A stretch of 64,000 nt of DNA from Desulfoglaeba alkanexedens ALDC (GTDB lineage Bacteria > Desulfobacterota > Syntrophobacteria > Syntrophobacterales > DSM-9756). Numbering within the stretch: position 1 is the first letter of the stretch; each line of letters starts with the position of its first letter. The stretch spans positions 2,287,501 through 2,351,500 of the forward strand of contig NZ_CP040098.1 of NCBI RefSeq assembly GCF_005377625.1. The letters are read 5' to 3'. This document shows positions 1 to 64,000 of this stretch, one piece after another. Under the pieces are notes generated by a model. That model made no database searches. It was not told the origin of the DNA and was given only the letters and a program-made list of their open reading frames with translations. A program made the position numbers and the translations under genes.

Positions 1-205
1 CGCGGCGAGGGCGCCGCTCCTACAGGAACAAGGAACCTCAGGGCCCGACTTTCATGAGATTGTTTCTTGCCGGCGATCCCCATCGCGACGAGGGCGCCGC
101 TCCTACAGGACCGTGGTTACTTTCGTAGGAGCCGGCTTGCCGGCGATCAGGGTCAACGGGGCATCGCCGGTTTAACGGGTCGCGGGCAAGCCCGGTCCTA
201 CAAGA
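1..205. repeat. REP-like motif cluster (TAGGAGCCGGCTTGCC type)
   Basis: This stretch carries several copies of a short motif, clearest at 125-148 (GTAGGAGCCGGCTTGCCGGC) and inverted at 178-201, with partial copies at about 7-27 and 89-109. The same motif recurs at 19141-19167, 19195-19219, 34456-34506 and weakly at 36790. It resembles the extragenic REP motifs known from Pseudomonas. No convincing gene lies here. Positions 28-67 also match, inverted, a segment at 18855-18894. Confidence 0.7.
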
Positions 206-260
206 GGCACATGTGGGAGGCCCGCCCTCGGGCCGATGGGGGGGCATTGGGGTTTGTTCT

Positions 261-362
261 CCACCTTGTTCCCAAGCTCCACTATCCACCTTGTTCCCAA
301 GCTCCAGCTTGGGAACACAACTGTGCAGAAGCTCCAGCTTCGATTCCCATGAGGCCGTGACC
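261..362. repeat. REP cluster A, left half
   Basis: This cluster contains a 24-bp palindrome at 293-316 (arms GTTCCCAAGCT and AGCTTGGGAAC around CC) and a second palindrome with arms GAAGCT and AGCTTC. It is the left flank of a decayed transposase whose start codon follows at 364. The same left flank precedes the transposase remnant at 40608. Confidence 0.85.
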
Positions 363-363
363 C

Positions 364-700
364 ATGCGAACCCGCTACAAAATCCATAACAAAGGACACT
401 AGCACCGCTGCTTCGTCACACGTGTTTATATGAAAATAACCAATTTATTAAAGTGATTCCGGAATGTTGAGCACGCCAGCTGTCATAAACTTTTGGTAGC
501 GTTTTAAAGTGGAGACCTTAAGGAAAAAGGATAACGAAGGTCAAAAAGTCCCCCTCTCCCCCCTCCCCTTAATCCCCTCCCACAAGGGGAGGGGAATTCT
601 ATTTCCCCTCGCACAAGGGGAGGGGGAAAAGGGCATGCGGCTGTATAGCTATGTGATCATGGAGAACCATATTCACCTCATCGCGAGCAGCCGAGATTTA
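364..700 (+). pseudogene. RAYT-like transposase remnant, first part
   Basis: The frame at 364 reads MRTRYKIHNKG and then a stop, matching the start of the better preserved copy at 40608. After unrelated sequence and a C-rich palindrome (about 545-600), positions 634-700 read MRLYSYVIMENHIHLIAS, the HUH-like motif region of a Y1/REP-associated tyrosine transposase. An IS256-family element interrupts the gene at 700/701 and the reading resumes after 2075. It is broken by a stop codon, a deletion, the palindrome and the insertion, so it cannot make an active enzyme. The family assignment rests on recalled sequences of RAYT proteins. Confidence 0.7.
545..625. repeat. C-rich palindromic repeat
   Basis: Sequence of the type CCCCTCCC..AAGGGGAGGGG forms an inverted repeat. 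Near-identical copies occur at 30045-30090 and 40739-40790. Here and at 40739 it sits at the same place inside the transposase remnant, just before the MRLY segment. Confidence 0.75.
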
Positions 701-2075
701 GGTAGTGTCAACGATTTTGTGTAAATTCATTACCCCTCCAACTGCTTCCAAAAGGGCAGATTTTTAGCGACTTTTCCGAGAGGATTGGACCTCCAGTGGA
801 GCTCCATCTTCAATGCAATGAATGCAAGGAGGGTGTAACAGGACTGCTCACCTGCCACGATCTCCATCGGCCTGGTCCTTCTGCGAAACTCCTTGTTGAG
901 CCTTTCGATGATGTTGGTGGTTCGAAGAGAGATCCATTCTTCTTCAGGGAAGTGGAAGAAGGTAAGGCACGCATCCAGGCTCTTCTCCAGACATTTCACC
1001 GCGGATGGGACATGCTTTTCCCATCTTTCCTTGAATTCCTTGAAGAACTCCCGGGCCTTGTCCGGACAGGAGGCATAGAAGATGGACCTCATCCCGTCTG
1101 CCACCTCTTGTTTGAACTTCTGAGGAACCTTGGCCAGAACGTTTCGGGCAACATGAACCTGGCAGCGTTGGATCTTCGCTTTGGGAAACTCTTCCTTGAA
1201 GACGGCCTCCAGCCCGGGCAGCCCATCCATCACCCCCAAAGTGATCCTGGAAGCATCAAGGCCTCTTCTTTTAAGATCTTTGAAGAACTCTCTCCATGTG
1301 GGGGCCGATTCCTTGTCTCCCGCCTGCAGCCCAAGCACAAACCGGCACCCCTGCTCGGTCACTCCAATGACAACAAGCACCGGGACCTTCTCTATGGAAT
1401 CTCCCATCCTCATAGCGAAGTTGACCCCGTCGACGAACAGATACTTTACCGGTTCTTGCGACAGGTCCCTGTTTCTCCACTTCTCCAGGGCTTCTTTAAG
1501 CTCACCGTTTGCCTGGCTGATCTCGGTGTGGGAGATCTTTCTTCCGACGAGCCGCTCGGTCATCATGGCCAGAGTCCGCGTGCTCACCCCACCCAGAAAC
1601 ATCAGACACAGATCGTGGGCTATCTCGCTCTCATACTGCTTCGAACGGGGAAGAACCTGCGTGTGGTACTCACCGTTTCTATCCCGAGGGACCTTGGTCG
1701 AAACCTCCCCTATCCCCTTGAGAGTAAATCTTCTTACGTAGGAGCCGTTTCGGTAATTGGCGGCTCCCGGCTCCGCCTCACCTGGATCTTTCCTCTCGTA
1801 GGGCTCTCTTCCGAGGAAATGGGTGAGCTCGGCATTCATCATCTCAGAAAGATACCGTCCAACTATTTCCTTTACATCCAGCCGAACCATCTGGAATATC
1901 TGCTCCGGGTTTTGCTGAATCTCTTTGAAAATGCTTACTACCTCGGGTACACTGATCTCGATTCTCATTGGGCGCTTTTCCTTTCTTTGAGGTTGTTTTT
2001 GGCAAAACCCTCTCTTAACGGAAAAGTGCCCTTTTTTCTACTGCTTAGAATTTACACAAAAAATCTTACACCACC
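701..2075 (-). mobile_element. IS256-family insertion sequence
   Basis: The element is about 1,375 bp long with 28-bp imperfect terminal inverted repeats at 701-728 and 2048-2075 (22 of 28 positions match, including the inner 14 bases TTTTGTGTAAATTC). It is flanked by a 7-bp direct repeat AGATTTA at 694-700 and 2076-2082; extending to 8 bp gives one mismatch. The 8-bp target duplication typical of the family fits. It carries a single transposase gene and looks complete and recently inserted. Confidence 0.9.
730..1968 (-). CDS. IS256-family transposase
   Basis: This 412-aa protein is a Transposase_mut (IS256/MULE superfamily) DDE enzyme that cuts and pastes its element using the terminal repeats around it. 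Candidate catalytic residues are the Asp in LFVDGVNF, the Asp in GVMDGLPGL and the Glu in TTNIIERLNKE; the C(x)H motif QRCQVHVARN precedes the second helix region. The length is normal for the family and there is no frameshift, so it is probably functional. It is the only gene in the element. Confidence 0.95.
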   Translation of the reverse strand: MRIEISVPEVVSIFKEIQQNPEQIFQMVRLDVKEIVGRYLSEMMNAELTHFLGREPYERKDPGEAEPGAANYRNGSYVRRFTLKGIGEVSTKVPRDRNGEYHTQVLPRSKQYESEIAHDLCLMFLGGVSTRTLAMMTERLVGRKISHTEISQANGELKEALEKWRNRDLSQEPVKYLFVDGVNFAMRMGDSIEKVPVLVVIGVTEQGCRFVLGLQAGDKESAPTWREFFKDLKRRGLDASRITLGVMDGLPGLEAVFKEEFPKAKIQRCQVHVARNVLAKVPQKFKQEVADGMRSIFYASCPDKAREFFKEFKERWEKHVPSAVKCLEKSLDACLTFFHFPEEEWISLRTTNIIERLNKEFRRRTRPMEIVAGEQSCYTLLAFIALKMELHWRSNPLGKVAKNLPFWKQLEG

Positions 2076-2130
2076 AGATTTATCAAGGGCCATGCAATCG
2101 TCCAAATCCTTTACAGCGAGGGGAAGCTGG
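2076..2130 (+). pseudogene. RAYT-like transposase remnant, second part
   Basis: Beyond the IS256-family element the interrupted transposase continues with DLSRAMQSSKSFTAR-like sequence. This parallels DLSKTMESFKSFTARR in the copy at 40795-41001. It runs directly into REP sequence at about 2121, so the C-terminal part of the gene is missing. Confidence 0.65.
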
Positions 2131-2180
2131 AGCTTCCTGGGCAGGCCGTTCCCAAGCCGGAGCTTGGGAACGAGGGGAAA
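2121..2180. repeat. REP cluster A, right half
   Basis: This is the right flank of the decayed transposase. It has arms GAAGCT/AGCTTC and an imperfect copy of the 24-bp palindrome at 2147-2170. It ends with GAGGGGAAA, as do all right-half copies. Confidence 0.8.
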
Positions 2181-2207
2181 ATGTCTAATGTCTAATGTCT
2201 AATGTCT
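2181..2207. repeat. Heptamer tandem repeat (ATGTCTA)n
   Basis: Nearly four tandem copies of the 7-bp unit ATGTCTA lie between the REP cluster and the start of glnE. The same array occurs at 19305-19334, at the 3' end of recD2. It supplies the TAA at 2200-2202 that closes the glnE frame upstream. Confidence 0.9.
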
Positions 2208-2220
2208 CCGGTTGGACTCC

Positions 2221-4998
2221 ATGCCCATAAGACTCGAGCTTCAACGCATTGGAAAGGCGTCCAATTATCTCGGTACGCTGCTGCGAAGCCAGCCGGAATA
2301 TGAAGACTGGCTCTGGAATCGAAAGCAGATCTTTCGCCGCTACCCCCTGACGGAACTCTATGAACACCTGAAAGGACTCATCATCGAAGCCTCCGGCTTC
2401 GAGGATCTGCTCCGGTCCTACCGCAGATTCAAGCAGCTGCATTTTCTGAGAATCGGCGGCCGCGACCTTCTCGGTTGGGCCGACCTGGTGGAAACCACGG
2501 GTCAGTTGAGCGATCTGGCCCACGTGACCCTTCAGGTGGGGCTGGAAACCCTTGTCGGCCACCCCCGGTGGTGGATGCCGCCGGAGCGGGTCGATGCCTG
2601 GCGGGAATCCTGGGACCGCTTGGAATTCGTGGTGATGGGCCTGGGCAAGCTCGGCGGCTACGAACTGAACTACGCCTCGGATGTGGACCTCCTCTTTCTC
2701 TACACCCCGAAGGAAAAGCGCCGGGCGATCCATCCTGACGCACCGTCCGTGCTGAACCCGCTCTGCCAGCACCTGTCTGGGCTCTTGGCCGATGCCGTGG
2801 GAGGGGATCGGGTGTTCCAGGTGGACCTGAGGCTGCGCCCTCAGGGAAAAGACGGCGAACTGGTGCCGTCGCTGATGGCGGCGAGCCAGCACTACCTGCT
2901 GAAGGGGCGGGCCTGGGAGCGGCAGGTTCTTCTGAAGGCGCGGCCGGTGGCCGGGGACCGCGGGCTGGGGACGGCCTTTCTGCAGGAGGTGCGTCCTTTC
3001 GTGTTCCGCCGCTTCCTCGACTTCCAGGCGCTCGACGAACTTCAGGCCATGCGGGACCGGATCCTCGCCGAAGGCCTCAAAGCCGGCCCAGGTGCCGCCT
3101 TTGACGTGAAGCTCGGAGTGGGCGGCATCCGTGAAGTGGAGTTTCTGGTCCAGTCCTTTCAGCTCATCTATGGAGGCCGCCATCCGGAATTGGACGAACC
3201 CAATACCCTGCGCTGTCTCACTCAGCTGGAACGGCTCGGGCTCCTGCCCGAAGATGCGGTGCGGGAGCTCCGGGAAGCCTACACGTTCCTCCGGCGCGTG
3301 GAACACTGGGTACAACTGGATCAGAACCGCCAGACCCAAAGGCTTCCGAAGTCGCCGGAAGGCCGTGAGCGCCTGGCGGAGGCGCTGGGCTTCGAAGGGG
3401 ACTTCGATCGTTTTTTTGAGACCTTGAACGCTCACTGCGAGGTGGTCCACGGCCATTTCACCAGTCTTTTCAGGCCGTCCGAAGATGCCGGGCGGGGTCC
3501 TGAAGCTTTTCGGGAAACCGTGGAAGATTCGGAGGGCGAAGCGGCCGCCCGGGTTCGGGAGGACGTCTCGCGGGCGCTGAAACGGTTGGAACCGGTTCTA
3601 CGCCGTTTTCCGCCGACGTTTCGCGATGTGGTGGCGGAAACCATCGCCGCTCTGGGGGAACGGGCCCGAGAGGACGTCTTCCAGGAGATGGCCGCACGGG
3701 TGGAACGGTACCTGGGCCAAGTGCGGCGCCGTTCGGGCCTGGCGAAGATTTTCGAAGGGGCGGCCCCGTGGGTTCGAACGCTTGTTCAGGCGCTGGCCGT
3801 AAGCGAAATGGTCTCCAATCTCCTGGCTCATCAGCCGAGCCTCGTGGAAGGGGTTTCCGCCTGTGCCGGAGACTGCCCGGACGACGACGCTTGGGAGGTG
3901 TCGTCCCGAAAGATCTTGAAACGGTGCACAACCTACGAAGAATCAGTGGAATGGATCCGGCGGCTCAAGAACGAGCGCCTGCTGATGCTGGCGCTTTCAG
4001 ATCTTGGCGGCCGCCTGGATGCCGAGCGGCTGGAAGAAAGCCTCACCCGCCTGGCCGATTTCGTCATCGTGGAAACGTTCCGTGCGGTCCGGGAAGACGT
4101 GGGGGAAGGCGATGGGCTTCCGCTGGCCATCCTGGGGCTCGGAAAGCTTGGAAGCCGGGAAATGGGCTATCTTTCGGACCTGGATATCATGTTCGTCTAC
4201 GAACCGAAAGAAGGCGAATCGCCGGAGCAGATCCCCGTCCCCGTGGTACGGCTCATCCAGAGGTTCATGCGAATGATCAGTATCCCGCTCCAGGAGGGGC
4301 CGGGGTACGCGGTGGACGCAAGGCTCCGCCCCACGGGGAACTACGGGCCCCTCGTGGTCACGCACAAAGCCTGGTGTGCTTACTACGAGCAGAGGGCCGA
4401 CCTCTGGGAAATCCAAGCGTTGCTTCGGCTTCGAGCCGTGGGCGGGTGGAGGGAACTAGGTCGCGCCCTTGAGGCGAAGGCTCGGGAACTCTGCTTTCAG
4501 CCTCGGGATCCCGGCGAAGTGTGGCCGCGGCTCTGTCACCTGAGGCAACGCATGGAAGGGGAACGGGCGGGGGAGCGTGAGGGGACGGTGAACCTGAAAC
4601 TGGGTTACGGCGGCATGGCGGACCTGGAATTTCTGGTCCAGGGTTTCCAACTGATCCACGGATGGGAAGACCCGGCGCTGCAAGCGTCCGGCGTCAGGCG
4701 AGTGCTGGGAAGAGTGGCCGAAAGGCTGGCGGAAACGGAAGGCGTCACCCCGGGCGCAGGCCCGCTCCTCATGGAAGCCTTCAGTGCCTACCGTGCCCTG
4801 GAACAGCGGCTCCAGCTGTTCGACAATCTTTCGACCCAGCGCCTGACCTCGGAACAGTTCACTTTGCTGAAGGAGCTCGGTCTGTGGCCGCCCCCCGGAG
4901 GGAGCCGCCTGGAAAGCTGGGAAGACCTCCAACGGCTCAGGCGCCGGGTGCGGGAAATCTGGGACGGCGTGTGCGCCGTCTCTCGGCCGGCTTCATGA
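2221..4998 (+). CDS. glnE: Bifunctional glutamine synthetase adenylyltransferase / adenylyl-removing enzyme
   Basis: GlnE adds AMP to and removes it from glutamine synthetase, switching nitrogen assimilation in response to PII and glutamine. The 925-aa product has two nucleotidyltransferase halves. The first has GLGKLGGYELNYASDVD from about residue 141 (Asp154, Asp156); the second has GLGKLGSREMGYLSDLD (Asp653, Asp655). Each is followed by a helical GlnD-type domain. ATG 2221 is chosen; TTG 2212 is an alternative, and the frame is closed at 2200-2202 by the heptamer array. The N-terminus is about 25 residues shorter than that of the E. coli enzyme, and no good ribosome binding site is visible. 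Repeat insertion may therefore have trimmed the natural 5' end. Confidence 0.93.
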   Translation: MPIRLELQRIGKASNYLGTLLRSQPEYEDWLWNRKQIFRRYPLTELYEHLKGLIIEASGFEDLLRSYRRFKQLHFLRIGGRDLLGWADLVETTGQLSDLAHVTLQVGLETLVGHPRWWMPPERVDAWRESWDRLEFVVMGLGKLGGYELNYASDVDLLFLYTPKEKRRAIHPDAPSVLNPLCQHLSGLLADAVGGDRVFQVDLRLRPQGKDGELVPSLMAASQHYLLKGRAWERQVLLKARPVAGDRGLGTAFLQEVRPFVFRRFLDFQALDELQAMRDRILAEGLKAGPGAAFDVKLGVGGIREVEFLVQSFQLIYGGRHPELDEPNTLRCLTQLERLGLLPEDAVRELREAYTFLRRVEHWVQLDQNRQTQRLPKSPEGRERLAEALGFEGDFDRFFETLNAHCEVVHGHFTSLFRPSEDAGRGPEAFRETVEDSEGEAAARVREDVSRALKRLEPVLRRFPPTFRDVVAETIAALGERAREDVFQEMAARVERYLGQVRRRSGLAKIFEGAAPWVRTLVQALAVSEMVSNLLAHQPSLVEGVSACAGDCPDDDAWEVSSRKILKRCTTYEESVEWIRRLKNERLLMLALSDLGGRLDAERLEESLTRLADFVIVETFRAVREDVGEGDGLPLAILGLGKLGSREMGYLSDLDIMFVYEPKEGESPEQIPVPVVRLIQRFMRMISIPLQEGPGYAVDARLRPTGNYGPLVVTHKAWCAYYEQRADLWEIQALLRLRAVGGWRELGRALEAKARELCFQPRDPGEVWPRLCHLRQRMEGERAGEREGTVNLKLGYGGMADLEFLVQGFQLIHGWEDPALQASGVRRVLGRVAERLAETEGVTPGAGPLLMEAFSAYRALEQRLQLFDNLSTQRLTSEQFTLLKELGLWPPPGGSRLESWEDLQRLRRRVREIWDGVCAVSRPAS

Positions 4999-4999
4999 G

Positions 5000-5289
5000 T
5001 ACTTTTTTGTACCCGAAAGGATCTCGTTCCACCTTGTTCCCAAGCTCCGCCATCCACCTTGTTCCCAAGCTCCAGCTTGGGAACACAACTGTGCAGAAGC
5101 TGGAGCTTCCCGGGCAGGCCGTTCCCAAGCCAGAGCTTGGGAACGAGGGGAAACAACCGAACCCCCCGTCTTTCCAGCGAACCTCGGATCGGTGTCCGTG
5201 GCAGGCGTTGGAATCCATTACCTTGCTGCAAAAATCAGTCAGCCCGATTTATTGAGAAGATACTTTTTTGTACCCGAAAGGATCTCGTT
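5000..5289. repeat. 29-bp direct repeats flanking REP cluster B
   Basis: The segment TACTTTTTTGTACCCGAAAG plus ATCTCGTT occurs at 5000-5028 and again, identical, at 5261-5289. Between the copies lies REP cluster B (5029-5154) and about 100 bp of other sequence. Position 5000 is two bases after the glnE stop. The arrangement suggests a 232-bp insertion that duplicated 29 bp. Confidence 0.85.
5029..5154. repeat. REP cluster B
   Basis: Left and right half-elements are joined without a transposase between them: a perfect 24-bp palindrome at 5061-5084, a GAAGCT/AGCTTC hairpin, and an imperfect 24-mer at 5121-5144 followed by GAGGGGAAA. This is a REPIN/MITE-like arrangement. Confidence 0.85.
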
Positions 5290-5374
5290 TGAGCGTGATG
5301 CGGCGTCGGAACTTTGATTTCGGGCGCGTTTCCCTTCGGCCCGGCCCGGTTTTCGGCGTAGGGGAAATTTTTGT

Positions 5375-5402
5375 TTGCTTTTCGAGTCATCTTTGACATA
5401 AT
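5375..5402 (+). promoter_or_regulatory. Predicted sigma-70 promoter of the glutamate synthase operon
   Basis: TTGCTT (5375-5380) and CATAAT (5397-5402) are separated by 16 bp. This is the best promoter-like pair between glnE and the glutamate synthase genes and would give a leader of about 175 nt. Confidence 0.5.
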
Positions 5403-5419
5403 GGTTTACCTGCGACAGC

Positions 5420-5515
5420 GTTTCGTCCTTCCCCAAACAACGACGTTTGGAAAATTCCCCGGACACCGACGTTCGGAAAGGCCCACCGCTTGACGGCTGG
5501 GCTTTTTTTGCCTCT
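5420..5515 (+). promoter_or_regulatory. Structured leader: two look-alike hairpins and a terminator
   Basis: Two similar hairpins lie in tandem, CCAAAC..GTTTGG and CCGGAC..GTTCGG. Each has a CGACGTT motif and is followed by GGAAA. A GC-rich stem GCCCA..TGGGC with an inner CCG/CGG and a run of seven T then follows at about 5485-5512, about 70 bp before the first gene. The layout suggests a conditional terminator controlling the operon. It does not match a riboswitch class I recognise. Confidence 0.5.
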
Positions 5516-5582
5516 TGAGGCTGCGTTTCTCGCTGTCAAAACAAGATTGTTCCACCGAAAAGCACGAAGGAGGCCGCAGGCC

Positions 5583-6716
5583 ATGTGCCGTCTTTTCGCC
5601 GTAACCAGCCAGGAACCTCAGTCGCCCATGATGGCCATCCAGGCCCTGGACGTCATGCGGGAGGGGCATGACGGTTCGGGGGTGGGGCTTTTCCTGAGCG
5701 ATCTGGGGGGACCGTTTGAGGAGTTCAAGGGAGCGCCCGTCCTTTCGGGTATTTTCAGCAATGCCGGGCTGAAGCGCCTGGACCAGTTCATGATGAACAT
5801 CGGGTTCATGACCAAATACAAGCTTTCCATCAAGGTACCTAAGGGGGCGCCGCCCAGTGGGGCGCCGCGGCGGGACATCTACCTCATCCGGGCGTACGAA
5901 TATCCCGAGGAATGGGAGTCGCTCAGCGAAGCCGACATCCGGCACCGCCTGCTCATGATCCGCCTGCAGTTGCGCCAGATGGGTGAAGAAGAAGGCGACA
6001 TGATCGTCTTCAGCTTCTGGCCCGACGTGGTCATGATCAAGGAAATCGGAGATCCCATGTCCGTGGCCGAATACCTGCAGCTTGACCGCAGGGAACTCTA
6101 CGCCCGGATCATCATGGCTCAGGGCCGCCAGAACACCAACTACGCCATCAACCTGTACGCCTGCCATCCTTTTTTCATCCAGGGGGTGGCGAGCATGACC
6201 AACGGGGAGAACACGGCCTTCATCCCCATCCGGGAATTCCTCGAGTCGCGCGGATTTCCGGGCTACATGGGTTATCAGTCGGATTCGGAAGTCTTCACGC
6301 ACATTCTTCATTACACGATTTACAGGCTGGGGCTGGGGATCGAAGCGTACAAGCACATCATCACACCGCTGCAGGACCCGGACCTGGAGAAGCATCCCAA
6401 CGGCGCGTTTCTGAAGCAGGTCAAGCACAGTTGTCGGCGGCTCATCATCGACGGGCCCAACTGTGTGATCGGCTGCCTCCCGGACAAGTCGGTGTTTATG
6501 GTTCAGGACCGCAAGAAGCTGCGCCCGGGCGTGGTGGGTGGAAAACCGGGGCTTTATGCCTTTTCCTCGGAAATCTGCGGCCTTGACGCCGCCATCCCCG
6601 ACCGCGACAAGAGCAAGGATTTTCAGCCCATGCATCTGGACACGGCCGTCATCGGGCCGCAGCGCCGGGAGGTTACCCTATGGTCACAAACGGATTCATT
6701 GCCCCTTCTTCACTGA
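5583..6716 (+). CDS. Glutamate synthase glutaminase subunit (archaeal-type, class II amidotransferase)
   Basis: This 377-aa protein is the amidotransferase part of a split glutamate synthase. It releases ammonia from glutamine for the FMN subunit encoded next. The start at 5583 is set by the Met-Cys pair: Cys2 becomes the N-terminal nucleophile after Met removal, in MCRLFAVTSQ, and AAGGAGG lies 9 bases upstream. The G-H-D-G-S-G-V-G-L motif (EGHDGSGVGL) near residue 30 is typical of class II amidotransferases. The 3' end overlaps the next gene by 37 bp, implying translational coupling. Confidence 0.9.
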   Translation: MCRLFAVTSQEPQSPMMAIQALDVMREGHDGSGVGLFLSDLGGPFEEFKGAPVLSGIFSNAGLKRLDQFMMNIGFMTKYKLSIKVPKGAPPSGAPRRDIYLIRAYEYPEEWESLSEADIRHRLLMIRLQLRQMGEEEGDMIVFSFWPDVVMIKEIGDPMSVAEYLQLDRRELYARIIMAQGRQNTNYAINLYACHPFFIQGVASMTNGENTAFIPIREFLESRGFPGYMGYQSDSEVFTHILHYTIYRLGLGIEAYKHIITPLQDPDLEKHPNGAFLKQVKHSCRRLIIDGPNCVIGCLPDKSVFMVQDRKKLRPGVVGGKPGLYAFSSEICGLDAAIPDRDKSKDFQPMHLDTAVIGPQRREVTLWSQTDSLPLLH

Positions 6717-8314
6717 GCGTGAAGGATCTTCCCTGGCAGGTACACTGGAGCCGGGACCGGTGCACCTTGTGCGGGCGGTGCACGGCGGTCTGTCCTGTGC
6801 ACGCTATCGAACTGGCCGTATTCCGTAAGCGCGCCGTCCAGCCCGTGCTCGGCCTCAAGGAACCTCCAAGCAGCCTTTTTCAGGTCTTCTACGGCATCCG
6901 CCAGAAGACCGACCCGGCCTACGCTTGCATCGGGTGCGCCATGTGCACCATGGTGTGTCCCAACGAAGCCATCATACCGGTCCGTTCCGACGAAGCGGAC
7001 AAGCTCCGTTACCACGTGAACCGTGGCGGCCAGCCGAGGCGCCGGGGCGGACGCCGGAACATGCCCGACGGTGTGCTGGACCGGATCAAGTTCACCCGCA
7101 TTTCCATGCTCACCGACCCGGCTCTCGACGCGGGGCGCCACGAGTTCGAGCTGCGGACGCTGCTGGGTCGCATCCTGCCGCCCGAGGACAGCCTTCAGCT
7201 GCTCAAGGACGAGGGGTGGATTCCGCCGGTTCGTGAGATCTACCCGCTGATCATCGGCGGGATGTCCTTCGGGGCGCTTTCGCCCAACATGTGGGAAGGG
7301 CTCCAGATGGGGGTGGCGTACCTGAACGAGGAACTGGGGATGCCGGTGCGGATGTGCACGGGCGAAGGCGGCTGCCCGCCGCGCCTTCTCCGGTCCCGTT
7401 TCCTGAAATACGTGATCCTCCAGATCGCCAGCGGTTACTTCGGCTGGGACGAAATCATCCACGCGCTTCCGGAAATGAAGGAAGACCCGTGCGCGGTGGA
7501 GATCAAGTACGGCCAGGGCGCCAAGCCAGGCGACGGCGGGCTCCTCATGTGGTACAAGGTGAACCAACTCATTGCGGCTATCCGCGGGGTTCCGTCCGGG
7601 GTGAGTCTTCCCAGTCCGCCCACTCACCAGACCATGTATTCCATCGAGGAAGCGGTCGCCAAGATGATTCAGTCCATGTCCATGGCGTGGGGTTTTCGCG
7701 TCCCGGTCTACCCCAAGATTTCAGGGACGTCCACGGCGCTCGCGGTGCTGAACAACCTCACCCGGAATCCCTACGCGGCGGGACTGGCCATCGACGGCGA
7801 AGACGGTGGAACGGGCGCGGCCTACAACGTGTCTTTGGACCACATGGGCCACCCCATCGCCAGCAACCTCCGGGATTGCTACCTGAACCTGGTGAAACTG
7901 GGAAAACAGAACGAGCTGCCGCTTTTCGCCGGGGGCGGCATCGGGAAGCGCGGCAACCTGGCCGCCAATGCGGCGGCCCTCATCATGCTGGGGGCAAGTG
8001 GGGTGCAGATCGGAAAATACATCATGCAGGCGGCGGCCGGTTGCGTGGGGTCCGAATCGGACCGCTGCAATGTCTGCAACATCGGGATCTGTCCCAAGGG
8101 AATCACGTCCCAGGATCCGCGGCTTTACCGGCGGCTCGACCCCGAACTGGTGGCCGAGCGGGTGGTGGACGTGTTCTTGGCCTTCGATACGGAATTCAAA
8201 AAGATCGTGGCGCCGCTCGGACGGTCCACGTCGCTTCCTATCGGCATGTCCGACGCGCTGGGCGTGGACGATCGCAACATTGCGGAAAGACTTCAAATCC
8301 GATACGTGGTTTGA
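6680..8314 (+). CDS. gltB: Glutamate synthase FMN-binding central subunit with N-terminal ferredoxin domain
   Basis: This 544-aa protein transfers ammonia to 2-oxoglutarate to make glutamate, using electrons passed through iron-sulfur clusters. Residues 28-38 (CTLCGRCTAVC) and about 82-93 (CIGCAMCTMVC) form two [4Fe-4S] sites. The middle is the FMN-binding TIM barrel, with GGMSFGALS and the GEDGGTGAA motif. Cysteines in CNVCNIGICPKGITSQDP near residue 463 match the position of the [3Fe-4S] site of classical GltB. This domain-split form is common in archaea and anaerobic bacteria. It shares an operon with both neighbours. Confidence 0.92.
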   Translation: MVTNGFIAPSSLSVKDLPWQVHWSRDRCTLCGRCTAVCPVHAIELAVFRKRAVQPVLGLKEPPSSLFQVFYGIRQKTDPAYACIGCAMCTMVCPNEAIIPVRSDEADKLRYHVNRGGQPRRRGGRRNMPDGVLDRIKFTRISMLTDPALDAGRHEFELRTLLGRILPPEDSLQLLKDEGWIPPVREIYPLIIGGMSFGALSPNMWEGLQMGVAYLNEELGMPVRMCTGEGGCPPRLLRSRFLKYVILQIASGYFGWDEIIHALPEMKEDPCAVEIKYGQGAKPGDGGLLMWYKVNQLIAAIRGVPSGVSLPSPPTHQTMYSIEEAVAKMIQSMSMAWGFRVPVYPKISGTSTALAVLNNLTRNPYAAGLAIDGEDGGTGAAYNVSLDHMGHPIASNLRDCYLNLVKLGKQNELPLFAGGGIGKRGNLAANAAALIMLGASGVQIGKYIMQAAAGCVGSESDRCNVCNIGICPKGITSQDPRLYRRLDPELVAERVVDVFLAFDTEFKKIVAPLGRSTSLPIGMSDALGVDDRNIAERLQIRYVV

Positions 8315-8330
8315 TCTCGTGGCGGAAAAA

Positions 8331-10721
8331 ATGAAACAGGGCGGAGTCCCTCCGAGGCATAAGATGACAAACAGTGGTGGTTCCACGGAACAGGCTTTCC
8401 AGAAATCCTATTGGGTGGCCGGCAAGGAGAACGGTCGCCGTCTCGATTCGCGAATCCTTGAGGAACGGATTCAGCAGGCCGTGGCTGAGGGGCATCGGGC
8501 GCTGGAGGTGGAGGCCTTCGGGCAGCACGGCATCGGCGGGCGGCTGTGGCGTGCCGGAGACGAACCGGTCAAGGTGGTGGTCCATGGATCTCCCGGGCAG
8601 CGCCTGGGTTCCATGGGTTTTCCCAATACGCAGATCGAGGCTCTGGGCCCCGCTTCCGACGACGTGGGCTGGCTGAATGCGGGGGCGGAAATCGTCGTCC
8701 ACGGAAACGCCGGAAACGGCGTGGCCAACGCCATGGCTCAGGGGAAGGTTTTCATCGCCGGAAACATCGGCGCCCGCGGCATGACCATGACCAAGCACAA
8801 TCCGCGGTTCGACCCTCCGGAACTTTGGGTGCTGGGTTCCGCCGGCGATTACTTCGCCGAATTCATGGCGGGGGGGATCGCGGTGATCTGCGGGTACAAC
8901 CCCCAGAACGCCGAAAACGTGCTGGGCTACCGTCCCTGTGTGGGGATGGTGGGGGGGAAGATCTTCTTTCGAGGTCCCCACGGAGGCTACAGCCGTACGG
9001 ATGCCAAATCCATCCCTCTTTCCGACGACGACTGGCATTGGCTCGCGAAAAACCTGCAGGTCTTCCTGGAACGGATCGGCCGGAGCGAGCTCTTCCCCCA
9101 GTTTGCCGATCGGGCCGTCTGGCAGCTGCTGAAGGCCCGAATGCCGAGCGAAAAACGCGCCGGTCCCCGGCGCGCCATGGGCGATTTCCGGAAAGACATC
9201 TGGGACGGGGAACTGGGCCGGGGGGGCCTTATCGGTGATTTGACCGACCTGGACCGGAGTCCTGTGCCGGTCATTACCACCGGCGCACTGCGGCGGTTCG
9301 TTCCGGTTTGGGAAAACCGGAAATATGCGGCTCCCTGCGAAGCCGCCTGCCCCACGGGCATCCCGGTCCACGAACGCTGGCGGCTCATCCGCGAAGGCCG
9401 TGTGGACGAGGCTGTGGACCTGGCCCTTGCCTACACGCCCTTTCCCGCCACGATCTGCGGGTACCTGTGTCCGAATCTGTGCATGCAGTCGTGCACCCGG
9501 CGGTCTTTCAACATGGCTCCCGTGGATGTGACGCAACTGGGCAGGGCGAGCCTCAAGGCTTCGCTTCCCGAACTGCCGCCGCTTTCCGGAAGGAGAGTGG
9601 CCGTGGTCGGAGGCGGACCGGCGGGGCTTTCCGTGGCGTGGCAGCTCCGGCGTGCGGGCCATGAAGCGGTGGTCTACGACCGGGAATCGACGCTCGGCGG
9701 TAAGATTTCCAGCGTCATCCCGAAGACTCGGATTCCGGAAGGCGTGGCGGAAGCGGAACTGGAACGCATCCGCAAGGTCCTTCCCCATGTCCACCTGCAG
9801 CAGGACGTCACCCGCGAAGATCTGGAGCAGCTCAAGGCGGACTTCGACTTCGTCGTGATTGCGACGGGCGCACAGAAACCCCGGCTGCTTCCTGTTCCCG
9901 GAAAGGAACGACTCATCCCGGCGGGCGATTTCCTCAAAGAAAGCAAAGCCGGAAAGGCCAAGGTCGGAACGCGGGTCGTGGTCATCGGAGCCGGCAACGT
10001 GGGCTGCGATGTGGCCACGGAGGCCCACCGGCTGGGCGCCGAAGAAATCACGCTGATCGACATCCAGGAGCCGGCGTCGTTCGGCCGGGAACGCAAGGGC
10101 GCAGAGGCCGCCGGAGCTCATTTTCTTTGGCCGGTCTTCACAAAGGCCGTGACTTCGAAAGGCGTGGAACTCACTTCCGGCGAAACGATTCCCGCCGATA
10201 CGGTGATCGTTGCCATCGGCGATGCACCGGATTTGGAGTTTCTACCGGAGACCGTGGAAACGGACCGGGGGTTCATCGTGGTCGATGAAAACGGCCGGAC
10301 CTCCGATCCAAAGATCTTCGCCGTCGGCGATGTAGTCCGCCTTGGACTGCTCACGGACGCGGTGGGAGCCGGCCGCCGGGCGGCCCTAGCCATCGATGAT
10401 CTCCTTTCGGGCCGGCGTCCGACCCGGGAAAGCCGAAAGATCATCGACGTTTCACGCGTGAAGCTCGAATACTTCGATCCTCGGAACCTGCGGTTCGAAG
10501 GCTTGGAACAATGCGCCGGTGAATGCGCATCCTGCGGGTCTTGCCGGGATTGCGGCATCTGCATCGCCATCTGTCCCAATGCCGCCATTTCTAAAAAGGA
10601 AAACGGAAGCGGGGACTTCGAGATGGTGGTGGACGACGACCGATGCATCGGATGCGGCTTCTGCGCCGGCGCGTGCCCGTGCGGTATCTGGGACCTGGTG
10701 GAAAACGAGCCGCTCGGCTGA
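8331..10721 (+). CDS. Fusion: GltB C-terminal (GXGXG) domain + GltD-like oxidoreductase + ferredoxin
   Basis: This 796-aa protein joins three parts of the glutamate synthase machine. Residues about 20-270 are the GXGXG beta-helix domain of GltB (repeated glycine spacing, e.g. GQHGIGGRLW, GNAGNGVANAM). Residues about 336-420 carry the GltD N-terminal cluster cysteines (CEAACPTGIP, CGYLCPNLCMQSC). FAD and NAD(P)H sites follow: VAVVGGGPAGLS at about 423 and VVVIGAGNVGCD at about 550. The C-terminus is a 2[4Fe-4S] ferredoxin (CASCGSCRDCGIC from about 731; CIGCGFCAGACP at about 772). ATG 8331 is used; ATG 8364, with GAGG six bases upstream, is equally possible. It likely supplies reducing power to the FMN subunit. 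Confidence 0.88.
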   Translation: MKQGGVPPRHKMTNSGGSTEQAFQKSYWVAGKENGRRLDSRILEERIQQAVAEGHRALEVEAFGQHGIGGRLWRAGDEPVKVVVHGSPGQRLGSMGFPNTQIEALGPASDDVGWLNAGAEIVVHGNAGNGVANAMAQGKVFIAGNIGARGMTMTKHNPRFDPPELWVLGSAGDYFAEFMAGGIAVICGYNPQNAENVLGYRPCVGMVGGKIFFRGPHGGYSRTDAKSIPLSDDDWHWLAKNLQVFLERIGRSELFPQFADRAVWQLLKARMPSEKRAGPRRAMGDFRKDIWDGELGRGGLIGDLTDLDRSPVPVITTGALRRFVPVWENRKYAAPCEAACPTGIPVHERWRLIREGRVDEAVDLALAYTPFPATICGYLCPNLCMQSCTRRSFNMAPVDVTQLGRASLKASLPELPPLSGRRVAVVGGGPAGLSVAWQLRRAGHEAVVYDRESTLGGKISSVIPKTRIPEGVAEAELERIRKVLPHVHLQQDVTREDLEQLKADFDFVVIATGAQKPRLLPVPGKERLIPAGDFLKESKAGKAKVGTRVVVIGAGNVGCDVATEAHRLGAEEITLIDIQEPASFGRERKGAEAAGAHFLWPVFTKAVTSKGVELTSGETIPADTVIVAIGDAPDLEFLPETVETDRGFIVVDENGRTSDPKIFAVGDVVRLGLLTDAVGAGRRAALAIDDLLSGRRPTRESRKIIDVSRVKLEYFDPRNLRFEGLEQCAGECASCGSCRDCGICIAICPNAAISKKENGSGDFEMVVDDDRCIGCGFCAGACPCGIWDLVENEPLG

Positions 10722-10741
10722 GACCCGTGACCCATCCCCTT

Positions 10742-10762
10742 CGCGCGGCTCCGCCGCGCGGG
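10742..10762 (+). terminator. GC-rich hairpin after the glutamate synthase operon
   Basis: CGCGCGG and CCGCGCG form a 7-bp stem 20 bp after the stop codon, between convergent genes. No T tract follows, so its role as a terminator is uncertain. Confidence 0.35.
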
Positions 10763-10808
10763 CTTCGCATACCCGCCGTTCCGCCTCTGTTGACCGTCCG
10801 CCGCCCCC

Positions 10809-11126
10809 TCAGATGGGCGGCGCGATGGTCACCAGGAGCCTCAGATCGGTTTCCGCTCTCAGCCCGTGCGGTTCCGCAATGTCACAGACCAATACGTCTC
10901 CGGCCGCCGCCGGAAGCGTGGCACCGTCCTTCCCCAGAAAAAGGCCTTTCCCTTCGATCACCGTGAGGCTCACCTGGCCCTCTATGTCGTGCGCGTGGAC
11001 GGGAAGTTCCTGGCCCGGCTTGAAATTGAAGTTGAGGATCTTGAAATAGGGCGAATCGTGCACGAGAAGTCTTTTGAGGGCCTTGGGGTCGAAATCGTTG
11101 GCTTCAAACAGATTGACCTTTTTCAT
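10809..11126 (-). CDS. Small cupin-domain protein
   Basis: This 105-aa single-domain cupin spans nearly the whole chain. The first cupin motif includes PVHAHDIEGQVSLTVIEGKG and the second includes GDVLVCDIAEPHGL, giving His residues suited to metal or small-ligand binding. The start at 11126 follows GGGAGA at good spacing; a longer frame to 11438 has no family support. No substrate can be named. It lies alone, convergent with the glutamate synthase operon. Confidence 0.8.
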   Translation of the reverse strand: MKKVNLFEANDFDPKALKRLLVHDSPYFKILNFNFKPGQELPVHAHDIEGQVSLTVIEGKGLFLGKDGATLPAAAGDVLVCDIAEPHGLRAETDLRLLVTIAPPI

Positions 11127-11527
11127 GGTTGTCTCCCGTCTGTGAACGAACATCGGATCCTTCGCGGCAACTGCCGGAGGGTGGCGGCGCGGACGCTGAG
11201 ACCCGCCGCGGACCATGCCGAGCGGGTCTCTGCCCCACGCGGCCATGCTCGAGGGGCACAGGCCGTTGCGTGTCAAGAGCATAGGCCCGGCCCTGCCGGC
11301 GATCTTCTCGCGGCCGATGCCGCTTCTAGTGCGCCCGTGAGGGCACGATGTCAGAAAGGTGCAAGTCCTTTTCAAGGGTTGGGGGCGGTAAGCAGCACGC
11401 CCTCTACTCGGTGAGGGCACGATGTCAGGAAGGTGCAAGTCCTTTTCAAGTCGATCGCTCTATAGAGTGCCCATTGTGGGAGCGGCGCCCTCGCCCCGAT
11501 GAAGACCTATTTTTTCCATCGCCGTAG
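11127..11527. other. Intergenic region with a 40-bp direct-repeat pair
   Basis: No gene is supported here. A 40-bp sequence occurs at 11337-11376 and 11411-11450 with one mismatch, separated by 34 bp. Each copy contains GAAAGG-TGCAAGT-CCTTTTC or a close variant, which can fold as a short stem-loop. The motif AGGTGCAAGTCCT is reminiscent of group II intron RNA, but no reverse transcriptase is present. Function unknown. Confidence 0.6.
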
Positions 11528-11530
11528 CCT

Positions 11531-13813
11531 TCAGGGGTTTCCGGCCGGGCTGAACCCAAACCCGGATACATAACCGGTGCCCACCTGACCCAGTCCCAGC
11601 AGGGTGAACGCCAGCATGAATTCCCGGTCTTCGTCTTCTTCCTTGTAACCCATCCGGATGCCCCAGCACCCGTGCTGATAATAAACGCCGTAGCTTTCTT
11701 CGAACATTTCCTTCTGATCGAAGGAATAGTCATGGTAGGTATAGATGAAAAGGTTGGGCCGGATCGCCAAGTGCACACCGGAGATGATCTCGTCGAGGTC
11801 CATGTCTTCCCGGTAACGGTAGCTCAGATTCAACGCGTTGTTACGCGAGTCGCGAAGTCCCAGGGCCAGGTCGTGGCGCGTGGTGGAATAATCGTAGGGG
11901 GAGACGCTCACGTCGTAGGACAGGTTGAGCCAGGATCCGGGGGTCAGGTCCAGTTCGAAGTCGACGTTGGAAAACCGCTTTCCGGCTTCGGTCTGAAGCA
12001 GATCGTCGTCGCTGCTGCGATCCAGTTTGAAGGCTTGGGTGACCCTCAAGCGGCCCAATTCCAGGTAGTGGGCAGCCGGTTCGTTGTTTGCGTCCCGGAT
12101 CATCCGCTTAGAAATGAGAAACGTGGAGAATCCGTAGCGGAGCGCATGACGGTTGCCGATCCGGTCGATGCGATCGAATTCAGGCAGGTCGTCCTGGTCC
12201 TCGTCCGGGATCCATTCATATTGGAACTCCGGGCGGACCACGTGCTGGACGGCCGTGATGTTCCAGCGGTTGAAAGCGTACACGCGTTCCATGCGGCTGG
12301 AAAGCTCCAGCACCACGTCGGGCAGGACCCTGGCTTTGGTGGGCGAGTGGTCGGAATCGTCCCAATCCACGCTGTAGAGTGTTGTCCGGATTCCCATGGA
12401 GGGTTCCAGCACCAGATAAGGCCAGAGGTGCACGGGGTAGTAGATCCGCGGAAGCATGTCGAAGCGGGTTCCCTTGTCTCCCTCCGGGCGCCAGTAGTGC
12501 ACGCCGGCGCTTTCCAGGGAGTAGTAAAAGGGCGATAGCATCGGATGGGTCGGCGTGATGTCGTAGGCGATTCGCGGCAACTGTTGCAGGGTCCGCTCGT
12601 CCTTGGATCGATCCAGGTTGTCCCAGTAGCGGGTATCGAAACTCATCAACTGGTTGTCGTTGCGCCGTACCAAGTAGAGGCTCGATTCCCGTGAAAGCAC
12701 CGACTTGTCGTTGAGGATTTCTCTTCCGGAAAACCTGCGGAGCACGTCGTTGGTTTCATCGAAGCCAACGGAGCCGCGTTCGAATTCCTTGAGAAAATTC
12801 CGGTCGCTCACCACGTCCAAGCTGAGAAACCCTTCGATCTCATGGGGCAAAGCGAACGTATGGCTGCCTCGAACCCAGTAGCGGTCGCTCTGTTCGAAGG
12901 GATAGCCTTCGTCGCGCAGGTGCGATTTGTCCGCCTGATCGTCCAGGTAATGCACCATCCAGATGCCCTGGCCCCATTTCGGGTGTCGGATGCGGTATTC
13001 CATACCGGCCATGATGCCTCGCTCTTCCATGTAGTGGGCGGTGAAGGTGGCGTCCATGTCCTGCCGGATGGCCCAGTAGTAGGGGACTTCCACGCCGAAA
13101 CCGTTGAGGCTGGAAGAGCCCAGGGTGGGGAAGAGAAAGCCCGACTGGCGTTCCCGGTTTACCGGAAAGACGGCGAAGGGAGTGTAGAAGAGGGGGATCG
13201 GTCCGGCCCAGAAGGACGAATGCTTGGCGACGCCGCGCCCGCCGACCTTGACCCTGAGATCTCGGGTACGGATGGTCCAGTCGGGATCGTCGGGGTTGCA
13301 GCTGGTGATGATGCCTTCCTGGAGTTCGTACTGGCTGGGTCCCGTCTTGGTGATGTTTTTTCCGCGGACGTAGAACCCGCTTTCACTGAAATAGACGGTC
13401 CCACCGTCTACCCATCCCGTTTCCGTGTCCAGGTTCCAGATGACGTGTTCCCCTTGGAGCCAGTCCCGCCCGAAACGGAGAGTCACGTTTCCCGCCAGTT
13501 CCGCCCGCTGTTCCACCGAGTCCAAACGGGCCCAGTCCGCTTTGATGGAGCGGTCGCCGGATGAGATGAAGACGTTCCCTTCGGCCAGGTAGGCCTTGGC
13601 CTTGGCGTCGTAGGAAAGGGTGTCCGCCTGGATGGTCCACGGTTCTCGGTCCGAAGCCACGACATCCTGCTGCTCCCCGATGTCGAGAAAGGAGGCTTCG
13701 GCTCCCGCACAGGTCCCGGCCAGGGCGGCGATCAGCAGCCACCCAAGGGCCGCCGCGATGGACCCTTGCTTCGTCCGCGCCGTGGAACGGTGTCTTCTCA
13801 TCCGAACACGCAT
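11531..13813 (-). CDS. lptD: LPS-assembly protein LptD
   Basis: LptD is the outer-membrane barrel that inserts lipopolysaccharide into the outer leaflet together with LptE. The 760-aa protein has a signal peptide (hydrophobic AAALGWLLIAALAGTCAGAEA). It has an OstA/LptA-like beta-jellyroll at about residues 58-150 (IQADTLSYDAKAKAYLAEGNV) and then a long beta-barrel rich in aromatic strand ends. The motif TSCNPDDPDWTIR, typical of LptD, lies near residue 175. ATG 13813 overlaps the folC stop by 16 bp; ATG 13801 is possible. It shares an operon with folC. Confidence 0.93.
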   Translation of the reverse strand: MRVRMRRHRSTARTKQGSIAAALGWLLIAALAGTCAGAEASFLDIGEQQDVVASDREPWTIQADTLSYDAKAKAYLAEGNVFISSGDRSIKADWARLDSVEQRAELAGNVTLRFGRDWLQGEHVIWNLDTETGWVDGGTVYFSESGFYVRGKNITKTGPSQYELQEGIITSCNPDDPDWTIRTRDLRVKVGGRGVAKHSSFWAGPIPLFYTPFAVFPVNRERQSGFLFPTLGSSSLNGFGVEVPYYWAIRQDMDATFTAHYMEERGIMAGMEYRIRHPKWGQGIWMVHYLDDQADKSHLRDEGYPFEQSDRYWVRGSHTFALPHEIEGFLSLDVVSDRNFLKEFERGSVGFDETNDVLRRFSGREILNDKSVLSRESSLYLVRRNDNQLMSFDTRYWDNLDRSKDERTLQQLPRIAYDITPTHPMLSPFYYSLESAGVHYWRPEGDKGTRFDMLPRIYYPVHLWPYLVLEPSMGIRTTLYSVDWDDSDHSPTKARVLPDVVLELSSRMERVYAFNRWNITAVQHVVRPEFQYEWIPDEDQDDLPEFDRIDRIGNRHALRYGFSTFLISKRMIRDANNEPAAHYLELGRLRVTQAFKLDRSSDDDLLQTEAGKRFSNVDFELDLTPGSWLNLSYDVSVSPYDYSTTRHDLALGLRDSRNNALNLSYRYREDMDLDEIISGVHLAIRPNLFIYTYHDYSFDQKEMFEESYGVYYQHGCWGIRMGYKEEDEDREFMLAFTLLGLGQVGTGYVSGFGFSPAGNP

Positions 13814-15147
13814 CCTGGAAAGGCTTGGGGTTCTCCGTAAATTTCCTTGACCTCACCGGCGAAGTAAAGGGAACCCGTGATGCAGATCAGGTCGTCGGGG
13901 CCCGCCAGGGCCTTGGCCTGGCCGATGGCCGCTGCCGGATCGGGGACAGCGTACATCTTCTGAATGTAGGGGCGGGCGAGCCGGCGCAGGAGTTCGGGGT
14001 CGGCGGCGCGCCCGTAGCGGGGCTTCGTGAAGATGGCTGTTTCCGCCAGGGGAAGCAGGCGCCGGAAGATTCCCCGAATGTCCTTGTCTCCCATAATGCC
14101 CAAAACCAGGTGCAACTTGTCGTAGGTGAAGTTGTGGAGGAGCGCCGACCTCAGGCATTCCGCTCCAGGGGGATTGTGCGCACCGTCGAGGATCACCAGT
14201 GGTCGTTCTTCGAGTGTCTCCATGCGTGCGGGCCATCGAACCTGACTCAGCCCTTCTTCCACGGCCACAGGATTCAAGATCAGTGCTCCGCTTCGTTCGA
14301 TCACCTCCAGGGCCGCCAAGGCCAGGCCGGCGTTCACGAACTGATGGTCGCCTTTGAGCGGGGTCTTGATGTGCGACCAGTGAAAACGAAGGCCGTAATA
14401 GCCGAAACTCCCGTTTCCGTTCCGGCGGACCCGAAAATGGGTCCCCAGCCGATACAGGGGCGAATCGTTCCGGAGGCAAGTGGCCTTGATCACGCTTTGG
14501 ACCACCGGCTGTCGAGCTGCGGTCACCACGGGAACCCCCGGCTTGATGATCCCCGCCTTCTCCCGGGCGATGGCCGAAAGGGTGCGGCCCAGGTATTCCT
14601 GGTGATCAAAGGATACATTGGTGATCACCGCCGCTTCAGGCCGGATGGTGTTGGTCGCGTCGAGGCGCCCGCCCATCCCCGTTTCCACCACGGCCCATTC
14701 CACGTGTTCCTGAGCGAAATAATGAAACGCCATGGCCGTTACGGCTTCAAAGAACGTGGGCGGTTCCCGCGGGTCGAGGACCCGCCGGATGTCTTCAAAG
14801 GCGGAGAAGATCTTTTCAGGTTCCACTTCCTTCCCGTCCACCTGGAACCGCTCCGTGAACCGCACCAGGTGAGGCGACGTGTAAAGCCCCACCCGGTGAC
14901 CGTGCCGCCGCAGGATGCTGGCGAGGACGGCCGCTGTGGAACCTTTTCCGTTGGTTCCCGCCACGTGAATGCAGCGGTACTGGTTTTGCGGGTCGCCCAG
15001 ACGGGCCAGGACGTTTTCCGTACGGTTGAGGCCGAACTTGATGCCGAACTTCTGAAGGCTCAGCAGGTAATCGACCGCTTGCTGATAGTCGTCCAAGGAG
15101 CTGCCCTCCTGCGGCGGCGCCCTTATGGGCTGCCGAATACGTGCCAT
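13798..15147 (-). CDS. folC: Folylpolyglutamate synthase / dihydrofolate synthase
   Basis: FolC adds glutamate to dihydropteroate and to folates. The 449-aa enzyme has the Mur-ligase-type P-loop GTNGKGS at residues 64-70, the loop TSPHLVRFTER, the ETGMGGRLDATN motif and NVSFDHQEYLG, followed by the C-terminal Mur ligase domain (LDGAHNPPGA). The start at 15147 follows AAAGG; a frame extending to 15234 has no family support. It overlaps lptD downstream. Confidence 0.94.
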   Translation of the reverse strand: MARIRQPIRAPPQEGSSLDDYQQAVDYLLSLQKFGIKFGLNRTENVLARLGDPQNQYRCIHVAGTNGKGSTAAVLASILRRHGHRVGLYTSPHLVRFTERFQVDGKEVEPEKIFSAFEDIRRVLDPREPPTFFEAVTAMAFHYFAQEHVEWAVVETGMGGRLDATNTIRPEAAVITNVSFDHQEYLGRTLSAIAREKAGIIKPGVPVVTAARQPVVQSVIKATCLRNDSPLYRLGTHFRVRRNGNGSFGYYGLRFHWSHIKTPLKGDHQFVNAGLALAALEVIERSGALILNPVAVEEGLSQVRWPARMETLEERPLVILDGAHNPPGAECLRSALLHNFTYDKLHLVLGIMGDKDIRGIFRRLLPLAETAIFTKPRYGRAADPELLRRLARPYIQKMYAVPDPAAAIGQAKALAGPDDLICITGSLYFAGEVKEIYGEPQAFPGCVFG

Positions 15148-15277
15148 TGCCTTTCTGAAGCCGTGATGCCGATCCGTGCGGGCCGGCCGCCTGCGAACTG
15201 TGTCGGCCCCGGCGCAGGACAGTCCCGGTCCCACGGCGACAGGATGCCGTGATGATGGCCGCAGAGGGAGAGACCTG

Positions 15278-15886
15278 TCAAGCGCTGAGTTCGCTGAACA
15301 GAACCGCCACCGCCTTGGCCGGTTGGTCGCTCAGGCACCGGAAGCTGTGGCTGATGTCGGAATCGAAATAGATGCTGTCGCCCGCCTCCAGAATTTCCAC
15401 GCGATCCCCAGTCCGAAACTCCACCTTCCCTTCAAGCAGGTAAAGAAATTCCTCTCCCGTGTGGCTCTGAAACTCCATCCGTTCCACTTCCTGCACCGGA
15501 AATTCCACCAGAAAAGGTTCCATGCGCTTCGAACTCTTGCGCCTCTCCAGCGACTCGTAAATGTAGTTCACCTGCTCTTTGTCCTGGTGCGGCCGGCGGT
15601 CCATGCGCATCCGATCACTGGGACGGGTGATGGAAATCTTCTCGTTCTCTTCCTGGTCCTGGAAAAAATGAGCCAGCCCGACATTGAGAGCCCGCGCCAG
15701 CTTGAGCAACGTGGCGATGGGCGGGACCACGTGATTGTTCTCAATCTGCGAAAGGAAAGGCTTGGAAAGTCCTGTTTTGTGAGCCAGATCCTGCAGGGTG
15801 TACCGGTGCTTCTGCCTCAATTCCCTGACCTTGTGGCCGATTTGCAGCGCTTTCACCGCCAGTTGGATGTCGTTCTTGTCCCCCAT
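15278..15886 (-). CDS. XRE-family transcriptional regulator with C-terminal cupin domain
   Basis: This 202-aa protein has an N-terminal helix-turn-helix (residues about 17-71, LQDLAHKTGLSKPFLSQIEN) and a C-terminal cupin_2 sensor domain (about 125-198, with EEFLYLLEGKVEF and GDSIYFDSDISHSFR). Such regulators sense small molecules, often in amino acid or polyamine control. Its own promoter contains a perfect palindrome between -35 and -10 (see 16031-16060), suggesting autoregulation. folC and lptD follow 131 bp downstream on the same strand and may be co-transcribed. Confidence 0.88.
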   Translation of the reverse strand: MGDKNDIQLAVKALQIGHKVRELRQKHRYTLQDLAHKTGLSKPFLSQIENNHVVPPIATLLKLARALNVGLAHFFQDQEENEKISITRPSDRMRMDRRPHQDKEQVNYIYESLERRKSSKRMEPFLVEFPVQEVERMEFQSHTGEEFLYLLEGKVEFRTGDRVEILEAGDSIYFDSDISHSFRCLSDQPAKAVAVLFSELSA

Positions 15887-16030
15887 CGTGTCTCCTCATC
15901 AGAAAGTTGACGGAAAATCTCCATTTCCGGCCTGGGTGGCTTCACAGCGCTTCTCAGGATTCACGGGGCAGGCAAGGAAGTTGCGAGCCAAGGCGACAGG
16001 GAAGCATCGCTCCATCCACGCACGATCTGA

Positions 16031-16060
16031 ATTATAGGCCATCACTTTTGATGGTAACAA
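16031..16060 (-). promoter_or_regulatory. Promoter with palindromic operator for the XRE-cupin regulator
   Basis: On the minus strand TTGTTA (16060-16055) and TATAAT (16036-16031) are separated by 18 bp. The spacer holds CCATCA-AAAG-TGATGG, a perfect 6+6 palindrome (16039-16054). An operator in this position would block RNA polymerase. Confidence 0.7.
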
Positions 16061-16380
16061 ATAAAATCTCATGATGTACGCCCGGTCAAGAGGCCGAGCT
16101 GAGGTGGATTGCTTCGAGAAGGGCACAAATTCGTGCCGTCGAATCGACACCGACCGTGTTTGAGAAGGGAAACCGCGCCGGCCGGTCTTCGCCGCCGAAG
16201 CCCCTCGCCTCACGAACCATGAAAACCCTTCAAGGGGCGGCATGTAACAATGTTGAATCGTCCGCCCCCTGTGTTTTGGGAATATCTCCACTTTTGTGCC
16301 GCTGTCTCCGCCCTGCGGCCTCCGCTTCGCATCCGTAAAACCGAGTGTTCCCCGGAGGATGGGAGGTTCTCCCCAGGTTC
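16061..16380. other. Intergenic region between divergent regulator and amtB
   Basis: About 320 bp without a supported gene. A minus-strand frame covering it shows no recognisable domain and crosses both promoters. Binding sites for an enhancer protein such as NtrC would be expected here, but I could not identify one with confidence. Confidence 0.5.
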
Positions 16381-16396
16381 TGGCACTGCTTTTGCC
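16381..16396 (+). promoter_or_regulatory. Sigma-54 promoter of amtB-glnK
   Basis: TGGCAC-TGCTT-TTGCC matches the -24/-12 consensus (TGGCAC, five bases, TTGCW) with GG and GC at the required spacing. It lies 69 bp upstream of amtB, giving a leader of about 60 nt. Confidence 0.88.
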
Positions 16397-16464
16397 CTGT
16401 AGCGGACCCGGGCGGAAGGGCGGACTTTTAAACCGACACGCATCGCGGTGAGGAGGAAAGATCA

Positions 16465-18049
<1,585 letters not shown>

Positions 18050-18055
18050 AAGGGT

Positions 18056-18781
18056 TCAGGAGGATCGGGGGCGGGACGTGAATTCGTCCAGCCCCGCCTG
18101 GATCTGCCGGAACATCCGGTCCACGATGGTTGCGGGGTTTTCGGCGTCCCGGATGGGGCGGCCCACCACGATGTGGTCGGCGCCCCAGGCGAAGGCCTGC
18201 CGCGCGTCCACTGTCCGCTTTTGGTCGTCCACGTTGGCGACAGGGCGGATGCCGGGGGACACGACGACGAAACCGGTACCGAGCTCATTTCGCAATTTCG
18301 GCACTTCCAGGCCGGAGGAGATGAGGCCGTCGCAGCCGATGCGAAGAGCCCGCCGAGCGCGGGAAAGCACCAGGTCTTCCACGGAGCATTGAAACCCCAG
18401 GTCCTCCAGGTCCGTCTGGTCCAGGCTGGTGAGGGCCGTGACCGCAAGGATCTTCACGTCCCCTTTTTCTTGCACCGCCGCTTCCAGCATACGGTCGTTG
18501 CCATGGACGGTGGTGAAGGTGATACCGCGGCCCCTGAGTTGGGCGACCGCGTTCCTGACGGTTTCAGGGACGTCGAAGAATTTGAGGTCCAGGAAGACCT
18601 TGAGGTTTCGAGCGAGGATCCAATCGACGAGCGGAAAGCCTCCGGCCAGGAACAGCTGGAATCCCACCTTGTAGAATTTTACCCGATCTTCCAAACGTTT
18701 TACCCAGGCTCTGGCGTCATCGGCTGAAGGCATGTCCAGGGCGAAGATGAGCCGTTCTTCCAGGGAGATCCGTTCCGGCAT
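18056..18781 (-). CDS. pyrF: Orotidine 5'-phosphate decarboxylase
   Basis: PyrF makes UMP from OMP. The 241-aa TIM-barrel protein has the catalytic DLKFFDVPETV motif (Asp-Lys-Asp array), an N-terminal LIFALDMPSADDA strand, and the phosphate-binding VSPGIRP and VVGRPI loops. ATG 18781 with AGGAG seven bases upstream is preferred over ATG 18811. It stands alone, convergent with glnK, with only six bases between the stop codons. Confidence 0.94.
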   Translation of the reverse strand: MPERISLEERLIFALDMPSADDARAWVKRLEDRVKFYKVGFQLFLAGGFPLVDWILARNLKVFLDLKFFDVPETVRNAVAQLRGRGITFTTVHGNDRMLEAAVQEKGDVKILAVTALTSLDQTDLEDLGFQCSVEDLVLSRARRALRIGCDGLISSGLEVPKLRNELGTGFVVVSPGIRPVANVDDQKRTVDARQAFAWGADHIVVGRPIRDAENPATIVDRMFRQIQAGLDEFTSRPRSS

Positions 18782-18845
18782 GAGGGCGCTCCTATAGTTA
18801 GATTTCGACATACCTTGTGAATCTTGATGGGGAAGAATCCCCTTA

Positions 18846-19110
18846 GAGCTTGTCCCAAAACAAGCTCATGAAAGTCGGGTTCTGAGGTTCCTTGTTTCCA
18901 CCTTGTTCCCAAGGTCCACCATCCACCTTGTTCCCAAGCTCCAGCTTGGGAACACAACTGTGTCGAAGCTCCAGCTTCGATTCCCGTGAAGCCGTGACCC
19001 ATCCCCTCGTTCCCAAGCTGGAGCTTGGGAACGAGGGGGAATCCTTTACAGGGAGGGAAGCTGGAGCTTCCCGGGCAGGGCGTTCCCAAGCTGGAGCTTG
19101 GGAACGAGGG
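18846..19110. repeat. REP cluster C with an adjoining palindrome
   Basis: GAGCTTGT-CCCAAA-ACAAGCTC (18846-18867) is a perfect palindrome. The adjoining 18855-18894 is repeated, inverted, at 28-67. REP 24-mers follow at 18930-18953, 19009-19032 and 19082-19105, joined by GAAGCT/AGCTTC hairpins. The pyrF-recD2 gap holds no gene. Confidence 0.85.
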
Positions 19111-19140
19111 GAAAGGCGATCGTCCCGGTGTTCCGTTATC

Positions 19141-19299
19141 GGTAGGAGCGGGCTTGCCCGCGACCCGTAAAGCCGGCCATGCCGCGTTGACCCTGGTCGC
19201 CGTCAAGCCGGCTCCTACTGCCGTTCGCGAACCGCCCCTACGCGAAAAAACGGACACCCCATCCCCAGCAGGGTGAAAGGTATCCTCAGACAACCTCTT
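19141..19299. repeat. Pseudomonas-REP-like motifs and a 77-bp repeat copy
   Basis: 19141-19167 and 19195-19219 are facing copies of the TAGGAGC..GGCTTGCC motif. 19223-19299 (GTTCGCGAACCG ... ACCTCTTG) is one of three copies of a repeat also found at 36592-36668 and, inverted and shorter, at 29871-29926. Confidence 0.75.
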
Positions 19300-19304
19300 G
19301 GCTT

Positions 19305-19334
19305 TGTCTAATGTCTAATGTCTAATGTCTAATG
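19305..19334. repeat. Heptamer tandem repeat at the recD2 3' end
   Basis: About four copies of TCTAATG. The recD2 stop codon (19329-19331) lies inside the array. The same array borders glnE at 2181-2207. Confidence 0.9.
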
Positions 19335-21518
19335 CGTGCTCCGTCCCGCCAGCCGTTCGGCGAGCAGCGTGAACCGCTTTTGGGTCCTGTCGTTCCGTAC
19401 GGCCATGGCCAACGCCTTCCGGGTCCCCACGATCACGACCAGTTTGCGGCCGCGGGTGACGGCCGTGTACAGCAGGTTGCGCTGGAGCATCATGTAGTGC
19501 TGGGGGTGAAGCGGCAGCACCACCGCCGGGTACTCGCTCCCCTGGGACTTGTGCACGGTCACGGCGTAGGCGTGGACCAGTTCCTCAACTTCGGAAAAAT
19601 CGTAGGCGACGGGCCGCCCGTCCACGGCCACGGTGAGTTCCTGTTCTTCCAGGTCCACCTTCAGGATTCGGCCCAAGTCGCCGTTGAAGACGTCTTTGTC
19701 GTAGTTGTTTCGGATCTGCATCACCTTGTCGCCTTGGCGGTAGAGGCGGTCCCCGCGTTGGATGGCGGTCCCGGAAGGGTTCAGCGCCTGCTGGAGGTCG
19801 CGGTTGAGGCGTTGGGCTCCCACGGTCCCGCGGTGCATGGGGGTGAGGATCTGCACGTCGTCGATGGGGTCAAGGCCGAATCGGGACGGGATCCGTTCGG
19901 TGCAGAGTCTGACGATGACGTTCAGGGCTTCTTCCGGGTTTTCTTTTTCGATGAAATAGAAATCCTGGAGCCCTTCGGAATCGTCCTGGAAAAGGGGCAT
20001 GCGTCCGTCTCGGATGCGGTGGGCGTTGACCACGATGCGGCTCCGGCGGGCCTGGCGGAAGATTTCGGTGAGGCGTACCACGGGAAAGACCCCGGATCGG
20101 ATGAGGTCCTGGAGGACGTTTCCCGGACCGACGGAAGGCAGTTGGTCCACGTCGCCCACGAACACCAGGGTGGCATGGGCAGGGACGGCCTTCACCAGGT
20201 GGTGAGCCAGAAGGCCGTCCAGCATGGAAGCTTCATCGATGACGACCAGATCCGCGTTCAGGGGCTTTTCTTCGTGGCGCTGAAAGCCCCCGGCGTGCGG
20301 GCTGAATTCCAGAAGGCGGTGGATGGTTGCGGCCGGGTGTCCGGTGGCTTCGTTCAGCCGTTTGGCGGCCCGGCCTGTAGGGGCGGCCAGGCAGACCCGG
20401 GCGTTCATGGTGCGGTAGGCGGCGAGAACGGCTCGGACCAGCGTGGTTTTGCCGGTTCCGGGACCGCCCGTGATGATGAGCACCCGGTCGGTGAGGGCCC
20501 TCTTTACGGCTTCTTCCTGGCTGGGGGCCAGGCGGAAGGGCAGGCGGCCATGGAGTCTTGAAAGGGCCTGGTCGGGGTCCACGCGCCGGGGCGGCAACGG
20601 GTAGTCGAGAAGCTGCCTGAGGCGCAGCGCGGTCTGCACTTCAGCCGTATGGTATCCTTTGAGGTAAAGGGCGAAGGAATCGGCGAAGGTTTCCGCGACG
20701 GCCGGGGGGAGGGTTTCGCGGAAGACGCGCCGATCTTCAATGAGGTGCGTGACGGCGCCTTCCAGCGTTTCGGCGGAGATGTTCAGCAATTCCCGGCCCT
20801 TTTCCAGAAGGAGACCCTGGGGCAGGCAGAAATGCCCTTCTTCGGTCGCCCTGAAAAGCAGGTAGAGGATTCCGGCTTCGGCTCGAACGGGCGAATCCGT
20901 TTCGAAGCCGAGGGCCCGGGCGATCTTGTCCGCCGTTACGAACCCGATGCCCGTGATGTCCATGGCGAGGCGATAAGGATTTTGCCGGACCACATCGAGT
21001 GAATCCCGCCCGTAGGTCTTGAAAATCCGGGTGGCGAAGGCGGCGCTCACACCGTGGCTCCTCAGAAACACCATGACCTGCCGGATTTCCTTCTGGTCTT
21101 CCCACGCCTTGCGGATCCGTTCGATGCGGTACGGCCCGATCCCTTCCACTTCCAGAAGTCGTTCGATGTCGGCGTCGATGACATCGAGGGTGTGTTCGCC
21201 GAAACAGGCGACGATGCGTCGGGCCATCACCGGTCCGATGCCCTTGATCAGGCCGGAACCCAGGTACTTTTCAATCCCGTCGGCTGTGGCGGGGGTCAGG
21301 GTTTCGTAGCGTTCCACCTGGAACTGCTCGCCATGGCGCGGGTGATGGCCCCAGCGGCCTTCCAGCCGGAGCGATTCGCCCGGGTTTACGGACACGAAGG
21401 TGCCCACCACGGTGACCGGATCCCGCCGGCCGGGAACGCGGAAGCGAAGGACGCTGAAGCCGTTTTCTTGGTTGGTGTAGGTGACCCGGTCCACCTGGCC
21501 GGTGAGTTCTTCCGCCAT
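19329..21518 (-). CDS. recD2: RecD2-type DNA helicase (RecD/TraA family)
   Basis: This 729-aa superfamily 1B helicase moves 5' to 3' on single-stranded DNA and acts in repair outside RecBCD. It has the long N-terminal region that separates RecD2 from RecD: an OB-like start and helix-hairpin-helix motifs (GIGPVMARRIV, EVEGIGPYRIERI). Walker A is ITGGPGTGKTT near residue 352, Walker B is LVVIDEASM, and VHKSQGSEYPAV marks motif V/VI. ATG 21518 is preferred to TTG 21551. Its 3' end sits in a heptamer microsatellite. Confidence 0.93.
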   Translation of the reverse strand: MAEELTGQVDRVTYTNQENGFSVLRFRVPGRRDPVTVVGTFVSVNPGESLRLEGRWGHHPRHGEQFQVERYETLTPATADGIEKYLGSGLIKGIGPVMARRIVACFGEHTLDVIDADIERLLEVEGIGPYRIERIRKAWEDQKEIRQVMVFLRSHGVSAAFATRIFKTYGRDSLDVVRQNPYRLAMDITGIGFVTADKIARALGFETDSPVRAEAGILYLLFRATEEGHFCLPQGLLLEKGRELLNISAETLEGAVTHLIEDRRVFRETLPPAVAETFADSFALYLKGYHTAEVQTALRLRQLLDYPLPPRRVDPDQALSRLHGRLPFRLAPSQEEAVKRALTDRVLIITGGPGTGKTTLVRAVLAAYRTMNARVCLAAPTGRAAKRLNEATGHPAATIHRLLEFSPHAGGFQRHEEKPLNADLVVIDEASMLDGLLAHHLVKAVPAHATLVFVGDVDQLPSVGPGNVLQDLIRSGVFPVVRLTEIFRQARRSRIVVNAHRIRDGRMPLFQDDSEGLQDFYFIEKENPEEALNVIVRLCTERIPSRFGLDPIDDVQILTPMHRGTVGAQRLNRDLQQALNPSGTAIQRGDRLYRQGDKVMQIRNNYDKDVFNGDLGRILKVDLEEQELTVAVDGRPVAYDFSEVEELVHAYAVTVHKSQGSEYPAVVLPLHPQHYMMLQRNLLYTAVTRGRKLVVIVGTRKALAMAVRNDRTQKRFTLLAERLAGRSTH

Positions 21519-21645
21519 AACGTTCCGTCCGATATGCTTTTGACAATCCAAAGACAGGTGTTAAAATAACACTAAAAAAGAGGCGAAAAAAGCTGAGAAG
21601 CCCTTTGAGGGGCGGCTGGATTCCAAGGACGGGAAGGGGTGCTGC

Positions 21646-21879
21646 ATGTCCCTGTACATCAAGACGGAAGATTATCACAAATACGGGATCAGCAAGTATT
21701 CCGACCTGGCGCTGGTGCGCGCCGCGGTTCAAAAAGAGCTGAACATTGACCCGGTGTTTGTCCGTTTCGTGAACCGTCACGAATACATCCGAGTGGATTT
21801 CCTTTCTCCCCGGCCCAGGAAGCGTTCTCGAGGCCGCGGGCCGCAGCGCCAGAAGGCGCAACGCAGGAACAATTTTTGA
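21646..21879 (+). CDS. Small basic protein of unknown function
   Basis: This 77-aa protein has a mixed alpha/beta N-terminal half (SLYIKTEDYHKYGISKYSDL) and a strongly basic tail rich in Arg, Lys and Gln (RPRKRSRGRGPQRQ) that could bind nucleic acid. A ribosome binding site (AAGGGG) precedes ATG 21646. It lies between recD2 (divergent) and the trp promoter. I do not recognise the family. Confidence 0.6.
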   Translation: MSLYIKTEDYHKYGISKYSDLALVRAAVQKELNIDPVFVRFVNRHEYIRVDFLSPRPRKRSRGRGPQRQKAQRRNNF

Positions 21880-21928
21880 GAGGGCGGCGTCCGGGGCGCC
21901 CGGCTGTTCCGGGCTCCGAAAAAAAATC

Positions 21929-21957
21929 TTGACGCCTTCCGGGATCACTTTTAAAGT
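21929..21957 (+). promoter_or_regulatory. trp operon sigma-70 promoter
   Basis: TTGACG (21929-21934) and TAAAGT (21952-21957) are separated by exactly 17 bp, 37 bp before the leader peptide start. No TrpR-like operator was recognised. Confidence 0.8.
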
Positions 21958-21993
21958 CGCCGTGTTGAATTCAAGGGAACGGGAAGGTTTTTC

Positions 21994-22086
21994 ATGAACG
22001 GAGTGCAGTCGTTTCAAGTTTGTTTTTGGTGCTGGTGGTGGAGCCGCCCGCTTCGAGGGTGCGCCGACGGGAGGACGTCCGGCTGA
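21994..22086 (+). CDS. trpL: trp operon leader peptide
   Basis: This 30-codon open frame encodes Trp at positions 12, 14, 15 and 16 (FWCWWWS), with GGGAAGG upstream of ATG 21994. Four Trp codons in five, followed by a strong terminator hairpin, are the hallmark of ribosome-mediated attenuation. Stalling at these codons under Trp shortage would favour an antiterminator and allow trpE expression. The frame is too short for routine gene callers. Confidence 0.92.
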   Translation: MNGVQSFQVCFWCWWWSRPLRGCADGRTSG

Positions 22087-22113
22087 ACCGCCAGCTTGAA
22101 TGATGTTCTCGAA

Positions 22114-22150
22114 GGACCGTGGGCCGCCCGGCCCACGGTCCTTTTGCTTT
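22114..22150 (+). terminator. trp attenuator (intrinsic terminator)
   Basis: A perfect 11-bp stem, GGACCGTGGGC / GCCCACGGTCC, encloses a 6-nt loop and is followed by TTTTGCTTTT. It begins 28 bp after the trpL stop, where the leader attenuator is expected. Confidence 0.92.
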
Positions 22151-22157
22151 TGACGAA

Positions 22158-22187
22158 GGCCGTGGGAGATCCTCCCCGGCCTTTTTT
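22158..22187 (+). terminator. Second hairpin with T6 in the trp leader
   Basis: GGCCG..GGGA-GATC-TCCC..CGGCC forms a second GC-rich hairpin followed directly by six T. It lies only 16 bp after the first attenuator and 40 bp before the next start codon. Confidence 0.75.
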
Positions 22188-22226
22188 CGTGGGTCGAACT
22201 GCTGAAAACGCCGAAGGAGAACCGTC

Positions 22227-22460
22227 ATGCTGGTGGTGATGCATCAGAAGGCCACGCAGGAACAGGTCGACAAGGTGGTGCAAGCCATCGAAGGGAAGGG
22301 CATGGCCGTCGGCGCCGACGGCCTGATGGTGGAAGCCCACCACCAGTCGGAGGCGGCGTTGAGCGACGGCGCGCAGTCGCTCCTGCCCGAGCAGTTCAAG
22401 CAGCTGTGCCGCGAAGCGAAACCTATTTTCGGCCTGTTTGCCGCGGCCAAGGAAGCATGA
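22227..22460 (+). CDS. Orphan N-terminal domain of DAHP synthase type (putative regulatory protein)
   Basis: This 77-aa protein begins MLVVMHQKATQEQVDKVVQA, which closely resembles the ferredoxin/ACT-like N-terminal regulatory domain of AroF-type DAHP synthases (MIVVM..ATxEQI...). The catalytic barrel is absent, and the C-terminal half (SLLPEQFKQLCREAKPIFG) does not match that barrel as far as I can tell. GAAGGAG precedes ATG 22227. It lies between the trp attenuator and trpE, 16 bp before trpE, so it is co-expressed with Trp synthesis. It could be a free-standing allosteric domain or a remnant of aroF. Confidence 0.65.
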   Translation: MLVVMHQKATQEQVDKVVQAIEGKGMAVGADGLMVEAHHQSEAALSDGAQSLLPEQFKQLCREAKPIFGLFAAAKEA

Positions 22461-22476
22461 AAGGGAGACGGTCTCG

Positions 22477-23952
22477 ATGGAACTGAATCGCTATCCGAGC
22501 CGGTCCAGATTCCTGGAATTGGCGAAAGCCGGAAATCTTGTTCCAGTCTGCGTGGAAGTGCTCGCGGACACGGAAACTCCCGTGTCGGCCCTGGCCAAAC
22601 TCCGGCGGGCCGGAAGGCCGGCGTTTCTCCTGGAAAGTGTCGAAGGCGGGGAGCGGTGGGGCCGCTACAGCTTCCTCGGAACGTCCGCCCATTGCCACCT
22701 CAAGGTGTTCGCCGATACGGTGAGTATCGAAAATGACCACGAAACCGAAAGGGTTCTGCATCGGGGCGATCCCCTGGCCGTACTCCGTGACGTCATGAGC
22801 CGGTACCGTCCGGTTTCGCTCCCCGAACTGCCGCGCTTCTGGGGCGGGCTCGTCGGTTACCTCACCTACGAAACCGTCGCCTTTTTCGAAAGGATTCCCC
22901 ACCGGCTGCCGAAAGATCGTCCTTTCGCGCATTTCATCGTGACCGACGATCTGCTGATCTTCGATAATGTCCGCCACACCCTCACCCTGGTCGCTCACGC
23001 CTTCCTGGAAGACGGAACGGACTTGGAAGCGGCTTTCGATCGGGCCAACGATCGGCTGAGGGTGCTTGTGGAGGCGCTATCCCGTCCGCTGCCGTGCATT
23101 CATGGTGAGAAGACGAATCGCTCCGGGACCCTGGAAACGCCGGTATCCCCGGATGCCTTTCGCGCCCGGGTCGCACGCATCAAGGACTACATCGAAGCGG
23201 GCGACGTGATCCAGACGGTGATTTCCCAGCCCTTTGTGCTGGCCGACGCCCCGGACCCGTGGCAGCTGTACCGGGCTCAGCGGTACGTGAACCCGTCGCC
23301 CTACATGTTCTTCCTGGAATTGGGCGATTTGGTGCTCGTGGGATCGTCGCCGGAGACCATGGTGCGCCTCGAACACGGAACGGCGACCCTTCGGCCCATC
23401 GCCGGCACCCGCCCGCGCGGCGCCACCGAACAGGACGACCGGCGCCTTGCCGACGAACTGCTCCGGGATCCCAAGGAACGCGCCGAACACCTGATGCTCG
23501 TGGACCTCGGCCGGAACGACCTCGGCCGTGTGGCCGAAGTGGGCACCGTTCAGGTGACCGACCTCATGATCGTCGAACGCTACTCTCATGTGATGCACCT
23601 TGTTTCCAATATTTCCTGCGACTTGAAAAAGGGCTGCGACGCCTGGGATCTCCTTCGGGCCACCTTCCCGGCGGGAACCCTTTCCGGAGCGCCTAAAATC
23701 CGCGCCATGGAAATCATCGCGGAATTGGAAGAGGCACCGCGGGGTCCCTACGGCGGAGCCATCGGCTACGTGTCGTTTACCGGAAACATGGATCTGGCCA
23801 TCACCATCCGGACCGCCGTCATCGAAAACGGGCGGCTCATCGTCCAGGCCGGCGCGGGCGTGGTGGCGGATTCCGACCCGGAACGGGAACGTCAGGAAAC
23901 CGTGAACAAGGCTATGGCCATTCAGCGGGCGGTGGAACTGGTCGGTCGATGA
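22477..23952 (+). CDS. trpE: Anthranilate synthase component I
   Basis: TrpE converts chorismate to anthranilate with ammonia from TrpG. The 491-aa enzyme has the N-terminal LLES motif (residues 46-49) that forms the Trp feedback site in this family, and a chorismate-binding domain. Conserved motifs include PSPYMFFLELGDLVLVGSSP, RPIAGTRPRG, DLGRNDLGRV and FPAGTLSGAPKIRAME, and the C-terminal AGAGVVADSDPE is complete. ATG 22477 with GGGAGA upstream is chosen. It is the first enzyme gene of the operon. Confidence 0.95.
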   Translation: MELNRYPSRSRFLELAKAGNLVPVCVEVLADTETPVSALAKLRRAGRPAFLLESVEGGERWGRYSFLGTSAHCHLKVFADTVSIENDHETERVLHRGDPLAVLRDVMSRYRPVSLPELPRFWGGLVGYLTYETVAFFERIPHRLPKDRPFAHFIVTDDLLIFDNVRHTLTLVAHAFLEDGTDLEAAFDRANDRLRVLVEALSRPLPCIHGEKTNRSGTLETPVSPDAFRARVARIKDYIEAGDVIQTVISQPFVLADAPDPWQLYRAQRYVNPSPYMFFLELGDLVLVGSSPETMVRLEHGTATLRPIAGTRPRGATEQDDRRLADELLRDPKERAEHLMLVDLGRNDLGRVAEVGTVQVTDLMIVERYSHVMHLVSNISCDLKKGCDAWDLLRATFPAGTLSGAPKIRAMEIIAELEEAPRGPYGGAIGYVSFTGNMDLAITIRTAVIENGRLIVQAGAGVVADSDPERERQETVNKAMAIQRAVELVGR

Positions 23953-24004
23953 AGGGGTGAAGCGGTGGATGGAGCTGTGGACGGAGGAGGGTGCAGATCT
24001 TTTG

Positions 24005-24225
24005 CTTCTTGTTCCCAAGCTCCAGCTTGGGAACACAATTGTGCAGAAGCTCCAGCTTCGGTGAGGCCGTTCCCAAGCCAGAGTTTGGGAACGAGGGGAA
24101 AGACCACTTCGAGATCCTGGCGAGCTCCCTAGAAAGACAGCGCGTTTCAGCTGTAGCAGGAGGGAAGCTGGAGCTTCCCGGGCAGGTCGTTCCCAAGCTG
24201 GAGCTTGGGAACGAGGGGAAACGGA
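24005..24225. repeat. REP cluster D with RAYT remnant inside the trp operon
   Basis: Perfect 24-mers lie at 24011-24034 and 24189-24212, with an imperfect copy at 24068-24091. Between them, 24099-24150 reads KDHFEILASSLERQR, matching KDHFEILAGSLR of the transposase remnant at 40608. The insertion widens the trpE-trpG gap to 370 bp in an otherwise compact operon. Confidence 0.85.
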
Positions 24226-24322
24226 GCTGATGCGCTTGCTGCTTCAAGGCCATCTGGATCTACCTCAGAGGGTCACCCTGGATGTCGTTCTAAAAGATTC
24301 GCACCCGACGGAGGAAACAGTC

Positions 24323-24898
24323 ATGGTGGTGATGATCGACAACTATGATTCTTTTACCTATAACCTGGTGCAGTATCTTCAGATGCTTGGAAGCGACGTC
24401 CGGGTGATTCGAAACGACGCGGCTTCCGTCCGGGAAATTCTTTCCTGGAACCCCAAGGCCGTCGTCATTTCCCCAGGCCCGGGGCGGCCGGAAGACGCGG
24501 GGGTTTCCGTCGCGCTCATCCGGGAATCCAACGGTTCGGTGCCGATCTTGGGGGTCTGCCTGGGTCACCAGGCCATCGCCGTGGCTTTCGGCGGCGTCGT
24601 AGGCAAAGCCAAGCGCCTCATGCACGGAAAGATCTCATCGATTACGACCGACGGGAAGCGCATTTTTTCGGGGATCAAGAGCCCATTCGACGCCATGCGC
24701 TACCACTCGCTGGCGGTCGCTCGAAACCCGCTGCCCGCCTGCTTGGAAGTGACCGCGGAATCCGAGGACGGCGAAATCATGGGCATCCGCCACAAGGAAT
24801 ACCCCGTCGAAGGAATCCAGTTCCATCCGGAATCCATCATGACGCTTGTGGGAAAGCGCATCCTCAGAAACTTTTTGCGGGACGCGGGAGCGCTCTGA
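24323..24898 (+). CDS. trpG: Anthranilate synthase component II (glutamine amidotransferase)
   Basis: TrpG hydrolyses glutamine and passes ammonia to TrpE. The 191-aa class I amidotransferase has MIDNYDSFTYNLVQYL at the start, the nucleophile Cys in GVCLGHQAI, and the His-Glu pair in QFHPESIM. GGAGG lies eight bases before ATG 24323. A longer frame from 24230 starts inside repeat-derived sequence and is not supported. It may also serve folate synthesis as PabA. Confidence 0.94.
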   Translation: MVVMIDNYDSFTYNLVQYLQMLGSDVRVIRNDAASVREILSWNPKAVVISPGPGRPEDAGVSVALIRESNGSVPILGVCLGHQAIAVAFGGVVGKAKRLMHGKISSITTDGKRIFSGIKSPFDAMRYHSLAVARNPLPACLEVTAESEDGEIMGIRHKEYPVEGIQFHPESIMTLVGKRILRNFLRDAGAL

Positions 24899-25010
24899 AA
24901 AGCCGTTTCCCATCGGATTCCCAGGAGGCGATGGAGGGACCGGTTTACCGGCGATCCAACGGGAGTGCCGGAAGATGGAACGCCAAGGAAAGGAGTGGAC
25001 CGAGGTGACC

Positions 25011-26030
25011 ATGTTTCAAGAGAGCCTTCGCCGGATCGTTCGCAGGGAGGACCTGGAGGAAGAAACCATGACAGCCGTCATGGATTCGCTCATGTCCGGG
25101 GAGATCACCGAATCCCAGATCGGGGCCCTCATGGCGGCGCTGGCCACCAAGGGTGAAACGTTTGCGGAGCTTGCGGGCGCGGCCCGGGCCATGCGCCGGA
25201 AGGCGCAGCGGGTCCAGGTGTCGGCGTCGACGGTGGTGGACACGTGCGGGACCGGAGGCGACGGTGCCCAGACCTTCAACATTTCCACGGCCGCAGCGTT
25301 TGTGGTGGCCGGAGCCGGGGTGACCGTGGCCAAGCACGGAAACCGGTCCGTTTCCAGCAAGTGTGGCAGTGCGGACGTTCTGGAGGCCTTGGGCATGCGG
25401 GTGGAGCTGGACCCGGAGCTTGTGGAGGAAGCCATACGGGAACTGGGCGTGGGGTTTCTGTTTGCGCCGGTTTTCCACGGAGCCATGCGATACGCGGCTA
25501 AGCCACGAAAAGAAGTGGGCATCCGGTCGATCTTTAACATGTTGGGACCGCTCACCAACCCCGCCGGCGCCAACTGTCAGCTCATCGGAGTGTACGCTCC
25601 GGAGCTTACGGAAATGTTCGCTCAGGCGCTCCGGCTTCTGGGAGCACGCCGCGCTCTGGTGGTGCACGGCCACGACGGTCTGGATGAAATTTCCGTCTGC
25701 GCGCCGACGCGCATCACGGAATTGGCCGATGGAACGTGCCGCACCTACGACGTGACCCCCGAACAGCTCCTGGGGCGGACGGCGTCTCCGGACGACCTGG
25801 CGGGGGGCGACCCGGAAACCAACGCGGGCATCCTCCGGGCGGTGCTCGAAGGGGAAAAGGGTCCTCGCCGGGACGTGGTGGTGGTAAATGCAGGCGCGGC
25901 GCTCATTGCGGCCGGTGTGGCTGGAGACTTTCGCGAGGGCATGGCGGCGGCCGAACGGGCCATCGACGGAAGGGCCGCCTTGGGCAAGCTGGACGCCCTC
26001 ATCCGGTTCACAAGGGATCACGCGGGCTGA
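25011..26030 (+). CDS. trpD: Anthranilate phosphoribosyltransferase
   Basis: TrpD joins anthranilate to PRPP. The 339-aa protein has the PRPP-binding GTGGDGAQTFNISTA motif, the substrate loop KHGNRSVSSKCGSADVLEALG and the ARRALVVHGHDGLDE motif. ATG 25011 with GAGGTG upstream fits the usual N-terminus; ATG 24975 would add 12 residues. It lies 112 bp after trpG. Confidence 0.95.
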   Translation: MFQESLRRIVRREDLEEETMTAVMDSLMSGEITESQIGALMAALATKGETFAELAGAARAMRRKAQRVQVSASTVVDTCGTGGDGAQTFNISTAAAFVVAGAGVTVAKHGNRSVSSKCGSADVLEALGMRVELDPELVEEAIRELGVGFLFAPVFHGAMRYAAKPRKEVGIRSIFNMLGPLTNPAGANCQLIGVYAPELTEMFAQALRLLGARRALVVHGHDGLDEISVCAPTRITELADGTCRTYDVTPEQLLGRTASPDDLAGGDPETNAGILRAVLEGEKGPRRDVVVVNAGAALIAAGVAGDFREGMAAAERAIDGRAALGKLDALIRFTRDHAG

Positions 26031-26078
26031 GAGCACGGCCGCGAAGCCTTCTCGTCAACTTCTAACTCAGGGTGTTCC

Positions 26079-26906
26079 ATGGAAACGGATTTCCTTTCGC
26101 GGATTCTCCGAAAAAAGCAGGAAGAAGTGGACGCCGCTCGAAAACGGGTCCCGGAAGCGGTGTTGCGGGAACGAGCTGAAGGCAGGAAGGACCGAAGGCC
26201 GTTTCTGGAGCGGCTGGCATCGCCCGGGCCGTGGGGCGTCAATGTCATCGCCGAAATCAAGCGCGCGTCGCCGTCCAAGGGGCCGCTTCGCCCGAACCTG
26301 GACCCGGCGGCTCTCGCCCGATCCTACCAACGGGGCGGTGCCGCCGCGCTTTCGGTCCTCACCGACGGCCCTCACTTTCGAGGCTCTCTGGACGATCTAA
26401 AGGCCGCCCGCAGTGCCGTGGGGCTTCCCGTTCTTCGGAAAGACTTCATGGTGTCCACCTACCAGATCTACGAAGCGGGGGCGTGGGGAGCCGACGCAGT
26501 GCTCCTCATCGTCCGTGCCCTGGACGACGGCTTTCTGCGCGATGCCCTGGCACTGTGCCGGGACACGGGCTTGGACGCTCTGGTGGAAGTGCATGCGGAA
26601 GACGAACTGGATCGTGCCGTCGAGGCCGGAGCGCGGCTCATCGGGATCAACAACCGGGACCTAAAGACTTTTGAAACGAATCTGGAAACCAGCCTTCGGC
26701 TTGCGAGGCGCCTCGGTGAGGGCCGGATTCCCGTTGCCGAAAGCGGCATTCGGGACCGTTCGGACGTGGAACGGCTTCTCAAAGGCGGCGTCCGAAACTT
26801 CCTTGTAGGGGAGACCCTGGTCAGGGCTTCCGATCCGGAGGCTTGCCTGAGGGCGTTGGTTTGGGGGCGGCGCGACGACTCGGCGCCCTCTGAGCCTCCG
26901 CGGTGA
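26079..26906 (+). CDS. trpC: Indole-3-glycerol phosphate synthase
   Basis: TrpC closes the indole ring from CdRP. The 275-aa TIM barrel has the catalytic VIAEIKRASPSKG motif (Lys), LRKDFMV (Lys), LVEVHAEDEL (Glu) and GINNRDLKTFE, with AESGIRDRSDVERL at the phosphate site. It is a separate protein, not fused to trpF. It lies 48 bp after trpD. Confidence 0.95.
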   Translation: METDFLSRILRKKQEEVDAARKRVPEAVLRERAEGRKDRRPFLERLASPGPWGVNVIAEIKRASPSKGPLRPNLDPAALARSYQRGGAAALSVLTDGPHFRGSLDDLKAARSAVGLPVLRKDFMVSTYQIYEAGAWGADAVLLIVRALDDGFLRDALALCRDTGLDALVEVHAEDELDRAVEAGARLIGINNRDLKTFETNLETSLRLARRLGEGRIPVAESGIRDRSDVERLLKGGVRNFLVGETLVRASDPEACLRALVWGRRDDSAPSEPPR

Positions 26907-27002
26907 ATCTCAAGGCTGGATGCGGGGAGTTCCCGTCGCAGCACGGGCGTGACGGGACGGAATGCGCCTCAACGCGCGAAGTAGAGGCCGCATGGGGATG
27001 TC

Positions 27003-27659
27003 ATGGTTCAGGTAAAAATCTGCGGGATCACCCGCGTGGACGAGGCTCTGCTATGCGCCCGCTGGGGCGCTCATGCCGTGGGCTGCGTGTTCCATCCGCC
27101 AAGCCCTCGGTTCGTGTCCGACCTACGAGCCGCTGAAATCGCGGCGAGCCTTCCCGCCGGCGTTTCGGCCGTGGGGGTCTTCTGCGACGCGGACTATGAG
27201 GCCGTCATGCGGCGGGTGGAACGATGCGGCATCCGCGTGGTGCAGCTCCACGGTGCCGAATCACCGGACCTGGTCCGGCGGCTCCAGGCCCAAGGCGTTT
27301 CGGTGATCAAGACCCTTTTTCTGAACCGGCCGCCGACCTTTTCCGACGCCGAAGTCTATGGCTGCGCCTCAGCCTTCCTTGCGGAATGCGCCGGCGGATC
27401 GCTCCCCGGCGGAAACGCGATCGCTTGGGACTGGAACGCCGCTCGCCGGATGCTCGGCGACCGCCCGCTGGTGATCGCCGGCGGTCTCAACCCGGAAAAC
27501 GTGGGCCGGGTCGTCGAGGAAGCTCAGCCCGATGCGGTGGACGTCAGTTCCGGCGTCGAAAGTGCGCCCGGCCGAAAGGACCCGGAAAAAGTCAAACGCT
27601 TCCTGGAAACGGTGGCTTCGTGTGAGCCCCCCAGAGCGACAAGGAGGATTTTCTCATGA
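27003..27659 (+). CDS. trpF: Phosphoribosylanthranilate isomerase
   Basis: TrpF isomerises PRA to CdRP. The 218-aa protein starts [15 protein letters not shown], where Cys7 is the catalytic cysteine. It has [19 protein letters not shown], the catalytic Asp in WDWNAARRM, and [11 protein letters not shown] with DVSSGVE. The stop codon overlaps the trpB start by 4 bp (ATGA). Confidence 0.95.
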
Positions 27660-28873
27660 CGACGGCAGCGACATACGGCCCCTTGCCTGATCGACGGGGC
27701 CATTTCGGCCCGTACGGCGGGCAATACGTGGCGGAAACCCTTATGCCCGCTCTCCTGGAACTGGAAGCGGCCTACCGTGAGGCCAAGGGGGATCCGGCCT
27801 TCCAGGCGTCTTTCCAGGAACTCCTGGCTCAGTATGCCGGGCGCCCCACTCCGCTTTTTTCCGCCAGGCGGCTGACGGCATCGGCCGGAGGAGCCAAGAT
27901 CTATCTGAAACGCGAAGACTTGGCCCACACCGGGGCCCATAAGATCAACAACACCCTGGGTCAGGTGCTCCTCGCCGATTGGATGGGCAAGCGGAAAGTC
28001 ATCGCGGAAACAGGCGCCGGCCAGCACGGGGTGGCCACAGCCACGGCCGCTGCGCTTTTCGGCATGGAATGCAAGATCTTCATGGGAACCGAAGACGTGC
28101 GGCGCCAGGCTCCCAACGTGCAGCGTATGCGGCTTCTTGGAGCGGAAGTGGTTCCGGTGGCTTCCGGCACGGGTACCCTCAAGGACGCCATGAACGAAGC
28201 CATGCGCTATTGGGTGGGGGCGGTCCGGGACACCTTCTATGTGATCGGTTCGGTGGCCGGCCCGCATCCCTATCCCATGATGGTTCGGGACTTCCAGCGC
28301 GTGATCGGGGACGAAACCCGCCGGCAGATCCTGGATCGGGAAGGGCGCCTTCCGGATGTCCTGATCGCCTGCGTGGGCGGCGGGAGCAACGCCATGGGGT
28401 TGTTTTATCCCTTTCTGGACGATCCTGTTGAAATGATCGGAGTGGAAGCGGCCGGACACGGCATCGAATCCGGAAAACACGCGGCAACCCTGGGTGCGGG
28501 GACCGTGGGCGTGCTCCACGGTTCCAAATCCTATCTACTTCAAGATTCCGGCGGCCAAATCCAGGAAGCCCATTCCATATCGGCGGGTCTCGACTACCCC
28601 GGCGTCGGCCCCGAACATGCCCTTTTGAAAGAACAGGGGCGGGCCCGGTACGAATCGATCCGGGACGGCGAAGCCTTGGACGCCTTCTCGAAACTTTCAA
28701 GACTGGAGGGCATCATCCCGGCACTGGAAAGCGCTCACGCCGTGGCGTGGGCTCTGAAGGAAGCCGCCCGGAGGCCAGCCGACCAGGTGATCGTCGTGAA
28801 CCTTTCCGGCCGCGGGGACAAGGATCTGGCCATCGTGGCCGCCGCTCTTGAAATGCCTGACACAAAGGACTGA
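27656..28873 (+). CDS. trpB: Tryptophan synthase beta chain
   Basis: TrpB condenses indole with serine using PLP. The 405-aa TrpB1-type enzyme has the PLP lysine in [32 protein letters not shown], the phosphate loop GGGSNAMG, and [10 protein letters not shown] in the COMM/communication region. It overlaps trpF by 4 bp and is followed by trpA after about 105 bp. Confidence 0.96.
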
Positions 28874-28978
28874 AGCGGTTGGAACATGACTCCGGATGCT
28901 TCCGGCGGCCCGTCCGGCCCGCTCACGGCGGCGGTTAACGATTCAGCTGATTCACCCATCTATCGAGGAACGATTCTT

Positions 28979-29782
28979 ATGAGCCGCATCCAAGAGACGT
29001 TTGGACAACTGATGGCAAGACACGAAAAGGCCCTGGTGGCTTTTGTCACGGCGGGCGACCCCGACCCCGCCCGCTCGCTCGAGGTCATTGAAGCGCTCTG
29101 CGACGCCGGGGTGGACATCCTGGAACTGGGAGTGCCGTTTTCAGATCCTACGGCGGACGGCCCCGTCATTCAACGATCTTCCGGGCGAGCCCTTGCCGCC
29201 GGCATGACCCTCGCCCGCGTTCTTGAAATGACCGAAAAGATCCGCCGCTTCTCCCAAGTTCCCATCGTGCTTTTCAGCTACTACAATCCGATCCTGGCCT
29301 ACGGGCTCGACCGGTTTTACCGGGAGGCCGTCGCTTCCGGTGCGGATGGCGTGTTGGTGGTGGACCTGCCGCCCGAAGAATCGGACGAGATGACGTCGCG
29401 ATGGGAGGGAAACGCGCTGGATGTTATCCGACTGGTGGCGCCCACAACACCCATGGAACGCATGAAGCGCATCGCCGCGGAGGCCTCCGGCTTCCTTTAC
29501 CTGGTTTCCATGACGGGCGTGACGGGAAGCGGGGGACTTGACCTGGACGAAGTGTCGGAGGTGGCCGGGTGCCTCCGATCGGTTTCTCCACTTCCCATCT
29601 GCGTGGGGTTCGGCATCTCCACGCCGGAACAGACCGCCCGTGTGGCCGGAATGGCCGACGGCGTGGTGGTGGGAAGCGCCTTCGAACGAGTGATAGAAGA
29701 CAACCTGGACGACCCGAATCTGGCGGGCCGGGTGGGTACCTTCGCGGGGGCGCTCAAGGAAGCCACCCGTCTTGTGGGATGA
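28979..29782 (+). CDS. trpA: Tryptophan synthase alpha chain
   Basis: TrpA cleaves indole-3-glycerol phosphate to give indole to TrpB. The 267-aa barrel has the catalytic Glu in [16 protein letters not shown] (that Asp is also catalytic), [10 protein letters not shown], and GFGISTPEQ at the phosphate site. ATG 28979 with GAGGA upstream is preferred; a frame beginning at 28886 has no family support. It is the last gene of the operon. Confidence 0.95.
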
Positions 29783-29870
29783 GCGGAAAAATTTCCGGAG
29801 CATAACGCACCGACCCCTGGCGCCGCCTGTGGCTCACGCGGCGGGCCTCCGGAGCGTCCGACCATCTCCC

Positions 29871-30210
29871 AAGAGGCTTTCTGCAAATACCCTTCACCCT
29901 TCTGAGGACGGGGTGTCCGTTTTTCTTCCACCTTGTTCCCAAGCTGGAGCTTGGGAACAAGGTGGAATTCTATTTCCCCTCCCCCTGTGAGGACCTGACG
30001 ACTTCACTCCCGATCGCCTGTTAACGGAACAAGGTGGAATTCTATTTCCCCTCCCCTTGTGGGAGGGGACTAAGGGGAGGGGGAGAGGGGGATTTTTTGA
30101 CTTTCCCCTCGTTCCCAAAAGCTCTGGCTTGGGAACGGTCTCATGGGAATCGAAGCTGGAGCTTCTGCACAGTTGTGTTCCCAAGCTGGAGCTTGGGAAC
30201 AAGGTGGAAC
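29871..30210. repeat. Repeat-rich gap after the trp operon (REP cluster E)
   Basis: 29871-29926 is an inverted, shortened copy of the 77-bp repeat. Perfect REP 24-mers lie at 29935-29958 and 30177-30200, an imperfect one at about 30111-30135, and the C-rich palindrome at about 30045-30090. No gene is supported between trpA and the convergent gene at 30222. Confidence 0.85.
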
Positions 30211-30221
30211 CGGGCCGGCGC

Positions 30222-31589
30222 CTAAGGGGTTCCGCTGCGATGGGAAAGGCCATCCGCCCATGCTTGGACCGGCATCCAGCGACGCAGGGCGTTCAGGAGC
30301 ATGGCATCGAGGGTGTCGAAAATCCGGCGGCTGAATCCTCCGTGGCTCATCCCTGAGCCGAAAAGCCGTGCGCGGAGGGCGTCCACGGTGGGGTTGACAC
30401 TCTGGAGTTTGGAAAGATTCGCGTTTTGCCCCGCCGCCTTTTCTTCCAAGAGGAGTCGTTTCGCTTCCTGACAGAAATCGGCCACATCCCGCTGGATCTG
30501 CACCGCCGGTTTTCGCCAGGCGTCCACGGGCTTATCCGAAAGGTCCAGACTGCTGATTTCGCGGCAGAGAAACCGAAGCGACACGGCAAGGGTTCCGTAT
30601 TCCAAGCCGCGGATGCCGCGCTGCCACTGGAGGAGCCAAGATCGGCGCCAGCTCCAGAGGAGGTTTTCTTCGCCGAAGCGGATGAGTTCTTCGGCTTCGC
30701 GGTGAGCCGCTTCGAGCCGTTCCAGGGTTTCACGGCAAGGGCGGGCGGTTTCGGGGAAGGCGTCCGGTTCGGCGGCGTATTGCCCCGGGTTTTTCAAAGG
30801 GAGGTGTGCCGCCGCTTGTTGGTCGAGGTATTGGAGTAGGTTCGCGAAGAGGCGGTTTCCCCAGAGATCTCCGGGGGTTTCCAGGTGAGGATACGAAAGG
30901 ACCAGGCGGCCTTTGCCGCGTTCGACCTCGATCACGGCCGGGTGCCCCAAAATCCGCCGGGGATCCAGGTTGATCCCGTAGCTCTTTTCCCACACTTCCC
31001 AACGGGTTTTGGAATCGCGGCAGGCGTCGATGGGAAGGTCCGCCACCCGGAAGTCGCGACCCGGTCGCTCGTAGACCGCGAGGGTGCCACAGGCCGCCGC
31101 CGATGGATTCCGGAACTGGGACGGCCACCAGATGGAAACCGGAAGCGATGGGGGCAGGTCCTGCCAGGCGGAGTGGTCGGTTCGACCGCGGATGATGACT
31201 TCGCCGCTCGCGTTCGGGAGGCGTTCCGAGAGCGGCAATCGTTCCAGAGGCACCAGTCCCAGCGACGGCGGGCTCGCCAGCGCCAGTCCCGCGCCGCCGC
31301 AAAAACCCAGGTAGCTGCCTCCGCCGTCAACGAAACGCGCGACGGCCGTTCGGCCTTGCCGGCCCAGAGCCTTGACCTTGTGGGCGGCCCAGCCGCCGGG
31401 AACGATGAGCACGCGGAAGTCGCCGAGCGCTCCCGAAGCGATCTCTTGGGCGCTCAAGACCCGAAACGGCACATCGAGCGATTTCAGGGTTTCGACGCAG
31501 ATCAAACCCCAGACCAGCGACTGGTCCCATAAAAGGCCTGCGGGAAAGGGGATGTGAGAGCGGCTGTCCGGGCGGCCTTCCTCTGTCAC
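30222..31589 (-). CDS. BPL_N domain (class I amidotransferase-like) protein
   Basis: The N-terminal part of this 455-aa protein matches the BPL_N family, a class I amidotransferase-like fold named from biotin-protein ligases. It has VLIVPGGWAAHK and a nucleophile-elbow Cys in YLGFCGGAGLAL near residue 97. The C-terminal 200 residues are helical and of unknown role. No biotin ligase domain is attached. It overlaps the CoA-disulfide reductase gene by 4 bp (ATGA), so it belongs to that operon. Its substrate is unknown. Confidence 0.75.
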   Translation of the reverse strand: MTEEGRPDSRSHIPFPAGLLWDQSLVWGLICVETLKSLDVPFRVLSAQEIASGALGDFRVLIVPGGWAAHKVKALGRQGRTAVARFVDGGGSYLGFCGGAGLALASPPSLGLVPLERLPLSERLPNASGEVIIRGRTDHSAWQDLPPSLPVSIWWPSQFRNPSAAACGTLAVYERPGRDFRVADLPIDACRDSKTRWEVWEKSYGINLDPRRILGHPAVIEVERGKGRLVLSYPHLETPGDLWGNRLFANLLQYLDQQAAAHLPLKNPGQYAAEPDAFPETARPCRETLERLEAAHREAEELIRFGEENLLWSWRRSWLLQWQRGIRGLEYGTLAVSLRFLCREISSLDLSDKPVDAWRKPAVQIQRDVADFCQEAKRLLLEEKAAGQNANLSKLQSVNPTVDALRARLFGSGMSHGGFSRRIFDTLDAMLLNALRRWMPVQAWADGLSHRSGTP

Positions 31590-33328
31590 GGGGTACCTTT
31601 GTCTTCGCCTTCGATCTGAATAAAGCCGGCATCCTTGAGCGTCGCGATCCCGCCCTGCAGGCTCGCCGCATCTTCATGGCCTGCTTTTCGAAGCTGCAGC
31701 AGGGCTTGATAGGATCGAACACCGGTATTGCACACCACGATCAGCCGCTTGCCTTGCGGGACGGCCTCCAGCCGCCGGTCCAGGGTTTCCTGAGGGATGT
31801 TGATCCACCGGTCGCCGAAGCGTGCAACGAACGGGGCGGCGTCCTGCGGCCCCCGCACGTCCAGACAGACCACGTCGTCACAGGGTTCGGAAAGAAAGCA
31901 TTTTTCGAATTCTTCCAAGTCCATGGTTCGGTTGAAGCCGTCCAGGATGTTTTCCGCGGTGTTGGCCACGGCGTTCAAAATGTCCATGGCCGAAGCGTAG
32001 GGCGGCGAGTAGGCCAGTTCTACATTGGACAGGTCTTCGATGGTCGCTTTTTGAGGCAGCATGGCCGCCACTGTGTCGATTCGGGCGACCACCGCATCGC
32101 CGTTTTTCCCGATCCCCTGGATGCCGAGAATCCGGCGTGTTTTACGGTCGAAGATCAAATCCAGGGTCATGAGCTCGCGGCTGGGATAGAAATGGGCCCG
32201 ATCGGTCTGAACCACCAGGGCGTGGTCCGCATCGAAACCTTCTTTCCGCGCGGCCCGCAACGTGAGTCCCGCAGCGGCCACCGTTGTTTCGAAGATCTTC
32301 ACCACAAAACTCCCCACGGAGCCTTCGAAAACCGCCGATCCTCCCGCGATGTTGGTCCCGATGATCCGTCCTTGGCGGTTGGCCAGCGATCCTTGAGGGA
32401 AATAGAACGGTTTCCCCGTGATCCGGTGTAGGACTTCGATGCAGTCGCCTCCCGCGTAGATGTCGGGATCCGATGTCTGGAGCTTTCCGTTCACCAGGAT
32501 GCCGCCTCGAAGCGAAACCAGGAGTCCCGCGTCGGCGGCCAGGCGGGAATTGGGGCGGACGCCCACGGCGGTGATCACCAGGTCGGTTTCCAGGGTGCGT
32601 GCCGACGTCTTCACCCGGAGCGGGTGGTCTCCGTCTGATGTCGCGATTTCCTGGACGGTTTCGCCGCAGTGAAAGGTGACGCCGTGTTCTTCCATGTGCC
32701 TTTGGACCATGCGGGCAAAGTCGGGGTCCAAAGCGCCCGGAAGCACCTGGTCGGCGATTTCGACCACCGTGGCTTCCACGCCCCAAAGATCTGTGAGCGC
32801 TTCGGCCATTTCGCAGCCGATGGCGCCCGCTCCCACGATCACCGCCCGGTCCACGCCGCCCTGGGCGATTCGGTCTTTCACGGCCTTTGCGGCATGCAGG
32901 TCCGTCACCGCCGTGACCCCCGGGAGATCGGCCCCGGGAACCGGAAGCCGGTTGGGGACGCTGCCGGTGGCGAGCACCAACGTGTCGTAAGCCAGGTCTT
33001 CTTCCTTTCCGGTATCCAGGTCCCGGAGTCGCACTGCTTTGGCTTTACGGTCGATGGAAACCGCTTCGGTTCGCGTGCGGACGTGGACGCCCTTGGCGTC
33101 CCGGAAAAACTCTGGCGTCCGAAGCATGTGAAAACTGGTCTTCATAAGTTCCGACAGGTCGGTCACTTCGCCCGAAATGTAATAGGGTATGCCGCAGCCG
33201 CCGTAAGAAATGAATTCGTCCCGGTCGACCATCACCACGTCCCAATCCGGTTGGAGCCGCTTGATGCGGCAGGCGGCCTTGGGTCCGAGAGCCACGGCTC
33301 CGATGATTACCACTCGCTTGGTGTCCAT
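31586..33328 (-). CDS. CoA-disulfide / persulfide reductase with C-terminal rhodanese domain
   Basis: This 580-aa flavoprotein resembles CoADR-Rhd enzymes (Npsr/Cdr type), which reduce CoA persulfide, CoA disulfide or polysulfide with NAD(P)H. Cys45 in SYGGCGIPYY is the single active-site cysteine. NAD(P) binding is at AVIVGAGAIGCEMAE, the FAD site at IYAGGDCIEV, and the dimerisation domain follows. From about residue 475 a rhodanese domain carries a Cys in VVCNTGVRSYQA. The first nucleotide-binding loop is unusual (GAVALGP). It is co-transcribed with a zinc-ribbon protein and a metallo-hydrolase. Confidence 0.9.
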   Translation of the reverse strand: MDTKRVVIIGAVALGPKAACRIKRLQPDWDVVMVDRDEFISYGGCGIPYYISGEVTDLSELMKTSFHMLRTPEFFRDAKGVHVRTRTEAVSIDRKAKAVRLRDLDTGKEEDLAYDTLVLATGSVPNRLPVPGADLPGVTAVTDLHAAKAVKDRIAQGGVDRAVIVGAGAIGCEMAEALTDLWGVEATVVEIADQVLPGALDPDFARMVQRHMEEHGVTFHCGETVQEIATSDGDHPLRVKTSARTLETDLVITAVGVRPNSRLAADAGLLVSLRGGILVNGKLQTSDPDIYAGGDCIEVLHRITGKPFYFPQGSLANRQGRIIGTNIAGGSAVFEGSVGSFVVKIFETTVAAAGLTLRAARKEGFDADHALVVQTDRAHFYPSRELMTLDLIFDRKTRRILGIQGIGKNGDAVVARIDTVAAMLPQKATIEDLSNVELAYSPPYASAMDILNAVANTAENILDGFNRTMDLEEFEKCFLSEPCDDVVCLDVRGPQDAAPFVARFGDRWINIPQETLDRRLEAVPQGKRLIVVCNTGVRSYQALLQLRKAGHEDAASLQGGIATLKDAGFIQIEGEDKGTP

Positions 33329-33380
33329 GAGAGCATTTCCTTTTCTGAATGTGCGCCGCGCAGACAAGGCGGTCGACGCG

Positions 33381-33620
33381 TCAATCGTTTCCGAAGCCCC
33401 GAACGGCGCCGCAGTCGGGGCAGGTCCACGTTATGCCGTTACAGGTCATCCCCCACAAGTTTTCTTCCATGCAGTACGGGCATATCATGAAGCCGCACGG
33501 ACATGTCCAGCAGAAAGGCTGCGGCCGGCCGCATATGGTGCAGACGTATTCATGCTTCCTTCGGCGCCGATGCCTCGAGGTTTCAGGCGTGCGCGATTCC
33601 ATCCCACCGTCCGTGCTCAT
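33381..33620 (-). CDS. Small zinc-ribbon protein
   Basis: This 79-aa protein has cysteine pairs CTIC, CWTC/CPC, CPYC and CPDC, enough for two zinc sites of zinc-ribbon type. Its start overlaps the stop of the upstream metallo-hydrolase by 4 bp, and the CoA-disulfide reductase gene follows after 52 bp. A role in the same sulfur-related pathway is an inference from position only. Confidence 0.75.
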   Translation of the reverse strand: MSTDGGMESRTPETSRHRRRRKHEYVCTICGRPQPFCWTCPCGFMICPYCMEENLWGMTCNGITWTCPDCGAVRGFGND

Positions 33621-34333
33621 GCGGGAATCCTCTTCCGCCTCCCGACGCTCAGATCATGCAGCGGGATCAGAATGTCGGCCATCTGCCGGATTTTCTGAGC
33701 ACTGTCGTAAGCGGCGATGGCGTCCGTATGCACGCCGGGCGCTACCGCCGGACCGGTTTCCGGAAAGTTCTTGGCGTTACAGCAGAATCCCGTGATGATC
33801 GCCCGTCCCGCTCTGGTGTTTACGGAAACGGACTGGCCTCCCGGCGTGTGCCCCGGAGTGAAAATCAGGTCGATACCCTCTCGCAGGGATACGTCCCCGT
33901 CGACGACTTCCACCTTCAATCCGTCCAGAAGATCCGGATAGTAGCGGTGATCGATGGGGTGTGGGTTCTTGAAGAATTCGTATTCCTTTTCCTGAACCAA
34001 GATGGTCGCGTTGGAGCATTGATAGTCGTTTTCGCAATGATCGTTATGAAGGTGGGTGTGGATGATGAGGTCGATGTCTTCGGGCTTGAGGCCCACCGTC
34101 GCCAAGGCGTCTTCGAATGCCAAGATTTCCAGCCCGTTTTCCCGGGCCACCTCGTCGGGCACCATGAACTGCTCGAGGCCCGTGTCCACCAGGATCGTTT
34201 CATCGCCGCCTTCAAGGTAGAAGGCGTAGCTCGGAATCCAGATGCGTTTGCCGTAGTCTCGGAGGTAGGTCATGATGCCCTGGTCCGTCTCGTTGGCTCC
34301 GATGGTGAGCGGTCGAATGACATATTCGCGCAT
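33617..34333 (-). CDS. Metallo-beta-lactamase-fold hydrolase (AHL-lactonase-like)
   Basis: This 238-aa protein has the HTHLHNDHCEN motif (HxHxDH), the PGHTPGGQS His and a C-terminal PLHDLSVG His, so both metal sites are present. The arrangement resembles N-acyl homoserine lactonases and related lactonases. In an operon with a CoA-persulfide-type reductase, a thioester or lactone substrate is equally likely. It is the first gene of a four-gene minus-strand operon. Confidence 0.85.
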   Translation of the reverse strand: MREYVIRPLTIGANETDQGIMTYLRDYGKRIWIPSYAFYLEGGDETILVDTGLEQFMVPDEVARENGLEILAFEDALATVGLKPEDIDLIIHTHLHNDHCENDYQCSNATILVQEKEYEFFKNPHPIDHRYYPDLLDGLKVEVVDGDVSLREGIDLIFTPGHTPGGQSVSVNTRAGRAIITGFCCNAKNFPETGPAVAPGVHTDAIAAYDSAQKIRQMADILIPLHDLSVGRRKRIPA

Positions 34334-34602
34334 ATCGTTTCCTTTCGTTCGCGGGAACGGGTCGTCGATCCGGACGGGAATCTGAACGCATCTCGGTGCT
34401 AAAACATTCCAACGGTGATTTCAAGTCTCCCGAACCGCTCCCCTTGAAAAAGCTTGCAGGAGCCGGCTTGTTGAAAAAGCTTGTAGGAGCCGGCTTGCCG
34501 GCGATCCACAAGACCGCCGGTCGCGGCCAAGGCCGTTCCTGCAACACTGCAGTTGCTTTCCGCGGCAGGCATCCTGGATGGCCTTGGAACTTTCATGGGG
34601 CT
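34334..34602. repeat. Intergenic region with REP-like motifs
   Basis: Two tandem copies of the TAGGAGCCGGCTTG motif lie at about 34456-34470 and 34483-34506, each preceded by AAAAAGCTTG. No gene is supported. Confidence 0.7.
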
Positions 34603-36015
34603 TCAGCCGCCGCCTTGGTCCGCCTTCTTTCGTTCCAACAGCCAATCGATGATTTTGTTGGGGTCCGGAGGCGGAAGTTCTCTTTCGGATTCGGCCGGGA
34701 ATGTGAAGACTTCGGCTGATTGCCTTGGCGCGCGGTTTTCCGATTCCATTTGGTGCCCGATACCCGCGTCTCCACCGCTCCATCCCAAGAAAGGCGGGTT
34801 CGGCCAAGATTCGAAAGGGAAACGGTCGGCGCCGTCCAGTCCGAGCACGGATTTTGGGTTCGCAGGGTCTGCAGGTGGGGGCGAAGCGGAAGGGGGCTCC
34901 GCCGTTTCGAAGGTTTTGGGAAAGATGTGTGGGGATGACGGGCCGACCTTCGCCGGGGGTATCGGTTTTATCAGCATTGGAAGAGTGTCGTGAAGGCCGT
35001 CGCTCTGGTGTGACTCTGCCCCGGAATCAGGCACGCCAATGGCGTTCGGCTTTGCGGCGTCTTCTTGCGGCCCGATCCATTCGGCGAACCTTTCGCCGAC
35101 GAAACGTCTCCACGCCTTTCCATACGGTGACCAGAAGATCACAGCGACCGCAAGGCTTGCCAAAAGGATGGCGCTTCCCGCCGCCCACCCGAAGCGGCGC
35201 TTCCTTTTGCCTTCCAGATCGCCGATCACTTCACGGACGATCTTTGCCGAAATCGTCTTCCTGCCGTAGCCGAAACCGGTCACCAGCGCATTGTCGCAAA
35301 GGATATTGATCCTTCTCGGGATGCCCTGGGCGTATTTCACCACGAGCCTCAGGGCGCTCTTGGAAAAGAGGGGTTCGTCCTTGGTCCGTCCGGCCAGCGA
35401 CAGGCGGTGGGTGATGTAGTCGAGGCTTTCGGATGGTCTCAGGGGCTTCAGCGTGGTTCGGATGGCGATCCTTTGGCGGAGCTGTCGCAGTTCCCGCCGA
35501 GCCAGGATGGCTTCCAGTTCCGGTTGCCCGATGAGCGCGATCTGGATCAGCTTGTCTTTCGTGCTCTCCAGATTGGAAAGCATGCGGAGGTTCTCGAGTG
35601 TTTCCACCGGCATGTTCTGAGCTTCGTCGATGATGAGCACCACGTTCCAGCCGGCGCGATACTCTTCAATCAGCACGGAATGGAGATGCTGGACCATTTC
35701 GAAGGGTTCATCCGACGGTGGACTGAGCCCCAGTTCCTGATAAATGACCCTGAGGAGGCCGTGAAAGGAGACGTTGGCGTTGAACACGAGCACCGTCTTG
35801 ATGCGTTCCGGATCGTAGCGCTGTAGAAATGTACGGACGATGGTGGTCTTCCCCAGCCCCACTTCGCCGGTGACGGCGATGAAGCCTTTTCGTTGCTGGA
35901 TACCATAGATGATCGCAGCCAGCGCCTCTTTGTGGCTCGAGCCGAGAAAGAGGAAATCCGGGTCCGGGGTGATGTGGAAAGGTTCGCGGTTGAGACCGTA
36001 AAAATCCAGATACAT
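34603..36015 (-). CDS. ExeA/GspA-type AAA ATPase with membrane anchor
   Basis: This 470-aa protein starts with MYLDFYGLNREPFHITPDP, a signature of the ExeA/GspA and exosortase-associated ATPase families. Walker A is GEVGLGKTT (50-58) and Walker B is VVLIIDEAQNM. A single membrane segment lies at about 278-297 (AGSAILLASLAVAVIFW), and the roughly 170-residue C-terminal tail is Pro-rich. Homologues act in assembling secretin through peptidoglycan or in polysaccharide export. No other secretion or exosortase gene is visible in the window, so the pathway is undetermined. Confidence 0.8.
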   Translation of the reverse strand: MYLDFYGLNREPFHITPDPDFLFLGSSHKEALAAIIYGIQQRKGFIAVTGEVGLGKTTIVRTFLQRYDPERIKTVLVFNANVSFHGLLRVIYQELGLSPPSDEPFEMVQHLHSVLIEEYRAGWNVVLIIDEAQNMPVETLENLRMLSNLESTKDKLIQIALIGQPELEAILARRELRQLRQRIAIRTTLKPLRPSESLDYITHRLSLAGRTKDEPLFSKSALRLVVKYAQGIPRRINILCDNALVTGFGYGRKTISAKIVREVIGDLEGKRKRRFGWAAGSAILLASLAVAVIFWSPYGKAWRRFVGERFAEWIGPQEDAAKPNAIGVPDSGAESHQSDGLHDTLPMLIKPIPPAKVGPSSPHIFPKTFETAEPPSASPPPADPANPKSVLGLDGADRFPFESWPNPPFLGWSGGDAGIGHQMESENRAPRQSAEVFTFPAESERELPPPDPNKIIDWLLERKKADQGGG

Positions 36016-36836
36016 GCGGCGGGGTTCTCCTGGAACTTACAGGGCTCCGAACCCAAAGGCCGACCGTTCCTTCCGGCTGAATCGGTCGACCGCGGAAACC
36101 AACGTCGCTCCGGTCAAAAGAAGCCGTCCATGGCTTCGAGTACCGGGTTGCTGCCGGGCGGCGGCCCGGGCCATGTCCTGCGCCTCGAGCCACGACCACG
36201 CCCCTGCCCCGTCGTCCAAAGGTCTTCATCCACAGATTTCACCGGTGGCCACAGATTATCGGCATTTTCATCAAGCCCCTTGATTCTTTCATCTGTTCAT
36301 CAAACTGCCTCGTGCCAAGCCGCCAAGTAGGTCCATTGTTTCTGGTTCGGGACGCCTGATTCCCGACTCCTGAATCCCCCTCAATAACCCCCATGACCCC
36401 GTGGGGTCACAACGAAGCATGAAAATTCGGGATACGGGGCAGTGGGGTAGAGCCCAAAAACGTGGCACAATAACCAAGCGACATTATTGGTGAATTTTCT
36501 ATTTTCATATAAACTAGAGATAAACCGTCTGGATTCCGGCTTTCGCCGGAATGACGAAACAATTCAACCCCCGTCGTTCCGGCGAAAGGACGTTCGCGAA
36601 CCGGCCCTACACGAAAAAACGGACACGCAATCCGCAGAAAGGTGAAGGGTATTCTCAGACAGCCTCTTAGGTTGAGGTTCCGGTTCGACGTCGTGAGCGT
36701 CTACAAAGGATGCTTTGCATGATAGAATTTTCAAAAAACGTGTCAATCGCGAAATAATCTTACGGGGGTGGGCCCAGAACCACCGACCGGTAGGAGCGGC
36801 GCCCCCGGTGGGGAGCCGTATCATGGCAAAAACTCC
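36016..36836. other. Long intergenic region with several repeats
   Basis: No gene is supported. A hairpin ATTCCGGC-TTTC-GCCGGAAT lies at 36533-36552, with an imperfect second copy at about 36573-36590. A copy of the 77-bp repeat lies at 36592-36668. A weak TAGGAGC motif starts at 36790. The stretch 36470-36530 is AT-rich. Confidence 0.7.
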
Positions 36837-36865
36837 TTGCTGACCCTGGGTAAGGCGGCTAGAAT
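36837..36865 (+). promoter_or_regulatory. ispG-rel promoter
   Basis: TTGCTG (36837-36842) and TAGAAT (36860-36865) are separated by 17 bp. Transcription would begin near 36872, leaving a short leader that carries the AGGAGG before the TTG start at 36894. Confidence 0.75.
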
Positions 36866-36893
36866 ATTGTACATGCTTGCAAAGGAGGGCATT

Positions 36894-38027
36894 TTGGCGC
36901 TCACTGTTCCCCGCCGCCCCACCCGCCCCATTCGTCTGGGTACCGTCACCATCGGAGGGGGCGCTCCCGTCGTGGTCCAATCCATGACCAACACCGATAC
37001 CCGCGACTGGCGGGCCACCGTGGCCCAGATCCGACGCCTCGAGGCCGCCGGGTGTGAGCTGGTACGGGTTGCCGTTCCGGACGGTGAGGCCGTGGCGGCG
37101 CTGCCACTCATTCGAAAGCACATCAGTATTCCCCTCATCGCCGACATCCATTTCGATCATCGGCTGGCCCTCGGATCGCTCGAGGCCGGCGTAGACGGGC
37201 TGCGGATCAACCCGGGAAACATCGGCGGTGCGGACCGGGTGAAAAAGGTGGCGCGGCTTGCCCTGGAGCGTCGGGTGCCCATTCGGATCGGCGTCAACAG
37301 CGGGTCTCTGGAACGGGATCTCCTCGAACACTACGGCCGCCCGACGCCGGAAGCCCTGGTGGAGAGCGCGCTCCGCCACGTGCGGCTTCTTGAAGACCAC
37401 GGCTTCGGCCTCATCAAAATTTCCCTCAAGTCGTCGGATGTCCTGACCACGGTGGCCGCCTATCGGCTCCTGGCCTCACGAACCGATTATCCCTTGCACT
37501 TGGGGGTCACCGAAGCGGGGACGGCGGTTCAAGGCGCCGTAAAGTCGGCGCTCGGGATCGGCATCCTGCTGGCCGAAGGAATCGGAGACACGCTTCGGGT
37601 TTCCATCACCGGCGACCCCGTGGACGAAATGCCCATCGCCTGGGGGATCCTTCGAGCGCTCCGGCTGCGCGAACGGGGTGTGGAACTGGTGAGCTGCCCT
37701 ACCTGCGGCCGGACGGAAATGGATCTCATCGGACTCGCCGAGAAGGCCGAACGGCTGTTTCGAACCGTGCGGACGCCGATCAAGGTCGCCGTCATGGGAT
37801 GCGTGGTGAACGGGCCCGGTGAGGCGCGCGAAGCGGATGTGGGCATTGCGGGAGGCCGCGGGACGGGGATCCTTTTCAAGAAAGGGCGCATGATCGAAAA
37901 GCTTCCGGAAAAAGAGCTGCTTTCCCGGCTGGTCAGGGAAGTGGAAGCCATGACGGGGGAGGCCGTGGATCCGGAGCGGGCTGAACAGCGGGGAAACGAT
38001 CCCAGTGACCGAATTTTTCCAGATTGA
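36894..38027 (+). CDS. ispG: 4-hydroxy-3-methylbut-2-en-1-yl diphosphate synthase
   Basis: IspG (GcpE) makes HMBPP in the MEP isoprenoid pathway using a [4Fe-4S] cluster. The 377-aa protein has VVQSMTNTDTRDW, PLIADIHFDHRLAL and RINPGNIG in the barrel, and cluster cysteines in SCPTCGRTEMD and VMGCVVNGPGEA. TTG 36894 is chosen because AGGAGG sits five bases upstream; ATG 36873 would lie at the predicted transcription start. The 3' end overlaps rel by 23 bp. IspH is not in the window. Confidence 0.94.
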   Translation: MALTVPRRPTRPIRLGTVTIGGGAPVVVQSMTNTDTRDWRATVAQIRRLEAAGCELVRVAVPDGEAVAALPLIRKHISIPLIADIHFDHRLALGSLEAGVDGLRINPGNIGGADRVKKVARLALERRVPIRIGVNSGSLERDLLEHYGRPTPEALVESALRHVRLLEDHGFGLIKISLKSSDVLTTVAAYRLLASRTDYPLHLGVTEAGTAVQGAVKSALGIGILLAEGIGDTLRVSITGDPVDEMPIAWGILRALRLRERGVELVSCPTCGRTEMDLIGLAEKAERLFRTVRTPIKVAVMGCVVNGPGEAREADVGIAGGRGTGILFKKGRMIEKLPEKELLSRLVREVEAMTGEAVDPERAEQRGNDPSDRIFPD

Positions 38028-40167
38028 AGACGCGTTGCTGGCCTATCACCCCGATGCGGACGTCCAATTGCTGGAAAAGGCTTATGTTTTCAGTGCGTTC
38101 GTCCATCGGGGGCGGTCGCGCGTTCCCGGTGAACCTTACCTGGAACATCCCTTGGAAGTGGCGTCTATCCTGACGCGGCTTCACCTGGACGACCGCAGCG
38201 TGGCCTCCGGGTTGCTCCACGACACCCTGGAAGAAGGGCTCACCTCCCCGGAAGAACTGGAGAAGGCTTTCGGGCCCACGGTGACCCGGATCATCGAGGG
38301 ACTCACTCGGGTCAACCGGTTCCACTTTGGAAACGACAAGGAAAAGGCACAAGCCGAGACGCTTCGGAAGATGATCCTGGCCATGACCACCGACCTCAGG
38401 ATCATCCTCATCACGCTCGCCGATCGGCTCCACGATCTGCGCGTCGCGGACCGTTTTCCGCCGGACGAGCGCCGGCGCATGGCTCAGGAAGCCATCGACA
38501 TCTTCGCTCCACTGGCGGGTCGCCTGGGCATCGAGTGGATCAAGCTGCAGTTGGAAGACCTGGCGTTCCGCCGGCTGGAACCCGAAGCGTACGAGGCTAT
38601 TTCCCAGGGACTGGCTCAAACCCGGGAAGAACGACGCAGCTACGTGGAGGAGGTCCGGCAGATCCTTATGGAAAAACTGAGGGAGCAGGGGCTGCGGGGC
38701 CGCATCATCGGCCGTTCCAAGCACCTCTACAGCATCTACCTCAAGATGATGAAGCAGAACCTGGACCTGGACCGCATCTACGACCTCATCGCCTTCCGCA
38801 TCATCGTGGATTCCGTCCAGGACTGCTACGAAGCCCTGGGGATCGTCCATGCTTCTTGGGAACCCGTACCGGGCCGTTACAAGGACTACATTGCAAGGCC
38901 CAAGCCCAACATGTACCAGTCGCTCCACACCACGGTGATCGGCCCACTCGGCGAATCCATGGAGGTCCAGATCCGCACCGAAGAAATGGACCGCATCGCC
39001 CGGGAAGGGATCGCCGCCCACTGGCTCTACAAGGAAGGGCGACCCCTCCAGGGGGTCAGCCGAGAAGAAACCCAGCGTTTTTCGTGGCTCCGGCAGTTGC
39101 TGGAACCCGAACGCGGCTGGCAGGACCCGAAAACTCTTTTCGACAGCCTCCAGGTGGAACTCTACCCGGACGAAGTCTATGTCTTTTCACCGGAAGGCGA
39201 TGTGAAGGTGCTGCCCCGGGGAGCCACCCCCGTGGATTTCGCCTACCACATCCACACGGAAGTCGGTCACCGGTGCGTTGGCGCGCGGGTCAACGGAAAG
39301 ATCGTGCCGCTGCGCTACGAACTCCAAAACGGCGATACAGTGGAAATCCTCACCGCCAGCAAGCACCGCCCCAGCAAGGACTGGTTGAGCTTCGTCAAGA
39401 CCGGCAAGGCGAAGAGCCGCATCCGCCATTGGATAAAGACCGAGGAACGGGACCGGTCCATCGCCATGGGCCGTGAGATCTGTGAGCGTGAATTTCGGAA
39501 GCGCGGTCTGAATTTCAATCACTACATCAATTCCCAGGAACTGCTGGACGTGGCCAGGGGGCTTTCGCTCAAAAGCGTGGAAGACCTGCTGGCGAGCATC
39601 GGCTACCGGAAGATTTCTCCCGTCCAGGTGATCGGGCGGCTCCCCATAGCCCCGGAAGATGAAGAACCTTCCAGGGAGGAAGCCTTCCTCGAAAAGATAC
39701 CGGAAAGAAAGCGCACCGCCCGGACCGAGGAAGGCGTGCGCGTCCAGGGCGTCGACGATGTCATGATCCGGGTCGCGCGCTGCTGCAACCCGCTTCCCGG
39801 GGAGCCTATCGTGGGCTACATCACTCGGGGGCGCGGCATCACGGTGCACCGAAAGGGATGCAAGAACGTGAACAAGGGCGACCTGGAGCGCCGGATCGAC
39901 GTGCAGTGGGATTCCGGGGAGTTGCAGAGTTACGCGGTGGATATCATGGTGACCTATGACGGCGACCGGACCGGCGTGGGTGTCCTGAGCGCCCTCTTGG
40001 GACAGCTGGACGTGGAGGTCGTGGACGTGAAGATCGGAGGCGCCGAAAACGGGCTCAGCCGCTTCCAGATGCGGATCGAAGTGCGGGATACAGAACATCT
40101 GAGTCGGGTGATCACGGCTCTGAGAAACGAAAAGCACGTCTACCGTGTACAGCGGATCGCTGAATGA
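38005..40167 (+). CDS. rel: Bifunctional (p)ppGpp synthetase/hydrolase, RelA/SpoT family
   Basis: Rel makes and breaks (p)ppGpp in the stringent response. The 720-aa protein starts with GTG inside ispG. Domains: HD hydrolase (about 28-180, His48, His72-Asp73), synthetase (about 230-345, with RPKPNMYQSLHTTV and EVQIRTEEMDRIA), TGS (about 380-440), conserved cysteines in VARCCNPLPGEPI, and a C-terminal ACT domain. The hydrolase motif reads HDTLEE where most bifunctional enzymes have HDTxED, so the second acidic residue is Glu77 instead of Asp. ADRLHDLR carries the other catalytic Asp. Hydrolysis is probably retained but may be altered. Confidence 0.93.
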   Translation: MTEFFQIEDALLAYHPDADVQLLEKAYVFSAFVHRGRSRVPGEPYLEHPLEVASILTRLHLDDRSVASGLLHDTLEEGLTSPEELEKAFGPTVTRIIEGLTRVNRFHFGNDKEKAQAETLRKMILAMTTDLRIILITLADRLHDLRVADRFPPDERRRMAQEAIDIFAPLAGRLGIEWIKLQLEDLAFRRLEPEAYEAISQGLAQTREERRSYVEEVRQILMEKLREQGLRGRIIGRSKHLYSIYLKMMKQNLDLDRIYDLIAFRIIVDSVQDCYEALGIVHASWEPVPGRYKDYIARPKPNMYQSLHTTVIGPLGESMEVQIRTEEMDRIAREGIAAHWLYKEGRPLQGVSREETQRFSWLRQLLEPERGWQDPKTLFDSLQVELYPDEVYVFSPEGDVKVLPRGATPVDFAYHIHTEVGHRCVGARVNGKIVPLRYELQNGDTVEILTASKHRPSKDWLSFVKTGKAKSRIRHWIKTEERDRSIAMGREICEREFRKRGLNFNHYINSQELLDVARGLSLKSVEDLLASIGYRKISPVQVIGRLPIAPEDEEPSREEAFLEKIPERKRTARTEEGVRVQGVDDVMIRVARCCNPLPGEPIVGYITRGRGITVHRKGCKNVNKGDLERRIDVQWDSGELQSYAVDIMVTYDGDRTGVGVLSALLGQLDVEVVDVKIGGAENGLSRFQMRIEVRDTEHLSRVITALRNEKHVYRVQRIAE

Positions 40168-40188
40168 AGCCTTTCCCCGGCCGGCCCC

Positions 40189-40383
40189 TCAGGCGGGCTT
40201 GACCACGACTCCCGTCCGGATACACCGGGTGCAGACGCGGACGCGGCGCACCGTCCCGTCGGAACCAACGTGGCGGACGCGCTGCAGGTTGGGATACCAG
40301 GTTTTCTTGGTCTTGTTGTTGGCGTGGCTCACGTTGTGGCCCACATGAGGCGTCTTGCCACAAAAGTCGCATTTCCGGCTCAT
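40189..40383 (-). CDS. rpmB: 50S ribosomal protein L28
   Basis: This 64-aa L28 starts [26 protein letters not shown] and ends with a basic strand containing [13 protein letters not shown] and CTRC give the four cysteines of the zinc-binding (C+) form. ATG 40383 with AAAGGATGG upstream is chosen. It is convergent with rel, with 21 bp between stops. Confidence 0.95.
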
Positions 40384-40527
40384 CGCTTCCATCCTTTCCC
40401 GCAGGATCTACTGTTGCCTCACCGCCCGGTGAACGGATTCAGCCGTAAGCGCTCCGTCGTCCGATCGACGGACCGCTTTGTCTAACACACATCGCTTTAT
40501 TAAGCAAGACGTTTTGAGCCAGGGTTT

Positions 40528-40607
40528 TTCCACCTTGTTCCCAAGCTCCAGCTTGGGAACACAACGGTGCCGAAGCTCCAGCTTCGATTCCCATGAGGCC
40601 GTGACCC
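40528..40607. repeat. REP cluster F, left half
   Basis: A perfect 24-mer at 40537-40560 and a GAAGCT/AGCTTC hairpin lead directly into the start codon of the RAYT-like remnant at 40608, exactly as at 293-364. Confidence 0.85.
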
Positions 40608-41001
40608 ATGCGAACCCGCTACAAAATCCATAACAAAGGACCCGAACACCCCGACTTCGTCACATCTCTTATTCTAGCGTGGATCCCGGTCTTCACTCAC
40701 AAAGACCACTTCGAGATCCTGGCCGGCTCGCTTCGGTCCCCTCCCCTTAATCCCCTCCCACAAGGGGAGGGGATTAAGGGGAGGGGGGAAGGGCATGCGG
40801 CTGTATGCCCATGTGATCATGGAGAACCACATGCACCGCATCGCGAGTAGCCTAGATCTATCGAAGACCATGGAATCGTTCAAATCCTTTACAGCGAGGC
40901 GACTGATCGAAAGCATGATGGAGAAGAAAATGGACTGGCTGCTGCGTGAACCGGCCGATCATAAGGCCGGGCTCAAGAAGGAGACCACGTTTCAGGAGTG
41001 A
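40608..41001 (+). pseudogene. RAYT-like transposase, disrupted and truncated
   Basis: This is the best preserved transposase copy in the window. Positions 40608-40737 encode MRTRYKIHNKGPEHPDFVTS and then LILAWIPVFTHKDHFEILA. A C-rich palindrome (40739-40790) then interrupts the frame. 40795-41001, in another frame, encode MRLYAHVIMENHMHRIASS, DLSKTMESFKSFTARR and LIESMMEKKMDWLL. The HxH of the HUH nuclease motif survives, but the catalytic Tyr region and C-terminus are missing; the gene runs into right-half REP sequence at 41003. It is probably inactive. Confidence 0.75.
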
Positions 41002-41002
41002 G

Positions 41003-41066
41003 AGAAGGGAAGCCGGCGCTTCCCGGGCAGGCCGTTCCCAAGCCAGGACTTGCGAACGAGGGGAAA
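41003..41066. repeat. REP cluster F, right half
   Basis: An imperfect 24-mer at 41034-41057 ends with GAGGGGAAA. It lies directly upstream of the histidine kinase gene and marks the left edge of the AT-richer block. Confidence 0.75.
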
Positions 41067-41078
41067 GAGCAAAGAACG

Positions 41079-42539
41079 ATGAGAGAGCTTACCATTTTTA
41101 AAAGGCTTATCTTGGGTTACCTTGCAATCCTGTTGGTTGTTATCGCGATTGGAGTTTATTCTATCTTGAGTCTCGGTCAGTTGAACCAGATAATCCGATC
41201 CATCAGTTCTATTGATAGTGAAACCATACGGATGGCAAACCGTTTAAGGGATTTCGTCCTTACCCAGAGGGGGTTTGAAAAAAAGTATGTCGTGTCTAAA
41301 GATGGAGACTTCCACCGCCAGTTTCTGGAGACTGAGAAGTATATCGAAAAGCATCTGGAGCGGATAAGCGTCCTCATGGATACTGCTGAAGAAAGGAGAT
41401 TAATTGCTGACGTAAAAGCGTTTCACAGCCAATACCTCTCTATAGCGCAAGAGGAAGTTCGTCTGATAAATAGCAACAAAACATACTCTCAAGAAATATA
41501 TAATAGGAAAAAAGAGGATCTTGCTGATCAGATTATCCGCAAACTGGAAGAGGTTACAAAAATAGCAGAAGCGGATATGGATAGCAAGATAAAGATGTCA
41601 GGAAAGATCGGTTACCAGGCATCGAGAGTCACAGCAATTTTAACCATAGCGGCTGTTATCATGGCGCTTATGATTGCTTTCTTCACTGCCCGAACCATTA
41701 ACAGCCCGATTGTTGAATTGATAAGGGGAACAAAACAGATTGCCGGAGGAACGTTTGAAAAACACGTAACGATAGCTTCTCCTCCAGAGATAAATGAGCT
41801 GGCAGAGGCATTCAATCATATGTGTGACCGACTCAAAGAGCTCGATGAGATGAAGGCCGATCTTATTTCCCATATATCCCATGAATTTCGAACCCCTTTG
41901 GCGGTAATCCGGGAGGCGGTAAGCCTGCATCGTGATTGTATTTCCACCGGTGCCATGGAAAAGCAGCTCCGTCTTGTCGGCATCATCGAGGAGGAATGCG
42001 AGAGACTGATAAACTCGGTGAATAAGGTGCTGAGCCTCTCTCGGATGGACGCCGGGATGATGGACTATCACATAGAGGGAGGCAGTCTTTCCCAGATCAT
42101 AGAGATGAGCGCTTCAAAGATAAGACCGATTGCCGAAAGGAAGCGAATCGCTCTAAACATGGATGTTGCCCAAAGCCTGCCGTATGCGGCCATAGACACG
42201 GAAAAGATCAGTCAGGTACTTGACAACCTGTTGGACAATGCTCTGAAATTCACGCCGGAAGGTGGCAAGGTGTTGATTCGGGCGGCGATGAGAGACCGAA
42301 AGCCTTCAGGCGACCAAGAAAAGGGGTTCATTGAGGTTTCCGTATCCGATACCGGGTGCGGGATTCCGGCGGAAAACATTCAAGAGATCTTCGATAAATT
42401 CAAGAAGTTGCATGCCAAAGGCACAGGGTTGGGTCTCTACATAGCGCGCCAAATTGTCAGAGCCCATGGAGGCGATATATGGGTGAAAAGCGGGGAAAAA
42501 GCCGGAACCACCTTTTTTTTCACGGTACCTGTGTTTTAG
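41079..42539 (+). CDS. Sensor histidine kinase (GlrK/QseE-like)
   Basis: This 486-aa membrane kinase has a first membrane segment at about 9-31, a periplasmic helical domain, a second segment at about 188-210, a HAMP domain (to about 262), HisKA with His268 in HISHEFRTPLAVIREA, and a HATPase_c domain (NLLDNALKFTPEGG, DTGCGIP, GTGLGLYIA). The H-box and the gene order resemble GlrK/QseE of enterobacteria. ATG 41079 is used; the only nearby purine-rich site comes from the REP end. The gene is AT-richer than its surroundings. It overlaps the next gene by 61 bp. Confidence 0.88.
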   Translation: MRELTIFKRLILGYLAILLVVIAIGVYSILSLGQLNQIIRSISSIDSETIRMANRLRDFVLTQRGFEKKYVVSKDGDFHRQFLETEKYIEKHLERISVLMDTAEERRLIADVKAFHSQYLSIAQEEVRLINSNKTYSQEIYNRKKEDLADQIIRKLEEVTKIAEADMDSKIKMSGKIGYQASRVTAILTIAAVIMALMIAFFTARTINSPIVELIRGTKQIAGGTFEKHVTIASPPEINELAEAFNHMCDRLKELDEMKADLISHISHEFRTPLAVIREAVSLHRDCISTGAMEKQLRLVGIIEEECERLINSVNKVLSLSRMDAGMMDYHIEGGSLSQIIEMSASKIRPIAERKRIALNMDVAQSLPYAAIDTEKISQVLDNLLDNALKFTPEGGKVLIRAAMRDRKPSGDQEKGFIEVSVSDTGCGIPAENIQEIFDKFKKLHAKGTGLGLYIARQIVRAHGGDIWVKSGEKAGTTFFFTVPVF

Positions 42540-43075
42540 TAGTCCTGCTATTATCTGCCGGGTGCGTCACGACTCCGACTTTTCAAAAGAAGTGGCAGGG
42601 ACACAAACACCTTGATCTGGCTGAGGAGTCACTGAAGAAAGGAGACTATGAGGGGGCCTTGAAAGAATACGACCAGGTACTGAGATGTTTCCCCAGTGAT
42701 TCGCCGGGAGATAGGGCCCTGTATCGCATGGGGATTATCTGGGCTCATCCCGATAATCCGCGCAGAGACTATGAAAAGGCCCTTGAACATTTTCAGCGGC
42801 TTGCACATAGTTTTCCCCAGAGCGACCTAAACCAGGAAGCCAGCGTGTGGCTGAGTGTTATGAATGAATATATCTGGTGCAGGGACAGGATCAAATCGCT
42901 GGAAGAGGAAATAGGTGCCTTACGAGATGCATATATTCGGTGTGGGGGGAGGATCGAACACCTTGAAAAGACGGTAGGCGTGTTAACAAAAAGGCTGGAA
43001 GCACTAAAGGAGATCGATATCAAAGTTGAAGAGAAAAAACGCAAAGATGTACCCGGGAACCGGGCAGGTGAGTGA
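42479..43075 (+). CDS. QseG-like lipoprotein
   Basis: This 198-aa protein has a signal peptide ending in the lipobox LSAGC (Cys29), then a TPR-like helical region (HLDLAEESLKKGDYEGALKEY) and a C-terminal coiled coil (SLEEEIGALRDAYIRC). Its place between a GlrK-like kinase and a sigma-54 activator matches qseG, whose lipoprotein product helps GlrK signalling in enterobacteria. Sequence similarity is limited; position and form are the main evidence. Confidence 0.72.
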   Translation: MGEKRGKSRNHLFFHGTCVLVVLLLSAGCVTTPTFQKKWQGHKHLDLAEESLKKGDYEGALKEYDQVLRCFPSDSPGDRALYRMGIIWAHPDNPRRDYEKALEHFQRLAHSFPQSDLNQEASVWLSVMNEYIWCRDRIKSLEEEIGALRDAYIRCGGRIEHLEKTVGVLTKRLEALKEIDIKVEEKKRKDVPGNRAGE

Positions 43076-43076
43076 A

Positions 43077-44444
43077 ATGGCCGCAGAGCATATCCTGATA
43101 GTGGATGATGACAAAAATATGCTTGAGGTTCTAAGGCTCAGACTGGAGGCGGAAGGGTATACGGTCACTGCCACAGCCGGAGCGGAAGATGCCCTGAAAA
43201 TGGCTGAAGATGAGTTGTTTGACCTGGCCCTTGTGGATCTCAAGTTGTCTGGAAAAGAAGATGGCATTGATCTAATGGAAAAGATGCATCATGTAGCTCC
43301 GGAAATGCCGGTTATCATCCTAACCGCTTACGGAACAATCGATACAGCGGTAGAGGCAATGAGGCGCGGAGCATATACTTATATCACCAAGCCCATCAAC
43401 CGTCGGGAACTGCTGCTTCACATAAAAAACGGGCTTGAGAAGAGCAGCCTTTCAAGGGAAGTCAGAAGACTTAAGGCTTTGGTCGGGGAAAGATATGGCT
43501 TCGAAAACATTATCGGTAAAAGCAGAAAGATGCAGGATGTTATGGAACAGGTCGCAAGAGCGGCGGAGACCGATTCCAATGTCTGTATCTATGGGGAGAG
43601 TGGCACAGGCAAAGAGCTCATAGCAAAATCACTGCATCTGTTAAGTTCCAGAAAAGATAAGCCGTTTGTGGCGGTAAACTGCGCCGCCATCCCGGAAGGA
43701 TTATATGAAGGCGAGCTGTTTGGCTACGAAAAGGGCGCCTTCACCGGAGCGATCCGGAACAAAAGAGGCTTTTTTGTTCAGGCTCATGGAGGATCGCTCT
43801 TCCTGGATGAGGTTTCCGAGATGACGGAATCCATGCAGGTAAAACTTCTCCGGGTGCTTCAGGAAAAACAATTATATCCCCTGGGGAGTGAAAAACCGAT
43901 GGCGGTGGATATTCGGCTGTTAACGGCCACCAATAAGAATCTGCATGATGAGGTGGCAAACGGCAGGTTTCGCGAGGATCTCTTCTATCGCATCTATGTC
44001 ATTCCTATCCACCTGCCCCCACTGCGGGAACGAAAGGAGGACATTCCTCTTTTGGTGGATCATTTTCTCAATAAATTTAACAAGAAAATGGGAAAGAGGG
44101 TCAAAGGATTTTCTGCGCCAGCCCTCCAGAAACTCCTGTCTTATACCTGGCCCGGAAATGTGCGGGAATTGGAGAATACCATTGAATATGCCGTGGCCAT
44201 GGCTGCCCAAGATGTCGTCGGTGAGGATCTGATTCTCCAGACGAGAGTCTTAGAAGAAGAGAGCCCCGGACCGTTGAAAGAGGCCAAGAATCGTTTTGAG
44301 AGGAACTATCTTTCAAACATCCTGTCACTTACAGGCGGCAATGTGAGCAAGGCGGCGAAGCTGGCCGGGAAACACCGGGCCGATTTCTATGACCTCCTGA
44401 AAAAGCACGACCTAAACCCATCAGCCTTCAAGAAGCCACCGTAA
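43077..44444 (+). CDS. Sigma-54-dependent response regulator (GlrR/QseF-like)
   Basis: This 455-aa NtrC-family activator has a receiver domain (Asp54 in LALVDLKLSG), an AAA+ domain with GESGTGKE, the sigma-54 contact loop GAFTGA near residue 220 and the RFREDLFYRI motif, and a Fis-type helix-turn-helix at the C-terminus (NVSKAAKLAGKHRADFYDLLK). ATG 43077 overlaps nothing; an earlier ATG at 43047 is less likely. A sigma-54 promoter 176 bp downstream (44620) is an obvious candidate target. Confidence 0.92.
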   Translation: MAAEHILIVDDDKNMLEVLRLRLEAEGYTVTATAGAEDALKMAEDELFDLALVDLKLSGKEDGIDLMEKMHHVAPEMPVIILTAYGTIDTAVEAMRRGAYTYITKPINRRELLLHIKNGLEKSSLSREVRRLKALVGERYGFENIIGKSRKMQDVMEQVARAAETDSNVCIYGESGTGKELIAKSLHLLSSRKDKPFVAVNCAAIPEGLYEGELFGYEKGAFTGAIRNKRGFFVQAHGGSLFLDEVSEMTESMQVKLLRVLQEKQLYPLGSEKPMAVDIRLLTATNKNLHDEVANGRFREDLFYRIYVIPIHLPPLRERKEDIPLLVDHFLNKFNKKMGKRVKGFSAPALQKLLSYTWPGNVRELENTIEYAVAMAAQDVVGEDLILQTRVLEEESPGPLKEAKNRFERNYLSNILSLTGGNVSKAAKLAGKHRADFYDLLKKHDLNPSAFKKPP

Positions 44445-44619
44445 GGTGCGGGTAATTCCCTTCACATAAAATACTATGTGATCTCAGCCTATTAGCCTCG
44501 CGGCCGTGTTTCGTCCTGCTTTACACTGAAGGGAAAACCATTCACCCCTTGCTTGCCCCTTTGTTCCCTCAGATTGCCTTCCATTTAAATATCAATAAGT
44601 TATCTTAACTACTGCCTCG
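44445..44619. other. Intergenic region upstream of the sigma-54 promoter
   Basis: No gene is visible in this AT-rich stretch. It is where enhancer sites for the adjacent response regulator would be expected; I did not identify a clear inverted repeat. Confidence 0.4.
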
Positions 44620-44635
44620 TGGCACGCCCTTTGCC
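44620..44635 (+). promoter_or_regulatory. Sigma-54 promoter
   Basis: TGGCAC-GCCCT-TTGCC matches the -24/-12 consensus. It lies 208 bp upstream of the secreted-protein gene at 44844. The region 44648-44843 has no supported gene and could also hold a small RNA. Confidence 0.85.
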
Positions 44636-44843
44636 TTTGCCATGGTGAAGACGTTTTCCCATCGAACCGACCGGCATACGGGGTAAAACGTCAATTCAAG
44701 AGAAGGGAGGTGAGCAAGGCGGTAGGGTACCCCCCCCGGTCGGACCTGCAAGGCGGCTGCGCGGGGAAAAGGGGAACAACGTTAATATCTGGTTGCCACA
44801 GGGAAACATGACGCCATGAACGAAGAAAAAGGAGAGAAATGTT

Positions 44844-45173
44844 ATGAATGCTATGACTGTCAGAAAGTGGATGGCTGTATTCATGATCTCGGTACTTCCT
44901 CTTGGCTTTGCGGGCGTGACCGTTTCGGCGCAAGAGGTCGATGGCATCGGTGCCGATGGTGTAACCGTTCTGGCAACGTTGGACCAAGAGGAACAATCGG
45001 CACAAGAGGCAAGAGGTAAAATTACCAAAATAGAAGGGACCGTGATAACTGTTCTAAGCGACAGTGGTGAAGAGTTAACGGTGCATGTTGAGGATACGGA
45101 AGCCTTGGAAAATCTCAAAGTGGGCGACAGGGTTGTGATGAAGGAAGGCAGACTAACCAAAGAAGAGGAGTAG
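44844..45173 (+). CDS. Small secreted protein with a C-terminal beta domain
   Basis: This 109-aa protein has a signal peptide (KWMAVFMISVLPLGFAGVTVSA-QE) and a C-terminal domain of alternating strands (GKITKIEGTVITVLSDSGEE, VGDRVVMKEGRL) like small OB-fold or DUF5666-type modules. The lipoprotein at 45713 ends in a similar domain. AGGAG precedes the start. The sigma-54 promoter at 44620 suggests it is a target of the adjacent two-component system. Function unknown. Confidence 0.7.
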   Translation: MNAMTVRKWMAVFMISVLPLGFAGVTVSAQEVDGIGADGVTVLATLDQEEQSAQEARGKITKIEGTVITVLSDSGEELTVHVEDTEALENLKVGDRVVMKEGRLTKEEE

Positions 45174-45203
45174 GCATTCCAGCCTAAGTCCGCCCCGTTT
45201 TAA

Positions 45204-45242
45204 ACTCTGCAGGGTGAAGGATAGGCCGTCACCCTGCAGAGT
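45204..45242 (+). terminator. 14-bp inverted repeat after the secreted-protein gene
   Basis: ACTCTGCAGGGTGA and TCACCCTGCAGAGT form a perfect 14-bp stem with an 11-nt loop. No T tract follows, so it may be a processing or partial terminator structure separating the 44844 gene from the response regulator. Confidence 0.55.
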
Positions 45243-45331
45243 ACAGCGTCTTTCCCTGCATTCAGGAGATAAAACGTATTGTCGGGAGAAGCGGGGATCT
45301 CAGATAAAAAGGGGGGAAGCAAGGATCCGGC

Positions 45332-45706
45332 ATGACCAGGATATTAATCGTTGATGATAATGAAACCTTAACCGGTCTCCTGAAGGAAATGTTAGAGACA
45401 GAAAGAATCTATCGTGTGAAGACGGCCGTGAATGGCGAGCATGGCTATGCCGCCTTCCTCCAGTTCAAACCGCATATCCTCATTACCGATATCGAAATGC
45501 CGGTGAAAAACGGCCTCGAAATGGTAAAGGAGATCCGGGCACATCATCCCAGGGTAAGAACGATCTATATGAGCGCTGACCTGAACCGGTATCGAGCCCT
45601 CCTTGAAGAGGAGAAAATGAAATACCATGCGGATTTCTTGGGAAAGCCCTTCTCTTGTTCTGGGGTGATAGGATTGCTTAATGAATACCAGAAAGAATGG
45701 AGGTAA
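45332..45706 (+). CDS. Single-domain response regulator (CheY-like receiver)
   Basis: This 124-aa protein is a receiver domain only: acidic pocket VDDN (residues 7-10), phosphoacceptor Asp53 in LITDIEMP, a Ser/Thr switch in YMSAD, and Lys in LGKPF. It has no output domain, so it must act on a partner or as a phosphate relay. It lies 6 bp before the lipoprotein gene and probably shares its transcript. Confidence 0.88.
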   Translation: MTRILIVDDNETLTGLLKEMLETERIYRVKTAVNGEHGYAAFLQFKPHILITDIEMPVKNGLEMVKEIRAHHPRVRTIYMSADLNRYRALLEEEKMKYHADFLGKPFSCSGVIGLLNEYQKEWR

Positions 45707-45712
45707 TAAGGG

Positions 45713-46105
45713 ATGAAAAAGCTTACGTGCATGTTTATTGCGGTGATGATGTGTCTTGGTTTTGCAGGTGGTTTTCTTGGCTGCGAAACACAGGAGGAGG
45801 GCTCTCCGCACTCACAGTCAGAAAAGATAGCACCGGAAGTGGAGGAGACGATACCCCCCAGAATTCCCCCTGGTCCAGCGGAAGGACAGCCCCAGGAGTC
45901 TCAAGGGGCCGAAATGACAAAGGTGACAGGGATAATCAGCGACATAAGTCCTGATACCGGCCGGGTGCGAATAAGAGATGCAGCCGGCATGGAACTGACG
46001 TTAACCGCTGGTTTGGGTGTAGACCTTAAGGACTTTAGTGTGGGCGATCAAGTAGTAGTGGAATACACCCGTGACATGGTTATCAAGGCAATCACCCAAC
46101 AGTAA
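45713..46105 (+). CDS. Lipoprotein with a C-terminal beta domain
   Basis: This 130-aa protein has a signal peptide with a lipobox-like FLGC (Cys24), a low-complexity Pro/Glu/Gln linker (residues about 30-65), and a domain (GIISDISPDTGRVRIRDAAG, VGDQVVVEYTRD) related to the end of the protein encoded at 44844. The two may be paralogues under shared control. It is the last gene of the AT-richer block. Confidence 0.7.
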   Translation: MKKLTCMFIAVMMCLGFAGGFLGCETQEEGSPHSQSEKIAPEVEETIPPRIPPGPAEGQPQESQGAEMTKVTGIISDISPDTGRVRIRDAAGMELTLTAGLGVDLKDFSVGDQVVVEYTRDMVIKAITQQ

Positions 46106-46121
46106 GCGTAAAAAGTAAAAA

Positions 46122-46352
46122 ATGAGTCTTGAGGCTCTGCCTCATCCTGGGGCAGAACCTCTGCCGGAAGCTGTCACCGATTTCCAGATTCTATCGAGCT
46201 GTCCTCAGATCCGCCTCAAAGTGAATCCTTCGCGGTGGGCTACCTACAGCCTGATTCGGCTCCGGGAAACCGACAAGGGACCCTGGCGCGTGGAAATTTC
46301 GGATGAACGCAACAACCTGTTGGGCACCGTACGTTTCAGCATAACGGATTGA
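46122..46352 (+). pseudogene. Probable DUF2914 C-terminal fragment
   Basis: The 76-aa frame ends with PSRWATYSLIRLRETDKGPW, RVEISDERNNLLGTVRFSITD-like sequence. This matches the end of DUF2914 domains, where a WRTWS-type segment is followed by GxWRVEV and LG..F. The N-terminal part of the domain is missing. GC content returns to the level of the host genes here, so the fragment may mark the right edge of the AT-rich insertion. An intact small protein cannot be excluded. Confidence 0.5.
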
Positions 46353-46358
46353 GATGCA

Positions 46359-47795
46359 ATGTCTCAGTTTTGGGCCTTCATCGGAAGCATCCGCTGGCAG
46401 GACCTGGTCGATATCACATTCAACAGCTACGTACTTTTCCGCCTGTACGTCCTGTTTCGGAACACCAACGCCTTCCGGATCCTGGCGGGCATCGCATCGG
46501 TGTGGCTCGTCCAGGAAATGGCCGCATCCCTGGGACTCATCCTGACCAGCTGGGCACTCCAGGCCATCACAGCCGCAGCCGCCATCATCATTATCGTGGT
46601 TTTCCGAAATGAAATCCGTTCGGTGCTCCAGGCCCGTAATTTCAAAGCCTTCTTCTGGGGTTCGCCGCTGCGCGAAACACCCACGCCCATTGAAACCATA
46701 GTCGACACGGTTTTTCAAATGGGCAAGAAGCGCATCGGGGCACTCATCGTCATTCCGGGAAAAGAAGACCTGCGGGAACTGGTCCACGGGGGCATCCCCT
46801 GGAACGGCACGGTTTCTCCCGAAATGCTCATGAGCATTTTCTGGCCCAATAATCCGGTCCACGACGGAGCCATTGTCATCCAGGGAAACCGGGTGGTTGA
46901 AGTGGGTGTTCTCCTGCCGCTTTCCCAGCGCCAGGACCTTCCCACCTTTTACGGGACCCGGCATCGTGCGGCCGGCGGCCTGGCCGAACGGACCGACGCG
47001 CTGGTCATCGCCGTTTCCGAAGAACGGGGACGTGTGACGGTGGCCAAGGACAATTGGATCAAACCCGTACTGCAACCGGAAGATCTCGCCCATCTTCTAC
47101 AGGAACACCTGAATATTTCCAAAGACGATGGAGGAGACAAACAGCGCAGAGAACGAACCCGACTCGTTGTGGCCGCGCTGCTTTCGTTCATCGTCATGAC
47201 GGGCATCTGGTTCGGATTCACCAGGAGCCGCGACACTCTGATCGCACTGAGCGTGCCCATCGAATACGTGAATCGTCCGTTTCAGTACCAGATCCTTGAG
47301 ACGTCGGTCACGGAAGTCCACCTACAACTACATGGATCAAGTGCTCTGCTCAAGTCGCTCAAACCCGAACAGGTGGCCGTGAGGGTCAGCCTAGCCAAGG
47401 CGGAAGAAGGGCGGAACGTGTTCCCGATCACCCAGGAGAACATCATTCTGCCGCCGGGGGTCTTCCTCCACTCCGTCAATCCCGCCACCGTTGAAGTAGT
47501 ATTGGACACGCCCGCATCGAAGGTGGTCCCCGTTCAGGTGGATTGGACGGGGCGGCTTCCGGAAGGATTGATCCTCTCCGAAATGGCTGTCGAACCCGAA
47601 AAGGTGGAAGTCATGGGCGGAAAGACGCTGCTCGAAAACATTCACACCCTTTATACGGCCCCCGTCCGACTGGACAACCTGTCTCGCTCCGGCACCCTGA
47701 GCGCCGGGATCATCCTTTCACCTTCGTCCCTGAAGCTCGCACCGGGCACCAGCGACACAGTTACCATCCGCTACATCGTCTCCGAGGAGCAGTAA
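46359..47795 (+). CDS. Diadenylate cyclase (CdaA type) fused to a YbbR domain
   Basis: This 478-aa protein makes c-di-AMP from ATP. The N-terminal membrane helices (about 10-90) lead to a DisA_N domain with the catalytic DGA motif (Asp169-Gly170-Ala171 in NPVHDGAIVI) and RHR in TRHRAA near 202. A further membrane helix at about 268-290 (VVAALLSFIVMTGIWFGF) is followed by YbbR-type beta repeats to the end. In Firmicutes the cyclase and its YbbR/CdaR regulator are separate neighbouring genes; here they are one chain. Confidence 0.88.
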   Translation: MSQFWAFIGSIRWQDLVDITFNSYVLFRLYVLFRNTNAFRILAGIASVWLVQEMAASLGLILTSWALQAITAAAAIIIIVVFRNEIRSVLQARNFKAFFWGSPLRETPTPIETIVDTVFQMGKKRIGALIVIPGKEDLRELVHGGIPWNGTVSPEMLMSIFWPNNPVHDGAIVIQGNRVVEVGVLLPLSQRQDLPTFYGTRHRAAGGLAERTDALVIAVSEERGRVTVAKDNWIKPVLQPEDLAHLLQEHLNISKDDGGDKQRRERTRLVVAALLSFIVMTGIWFGFTRSRDTLIALSVPIEYVNRPFQYQILETSVTEVHLQLHGSSALLKSLKPEQVAVRVSLAKAEEGRNVFPITQENIILPPGVFLHSVNPATVEVVLDTPASKVVPVQVDWTGRLPEGLILSEMAVEPEKVEVMGGKTLLENIHTLYTAPVRLDNLSRSGTLSAGIILSPSSLKLAPGTSDTVTIRYIVSEEQ

Positions 47796-47876
47796 TAAGC
47801 GGCGGTCGGCCCCGTGAGCGTCAGGATCAGGGCGCGGCGGGACACGACCGGTCCGGGCACACGTCGGTGAGTCCGA

Positions 47877-48185
47877 TCAGGCCATCCGGATCTGTGGGGC
47901 CCCCGGTTGCCTGGCGACGATTTCTCCAGTCGCGTAAGACGGATAACCCATGCCGGTGAGCCTTCCCGCCACTTCCTCCGAGTGCTCTTCCTTGGCCACC
48001 AGGACGTATCCGATGCCGCAGTTGAAGACGTGAAACATTTCTTCTTCGGAGATGTTCCCCTTTTCCTGGAGAAACCGGAAAATGGGCGGAACCGGGCAGG
48101 AATCGCTCCGGATGACGGCCTGGCAGGTTTGCGGCAAAATCCGTGGGATGTTCAAGCTGGTGGGAGGGCAGGGCTGGAAGGTCAT
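47877..48185 (-). pseudogene. purM: purM 3' fragment (AIR synthetase C-terminus)
   Basis: The 102-aa frame contains LNIPRILPQ, VPPIFRFLQEKGNISEEEMF and FNCGIGYVLV, followed by GEIVAR. These match the C-terminal end of phosphoribosylformylglycinamidine cyclo-ligase. About 240 N-terminal residues are missing and sequence before LNIPRIL is unrelated, so it is a fragment. It abuts a second fragment at 48191. Confidence 0.78.
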
Positions 48186-48190
48186 CTGGC

Positions 48191-48394
48191 ATGCTCCGGC
48201 GCCTGTACGATTGGATGCGACTCCGGGCCGACCCCCCTACTCACACCATATACGCCCTGTTCATTCTGACCTTCTGCGAACCCTGCTGCTTTCCCATTTC
48301 TCTGGATGTGCTGGTCATCGGCCTGGCCGAGTTCACGCCGATTCCCTACAAGCCTTTCATCATTTTCAAGCCCGAGAAAGTTCTTGACTCCTAA
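48191..48394 (+). pseudogene. YqaA/VTT-type membrane protein with internal deletion
   Basis: The 67-codon frame begins MLRRLYDWMRLRADPPTHTI and continues FCEPCCFPISLDVLVIGLAE, like the start of YqaA-type VTT proteins. It then jumps to FTPIPYKPFIIF, which in that family lies far downstream. About 60-70 residues seem to be deleted in frame. It is probably non-functional. Confidence 0.6.
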
Positions 48395-48421
48395 GTAAGT
48401 TAGACCTATCTACCTGTCTAA
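48384..48421 (+). promoter_or_regulatory. Promoter with a 22-bp inverted repeat upstream of the uptake locus
   Basis: TTGACT (48384-48389) and TATCTA (48407-48412) are separated by 17 bp. The inverted repeat TTAGAC..GTCTAA (48400-48421) covers the -10 box. Its layout suits a repressor such as the DtxR-type protein encoded at 50247. Confidence 0.6.
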
Positions 48422-48504
48422 GGTACAGCAGATCCGCCGCCGTTGTCGATCTCAGCGGTCTCGGCGAAACTTTTCATCTTCCGGAGAAGAAAGGATTTTC
48501 AACA

Positions 48505-49743
48505 ATGGATACCTGCCGTGCGGATTCCGATGCCGTCCGTGGATGGTGGCCTCCGGGAACGAGTCTTCCGCTGATGCCAGCTCCCGAGAAGCCGGTGCTG
48601 GCACCGATTTGGCTATGGCCGCCTAACTGGCAATGCCCGATGCTAGGGGTGGGCTTGAGCATCGGCGAGCAGCGCCGAATCTTTAAGCGCCCCCAAAAGA
48701 CCCGTCGCATGGATGCCTACGACTTGCATCAGGCCTTGATGACGGCTGTCGGCGATGAAAACAAAATCTCCCGGCGGATCGATCGATTCCTGCAACGCAA
48801 GTTTCAACGCACGATCGCCGAGACCGCGTCCCTGCCTTGCGATGAATTCCTCGAGCGTTGGCGGCGCGAGTGGCGGGGCTCTCAGTGGCTCGGTCTCTTC
48901 TACGTGGCCGCCGCCCGTCAGGACTTGAGCGAAGAGACGCGCCGAAAAATCTATGGATGCATTCACATGGCCGGCCATCAGACGACCGGCGAACTGCTGG
49001 CGGCGCGCCGAGAGGTTGAACAACAGCGGCAGACCAATATTCACCTCGCCCGTGCCTTACGGCGCTTTCGCGAGAAGGAGCAAGAGCGGAAAAAGCATCG
49101 GCAGCGGCACCCGATGACGCCGCGGAACATCCGCCCACCCATTCCGGAAACGGCTCGGGCGGGTCATGCGCCGCCGCCGATCCCCGTCCCCGCCAACGGC
49201 ACCAGCCAGCTCCAGGCGGAAGTACACCGCCTGGAGCGTGAAAAGCAACACCTGGAAATTAAATACTTCGAGCTTCGGTCCCAAAACGCCCAATTGGCCG
49301 AAGATGTACGGGATCTCATGACCCAACTCGCCACCCTCCTGGCGCGCCGTCAGCGTTGCCGACGGGACGAACTACCGCAGGAGACGCCCGCCCCGGTATG
49401 CCCTCGGCGGATCCTGATCGTGGGCGGCATGACCAAATTGCAGCATCTTTATCGAGACTTGGTGGCAGCCGCCGGCGGGGAGTTGGATTACCACGACGGA
49501 TACCTGCGCCAGAGTACCGACAATCTCCAGGCGCGCATCGCCCGCAGCGATCTGGTGATCTGTCCGGTCAACTGCAACAGTCACAACGCCTGCAAGCGGG
49601 TCAAGGGCGTCTGCAAGCGGCTCAAAAAACCGTTGCAGCTGCTTCCATCGGCCAGCCTGAGCGCCATTGCCGCCGCCTTGCACGGCTCGGCCTCTCCGGA
49701 CGACGCTACGCTGCCGCCTGGTCGTCAAGACACTGCCAATTGA
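48505..49743 (+). CDS. DUF2325 domain protein
   Basis: This 412-aa protein has a family-typical N-terminal half with QCPMLGVGLSIGEQRR and HMAGHQTTGELL (conserved Cys and His that could bind metal), and a central coiled coil (about 230-285). Its C-terminal DUF2325 domain (from about 300) has RILIVGGMTKLQHLYRDLV and LVICPVNCNSHNACKRVK. The function of the family is unknown. It is the first gene after the inverted-repeat promoter and probably forms an operon with the STAS-like gene. Confidence 0.8.
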   Translation: MDTCRADSDAVRGWWPPGTSLPLMPAPEKPVLAPIWLWPPNWQCPMLGVGLSIGEQRRIFKRPQKTRRMDAYDLHQALMTAVGDENKISRRIDRFLQRKFQRTIAETASLPCDEFLERWRREWRGSQWLGLFYVAAARQDLSEETRRKIYGCIHMAGHQTTGELLAARREVEQQRQTNIHLARALRRFREKEQERKKHRQRHPMTPRNIRPPIPETARAGHAPPPIPVPANGTSQLQAEVHRLEREKQHLEIKYFELRSQNAQLAEDVRDLMTQLATLLARRQRCRRDELPQETPAPVCPRRILIVGGMTKLQHLYRDLVAAAGGELDYHDGYLRQSTDNLQARIARSDLVICPVNCNSHNACKRVKGVCKRLKKPLQLLPSASLSAIAAALHGSASPDDATLPPGRQDTAN

Positions 49744-49765
49744 CCACCGCAAGAGGAGCCCCTCC

Positions 49766-50143
49766 ATGAGCACAACCTTCAAACTGGCGACCGAACATCG
49801 TGGAGACGCGCTTTTCATCTTTCTGACAGGCGACTTTGACGGCGATTCCGCCTGGCAGCTGATTCATGCCCTAACCCGGGCGAGCGCCGATATCCGCCGG
49901 ATCACCGTTGACACGCATCGCATTCGCCGGGTGAAGCCGTTCGGCGCCGCCTTGTTCGGCAACTTGCTCAAGGGTAAACTGATTCACGGCGGCCGAATCT
50001 ATTTTGACGCCATCCCGGCCGCCAGAGCCAAGGCGGAAGGCCACCGGCTCTTAAGCGCCGCTGGGCAATACGGTATCAGCGGCGGGCGGATGCCGCAGCA
50101 CGGCTTCCATTCGATACGTCGGCAAGGAAGGAAACGCCAGTGA
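49766..50143 (+). CDS. STAS-like small protein
   Basis: This 125-aa protein has the strand-helix pattern of STAS/anti-sigma antagonist domains (GDALFIFLTGDFDGDSAWQL, DIRRITVDTHRIRRVKPFGA, FGNLLKG). The Ser/Thr normally phosphorylated in SpoIIAA proteins is not evident. AGGAG precedes ATG 49766. It lies 22 bp after the DUF2325 gene. Confidence 0.6.
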   Translation: MSTTFKLATEHRGDALFIFLTGDFDGDSAWQLIHALTRASADIRRITVDTHRIRRVKPFGAALFGNLLKGKLIHGGRIYFDAIPAARAKAEGHRLLSAAGQYGISGGRMPQHGFHSIRRQGRKRQ

Positions 50144-50177
50144 AATGACCTTTGTCGTTGTCACGACACATGGCGTC

Positions 50178-50206
50178 TTGACCTCACCCGCCAACCGGAT
50201 TAGAAA
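50178..50206 (+). promoter_or_regulatory. Promoter of the DtxR-family gene
   Basis: TTGACC (50178-50183) and TAGAAA (50201-50206) are separated by 17 bp, 41 bp before the start codon. Confidence 0.6.
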
Positions 50207-50246
50207 AATGTATCAAAAGTAAGCCCATCAAATTAAGGAGACGATC

Positions 50247-50816
50247 ATGGATCCATCCAAATCCGGCGGTGGACGTTCCCCCGGACCGCTGACTTCCGTG
50301 ATGGAAGACTACCTGGAGGCGATTTTCGACCTGGACCAAGCGCAGAAGGTGGTGAGAGTCAAGGACATCGCCCGCCGCATGGGGGTCAAGATGCCCACCG
50401 TGACCAGTATGCTTAAGACGCTGCATGATCGGGGACTGGTCCAGTACCGCAAGTATGAATACGTCGACCTCACCGCCGCGGGCCGGCGGGTGGGCAAGGA
50501 AATGCGCCGCCGTCACGGGCTGCTCGCCAACTTCCTCACCGGAATCCTCAAGGTCGACCCGGCCACCGCGGACGAAGAAGCCTGCCGCATGGAGCACAGC
50601 CTGAGTACCGACACGTTGGAAAGGCTGACCGACTTCATGCACTTCGTGTGCGACTGCCCCCGTGCCGGGGCCAACTGGCTCGAGCGTTTCGAGGAGTATC
50701 GCCGCCGGGGATCTCCGCCCGAGGACTGTCCCGAGCGGTCCGCCGTTTTCTCCGCTCAGTTGAAACAGCGTATAAACCGGGAAGATCCGAAAGACGTCAA
50801 CGACATTCAATCGTGA
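50247..50816 (+). CDS. DtxR/MntR-family metal-dependent transcriptional regulator
   Basis: This 189-aa protein has the N-terminal winged helix of DtxR-type iron or manganese regulators (MEDYLEAIFDLDQ, VRVKDIARRMGVKMPTVTSM). Its metal-binding and dimerisation domain includes EEACRMEHSLSTDTLERL, where Cys/Glu/His ligands are expected. There is no SH3-like third domain, as in MntR. AAGGAG precedes ATG 50247. It probably senses metal for the surrounding uptake genes. Confidence 0.9.
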   Translation: MDPSKSGGGRSPGPLTSVMEDYLEAIFDLDQAQKVVRVKDIARRMGVKMPTVTSMLKTLHDRGLVQYRKYEYVDLTAAGRRVGKEMRRRHGLLANFLTGILKVDPATADEEACRMEHSLSTDTLERLTDFMHFVCDCPRAGANWLERFEEYRRRGSPPEDCPERSAVFSAQLKQRINREDPKDVNDIQS

Positions 50817-50972
50817 CCGGGTACGGAGAGCATCCCTGAGGAAATGTCGTCCGCCGGCATCTTCTCCCGCCTCAGGGTTACGTGTCGATTTATTCCTTTG
50901 CAGCCCGAAAACCCGGCGGACGGCTTTCTTATACTTATGTTACGCTTTACTGACTTATTTGGGAGTCTAAAT

Positions 50973-51344
50973 ATGCCGACTGATTGCCGACAGTACACAG
51001 ATAACCTGTCCGACATGATTCAACCCGCTACCGTCGAGGGGGACAAGACCCGCCGCAACGAGCGCGCTGAAGTCCTGGCGGCCATCGCCGACAGTGTTGC
51101 CCGCCAGCAACGGGAAATCGAGCTGCAACAGAATCTGGTGGCTCTGGCACTGCGGAACTGCCCGCGATCCGGCGGATTATCGGCGCTGGCGGCCGACTGT
51201 CCCCTGCGTTCACGGGAAAAGCGACTCAGGGAAGCGATCCAGGAGGCCATCGAGGTGCTGGAATCCACCCGCCGGGCCTTCAAATCCAAGCAACTCGAAA
51301 TGTTACGCAAAAACCTGACGGCGGTATTGATCGAAACAGACTGA
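50973..51344 (+). CDS. Small helical protein of unknown function
   Basis: This 123-aa protein is largely helical with coiled-coil character (AAIADSVARQQREIELQQNL, LREAIQEAIEVLESTRRAF). ATG 50973 follows GGGAG; a frame beginning at 50844 is less likely. A strong terminator follows. I do not recognise the family. Confidence 0.55.
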   Translation: MPTDCRQYTDNLSDMIQPATVEGDKTRRNERAEVLAAIADSVARQQREIELQQNLVALALRNCPRSGGLSALAADCPLRSREKRLREAIQEAIEVLESTRRAFKSKQLEMLRKNLTAVLIETD

Positions 51345-51404
51345 GAGCAGGCGCGGCACGATCGTCTTACGGTTTCCACGCCCTTGGGGGTGGTGGAAAA
51401 AGTG

Positions 51405-51448
51405 AAGGCGAAATCCGATTCTCTGAGAAAACGGGTTTCGCCTTTTTT
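51405..51448 (+). terminator. Intrinsic terminator
   Basis: AAGGCGAAA (51405-51413) pairs with TTTCGCCTT (51436-51444), followed by a T tract. It ends the DtxR-side transcripts before the AraC-type gene. Confidence 0.88.
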
Positions 51449-51502
51449 GTGTTTTCAACAACGATCGGAGCGGAAAGGAGCCTTGCGTTGGAGCAGATTC
51501 CC

Positions 51503-52477
51503 ATGCAACGCGGGATGAAAGAGAACATCGAAAAGAAAACGGTCTGGAACTGGCCGGGCGGCGGAGTGGCCCTGCGTGTCTTCAGAAAAACCGAAAGCAG
51601 GCGATCCGATAACGACGCCGGCTATCCCGCCGGGACTTGTCGCATGGTCTTTTGCATCCAGGGATGCCTCCTGCTTTGTCCAAGCGACGATGACAGTCCG
51701 ACAGGATACCGAATCACTCCGGATCAAGCTGTTTTGTTCTACCATCCCCGACCACATGCGCCGCAGGATGATACTTCCCAATGTGCTCGGATGCTGTCAA
51801 TTCATTTTTCAGCGCGGCCCTTGCTTGAGTGGCTGGGCGACACCGATTTGGAAAGGCGGTTGAAGCGCGCCGTCGAAGCAAACCGGCCCCTGCGCGTGAT
51901 GAAATATCTCAACGCCGAGACGGTCGCGGCATTGGCGCGGGCCGTTGCTTTCATCGAGGGCGGCTGCGGCCCGAGTCTGCAGGCGATGATTGGCTTGTTG
52001 GAATTGGTCTGGCGGTTTGCCGGCAGCCCCGATCTGACAGTCGCCTCCGGCGTCCGCGATTCCGACCGGCACGCGCTGGCCGGAGTGTGCGCCACCTTGG
52101 AGCGCAACCTCGATCGTCCCCCGTCGCTCAAGGCGCTCGCCGCCCAGGCCGGTATGAGTGTCTCCAAACTCAAACTTCTCTTCCCGCAAGTCTACGGTAT
52201 AACGCCTTACGCCTATCTGCGCCGCTTGCGCATGCATAAGGCTTACACCCTGCTGACGACCAGCGGCATGAACGTCACCGAAGTCGCCCTGGAGGTGGGT
52301 TACAGCAGTCTGAGCCATTTTTCCCGAACTTTCGCCGAGTGCTACGGGGTGTTCCCCTCGCGGTTAAGGCTGTCGAAACCTTCAGCGGAAAGCGACTCAA
52401 TGAAACCCGACCGGCATCCAGCTGAATTCTATAGCTTTTCAGAAAAAATAATTTCGCATTCGGCCGCGAGGGAATGA
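51503..52477 (+). CDS. AraC-family transcriptional regulator (PchR-like)
   Basis: This 324-aa protein has an N-terminal ligand-binding half and a C-terminal AraC-type double helix-turn-helix (SLKALAAQAGMSVSKLKLLF; GMNVTEVALEVGYSSLSHFS, RTFAECYGVFPSRLR). The closest forms regulate siderophore or iron-chelate uptake with the ligand as co-inducer. ATG 51503 with GGAG upstream is chosen, because a frame from 51449 would start inside the terminator. It directly precedes the transport genes. Confidence 0.85.
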   Translation: MQRGMKENIEKKTVWNWPGGGVALRVFRKTESRRSDNDAGYPAGTCRMVFCIQGCLLLCPSDDDSPTGYRITPDQAVLFYHPRPHAPQDDTSQCARMLSIHFSARPLLEWLGDTDLERRLKRAVEANRPLRVMKYLNAETVAALARAVAFIEGGCGPSLQAMIGLLELVWRFAGSPDLTVASGVRDSDRHALAGVCATLERNLDRPPSLKALAAQAGMSVSKLKLLFPQVYGITPYAYLRRLRMHKAYTLLTTSGMNVTEVALEVGYSSLSHFSRTFAECYGVFPSRLRLSKPSAESDSMKPDRHPAEFYSFSEKIISHSAARE

Positions 52478-52521
52478 TCGGGACAAATTGGCTTTGCGGG
52501 ATAATTTTATGGCTTCTCGGG

Positions 52522-52535
52522 TTAGACAACTCTAA
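52522..52535 (+). promoter_or_regulatory. Short inverted repeat upstream of the binding-protein gene
   Basis: TTAGA-CAAC-TCTAA is a palindrome sharing the GTTAGAC core with the inverted repeat at 48400-48421. A -10-like TAATAT starts at 52533; the -35 is poor, which fits an activated promoter. Confidence 0.4.
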
Positions 52536-52683
52536 TATAGTTCGATACTTTTTCCTTCCTGATGCTGGTGGAAGCGCGCGGCGATTCCCGCCACGCCATG
52601 TTCCGGCCCACAAAAGGAACAACGTTGTGGACAAGGCCAAAAACGATACCTCTCGGAGGCGTAAGCAGGAAAGGGCTGTTTTC

Positions 52684-53688
52684 ATGCACGTAAAAAGACA
52701 TCCTCAGTCGTACCGAAAATCCCTGTCGCGCTCGGCGGCCCTGTGCGGGTTGGTCGCAGCGCTCGTCGCGCTGTCAACCCATTCGGCCATGGCCGGGTGC
52801 GCCGCGCCGGCCTTGGAACGGTCGTCGCTGGTGGTGATCGGCGATCCAATCGCCGCCGTCTGCTACCGGCTGGGCGTGGCGCCGCTGGCCTGGGTGGGGC
52901 GCCGCTCGCTGATGGAAAACGGCGACGTGCTGGCCGCCGCCTCCGAAACTCTCGGCTGTCCCAATGCCTTCTGCGGTCCGCGGCAGGAGATGGCCCTGAA
53001 GCGGATCGTCGAACTGGCGCCCGAAAAACTCCTCATCACTCCGCCCGACTGCAAGTACCGGCCTGACCTGTCCTATGAAAAACCGCTGAAGCTGCTCAAG
53101 GAAGCCGGTTTTCAACCGGTATTCATCGATTTTGCCGGCGGACCGGAGCCGGCGGTGCGGCGGATCGCGGCGGCCCTCGATCGCGCCGAAGAAGGCGAGC
53201 GGCTGGTCCAGACCTACGAGAAGGGCATGCGGCGCGCCCGGAATTTCATGGCCCGGGTTCCGGCCGGCCTGCGCCTGGCGGTGGTTGCGGGGACCTTCCA
53301 GGAGGCCACGGGCAAGTCCTTTCTACGCCTTGAGGCGGCCGGCGGTTATTCGGACGATTTTCTGCTCAAGCCGCTCAGGGCGGTCAACGTGGCCGCCGAT
53401 ATCACGGGCCCAGACGTGAAAATCGAAAAGGGGCACATCGCCTTGCGCAGTCTGGAAAAGGTGCTGGAAGCCCGTCCGGACGCCATCGCCGTGACCGGGG
53501 ACCCGCTGCCTGTTTTCCGGGCCATGGCCGAAACGCTGGCCCATCGTCCGGACTTGGCCACGGTGCCGGCGGCCAGGCAGTTCGCCGTTTATCCACTGCC
53601 ATTCTACGCCGGAACCGATCCGTTGGCCTACCCCGAGGTGTTGACCCGCTGGGCGCTGGCCCTGGCGCCGTTTGAACCCGCCAAATGA
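52684..53688 (+). CDS. Periplasmic binding protein (iron chelate / cobalamin type)
   Basis: This 334-aa protein has a signal peptide (SAALCGLVAALVALSTHSAMA) and a periplasmic binding protein fold of the Peripla_BP_2 type used for ferric siderophores, heme and cobalamin (LVVIGDPIAAVCYRLGVAPL; RIVELAPEKLLITP; LKLLKEAGFQPVFID). It has several cysteines in the N-terminal lobe (CPNAFCGP), unusual for this class. No ABC permease or ATPase gene is in the window, so it may work with distant genes or directly with the TonB system. Confidence 0.8.
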   Translation: MHVKRHPQSYRKSLSRSAALCGLVAALVALSTHSAMAGCAAPALERSSLVVIGDPIAAVCYRLGVAPLAWVGRRSLMENGDVLAAASETLGCPNAFCGPRQEMALKRIVELAPEKLLITPPDCKYRPDLSYEKPLKLLKEAGFQPVFIDFAGGPEPAVRRIAAALDRAEEGERLVQTYEKGMRRARNFMARVPAGLRLAVVAGTFQEATGKSFLRLEAAGGYSDDFLLKPLRAVNVAADITGPDVKIEKGHIALRSLEKVLEARPDAIAVTGDPLPVFRAMAETLAHRPDLATVPAARQFAVYPLPFYAGTDPLAYPEVLTRWALALAPFEPAK

Positions 53689-53698
53689 CGGAGGAACG

Positions 53699-54484
53699 AT
53701 GACGCTCCGCCGCATCCAAGTCAAGAGGGTTTGCTCCGTCGGCCTTCTGTTCGGTCTGCTGTTGGTTCCGCGGCCGGTCGGGGCCGCCGAAACCGGGGAC
53801 CGGGTCCGGCAGACCGTCGAGCAAACCATTGATGTCATGCAAAAAGCGCAGCAGCAGGAAGACGCCTGGGCCGGACAGAGGGCCGACCTGCTGGCCCGGT
53901 TTCAATCCCTGCAAGCCGAAAAGAAGCGCCTCGAGCGCACCCGCGAAGGGCTGGAACAGCGCCTTGCCTTCGAAGAAAAGGCGTTGCTCGAGGGCCGGCG
54001 AAAAGCCGAAGGCGCGCGATGGATCGAACACGAGCTGCAGGGTTATCTCGAATCCGTCGTGGCGCGCCTGGAGGAATTCATCCGGAAAGACCTGCCCTTT
54101 CTGCCGGCGGAAAGATCGCAGCGCATCGCATCCGTGAAGGAATGCCTCATGCGGCCGGATTCCGGCGTCGCGGAAAAGTACCGCCGGGTCATGGAGGCGC
54201 TGCAGATCGAGGCCGATTACGGCCGCAGCGCCGAGGTGGTTCAGGACCGTGTGGTCATCGACGGCAAGCCGCTGATGGTGGATATCCTGAGGCTGGGGCG
54301 GATCGCCGTCTTCTGGCGCACCCCGGACGGAAGCCGGGCGGGCCATTTCGATCCGGCCACGGGAGAATATGAACCGCTGGATTCCCGATACCATCGCGAA
54401 ATCGAGAAAGCGATGCAGATCGCACGCCGGGAGCGCACCACGGATCTGGTCCGGCTGCCGCTGGGGAGGATTGTCGTCCAATGA
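53699..54484 (+). CDS. DUF3450 protein of the TonB2/TtpC system
   Basis: This 261-aa protein has a signal peptide (GLLFGLLLVPRPVGAAE), a coiled coil (about 45-105, LQAEKKRLERTREGLEQRLA) and a beta-rich C-terminal region (ADYGRSAEVVQDRVVIDGKP). It matches DUF3450, found next to ExbB/TtpC genes in Vibrio-type TonB2 clusters. It probably sits in the periplasm and helps couple the proton channel to TonB. It overlaps the next gene by 4 bp. Confidence 0.85.
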   Translation: MTLRRIQVKRVCSVGLLFGLLLVPRPVGAAETGDRVRQTVEQTIDVMQKAQQQEDAWAGQRADLLARFQSLQAEKKRLERTREGLEQRLAFEEKALLEGRRKAEGARWIEHELQGYLESVVARLEEFIRKDLPFLPAERSQRIASVKECLMRPDSGVAEKYRRVMEALQIEADYGRSAEVVQDRVVIDGKPLMVDILRLGRIAVFWRTPDGSRAGHFDPATGEYEPLDSRYHREIEKAMQIARRERTTDLVRLPLGRIVVQ

Positions 54485-55974
54485 ACGGACAAAACGGTGG
54501 GGCGACGAAACGCGCCAGGGGATGCAAGGCATCAAGCGTCCGGCGTTACGCTGTAGCGGGAACGCTGGCGCTGGTGGGCCTGTGGCTTTGCACCGGACCG
54601 GTTGCGGCTGAGGACATGCGCGCCGCCTTGCAAAAGGCCAAGGCGCGCTACGAGGCCGCCCTGGCGGAAGCCCGCGAGAGCCAGAAACGCATCACCGAGG
54701 ACCGCCGGCTCCTCGAGCGGGAAGTCGCGCTTCTGGAGGGCCAGGTCGCCGCGCTCAAGGCGGACATCGACGCCGGCAACGCCCGCATCGAGGCCCTGGC
54801 CCGGGAGCGGGCGGCGTTTTCCGAGCGGCAGTCGGAAGATGAATCGGCCCTGCGGGAACTGACCGGCTCCATGCGGGTGGTGGCCCGCGACCTGGAAACC
54901 ACCCTGGCCCAGTCGCTGCTGACCGCTCTGGCACCGCAACGCCTCGACGCTTTGAAGTCGATGCTGGACAAGGACCATTTCCCGGGTCTCGACGATGCGA
55001 AAATCATGAGCGATCTGCTCTTCGAGGAAATGGCCTTTTCCGGCGAGGTGGCGCTGCGCAAGGGAAGTTTCATCGGTCGCAACGGCAACGAAACGCAGGG
55101 CGATATCTTGACCATCGGTAAGTTCACGGCGGCCTACAGGGCTGATGCGGAGGTGGGCTTTCTGAACTATTCGGAAGAAAACCACCGGTTTTTCGCGCTT
55201 TCGTCGCTCCCGCCATGGTCGATCGGCCGCAATCTCAAGGCCTATATGCAGGGGGATACGGATGAGGTCACCCTCGATATTTCGGACGGCGCCGCGCTGA
55301 AGCAGATCACCCATACCAACACCCTCATGGACCAGATCCGCAGCGGCGGCCTGCTGGTCTGGCCCATTCTGGCCATCGGCGTCTTTGCGATTCTCATCGC
55401 GGTGGAGCGGGTGTTTTTCCTCAAGGGGGTCCATGACAACACCGACGGGGTGATGGGCCGGGTCAACGACCTGGCGATGCAGGGCCGTTGGGAGGAGTGC
55501 GACGCCGTCGTCAAACAGAAAAAAGGGCGGCCGGTTTACGACGTCCTGGAGGCGGGGCTGTGCGCCCGGGGAGAAGATCGCGAAACGCTGGAGAGCATTC
55601 TTCAGGAGGCGATCCTGAAGGAACTCCCCCGGCTGGAACGGTTTCTGCCCATGCTCAACATGATGGGCGCCATCGCTCCGTTGCTGGGGCTGTTGGGCAC
55701 GGTGACCGGCATGATCACCACGTTTCACGTCATTACGCTGTACGGCACGGGGGACCCGCGCATGTTGTCCGGCGGCATCTCCGAGGCCCTGGTAACGACG
55801 ATGCTGGGCCTTTCCGTGGCCATTCCCATCATGCTCACCCACACCTTCCTGAGCCGGCGCGTCGAGCATGTGGTGGGCGACATGGAGGAAAAGGCCGTGG
55901 CGCTGACGAACATCATCTACCGGCAAACGGTTGTGGCGGAGCGCCGGGCTGTTTCCTGCGGCGTTCCCAATTAG
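54481..55974 (+). CDS. TtpC-like MotA/TolQ/ExbB proton-channel protein with periplasmic extension
   Basis: This 497-aa protein has a signal peptide, a long periplasmic coiled coil (about 45-140) and a DUF3450-like middle. Its C-terminal MotA/TolQ/ExbB domain has membrane helices at about 286-310 and in PLLGLLGTVTGMITTFHVI. This is the form of Vibrio TtpC, which is needed for TonB2-dependent uptake. It overlaps the DUF3450 gene and is followed by exbB. Confidence 0.9.
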   Translation: MNGQNGGATKRARGCKASSVRRYAVAGTLALVGLWLCTGPVAAEDMRAALQKAKARYEAALAEARESQKRITEDRRLLEREVALLEGQVAALKADIDAGNARIEALARERAAFSERQSEDESALRELTGSMRVVARDLETTLAQSLLTALAPQRLDALKSMLDKDHFPGLDDAKIMSDLLFEEMAFSGEVALRKGSFIGRNGNETQGDILTIGKFTAAYRADAEVGFLNYSEENHRFFALSSLPPWSIGRNLKAYMQGDTDEVTLDISDGAALKQITHTNTLMDQIRSGGLLVWPILAIGVFAILIAVERVFFLKGVHDNTDGVMGRVNDLAMQGRWEECDAVVKQKKGRPVYDVLEAGLCARGEDRETLESILQEAILKELPRLERFLPMLNMMGAIAPLLGLLGTVTGMITTFHVITLYGTGDPRMLSGGISEALVTTMLGLSVAIPIMLTHTFLSRRVEHVVGDMEEKAVALTNIIYRQTVVAERRAVSCGVPN

Positions 55975-56000
55975 GCGTACCGCTTTGCTCGAGGATGCCG

Positions 56001-56591
56001 ATGGACTTTGTGGCCCAAGTCTACGCGTACCTTCAACCGGGCGGGATCGTCATGTTCCCGCTGGTGATTTCCTCCGTGTGCATGTGGGTGCTCATCATCG
56101 ACCGGGTCCTTTACTACCGCCAACTGGGCCGGGATGATATCCCGCTGCGGCAGGCCGTGGGGATGCTTGCGGCAAAAGCGGCGCCGGCCGGCGCCACCGG
56201 GCTCAGGGCCGGTGTGGTGACAGCCTTTCTTGCGGAGCGCACCGGAGACCGGGACCTTGACAAGAAGATCCTTGACCGCTGCGCCATGCGGGCCAGGCCG
56301 TCGATCCGCAGGGCCCTGGCGCTCATCGCCACCCTGGCCGCCGTGGCGCCCCTCTTCGGACTTTTGGGGACGGTAACCGGCATGATCACCACCTTCGACG
56401 TGATCGCCCTGTTCGGCACCGGCAACCCGAAAGCCATGGCCGGAGGCATTTCCGAAGCCCTGATCACCACCCAAAGCGGTCTGACGGCCGCCATTCCGGG
56501 GCTCTTCATGAGCACCTATCTCATGCGGCGCGCCGGCCGGCTGGAAGGCCGGCTCGACGAAACGGTCGCCGTGCTCAAGAGGCATCTATGA
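56001..56591 (+). CDS. exbB: Biopolymer transport protein ExbB (TonB2 type)
   Basis: This 196-aa protein has three membrane helices, with the channel motif APLFGLLGTVTGMITTFDVI and the ALITTQSGLTAAIPGLF helix of ExbB/TolQ. GAGG lies six bases before ATG 56001. Its end overlaps exbD by 4 bp. Confidence 0.92.
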   Translation: MDFVAQVYAYLQPGGIVMFPLVISSVCMWVLIIDRVLYYRQLGRDDIPLRQAVGMLAAKAAPAGATGLRAGVVTAFLAERTGDRDLDKKILDRCAMRARPSIRRALALIATLAAVAPLFGLLGTVTGMITTFDVIALFGTGNPKAMAGGISEALITTQSGLTAAIPGLFMSTYLMRRAGRLEGRLDETVAVLKRHL

Positions 56592-57010
56592 TCAACGTTC
56601 GCCAATCCATCCGGGGGAGCCAAAAAACCGCCGAGATCAACATGGCGCCGCTCATCGACCTCGTGTTTCTGCTGCTGATTTTCTTTCTGGTCACCACGAG
56701 CTTTGTCAAGGAGACCGGCATCGACGTGGAGCGGCCCCGGGCGTCGACGGCGACCCTGAAGGAGGCGGGCAACATCCTGGTGGGAATCTCCGCCGAGGGC
56801 AGGGTCTTTCTCGATTCAAAGGAGGTCGATGTGCGGAGCGTCCGTGCCCATATCGAACGGTGTCTGGCGGAAAATCCCGAGGGTGCCGTGGTCATCGTCG
56901 CCGACAAGCAGAGCATCACGGACATGGTGATCCGAGTGATGGATCAATGCCGGCTGGCCGGAGCCCGTAACGTGAGCATCGCCGCTTCGTGCTCCGATGC
57001 CGAGGGATAA
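56588..57010 (+). CDS. exbD: Biopolymer transport protein ExbD (TonB2 type)
   Basis: This 140-aa protein has one membrane helix starting NMAPLIDLVFLLLIFFLV, with the essential Asp at residue 24, and a periplasmic domain ending VMDQCRLAGARNVSIA. It stops immediately before tonB. Confidence 0.93.
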   Translation: MINVRQSIRGSQKTAEINMAPLIDLVFLLLIFFLVTTSFVKETGIDVERPRASTATLKEAGNILVGISAEGRVFLDSKEVDVRSVRAHIERCLAENPEGAVVIVADKQSITDMVIRVMDQCRLAGARNVSIAASCSDAEG

Positions 57011-57718
57011 ATGGACGCGAGGACTTTCCGCAGAGCCTGGATCGCCGTGTCGGGCGCGCTGCTGGTCAATGCCTTTTTGCTGGCAATGCTTCCTTGGCCC
57101 GTGAGGCAGAAGTGCGTCAAACCGGATCTGGAGGTGGTCATGCCGGTGCATCTGGTGCAGATCCGGCATACGAAGCCAGCGCCTGCCGGACCGGAGGAAC
57201 CGCCGCCGGAGCAAAAGGAAGCGCCGAAGGCCCCGGAAGAGATTCCCGCTGCTTTACCTGACGTTTCGATCCGCCGGCCGGTGCCGGATACATCGCGGAT
57301 GAGCCTGGAGGTTCCCTCGCTGAACTTCGAAATCAATGCGAACCTCGCCGGAGGGGTGGCAGTGGCGCCGCCGCCGGCGGCGGTCGGCCCTACCGTTTTT
57401 GCATCGGCGGCGGCCAAGGCCATCTGGGACCAGGGCGAAGTGGATCAGGTGCCGGTGCCCGTGTCGCAGGTAAAGCCGCTGTATCCGTACCGCGCCCGGC
57501 GGCTGCAGTTGGACGGAAAGGTCAGGGTGCGGTTTCTCGTCAAGGAAGACGGACAGGTGAGCGGGCTCGAAATCGTGGAATCAGTTCCGCCCGGCGTCTT
57601 CGACGACAGCGTGCGCAGCGCGTTGGCCAAGTGGAGATTTTCTCCCGGGAAAGTCAACGGCAAACCGGTTTGCACCCGGGTTGCCACTACGATCGAATTC
57701 AAGTTCGAGGATGAGTGA
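57011..57718 (+). CDS. tonB: TonB energy transducer
   Basis: This 235-aa protein has an N-terminal anchor (about 10-28), a Pro/Glu-rich span (APAGPEEPPPEQKEAPKAPE) across the periplasm and a C-terminal TonB domain (VKPLYPYRARRLQLDGKVRV; VESVPPGVFDDSVRSALAKW). It transmits proton-motive energy to outer-membrane receptors such as that at 59556. It overlaps the TPR gene. Confidence 0.92.
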   Translation: MDARTFRRAWIAVSGALLVNAFLLAMLPWPVRQKCVKPDLEVVMPVHLVQIRHTKPAPAGPEEPPPEQKEAPKAPEEIPAALPDVSIRRPVPDTSRMSLEVPSLNFEINANLAGGVAVAPPPAAVGPTVFASAAAKAIWDQGEVDQVPVPVSQVKPLYPYRARRLQLDGKVRVRFLVKEDGQVSGLEIVESVPPGVFDDSVRSALAKWRFSPGKVNGKPVCTRVATTIEFKFEDE

Positions 57719-58953
57719 TGAAAACGAGATCGCCGCAAGAAAAAGACCGCCCTACCGCGTTTGCCGCCGCTGAAGCCGGATGGAAAATGTTCGGCCCTTG
57801 CGCCCTGGTGGCGGCGATGATGGTGTGGGCCGCTGGATCGCCGCTGGCCGCCGACCAGGGCGGCGACCTGCCGCAGGCGGTGCAGAGGGTGGTCTACGAA
57901 GCCCAGCAGGACATGACGGCCGGGAAGTACGCCGAGGCCGAAAAGAAGCTGTTGGCCTACGAGCGTTCGCATCCGGACGCCCCGCACTACCTGGTGGCCT
58001 TCACTCTGGGAAATGTTCTTTCGTACCAGGGCAAGAACCAGGCGGCGCTGGAGCGGTACCGCGCCTGCGCCGAGTTGAATCCGGGATTCGGACCCGTCTG
58101 GCAAAACCTCGGCAAGACCTGTTTCGACCTCAAGCAATACCCCCGGGCCGGAGAATATTTCTTCAAGGCTTGGCAGACCAGTGAGACGAAAGACCCGAAG
58201 CTCCACTACCATGCCGCCGTGGCCTGGATGCTGGCCGGCGAGAACCAGAAGGCCCTGGCGCATCTGGAATACCTGGTTTCGGGGGATGCGGGGCGGCCCG
58301 AGAAGCAATGGATCGAGGCGCTGCTGAAGGTCAGCCTGGACCTCGGCCGCGACGACAAGGCCGTCGAGGCCGTACGCAGTCTGCTGGCGAAGGAAGAAAA
58401 CCAGCCACGCTGGTGGAAGCTGTTGGCTCAGCTTCACGCGCGGCGACAGGAGTACCGTAAGGCCGTGAGCGCTTTTGAAGTCTACGCATTGCTGGTCCCC
58501 GCGCTCGGTCGTGAGGATGCGATCCTGATGGGTGACCTGTACAGCGCCATCCACATTCCCCTCAAGGCAGCCCAATATTATCGCAGCGCCCTGGCGATGC
58601 AGGACTGCCCCAAGCTGCGCAAGAAGCTGGCGGCGGCCTGGCTGGCCGCCCACCGTCCGGACGAGGCCCGCGAAACGATGCTCGCCGGACCGGAGCCGCT
58701 CTCCTGCCCCCGGATCTGGTTGGCCCTGGGCCGGACCTATTACGATCGGGGTGACTGGGAAAAGGCCCTGGATGCTTTTTCCCGTAGCGCCCGTCTCGCA
58801 CCCGAGGACGGTCGGGCGCACCTGATGCTGGGGCACTGCGCCCTGCAACTGCAGAAGAAGCAAATCGCCGTCGCGGCCCTGCGCAAGGCCTGCGAGTTCA
58901 AGGAATACCGGCGGCAGGCCGGCCGGCTGCTCGAAGCCACGGCCGCGCTCTGA
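57718..58953 (+). CDS. TPR protein of the TonB2 cluster
   Basis: This 411-aa protein has a signal-like hydrophobic N-terminus (CALVAAMMVWAAGSPLAA) and tetratricopeptide repeats through the rest (AGKYAEAEKKLLAYERSHPD; QAALERYRACAELNPGFGPV; GDWEKALDAFSRSARLAPED). TPR proteins regularly end TtpC-type TonB2 operons and may scaffold the periplasmic complex. ATG 57718 overlaps the tonB stop. Confidence 0.88.
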   Translation: MKTRSPQEKDRPTAFAAAEAGWKMFGPCALVAAMMVWAAGSPLAADQGGDLPQAVQRVVYEAQQDMTAGKYAEAEKKLLAYERSHPDAPHYLVAFTLGNVLSYQGKNQAALERYRACAELNPGFGPVWQNLGKTCFDLKQYPRAGEYFFKAWQTSETKDPKLHYHAAVAWMLAGENQKALAHLEYLVSGDAGRPEKQWIEALLKVSLDLGRDDKAVEAVRSLLAKEENQPRWWKLLAQLHARRQEYRKAVSAFEVYALLVPALGREDAILMGDLYSAIHIPLKAAQYYRSALAMQDCPKLRKKLAAAWLAAHRPDEARETMLAGPEPLSCPRIWLALGRTYYDRGDWEKALDAFSRSARLAPEDGRAHLMLGHCALQLQKKQIAVAALRKACEFKEYRRQAGRLLEATAAL

Positions 58954-59277
58954 TCAGAGCAATTTTACCAGAGTGGCGATCAAGGCGGCCTGAGCAATGA
59001 GCATTCCCGCTACCCAACGAATGATGCTTGCCTTAGATTCAGCAATCTCTTTTCTTAGCTCGGCCCTTAGCAACTCAATATCTTTTTTGAGTTCGGCACG
59101 TACCGATTCAATATATTTCGTAAGATTGCTTTCGGTGGTTTTCAGGTCAGTTGTAGTAGCCAGATTTTCTTCGATGGTCTCCCGGAAGACCTCGGCAATC
59201 TCCTTTGCGCATGCCTCCGGGAGTCCGGCAGATTTAAGGCGATTGTAAATGCTTAAGGTATCAATAGTGCGCAGCAT
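58954..59277 (-). CDS. Coiled-coil membrane-anchored small protein (DUF1640-like)
   Basis: This 107-aa protein has a helical N-terminus (LKSAGLPEACAKEIAEVFRE), a coiled coil with repeated heptads (RAELKKDIELLRAELRKEI) and a C-terminal membrane helix (WVAGMLIAQAALIATLVKLL). This matches DUF1640/CCDC90-type proteins. Its stop codon abuts that of the TPR gene on the opposite strand. It is AT-richer than the TonB2 genes. Confidence 0.78.
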   Translation of the reverse strand: MLRTIDTLSIYNRLKSAGLPEACAKEIAEVFRETIEENLATTTDLKTTESNLTKYIESVRAELKKDIELLRAELRKEIAESKASIIRWVAGMLIAQAALIATLVKLL

Positions 59278-59555
59278 GTTATAGATCTTTTTTTGATTTC
59301 TCCAGCGAAACAGCCGCCGGATAAGAGATTTAGATGCTAACTAACATAGTGATGTTCCATTGTCAATACTTAGCTTTAGGTACAGGCCATGTGTATATCA
59401 TTTGTGTAAAAGGCAAAGGCCGCGCATCCGGCAAAGAGTAAAACCGCTTTTCCCACGGAAGGAGGCTCCGTTTGCAGAGAAATCTCCTCACGGGGCCGCC
59501 CCTCGGTTTTTTTTATCAAGGCCGGGGGTCATTGTCAATTCAGGAGAAAAGAGAA
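59278..59555 (+). promoter_or_regulatory. Leader region of the TonB-dependent receptor
   Basis: A hairpin with arms GGGG/CCCC and a T8 tract lies at 59491-59514, 42 bp before the start codon. Upstream are ACGGA..TCCGT (about 59455-59471) and TTAGATGCTAA (59330-59340), whose TTAG/CTAA arms recall the 48400 repeat. A conditional terminator is possible. No cobalamin riboswitch core was recognised. Confidence 0.45.
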
Positions 59556-61442
59556 ATGAAACAATTTAAACTCGTATTATGTATATTAACTTTCATTCTT
59601 CCATTTAGCTTTTTTGCACAGGCGCAGGAGGTAAAAGAGCTTGGGAAAATCGTGGTTACGGCCACAATGACAGAAAAGGAGATTGAGAAAGCCCCCGGCT
59701 CCATTGAGGTAATTACCTCTCAGGAGATAAAGGACATAAACGCCCAGACTATAGCCGAGACATTGGAGATAGCCACCGGACTTATTGTTTCAGATGAGAG
59801 CGGAAGAGTAAAGGGACTCAGTATACGTGGCACGGGAAACAAACGTGCTCTGGTATTGATTGATGGAAGAAGATTTTCTTTAGGTTACAAGGATTCTGTT
59901 GATCTAAAACAGATTCCCATTGATATGATCGAGCGTATCGAAGTGGTCAGAGGCCCGACCTCCGCGCTTTACGGAAGCGATGCGATAGGGGGTGTTGTAA
60001 ATATCATTACTAAAAAACCGCCAAAAGAGTTCGCAATGGGGGCTACTTTTCAATATGGTATGGATACCTATGGAGAAGGTGAGGAACCGATTGTCAGGGG
60101 TTATCTTGGGGATACATTAGGACGTTTTGGATTCCTCTTTGCCGGAAGTTACCTGGATAAAAATGAATGGGATAGAGATGGCATAATCCCTGACGATGGA
60201 GATGACGAAGATCTTGGTTCGATAAACGGACGTTTATCTTTCGAACTGACTGAGCATCAGAAACTCCTTGCAGGATTTGAATATAGTGAACTGGATAGAG
60301 AAGGGCTTAGATTTTATGAAGGTCTTGACAGGGAAAGAATAGCCGAGGACACGAGACAAAGCTATTTCTTGCAATACAATGCCAGGCCGAATCCCCTTTT
60401 TAATTTTGAGCTCAGGGCCTATCACTCCGGACATGAAGATGATGTAAAGTTCTCACCCTTTGCGGAAACCACTCCCGAGGAAGATGCAGAACGTAAGCTG
60501 GATCAGGTAGAAGGTCGTTTCACGGGCGTTCTTTTTGAGAAACATATATTCACCGCGGGTTCGGAATTTAGAAAGGAGGAAATAGATATTGACACAGGTA
60601 GTGAGGATATAGATAATTTTAGTATCTATCTGCAGGATGAATATCAGATTTTTGACCCCTTATATCTGGTTCTGGGCGTCAGATTTGATGAACATTCCGA
60701 ATTTGGATCGGAATGGACCCCCCGTTGTTCGTTAATATACAAAATCCTTCAAAATCTTAGATTCAAAGCGTCTTATGGGACCGGTTTTCGCGCCCCCGGT
60801 CTCTCCGAACTTTATGTTACTTCCATGAGACAGAGAGGAAAGAAGGTTTATGAATCTAATCCGGATTTAGATGCAGAGACATCAGAGAGCTATGAAGTCG
60901 CCATCGAAGGAGAATATAAAAAGTCATGGGGTAGGATTACCGCCTTTAGAAATGAGATAGAGGATTTGATCGAACCTGTCTGGTATAAATCAACAGGCAA
61001 AGGCAAAAATAAGAAAGACTATTACAGATACGAAAACGTTTCTGAGGCTACTACGCAAGGCGTGGAGCTGGAATGCGGCTTAAACCTTCCTCTGGGCTTT
61101 TCTTTCTCAGGGAATATGGCCTACCTGGATACAGAAAACGAAGACACTGATAAGGATTTGGAAGGGGAGCCGAAATATAAAGGACATCTGCAATTGGGTT
61201 ATCGATATCCTGAATTTGGACTTCGGGCTAATGTCCGAATGGATTACATCGGCGAACGCTACTATGCAGAGGGAACAGAAGGTGGCTATAGCCTTTTTCA
61301 CTGCTTCCTATCCAAAGAAATTTCTCAGTACATGGAGGTGTTTGCCGGGGTCAATAATATCTTCGACAAAAGAGAGGAGAAGGACGAAGTCGTATACGTG
61401 GAGCCGACGTATTTCTATGGCGGCCTGTCCATAAAATTTTGA
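59556..61442 (+). CDS. TonB-dependent outer-membrane receptor
   Basis: This 628-aa protein has a signal peptide (ILTFILPFSFFAQA-QE), a TonB-box-like start (ELGKIVVTATM), a plug domain (GLSIRGTGNKRALVLIDGRR; ERIEVVRGPTSALYGSDAIG) and a 22-strand-type barrel ending with Phe (GGLSIKF). The size and plug resemble CirA/BtuB/FepA-like receptors; the ligand is not determinable. It is AT-richer than the TonB2 genes, suggesting a different origin. AGGAG precedes ATG 59556. Confidence 0.93.
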   Translation: MKQFKLVLCILTFILPFSFFAQAQEVKELGKIVVTATMTEKEIEKAPGSIEVITSQEIKDINAQTIAETLEIATGLIVSDESGRVKGLSIRGTGNKRALVLIDGRRFSLGYKDSVDLKQIPIDMIERIEVVRGPTSALYGSDAIGGVVNIITKKPPKEFAMGATFQYGMDTYGEGEEPIVRGYLGDTLGRFGFLFAGSYLDKNEWDRDGIIPDDGDDEDLGSINGRLSFELTEHQKLLAGFEYSELDREGLRFYEGLDRERIAEDTRQSYFLQYNARPNPLFNFELRAYHSGHEDDVKFSPFAETTPEEDAERKLDQVEGRFTGVLFEKHIFTAGSEFRKEEIDIDTGSEDIDNFSIYLQDEYQIFDPLYLVLGVRFDEHSEFGSEWTPRCSLIYKILQNLRFKASYGTGFRAPGLSELYVTSMRQRGKKVYESNPDLDAETSESYEVAIEGEYKKSWGRITAFRNEIEDLIEPVWYKSTGKGKNKKDYYRYENVSEATTQGVELECGLNLPLGFSFSGNMAYLDTENEDTDKDLEGEPKYKGHLQLGYRYPEFGLRANVRMDYIGERYYAEGTEGGYSLFHCFLSKEISQYMEVFAGVNNIFDKREEKDEVVYVEPTYFYGGLSIKF

Positions 61443-61472
61443 TCGAAAGAACGGAAAGCATAGGAAATAAAG

Positions 61473-62369
61473 ATGATTATCTCGAAAAAACGTGCGCGCG
61501 CAGTGCTTTCAACAACGCTGACCACCCTGTGCTGCTGGACTATTCTGTCCGTTTTCGCGGTCGCGGGGCAAACCGCAGGCCTCGGCCGTTTCTGCCTGGT
61601 GAGCCTCGGCTGCGGCGATCCGGACAACATCACGCTCAAGGCGGTCAAGACGATCAAGGCCTCCGACATCCTCTTCTGCTCGGAGCAAATGAAAGCCGCC
61701 CATCCGGAGCTGATCGCCGGCAAGCAGATCTATCCGCTGCCGAGTCTGAAAATCCACAAACACTTTCAGGCGTTGAAGGCCGGCTTTTTCCAGGGCGCCA
61801 AGGCCGGGAAGGCCAAGGACCCGGAGATCGAAAGGAAGATCGAAGAATTCAGGCGCATCGTCACCGAGGCCGTTCAGGCCGGCAAGAACGTATCGCTGCT
61901 CGATTACGGCGATCCGTGCATCTACGGTCCGTACATCTGGACCATGCAGGTGCTCAAAGATCTCGATCCACTCATCGTGCCGGGCATCAGCAGCTTCAAC
62001 GCCGCCAACGCCGCTTTGAGAACAGGCGTCACCTTCGGCTTCGAGGCGCACTCGGCCGTTTTGACCAACGCCGCCGACCTGAAGGAAGGCTACGACGGGG
62101 CCGACACCATCGAGCGGATGGCCGCCACCCGGTCCTCCATGGTGATTTTCACCATGTTCGTGGAGCTCGATGAATTGGTTGAAAAGCTCTCCCGCCACTA
62201 TCCCGCCGACACTCCGGTGGCCATCGTGGTCAAGGCCGGTTACGAAAAGGAACAGAAGATCATCCGCGGAACGCTCAAGGACATCGTGCAGATCGCGGCC
62301 AAAGAGGGAGATATTTCTTTCGAGCACCTGATCTACGTCGGCGATTTTCTAAATGGCCAGGCCGCATGA
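61473..62369 (+). CDS. Tetrapyrrole methylase-family protein with signal peptide
   Basis: This 298-aa protein has an N-terminal export signal (KKRAR, then a hydrophobic run ending SVFAVAGQTAG) directly followed by a tetrapyrrole (corrin/porphyrin) methylase domain. The domain has LVSLGCGDPDNITLKAVKTI at the first loop, LDYGDPCIYGPY at the SAM-site motif and VPGISSFNAANAAL. Members methylate cobalamin or siroheme precursors in the cytoplasm with SAM, so an exported form is unexpected. It may bind rather than modify a tetrapyrrole, or remain membrane-anchored facing the cytoplasm. It follows the receptor by 30 bp and overlaps the permease by 4 bp. Confidence 0.85.
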   Translation: MIISKKRARAVLSTTLTTLCCWTILSVFAVAGQTAGLGRFCLVSLGCGDPDNITLKAVKTIKASDILFCSEQMKAAHPELIAGKQIYPLPSLKIHKHFQALKAGFFQGAKAGKAKDPEIERKIEEFRRIVTEAVQAGKNVSLLDYGDPCIYGPYIWTMQVLKDLDPLIVPGISSFNAANAALRTGVTFGFEAHSAVLTNAADLKEGYDGADTIERMAATRSSMVIFTMFVELDELVEKLSRHYPADTPVAIVVKAGYEKEQKIIRGTLKDIVQIAAKEGDISFEHLIYVGDFLNGQAA

Positions 62370-63811
62370 TGCACCACGACGGCAGCGGTGAGCTGAAACG
62401 CGAGATCGGCCCTTTTTCCGCCGTGAATCTGGTGATCGCCAACATGGTGGGCACGGGGATCTTTACCACCTCCGGGTTCATGATGCAGGCGCTTGGCGAT
62501 CCGGGCGCCATGCTGCTGTGCTGGCTGGCCGGCGGGCTGTTCGCCCTTTCCGGAGCCCTCTGCTACGCGGAGCTGGGCGCTAGGTTCCCCAGAGCCGGCG
62601 GGGAGTATGTCTTCCTGAGGGAAAGCTTCGGCTCCGCCACCGCCTTTCTCTCCGGCTGGATCTCGCTGGTGGTGGGGTTCTCGGCGCCCATCGCCGCCGC
62701 GGCCATCGCCTTTGCCACCTATCTGCTGCGGGTCCTGCCGGCGGGCGGCATCCCAGCCGGTGCTCCGGGCGCGATGCCGCTTTCCGCGGTTTCGCTGACG
62801 GCCTCGGCGGCCATCGTGCTGCTGACCCTGGCTCATACCCGCAGCCTACGGCTGGGCAAAGGCGTCCAGAACCTGTTGACCCTCTTCAAGGTCGGCTTCA
62901 TCGTCTGCTTCATCTGCTTGGGCATCTGGAAGGGAGAAGGCTCGGCCGCCCATTTCGCCTCCGGCGACATCACGGGCAAACTCTTGGATGCGCGTTTCGC
63001 CGTGGCCATGATCTTTGTTTCCTTTTCCTTTAGCGGATGGAATGCGGCCGCCTACATCGGCGGTGAAATCCGCAATCCCCGGCGCAACATCCCTTTGGCG
63101 CTGATCGCCGGCACGTCCATCGTCATCTGCCTGTACCTGCTGCTCAACGGCGTTTATGTCTGGGCGCTGTCTCCGGCGGAAATGTCCGGGATCGTTGATA
63201 TCGGCGCCGCCGCGGCCGCCGCCCTGTTCGGAGACGCCGTGGGCCGGTATCTGAGCGCCGCTATCGCAGTCGGTCTGCTGTCCACCCTGAGCGCCATGAT
63301 CGTTACCGGCCCGCGGGTTTACTACTCGATGGCCAAAGACGGCATGTTCTTTCGCCTCTTCGGCAAAATCGATGCCCGGCACCAGACCCCCGGCAGGGCG
63401 GTCTGCCTGCAAGCCGGCCTTGCCGTCTTCATGGTGCTGACGGCCTCCTTCGAACGGCTCCTGCTGTACATCGGATTCACCCTGTCGCTGTTTTCCATGC
63501 TGGCCGTGGTCGGCATGATCAAGCTGCGACTGACAAACCCTGGCCGTGTGCCGAGCTACCAGACCCCGGGCTACCCGGTGACGCCGCTTGTTTTCATCGC
63601 CGGCAACCTTTGGATCATCGGCTATTCGATCCTCACCCGCCCGGTGGCCGCGCTCTGGGCGCTGACCACCATCGCCGCCGGGATGCTGGTCTTTTGGCAG
63701 TTTCGCAGACAAGACGCGCAAGACGGGACCGCGCCGGAGGTCACCTGGATCGGAGAAGCTGCGCCGTCCAGCCCGGCGATGCCGGAACCGAAACCGCGAA
63801 GCAGATTCTGA
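62366..63811 (+). CDS. APC-superfamily permease
   Basis: This 481-aa protein has about twelve membrane helices. The first contains the substrate-binding GTGIF motif (ANMVGTGIFTTSG), typical of the APC amino acid/polyamine transporters, and helix 6 starts FSFSGWNAAAYIGGE. The hydrophilic C-terminal tail is short. It overlaps the methylase gene by 4 bp, so the two are co-translated. The substrate is unknown. Confidence 0.9.
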   Translation: MMHHDGSGELKREIGPFSAVNLVIANMVGTGIFTTSGFMMQALGDPGAMLLCWLAGGLFALSGALCYAELGARFPRAGGEYVFLRESFGSATAFLSGWISLVVGFSAPIAAAAIAFATYLLRVLPAGGIPAGAPGAMPLSAVSLTASAAIVLLTLAHTRSLRLGKGVQNLLTLFKVGFIVCFICLGIWKGEGSAAHFASGDITGKLLDARFAVAMIFVSFSFSGWNAAAYIGGEIRNPRRNIPLALIAGTSIVICLYLLLNGVYVWALSPAEMSGIVDIGAAAAAALFGDAVGRYLSAAIAVGLLSTLSAMIVTGPRVYYSMAKDGMFFRLFGKIDARHQTPGRAVCLQAGLAVFMVLTASFERLLLYIGFTLSLFSMLAVVGMIKLRLTNPGRVPSYQTPGYPVTPLVFIAGNLWIIGYSILTRPVAALWALTTIAAGMLVFWQFRRQDAQDGTAPEVTWIGEAAPSSPAMPEPKPRSRF

Positions 63812-63837
63812 AAGAGATCTTCATGGAGGCGTCGTAT

Positions 63838-64000
63838 ATGGATCAGATCGCAAGAGGATTGTACCACGGGGCCATGCTCCTGTATCTGTATGGGTTTGCA
63901 TGGCTGTGCGCTGCAAACGACCCGATCCGCCGGAGTCGCGCGACCTGGATCTTCTGGTCCGCGCTGGCCGTTCTCACAGTTGCGGTCATACTCTACGCCG
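63838..64000 (+). CDS. Membrane protein, partial (runs off the window)
   Basis: The frame starts MDQIARGLYHGAMLLYLYGF after GGAGG and continues to the end of the window without a stop. Two hydrophobic segments are visible (GAMLLYLYGFAWLCA; WIFWSALAVLTVAVILYA). It lies 26 bp after the permease and probably belongs to the same operon. At least 54 residues are present; the family cannot be named. Confidence 0.65.
   Translation, partial: MDQIARGLYHGAMLLYLYGFAWLCAANDPIRRSRATWIFWSALAVLTVAVILYA

Follow-up and report, generated by a model that had tools for sequence, protein, structure and literature searches.

Glutamate synthase locus and leader anatomy

The stretch of DNA analysed here (64 kb; referred to throughout as the window) carries a split glutamate synthase operon that is preceded by a leader at positions 5375-5582. 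The following features were assigned; the evidence used for each is given in brackets.

5375..5402, + strand: candidate sigma-70-type promoter, TTGCTT-16-CATAAT (sequence; leaders of relatives)
5433..5450, + strand: hairpin P1, CCAAAC[AACGAC]GTTTGG, hexaloop with A1/G4 (sequence, fold, covariation)
5451..5458, + strand: linker between P1 and P2, 8 nt (sequence)
5459..5476, + strand: hairpin P2, CCGGAC[ACCGAC]GTTCGG, hexaloop with A1/G4 (sequence, fold, covariation)
5477..5509, + strand: intrinsic terminator AAAGGCCCACCGCTTGACGGCTGGGCTTTTTTT, 0 nt after P2, with a seven-T tract (fold)
5567..5573, + strand: Shine-Dalgarno-like AAGGAGG (sequence)
5583..6716, + strand: first gene, GATase (amidotransferase) part of the split glutamate synthase, MCRLFAVTS... 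(ORF; Pfam)
6680..8314, + strand: FMN/Glu_synthase subunit with N-terminal 4Fe-4S domains (PF01645, E 4e-57)
8319..10721, + strand: GXGXG domain fused to a GltD-like NAD(P)-binding oxidoreductase and ferredoxin domains (PF01493, PF07992); the start position is provisional

The downstream genes were assigned by Pfam matches to a glutamate synthase with split genes, as had been read from the sequence beforehand; the GATase_6 match of the first gene, which was matched in 45 of 59 genomes, was sub-threshold. By eye, the upstream gene (window 2212-4998) is glnE-like, and the ORF beside it on the minus strand (730-1968) resembles a mutator-type (IS256) transposase. TACTTTTTTGTACCCGAAAGGATCTCGTT is present twice (4998-5035 and 5258-5290) in the interval that separates the glnE-like gene from the gltB promoter. 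The palindromic repeat TTCCCAAGCTCCAGCTTGGGAAC, located at 5035-5150, is a very abundant REP-like element in the whole genome; with up to 2 mismatches, 442 forward and 438 reverse matches were counted versus 0 for the reversed control, the forward and reverse matches overlapping because the repeat is a near-palindrome.

Two near-identical hairpins followed by a terminator had been described in the sequence-only reading, and were confirmed by sequence and fold. The helices of P1, P2 and the terminator are all contained in the minimum-energy fold of the leader, the top two pairs of each hairpin are C-G over A-U, and the predicted pair probability of P2 is 0.97 with the terminator sequence present. 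The folding energy alone is mildly unusual (z ∼ -2) and is a weak signal. The dual A1/G4 hexaloop was scanned for on both strands of the window (stems of at least 5 bp, linker 3-20 nt) and occurred once; the mean for 20 Markov surrogates, used as control, was 0.45 at stem 5 and 0.10 at stem 6. By these surrogates a chance origin is improbable, which is not decisive alone; it is the conservation described below that really excludes chance. Exact matches to MCGACGTTYGGAAA in the genome were limited to the two copies in the gltB leader, and one-mismatch matches to this literal motif numbered 8, about as many as with the reversed-pattern control.

The sigma-70-like promoter proposed earlier is plausible, with TTGACA at the -35 place in the leaders of most relatives (among the eight family leaders, G002 is without a clear TTGACA), but its own hexamers are off consensus. 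A consensus scan of the window for promoters and terminators found none at this locus, owing to strict hexamer rules and to a bulge in the terminator stem, and this outcome was given no weight. The Shine-Dalgarno sequence is located ∼57 nt past the terminator and, in the predicted fold, pairs with neither P1 nor P2.

Conservation, class assignment and co-occurrence with an ANTAR protein

Conservation and covariation were looked for in the leaders of relatives, and both were present. P1, P2 and the terminator precede split gltB in all eight genomes of the window's family (f1), and P1 starts 128-150 nt 5′ of gltB. Two-sided compensatory changes were found in 4 of 13 pairs of the eight-genome alignment, in which 99 % of cells were paired; when the partner was slid by one column as a control, paired cells fell to 55 % or less. 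The closing C-G and the next A-U pair are invariant in both hairpins of these genomes. Across relatives, the near-constant features of the loops are limited to A1, G4 and the closing pairs; G002 alone of the eight family leaders has G1 instead of A1 in loop 2. The two hairpins could instead be read as a direct repeat in the DNA that is bound by a transcription factor; since relatives differ in the stems by compensatory changes, this reading was rejected.

Covariance model R1 was built from the eight family leaders, which therefore match by construction (60.7-75.6 bits); the next match among the 59 genomes scored 30.1 bits. A plain pattern identified this leader in six of the eight family genomes, with no other match in any of the eight, and missed the leaders of G002 and G006 because their letters differ. 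In two genomes from another family of the class (G041 and G045), the gltB leader has a P2 of this kind and a P1 that is imperfect.

In the sequence-only reading no described element of this form was known, a statement that has to be withdrawn, since the leader fits the published ANTAR-target motif, namely dual hexaloop hairpins before a terminator (Ramesh 2012, PMC3369931). The eutP mutations described in that report show the importance of both hairpins, of the closing pairs and of A1 and G4 in each loop; linkers of 5-12 nt are natural in eut, and linkers of 3 and 14 nt fail (PMC3369931). In the window, both hairpins of the leader reach the 3-bp minimum and carry 6-nt loops (AACGAC, ACCGAC) that start with A and have G as their fourth base; the closing pairs are constant, the lower stem covaries, and the linker, at 8 nt, is inside the functional range. 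An ANTAR protein is encoded in the same genome (one PF03861 match, E 2.3e-20). Mutual exclusion of P2 and terminator was not found in the minimum-energy fold, in which the two abut and share no nucleotide; in the account of Ramesh 2012, overlap of the terminator with P2 defines the attenuation model and not every ANTAR substrate (PMC3369931). Judged from its sequence, the gltB leader is thus an ANTAR-target RNA of a known kind, and elements before glutamate synthase genes have already been published. This membership is based on the loop rule, conservation and co-occurrence more than on the covariance model R2 described below.

PF03861 matches were obtained in 23 of the 59 genomes; each of the eight family genomes has a single one. 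Leaders were covered in 39 of the 45 gltB genomes, which left out G030, G032, G035, G036, G038 and G049; the leader of G022 comprised 122 nt only. The dual element was present before gltB in 8 of 17 ANTAR-positive versus 0 of 22 ANTAR-negative genomes (Fisher p 4e-4, kinship between genomes ignored), and in 10 of 17 versus 0 of 22 when G041 and G045, with a good P2 and an imperfect P1, were counted. Seven of the 17 ANTAR-positive genomes have no such element in the gltB leader, and two more have the imperfect P1 only. The ANTAR-negative genome G053 (75 % complete), whose one loose dual match has a linker of 2 nt and lacks a terminator, was counted as absent.

Linkage to glutamate genes was also found at the regulator loci. 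Among the best 80 named GAF-ANTAR loci, a glutamate gene lies just 3′ of the GAF-ANTAR gene in 40 (glutamate synthase-like, 35; GDH, 4; glutamine synthetase, 1) and starts 147-810 nt after it; the downstream genes were checked by Pfam on four representatives, and for six of the 80 loci the available downstream sequence is shorter than 700 nt. A dual A1/G4 element was detected between the two genes in 17 of these 40 loci by an automatic rule, and in more by eye. Close GAF-ANTAR relatives were also noticed in Candidatus Solincola (Actinomycetota) and Aerophobota (L217, L174, L182 and L209), and those at L217 and L174 sit before glutamate synthase-like or GDH genes.

Model R2 was constructed from 15 of 18 regulator-adjacent elements (three were missed by the extraction rule) and contains no sequence of the window's family. 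Its alignment shows two-sided changes in 7 of 12 pairs (15 elements), independent of the covariation within the family. In 40 whole genomes, R2 elements at E<0.005 were found in 11 of 12 ANTAR-positive and 1 of 28 ANTAR-negative genomes; the exception, G034, is 88 % complete and belongs to the same genus as the ANTAR-positive G037. A glutamate synthase-like or GDH gene follows eleven of the 12 elements; the twelfth runs off its contig. On the window, the gltB element ranked best with R2 but was recognised weakly (16.8 bits, E 0.007; E 0.38 on the genome scale). The other strong match in the window (19686-19740, minus strand, 15.3 bits) lies in coding-like sequence and was taken as chance. Applied to 27 leader loci, R2 found five of nine gltB elements and missed four, and 0 of the 18 element-free loci scored above 10 bits.

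Of the ligand- or protein-controlled attenuation suggested earlier, control by a protein is well supported by the conserved and covarying leader, by the ANTAR protein in every genome with the full element and by the linkage of the protein family to glutamate genes; a ligand (riboswitch) is not needed.

The NAD synthetase-GAF-ANTAR protein and a second leader

The gene for the ANTAR protein (G000:C1:455975-457420; L049:7976-9421) is located outside the window, ∼1.8 Mb from gltB, and by eye follows a lepB-like gene. The 481-residue product consists of an NAD synthetase domain (residues 9-233), a GAF domain (278-413) and the ANTAR domain at the C-terminus (426-476). Residues 9-233 match PF02540 (E 2.8e-68) as well as solved NadE chains, such as 3fiu_A, and the P-loop SGGIDS and the PSAGLWEGQTDE motif are intact. 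In the relatives panel, seven of 12 fused proteins retain the catalytic P-loop and the PSAGLWxGQTDE motif and five have lost them, and the GAF-ANTAR part is highly conserved in fused proteins.

The NAD synthetase part is present in seven of the best 80 named GAF-ANTAR loci, among them those of Desulfacinum infernum DSM 9756 and D. hydrothermale DSM 13146; the other 73 are open frames of ∼230-350 residues without this part. A GAF-ANTAR tree was calculated from 85 of 102 proteins, after fragments and rows without the anchor motif had been dropped and with all 19 fused rows kept. Since all fused proteins form one group in this tree (support 100/99), the simplest history would be that the NAD synthetase was fused once, in Syntrophobacterales. 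In view of the close relatives in Candidatus Solincola and Aerophobota, the GAF-ANTAR/glutamate unit may possibly have been transferred horizontally as a whole. No report of a NadE-ANTAR fusion was found in the open-licence literature at the level of titles and abstracts.

A second NAD synthetase is encoded elsewhere in the window genome (open frame of 594 aa, G000:C1:2281945-2282688), so the fused domain is not the sole one and may serve as a sensor; loss of the motifs in five of 12 genomes likewise suggests a sensory role. We infer that the fused NAD synthetase domain may be a sensor. An AlphaFold model of the D. hydrothermale orthologue (seven rows) had a mean pLDDT of 57, with the GAF part below 50, and at such low values supports nothing. 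The second, larger NAD synthetase (the open frame of 594 aa) lies ∼11 kb upstream of gltB in the window genome, and on the same contig as gltB in the Desulfacinum genomes G003, G005 and G007.

A second element was found in the window genome with R2 (G000:C1:1044111-1044165), ∼68 nt before a PF01645 (glutamate synthase-like) gene. P2 of this leader and of its counterparts is embedded in the terminator, with a P2 pair probability of 0.00 in nine of nine leaders, whereas P2 of the gltB leaders is predicted to co-form with the terminator (pair probability 0.76-1.00 in ten of ten). The terminator starts 0 nt after P2 in nine of the ten gltB leaders and 3 nt after it in G002; the spacing in G005, whose best fold differs, was judged by sequence. 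The layout of the second leader is that published for ANTAR targets, and the gltB leader is unlike it. As far as the predicted folds can be relied on, the geometry of the gltB leader is in tension with the published mutual-exclusion step.

Proposed mechanism and comparison with known ANTAR systems

Very probably, the gltB leader is an ANTAR target at which the fused ANTAR protein lets RNA polymerase read into the split glutamate synthase operon. Transcription would start near 5410, P1 and P2 would form as the RNA emerges, and in the default state the polymerase would be stopped by the terminator (5477-5509). The single ANTAR protein, presumably activated by a nitrogen- or NAD-related signal, would bind the hexaloops and keep the abutting terminator from closing, and with the terminator kept open the operon would be expressed. 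The second glutamate synthase-like gene, at ∼1,044 kb, would be controlled by the same protein. The constant zero spacing suggests that protein bound to P2 would hinder the terminator sterically, at its lower A-U pairs. The predicted folds show no competition between P2 and the terminator, so a steric block at the P2/terminator junction appears more likely than textbook refolding. A further-reaching version, in which an NAD synthetase captured once would sense the state of nitrogen or NAD precursors with its ammonia/ATP/deamido-NAD pocket and adjust glutamate synthase expression by way of GAF-ANTAR, the gltB terminator being blocked in a second mode of action and not refolded, is offered tentatively and is rather doubtful as a whole.

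Tandem similar hairpins before a terminator could also form a tandem metabolite riboswitch that needs no protein, for example of the guanidine-II type, whose motif has ACGR loops; ACGA is indeed contained in the P1 loop. The loop core is, however, not ACGR in P2 or in relatives, where near-constancy is limited to A1, G4 and the closing pairs, the element co-occurs with the ANTAR protein, and a search of the window against Rfam families, riboswitches included, gave 0 matches at gathering score. With no Rfam match and no conserved loop core, guanidine-II or another riboswitch was rejected and is considered highly improbable.

The main rival is a decoy role resembling that of EutX, in which the terminated leader would titrate the ANTAR protein and gltB would be expressed by basal read-through or from another promoter. 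There is precedent in EutX/Rli55, which are described as titrating EutV (PMC8934654), and as P2 is predicted to form with or without the terminator, both binding sites would be left on the terminated RNA. Nevertheless, the element is placed directly in the gltB leader in eight of eight genomes, and classical attenuators before glutamate genes are found with the same protein family, so that one regulon fits better; we regard a decoy as unlikely. Somewhat less probable still is that the same RNA and protein act in the opposite direction, binding either stabilising termination (repression) or acting on translation. The predicted fold allows end-to-end stacking of P2 and the terminator, which would suit such a role, but the characterised attenuation ANTARs AmiR, NasR and EutV are activators (PMC3369931), and the distance and unpaired state of the Shine-Dalgarno sequence speak against an effect on translation.

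With antitermination by the fused protein as the preferred reading, the analysis points to the probable regulator and the probable targets of a circuit for glutamate synthesis that is spread over many sulfate reducers and syntrophs. The window genome would place two leader geometries under a single protein, which provides a direct test ground for the mutual-exclusion model of ANTAR regulation, and the decay of an enzyme-derived candidate sensor domain can be traced in relatives. Desulfacinum infernum and D. hydrothermale are cultured type strains that carry the fused protein.

GnfR of Geobacter sulfurreducens, from a related lineage, is an ANTAR-type antiterminator of nitrogen genes, and gnfR is described as encoding a nitrogen-fixation response regulator. 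Whereas GnfR is a phosphorelay response regulator, the protein of the window genome shows no receiver domain and carries NAD synthetase and GAF domains instead. Like the NH3-dependent NAD synthetase NadE, this protein has intact catalytic motifs; unlike NadE, it is fused to GAF-ANTAR. As far as the targets of EutV (eut), NasR (nasF) and AmiR (amiE) are described in the work cited, the window leader shares with them two short hairpins, A1/G4 hexaloops and AC/GU closing pairs, as well as the 8-nt linker, an intrinsic terminator, a nitrogen gene on the 3′ side and an encoded ANTAR protein. ANTAR elements of the same motif are reported from other lineages: those of Desulfotomaculum reducens precede glutamate synthase genes, a target of the same type as here, and those of Pelobacter carbinolicus precede nif genes (PMC3369931). 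In eutP, P2 is described as embedded in the terminator (PMC8934654), whereas P2 of the window leader abuts the terminator at 0 nt and is predicted to co-form with it. What is unusual is this abutting geometry of P2 and terminator, together with the NAD synthetase fusion of the regulator.

Follow-up and report, generated by a model that had tools for sequence, protein, structure and literature searches.

An exported CbiF-like methylase and an APC permease beside TonB-dependent metal receptors in Desulfoglaeba alkanexedens and other bacteria

The genes for an exported CbiF-like methylase and an APC permease occur as a pair beside metal receptors in many bacteria, an arrangement that is apparently undescribed. 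In Desulfoglaeba alkanexedens ALDC the pair belongs to a locus which, judged from gene content and synteny, is a conserved set made of a left and a right module. We put the chances at about even that both modules form one periplasmic metal-acquisition system, in which chelates imported with the help of TonB would be dismantled in the periplasm and the APC permease would serve the methylase. The conserved methylase-receptor-carrier set spans the Desulfobacterota to purple sulfur and cable bacteria, with the Planctomycetota lacking the carrier. Literature searches on a periplasmic tetrapyrrole methylase with TonB receptors, or on precorrin-4, nickel and an amino-acid permease, did not return the combination, most subscription journals being outside the search so that a prior mention is possible. 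An earlier reading of the same DNA, made from the sequence only, had proposed an undescribed route; this is upheld for the combination of methylase and APC, whose recurrence is far beyond chance, and not for the left module, which is an already known kind of system.

Gene layout of the locus

The window, a stretch of 64,000 nucleotides, corresponds to C1:2287501-2351500 in a single-contig 3.37-Mb genome. Every gene named in the sequence-only reading was recovered at its stated place from open reading frames and Pfam matches, those from DUF2325 to the APC permease at 48505-63811. The gene cluster extends past 64000 to about 83 kb. Its features are as follows.

48505-49743, DUF2325 protein
49766-50143, STAS_2-like protein (weak match)
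50247-50816, + strand, DtxR-family metal-dependent repressor (Pfam Fe_dep_repress 6e-21, Fe_dep_repr_C 6e-20)
51449-52477, + strand, AraC-type regulator (HTH_18 6e-24)
52684-53688, + strand, exported binding protein, Peripla_BP_2 (Pfam 1.7e-06)
53702-54484, + strand, DUF3450 coiled-coil protein (Pfam 1e-68)
54481-55974, + strand, TtpC, a DUF3450-MotA/ExbB fusion (Pfam 2.3e-34 and 1.1e-10)
56001-56591, + strand, ExbB2 (Pfam MotA_ExbB 1.2e-26)
56588-57010, + strand, ExbD2 (Pfam ExbD 2.7e-31)
57011-57718, + strand, TonB2 (Pfam TonB_C 5e-20)
57715-58953, + strand, TPR protein of the TonB2 module (TPR families)
59472-61442, + strand, TonB-dependent receptor 1 (Plug 1.9e-28, beta-barrel 2.1e-54)
61473-62369, + strand, exported CbiF-like methylase with Sec signal peptide (TP_methylase 4.4e-41)
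62366-63811, + strand, APC (LAT-like) permease (AA_permease_2 6e-53)
63820-64617, + strand, running past the window end at 64000, CcsA-like membrane protein (weak Cytochrom_C_asm match)
64624-65595, + strand, beyond the window, ResB-like protein
65944-66771, + strand, beyond the window, first DUF4198 protein (DUF4198 match)
66816-68630, + strand, beyond the window, receptor 2 (receptor match)
70106-72580, + strand, beyond the window, FeoB (FeoB match)
72600-72920, + strand, beyond the window, NikL-like protein (NikL family 2.8e-16)
73073-73870, + strand, beyond the window, second DUF4198 protein

The second DUF4198 gene is followed by two heavy-metal P-type ATPase genes, which are separated by genes for small MamC-like and other products; the downstream island, which was read to purM, also encodes a tandem FeoA protein. 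It includes a ferrosome-like cluster. No ABC permease or ABC ATPase was found downstream of 64000 up to purM, which agrees with the earlier view that the locus lacks ABC components and removes the finding that would have spoken against it, namely such components immediately downstream. Compared with a FecBCD/BtuFCD-type ABC importer, the locus has the binding protein alone, with neither FecCD nor ATPase. FecCD permeases (five above the cut-off) and one CbiM (C1:2977370) are located elsewhere in the genome, which leaves room for the binding protein at 52684 to cooperate with an ABC transporter encoded at a distance.

Two modules and their conservation

The left module (48.5-58.9 kb) is a TonB2-TtpC energiser flanked by the AraC and DtxR genes, plus the binding protein; the TtpC fusion, ExbB, ExbD, TonB and TPR genes share one operon. 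The gene order DUF3450-TtpC-ExbB-ExbD-TonB-TPR with an AraC gene ahead is that of the TonB2-TtpC modules of the Vibrio/Shewanella type and of D. vulgaris, in which a FoxR-type AraC gene (foxR) heads a Fur-regulated exbB/exbD/tonB cluster (PMC545781). The present module differs in having a DtxR gene ahead and receptor-methylase-APC on its 3' side, where one related locus (L195) has a FecCD permease and neighbours. The order recurs in L194-L198, where the DUF3450 gene is also syntenic; the TtpC and TPR genes are syntenic in these loci as well as in L086 and L091, and a DtxR homologue adjoins the module in L194. Homologues of the Peripla_BP_2 binding protein adjoin the methylase in L045, L046 and L080, the L046 homologue being fused to a COX1-like membrane domain.

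The right module, from 59.5 to about 68.6 kb, comprises a receptor, the methylase, the APC permease, the CcsA/ResB-like pair, DUF4198 and a second receptor. Conservation of the gene set across Desulfobacterota, which the sequence-only reading had named as a check, is seen most directly in two Desulfatitalea genomes (L086, L091), where both modules are contiguous in the order TtpC-ExbB-ExbD-TonB-TPR-receptor-methylase-DUF4198-APC. ExbB-ExbD-TonB genes adjoin receptor-methylase-APC in L035 and in Chromatiaceae (L065, L095), and the receptor-methylase-APC order is shared with Gammaproteobacteria and Thermodesulfobacterium. Close homologues of receptor 1 adjoin the methylase in L046, L068 and L071; the island described here has receptor 1, methylase, FeoB, P-type ATPase, FeoA and MamC-like protein in common with L046. 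The same reading had counted DUF2325 and the STAS-like protein among the set. For these two and for hyp166 the relatives give no general link: the STAS-like protein and hyp166 gave no more than weak hits in L045, and DUF2325 in L102, and their general conservation with the cassette was rejected.

The true start of receptor 1 is probably the ATG near 59556, and no conserved palindrome was found upstream of the receptor. Its GC3 of 0.42 is unusual, and both receptors differ sharply in GC3 from the methylase and the APC permease, whose composition is native-like. We rejected the idea that the right-hand block arrived in one piece by horizontal transfer: the drop in GC is due solely to both receptors and one short ORF on the reverse strand.

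The exported methylase

The best curated family for the methylase is CobM/CbiF (116.9 bits, below the NCBIfam equivalog cut-off TIGR01465 of 259.65). In the AlphaFold model (mean pLDDT 74.6), the first Foldseek matches are precorrin-4 methyltransferases (E 5e-16), so that the protein combines a predicted TP_methylase fold with SAM motifs, as does the precorrin-4 C11-methyltransferase CbiF/CobM. The window methylase differs from that enzyme in being exported, in scoring far under the equivalog cut-off, in lying outside any cobalamin operon and in having residues of its own (the family-specific K84, P153 and N176). The motifs GDP, PG and AG common to CbiF are kept in all methylase groups, including both halves of tandem forms, and the exported methylase is likely to bind SAM.

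The search of species genomes yielded 79 methylase loci, from Desulfobacterota, Gamma- and Betaproteobacteria, Planctomycetota, cable bacteria and others. Most methylases of the clade have a Sec signal peptide, and a lipobox is present in several (VMGCAAS in L086, TIGCTTP in L094, VAGCAKA in L116), both features being judged by eye. The L036 methylase is the rear part of a fusion that begins with an exported DUF4198 domain and its N-terminal signal peptide; an Oxidored_molyb domain takes the leading place in L187 and L188. The signal peptides, the lipoboxes and the DUF4198 fusion together place the clade outside the cytoplasm, and extracytoplasmic export, although a prediction, is well supported.

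An exported enzyme of the cobalamin type has a precedent among sulfate reducers in CbiK-P, the periplasmic cobaltochelatase of Desulfovibrio. CbiK-P is, however, a chelatase with a different fold, and we know of no APC partner for it.

The APC permease and its tie to the methylase

The permease scores 180.7 bits on AA_permease_2 (cut-off 27) and reached no subfamily cut-off among the curated subfamily profiles. Its start codon overlaps the methylase stop codon (ATGA), which suggests translational coupling of the two genes. With subfamily membership defined by a profile score of at least 440 bits, the methylase is present in 40 and the APC subfamily in 41 of 395 Desulfobacterota genomes, and both in 30 (odds ratio 94, Fisher p 2e-27, a value that overstates independence because the genomes are related). 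In the 11 genomes with the APC subfamily and without the methylase, the surroundings of the APC gene are unrelated.

In beta- and gammaproteobacteria with enough downstream sequence, the APC gene lies beside all seven exported methylases and beside none of nine cytosolic ones; the cytosolic group nests within the exported clade on the tree and represents one change, so the contrast is suggestive only, and the view that it proves SAM supply was rejected for the same reason. Exported methylases without an APC gene also exist, which led us to reject a strict requirement for the permease: the gene is found in none of 12 Planctomycetota loci with room for it and is absent from 18 of 54 other loci. 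No APC subfamily member above 350 bits was detected in the Planctomycetota genomes. The gene upstream of the methylase there was rejected as a substitute permease, since it appears to encode a DUF1559-like pilin-type protein.

That the right-hand genes came together by chance, with a stray methylase and a housekeeping amino-acid permease lying next to a receptor, is very improbable. The sharp difference in GC3 between receptor and methylase/APC would fit such an origin, as would the occurrence of the APC subfamily alone. It is contradicted by synteny: methylase and APC lie within about 1-2 kb of each other, mostly on the same strand, in about 25 of the 395 genomes and in many families, and the gene order is the same in Gammaproteobacteria and Thermodesulfobacterium.

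The transported metal

DUF4198 has been shown by experiment to be a secreted nickel binder (Kd 18 nM via the N-terminal histidine) encoded near TonB receptors and NikR (PMC12537917). The first DUF4198 protein of the island is matched by PDB entries 9mhi-9mho, presumably the structures of that study. The predicted mature N-terminus, immediately following the cleavage site, is a histidine in both DUF4198 proteins and in the NikL-like protein, which are putative metal binders. NikL-like genes occur in 17 cassettes. The present system resembles NikKLMQO with a TonB receptor (NikK being taken to be DUF4198) in its DUF4198 and NikL-like periplasmic proteins adjoining a receptor, and some cassettes end in NikM and NikQ (NikM beside APC in L055 and L116, NikQ in L059 and L116). 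It differs by the additional exported methylase and APC permease, by FeoB in place of NikMQO and by a genome without NikR; NikM, NikQ and NikO are absent from the window and from L002.

A scan with the published deltaproteobacterial NikR signal (PMC545781) revealed GTRTTAC-N13-GTAAYAC palindromes immediately ahead of the methylase operon in 9 of 15 Planctomycetota loci, eight of them by automatic scan (two mismatches, 0.7% expected per locus) and the ninth (L079) by eye. A NikR gene is present in 11 of the 13 Planctomycetota genomes with methylase loci. Outside Planctomycetota, including the Desulfobacterota cassettes, such sites were not above chance. The present genome (G000) has no NikR, and no NikR-type site with under four mismatches was found near these genes, so the nickel link comes from relatives only.

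FeoB adjoins the cassette in this genome, as it does in L046, L068 and L071, and iron would be the metal here. Across the family the gene contexts point to nickel or cobalt as the likely metal of some lineages and to iron as that of the present one. No cobalamin, NiCo or other riboswitch was found near the cassette, and no cobalamin riboswitch in the window, in L002 or in 22 cassette loci; riboswitches were dropped as a clue to the substrate.

The earlier suggestion that the APC permease stands in for an ABC importer is not sustained, since NikM and NikQ or FeoB adjoin APC in several loci, FeoB following here, and the inner-membrane importer is thus separate. The change of importer while receptor and methylase stay the same suggests that the free ion, rather than the complex, crosses the inner membrane.

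It is also observed that cable bacteria possess the cassette (L097, L105); a survey of nickel in cable bacteria (PMC11247825) makes no mention of a methyltransferase or methylase.

Proposed mechanism and alternatives

In the single system that we favour, the TonB2/TtpC module would energise the receptors, which would carry a metal chelate into the periplasm. There the exported CbiF-like, probably SAM-binding methylase may alter the ligand or the complex, and the released metal could be held by the histidine-terminated carriers (DUF4198, NikL-like). The free ion would then enter the cytoplasm, here most likely as Fe2+ via FeoB and in other lineages as Ni2+ or Co2+ via NikMQO. The methylase-coupled APC permease would most likely supply an amino-acid-type small molecule, with SAM/SAH exchange as our favoured guess. 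Yeast has APC-type SAM permeases (Sam3, Mmp1), so SAM as an APC substrate has precedent. A stricter form, in which imported metallophores or metallotetrapyrroles undergo SAM-dependent periplasmic methylation, APC is dedicated to SAM/SAH exchange, and the chelate is inactivated and its metal freed before ion import, is offered tentatively and presumes that SAM is present in the periplasm. If the methylase does work on SAM, periplasmic methylation and a bacterial SAM carrier become directly testable. Freeing of the ion outside the inner membrane, followed by FeoB or NikMQO, could explain how TonB-dependent metal uptake is completed where no ABC importer is present.

Two other readings of the same genes were weighed. 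The APC permease may import the ligand itself, as a metal-amino-acid chelate or as an amino-acid-like ligand after release, for reuse and without supplying the methylase. The permease retains GTGIF, a motif of amino-acid carriers, and its PDB matches are carriers of the LAT type, and the Chromatiaceae cassette with its own ExbB-ExbD-TonB has no other permease adjoining. We nevertheless find this doubtful, given that other metal importers adjoin APC in several cassettes and that the beta- and gammaproteobacterial APC accompanies an exported methylase without any DUF4198. The metal-tetrapyrrole ligand put forward in the sequence-only reading is possible in principle: an intact tetrapyrrole (heme, corrinoid or nickel porphyrin) would enter through the receptors, be bound or trimmed by the periplasmic CbiF-fold protein and be dealt with at the inner membrane by the CcsA/ResB-like pair. 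The methylase is indeed closest to CbiF in family and fold, CcsA/ResB-like genes adjoin the cassette in this genome as well as in L187, a CcsA-like gene does so in L188, and the L046 binding protein carries a fused COX1-like domain. The profiles on which receptor 1 reaches its highest scores are those of the B12, CirA-type and hemin kinds. All of these receptor scores, like that of the methylase, are far under curated cut-offs, however; receptor 1 reaches 241.9 bits against the BtuB cut-off of 599.7 (TIGR01779) and has no upstream riboswitch. With the cobalamin riboswitch absent and with nickel regulation and nickel ECF genes pointing to a metal ion, uptake of the intact tetrapyrrole appears unlikely.

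Accessory genes

Heme-type membrane proteins recur with the cassette (the CcsA/ResB-like, CcsA-like and COX1-like forms already mentioned), and metal reduction before release would be one use for them. Exported FmdE-domain proteins also recur, in L040, L045, L054, L057 and L068, and in L043 the domain is fused to a nucleoside hydrolase.

Borders and base composition of the cluster

The 35 kb reaching from a purM remnant to the intact purM gene, which forms the right-hand border of the cluster, may be an inserted island. The two matching purM segments are as follows.

Window 47862-48152: copy of the purM 3' end (291 bp), left of the cluster, 95.2% identical to intact purM
Window-coordinates 83126-83416 (L002:19626-19916, in the sequence continuing past the window end): matching segment in intact purM

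No integrase was seen in the 35 kb between them. The genome holds two cdaA-ybbR copies (window 46204-47785 and G000:C1:2179075-2180655), with an identity of 98.9% across 1582 bp, lying ~155 kb apart and inverted relative to each other; the copy in the window adjoins the purM remnant.

Both TonB-dependent receptors may be recent replacements, since their GC3 values of 0.42 (window 59472-61442) and 0.48 (L002:3316-5130) deviate from that of the window genes (0.71 ± 0.08), while GC3 of the adjoining methylase and APC permease is typical of them.

Downstream of the receptors lies a gene set resembling a ferrosome-type cluster for storing iron.

L002:10566-19032 (window-coordinates 74066-82532): a pair of heavy-metal P-type ATPases (CPC motif in one, SCA in the other), an HMA_2 protein, one MamC-like protein, further small proteins, tandem FeoA

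A comparable P-type ATPase/MamC-like/FeoA-type set was observed close to the methylase at L046, a locus in another genome.

Methylase-clade genes in other genomes

Exported members have the following fusions and neighbors.

L187:7318-9084 and L188:6985-8823: exported Oxidored_molyb domain-methylase fusions, each between receptor and APC permease
L043:10249-11739, L184:5345-6490 and L048:10894-12393: exported nucleoside hydrolases adjoining an exported methylase

The substrates of these hydrolases, one of which (L043) is fused to FmdE, might be SAM or SAH products. Cytosolic members are also found.

L110, L117 and L121, near 9932-10738: cytosolic methylase-clade genes overlapping an MFS exporter gene

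Their hosts are Halomonas, Marinobacter and Marinobacterium, and in two of the three loci a gene judged MerR-like by sequence inspection lies upstream.

Follow-up and report, generated by a model that had tools for sequence, protein, structure and literature searches.

An exported-type tetrapyrrole methylase-fold protein in a TonB receptor operon of Desulfoglaeba alkanexedens and its possible role in nickel/cobalt-type uptake

Described systems and the predicted export of TPm

CbiF/CobM enzymes (PF00590, TIGR01465) carry the tetrapyrrole methylase fold, which to our knowledge, and likewise in the literature searched, is otherwise found only in cytoplasmic SAM-dependent enzymes. No description of exported tetrapyrrole methylases was found in the open-licence literature searched. 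A tetrapyrrole-pathway enzyme that is reportedly sent to the periplasm is the cobaltochelatase CbiK(P) of Desulfovibrio; its reaction, however, is that of a chelatase and does not involve SAM. In metal uptake, NikK and NikL are components of the nickel/cobalt system NikKMLQO, of which orphan copies also occur in an unexplained context (PMC2667541). A DUF4198 protein from Ideonella is secreted and binds Ni2+ with a Kd of 18 nM, and TonB receptors and NikR-type regulators are encoded near DUF4198 genes (PMC12537917).

The window, i.e., the whole analyzed stretch of 64,000 nucleotides from D. alkanexedens, contains at 61473–62369 (+ strand) a gene for a methylase-fold protein of 298 aa, here called TPm. 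Gene calls are ORF-based. The ORF starts with ATG, with AGGAAA located 5′ of it. Residues 40–271 match the Pfam profile PF00590 with an E value of 4.4e-41 and 141.6 bits (cut-off 27.8), and the score against TIGR01465 is 116.9 bits, which is below the cut-off of 259.65. Other PF00590 proteins are encoded in the same genome, including a cluster around 2.51 Mb.

TPm begins with a predicted signal peptide (61473–61565, + strand) with cleavage after A31, between AVA and G. It was assigned by sequence inspection and by a simple hand-written rule, which was used for all signal peptide calls. In the N-terminus, MIISKKRARAVLSTTLTTLCCWTILSVFAVA followed by GQTAGLGRFCLV, a basic n-region leads into a hydrophobic h-region and a cleavage-like A-V-A end, and the first β-strand directly follows the signal segment. 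The initial annotation had described a signal sequence fused directly to a methylase fold, and this was borne out, as n-, h-, and c-regions are followed by the PF00590 domain. A downstream start codon that removes the signal had been named as a possible objection. The later in-frame ATG, GTG, or TTG starts are GTG11, GTG43, and ATG73. With a start at GTG11, the hydrophobic run would still be present; the other two codons fall within the methylase domain. Hence, no ATG, GTG, or TTG start yields a complete domain free of the signal, and we rejected a downstream start as an explanation. At the level of sequence, the prediction of TPm as an exported protein is supported.

Relatives of TPm and conservation of the signal

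Scanning 84,980 species genomes, we obtained 116 relatives. We retained 80 loci, many of them from metagenome-assembled genomes, and locus counts depend on contig ends. The loci belong to Desulfobacterota, Beta- and Gammaproteobacteria, Planctomycetota, Omnitrophota, and Fermentibacterota, and the order and phylum of the window include relatives with about 40% identity. Among 148 sampled genomes from this phylum, about 1 in 10 had strong full-length matches (E < ~1e-50). Weaker matches (E ~1e-30 to 1e-38) were clearly separate, mostly spanned only the last two thirds of the protein, and are probably ordinary CbiF. No relatives were found in the viral contigs searched, and plasmid matches were all below 60% identity and mostly annotated as ordinary CobM.

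The simple rule assigned a signal peptide to 86 of 100 intact N-termini of relatives. Among six PF00590 controls, four started at the domain without a signal, and two with extended starts were just at the threshold. The combination of signal and methylase domain is more than a coincidence, as dozens of distant genomes share it. A quick maximum-likelihood tree placed ten signal-less members (from Pigmentiphaga, Halomonas, Marinobacter, Janthinobacterium, and others) as a beta/gamma-proteobacterial group nested inside a proteobacterial branch of exported members; its rooting is unsure, as the outgroup rows CAN_L019 and CAN_L020 are probably mis-framed and CAN_L003 has a long branch. Two more signal-less genes (L075, L114) are located outside this branch. 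As most signal-less members nest inside exported ones, export looks older, and the signal was probably lost in the ten-member branch, with the rooting uncertain.

These ten members retain the same pocket residues as the exported ones, so what the protein does may be independent of where it is located, which weighs against the periplasmic role proposed below. Members that lack the signal but keep the pocket could also favor the view that TPm is a cytoplasmic CbiF-like enzyme and that export is incidental or wrong, either because the start was mis-called or because the hydrophobic stretch does not direct export. We consider this highly improbable. The start codons leave no whole domain without a signal, the signal is conserved across several phyla despite a variable sequence, and the signal-less branch appears derived in the quick tree. 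Moreover, a lipobox, for example VAGC or AAGC, is present in several tandem-domain members, and in one locus (L029, 2413–3975, − strand), the methylase fold is fused behind a secreted NikK domain in a single chain with one signal peptide (DUF4198 at 18–229, TP_methylase at 266–497).

The family also includes variant forms. Tandem two-domain exported members (L031, L032, L051, L080, L084, L089, L090, L095, L103, L113, L115, and L118) trace to one old duplication in the quick tree. Some clusters contain two to three exported methylase-fold genes each (L043, L048, L051, L053, L066, and L098). In Halomonas, Marinobacter, and Marinobacterium (L109, L116, L120; ~7485–9738), signal-less relatives overlap an MFS exporter gene, which is EmrB-like in L109; perhaps these proteins are cytoplasmic enzymes with an export partner.

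Operon context in the window and in related loci

The TPm gene is located 30 bp 3′ of the gene for TonB-dependent receptor 1 (59556–61442, + strand; PF00593/PF07715), which is similar to CirA (E 2.4e-59) and BtuB (E 2.7e-39) in the PDB. It overlaps by 4 bp with the gene for an APC-family amino-acid permease (62366–63811, + strand; PF13520, E 6e-53) with LAT/BasC-type relatives in the PDB. Upstream, a TonB2 set is encoded entirely on the + strand. It is headed by an AraC-type regulator (51449–52477; an ORF resembling AraC-type ORFs in L051 and L044), which is followed by a PF01497 periplasmic binding protein (52684–53688; Pfam), relatives of which were found by BLAST near TPm genes in L043, L044, and L078. 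Next are a DUF3450 protein (53699–54484; PF11932, E 1e-68), a TtpC-like fusion of DUF3450 to MotA/TolQ/ExbB (54481–55974; PF11932 and PF01618), and a second, TonB2-type ExbB (55995–56591; an ORF that is MotA/TolQ/ExbB-like by eye). ExbD (56588–57010; PF02472), TonB (57011–57718; PF03544), and a TPR protein (57715–58953; TPR families) complete the set. The previously proposed placement of TPm between a TonB receptor and a permease, with a TonB2 set upstream, was thus confirmed. The set resembles the Vibrio-type TonB2 complex with TtpC in its DUF3450, DUF3450-ExbB fusion, ExbB2, ExbD, TonB, and TPR genes, but differs in that it is placed beside a receptor-TPm-APC operon.

The segment 58954–61442, which contains the receptor gene and a small opposite-strand ORF, is low in GC (43–47%) amid genes of 58–65% GC. 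The receptor 1 gene itself has 43.6% GC, and a second receptor gene beyond the window end has 45%; the receptors have possibly been exchanged horizontally within a conserved operon.

Beyond the permease, the cluster continues with a weakly CcsA-like gene (its Cytochrom_C_asm match is weak and below the cut-off), a membrane protein, NikK, the second TonB receptor, a gene assigned by eye as FeoB-like, and a second NikK. We take NikK to be the DUF4198 protein, in line with the shared context. The two DUF4198 genes are located at 2,353,525 and 2,360,627 of the genome, so that the first is ~2 kb beyond the window end at 2,351,500. NikK matches solved-structure chains named phosphoribosylglycinamide formyltransferase (9mhi).

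Similar neighbors recur in other genomes. Within 6 kb, the 61 exported-type loci counted without the Planctomycete and signal-less ones contain a TonB receptor (52), an APC permease (42), NikK/DUF4198 (27), NikL (18), FmdE (13), ExbD (10), and CbiM (4), where NikL was called by similarity to NCBIfam NF058648 below its cut-off and CbiM by NF004905 above the cut-off. The usual order is TonB receptor, TPm, NikK (optional), APC, NikL (optional), and CbiM (optional). Among the 80 exported-type genes, window included, 43 have the receptor directly upstream. Only two signal-less members (L082, L096) have an adjacent receptor; homologs that all lack the signal in the same neighborhood, which would have spoken against the initial annotation, are therefore not what we observed. 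Directly downstream of the 80 genes, NikK was found 21 times and APC 22 times. The TPm and APC genes overlap by exactly 4 bp in 12 cases across classes, including the one in the window. Against a role in metal uptake, more than half of the loci have no NikK within reach, and the core of receptor, TPm, and APC also occurs without any metal protein.

In Planctomycetes (L060, L064, L065, L070, L087, L111), a prepilin-like gene precedes TPm, which is often followed by NikK, and there is no TonB receptor. The 3′ end of several clusters is formed by a gene for a large MFS/spermidine-synthase/TPR protein (L032, 13388–16771, and relatives).

TPm genes are genetically linked to NikK, NikL, and NikM-CbiM in the manner of nickel/cobalt uptake components: the neighbors of TPm repeatedly include NikK, NikL, and CbiM, and in one case NikK and TPm are fused. 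TPm and the APC permease, however, are absent from the components of NikKMLQO described in the available parts of PMC2667541 and PMC11247825, and many TPm clusters lack an ECF transporter. The TPm clusters may represent one of the orphan NikK/NikL contexts.

The same neighbors bear on the tetrapyrrole-binding role in heme or corrinoid uptake which the initial annotation had suggested. TPm would then be a periplasmic, hemophore- or corrinophore-like protein for TonB-dependent uptake, with the tetrapyrrole site kept and the SAM function lost. Tetrapyrroles are indeed the best-known substrates of the fold, the receptor resembles CirA and BtuB, a PF01497 binding protein is encoded upstream and the weakly CcsA-like gene downstream, and CbiK(P) is reportedly a precedent. 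A further point in favor is that Rfam detected cobalamin riboswitches in 2 of 16 related loci. Both are located downstream of the TPm gene, however, which argues against this role. Between 44000 and 64000 of the window, Rfam gave no match, cobalamin riboswitches included. The genes that recur next to TPm encode NikK/DUF4198, NikL, CbiM, and an amino-acid permease rather than Btu or Hmu ABC transporters. We therefore found the suggested role unsupported and regard tetrapyrrole binding as rather unlikely.

Pocket and candidate role in metal uptake

An AlphaFold model of mature TPm (pLDDT 92.4, pTM 0.88) has the canonical CbiF fold, with 1cbf as the best match (Z 22.1, rmsd 2.6, 231 aligned residues). 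TPm thus belongs to PF00590 by its profile and by its two-domain fold. A model that included the signal peptide gave ~15 Å rmsd to all methylases and suggested a new domain arrangement. As the mature-only model is canonical, we dropped this odd domain orientation as an artefact.

The SAM contacts of R. capsulatus CobM are Pro10, Asp83, Ser112, Leu165, and Ala193 (PMC6478909). They align with C47, D147, S174, T227, and A255 of TPm, respectively; Ser is kept at S174, and the Pro and Leu contacts are replaced. D147 and A255 are the same in all of 93 exported sequences, position 227 is Thr in 74 of them, and positions 47 and 174 vary. The SAM-pocket neighborhood is the most conserved region of TPm (1 of 20000 random sets was as high), and P153, N176, N179, T227, M228, and Y288 are specific to the clade. 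This conservation indicates that the cleft is under selection, although its residues are clade-specific. Compared with CbiF/CobM, TPm shares the whole fold, the glycine-rich loop, and the Asp and Ala contacts with SAM, but it forms a separate clade with Thr in place of Leu165 and invariant residues of its own. It also appears to lack the cytoplasmic, cobalamin-biosynthetic setting, as it has a predicted signal peptide and is encoded in a TonB-receptor operon outside a cobalamin operon.

In NirE, Arg111 is a substrate residue (PMC4731766). By alignment, the substrate/catalytic positions Arg111 and Met186 of NirE correspond to P153 and T227, both conserved in most of the clade, P153 with a single exception. 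TPm hence does not group with the uroporphyrinogen III methyltransferases SUMT/CysG/NirE at these two positions. For tetrapyrrole binding, the near-invariant P153 is a counterargument that excludes the SUMT substrate mode only.

The altered pocket also matters for catalysis. That known members of the fold need SAM, as had been noted at the outset, is established knowledge, whereas one contact in the SAM pocket of TPm differs, with Thr in place of Leu/Met. TPm could be an active SAM-dependent methyltransferase in the periplasm that modifies an imported ligand. Two of the five published CobM contacts (D147, A255) do not vary within the clade, S174 of TPm is still Ser, and conservation in the protein is highest around the pocket. 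Periplasmic catalysis requires a SAM source, and we know of no periplasmic SAM supply; SAM would have to come across the membrane, perhaps through the APC permease, the gene of which is translationally coupled. The solved relatives of this permease are ordinary amino-acid transporters, however, and most of the clade has Thr at the Leu/Met contact, which makes this reading improbable. The more specific form, in which the imported ligand is a metallophore and the coupled permease supplies SAM or exchanges methionine for SAH, is slightly less probable still.

Predicted export together with receptor, permease, and nickel-binding neighbors in many bacteria suggests that an old biosynthetic enzyme fold was reused for metal (nickel/cobalt-type) uptake outside the cytoplasm. 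The best reading of TPm is a periplasmic ligand-binding component rather than a methylase of the cobalamin pathway. We give about even credence to the full proposal that TPm represents a distinct exported CbiF/CobM-like clade which works outside the cytoplasm in TonB-dependent transition-metal (nickel/cobalt-type) uptake. The receptor, energized by the neighboring TonB2 complex, would import a metal chelate. The cleft of exported TPm, which in cytoplasmic relatives accommodates SAM and the tetrapyrrole, would take up either this chelate or its ligand. The metal may then be passed to the periplasmic Ni-binding NikK, and also to NikL/CbiMQO in clusters that encode them. An amino-acid-like ligand would be carried across the inner membrane by the APC permease, the gene of which is translationally coupled to TPm. 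The SAM pocket of enzyme relatives recognizes an α-amino acid, which would suit such a ligand. The fold, the signal peptide and its conservation, the conserved operon, the NikK-TPm fusion, and the pocket with its kept and altered residues are observed; the nature of the metal and of the ligand, binding instead of catalysis, and the cargo and direction of the permease are what we infer.

If correct, the proposal would supply a periplasmic step that has been missing from the picture of how sulfate reducers and others acquire nickel/cobalt, and annotations that file proteins of the TPm type as cobalamin enzymes would have to be corrected. It would also provide a clear test case of an enzyme becoming a binding protein outside the compartment of its cofactor. 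In its exported form, the methylase fold is present in several phyla and is tied to a TonB receptor, an amino-acid permease, and NikK.

Some observations speak against nickel/cobalt as the cargo, the weakly CcsA-like gene in the cluster of the window among them. Upstream of TPm genes, a NikR-like motif was not enriched over shuffled sequences. Fur-like sites (4–6 mismatches) were slightly more common than in shuffles (10 of 74 vs. 9 of 222), so iron is possible at some loci. Two loci encode binding proteins in other combinations. In L036 (11678–14204), an exported methylase-fold gene is flanked by genes for an FmdE-like protein and a PBP-like binding protein that is TupA-like by eye. In L044 (9923–11407), a COX1-like membrane part is fused to a PF01497 periplasmic binding domain, and this gene adjoins a methylase-fold gene.
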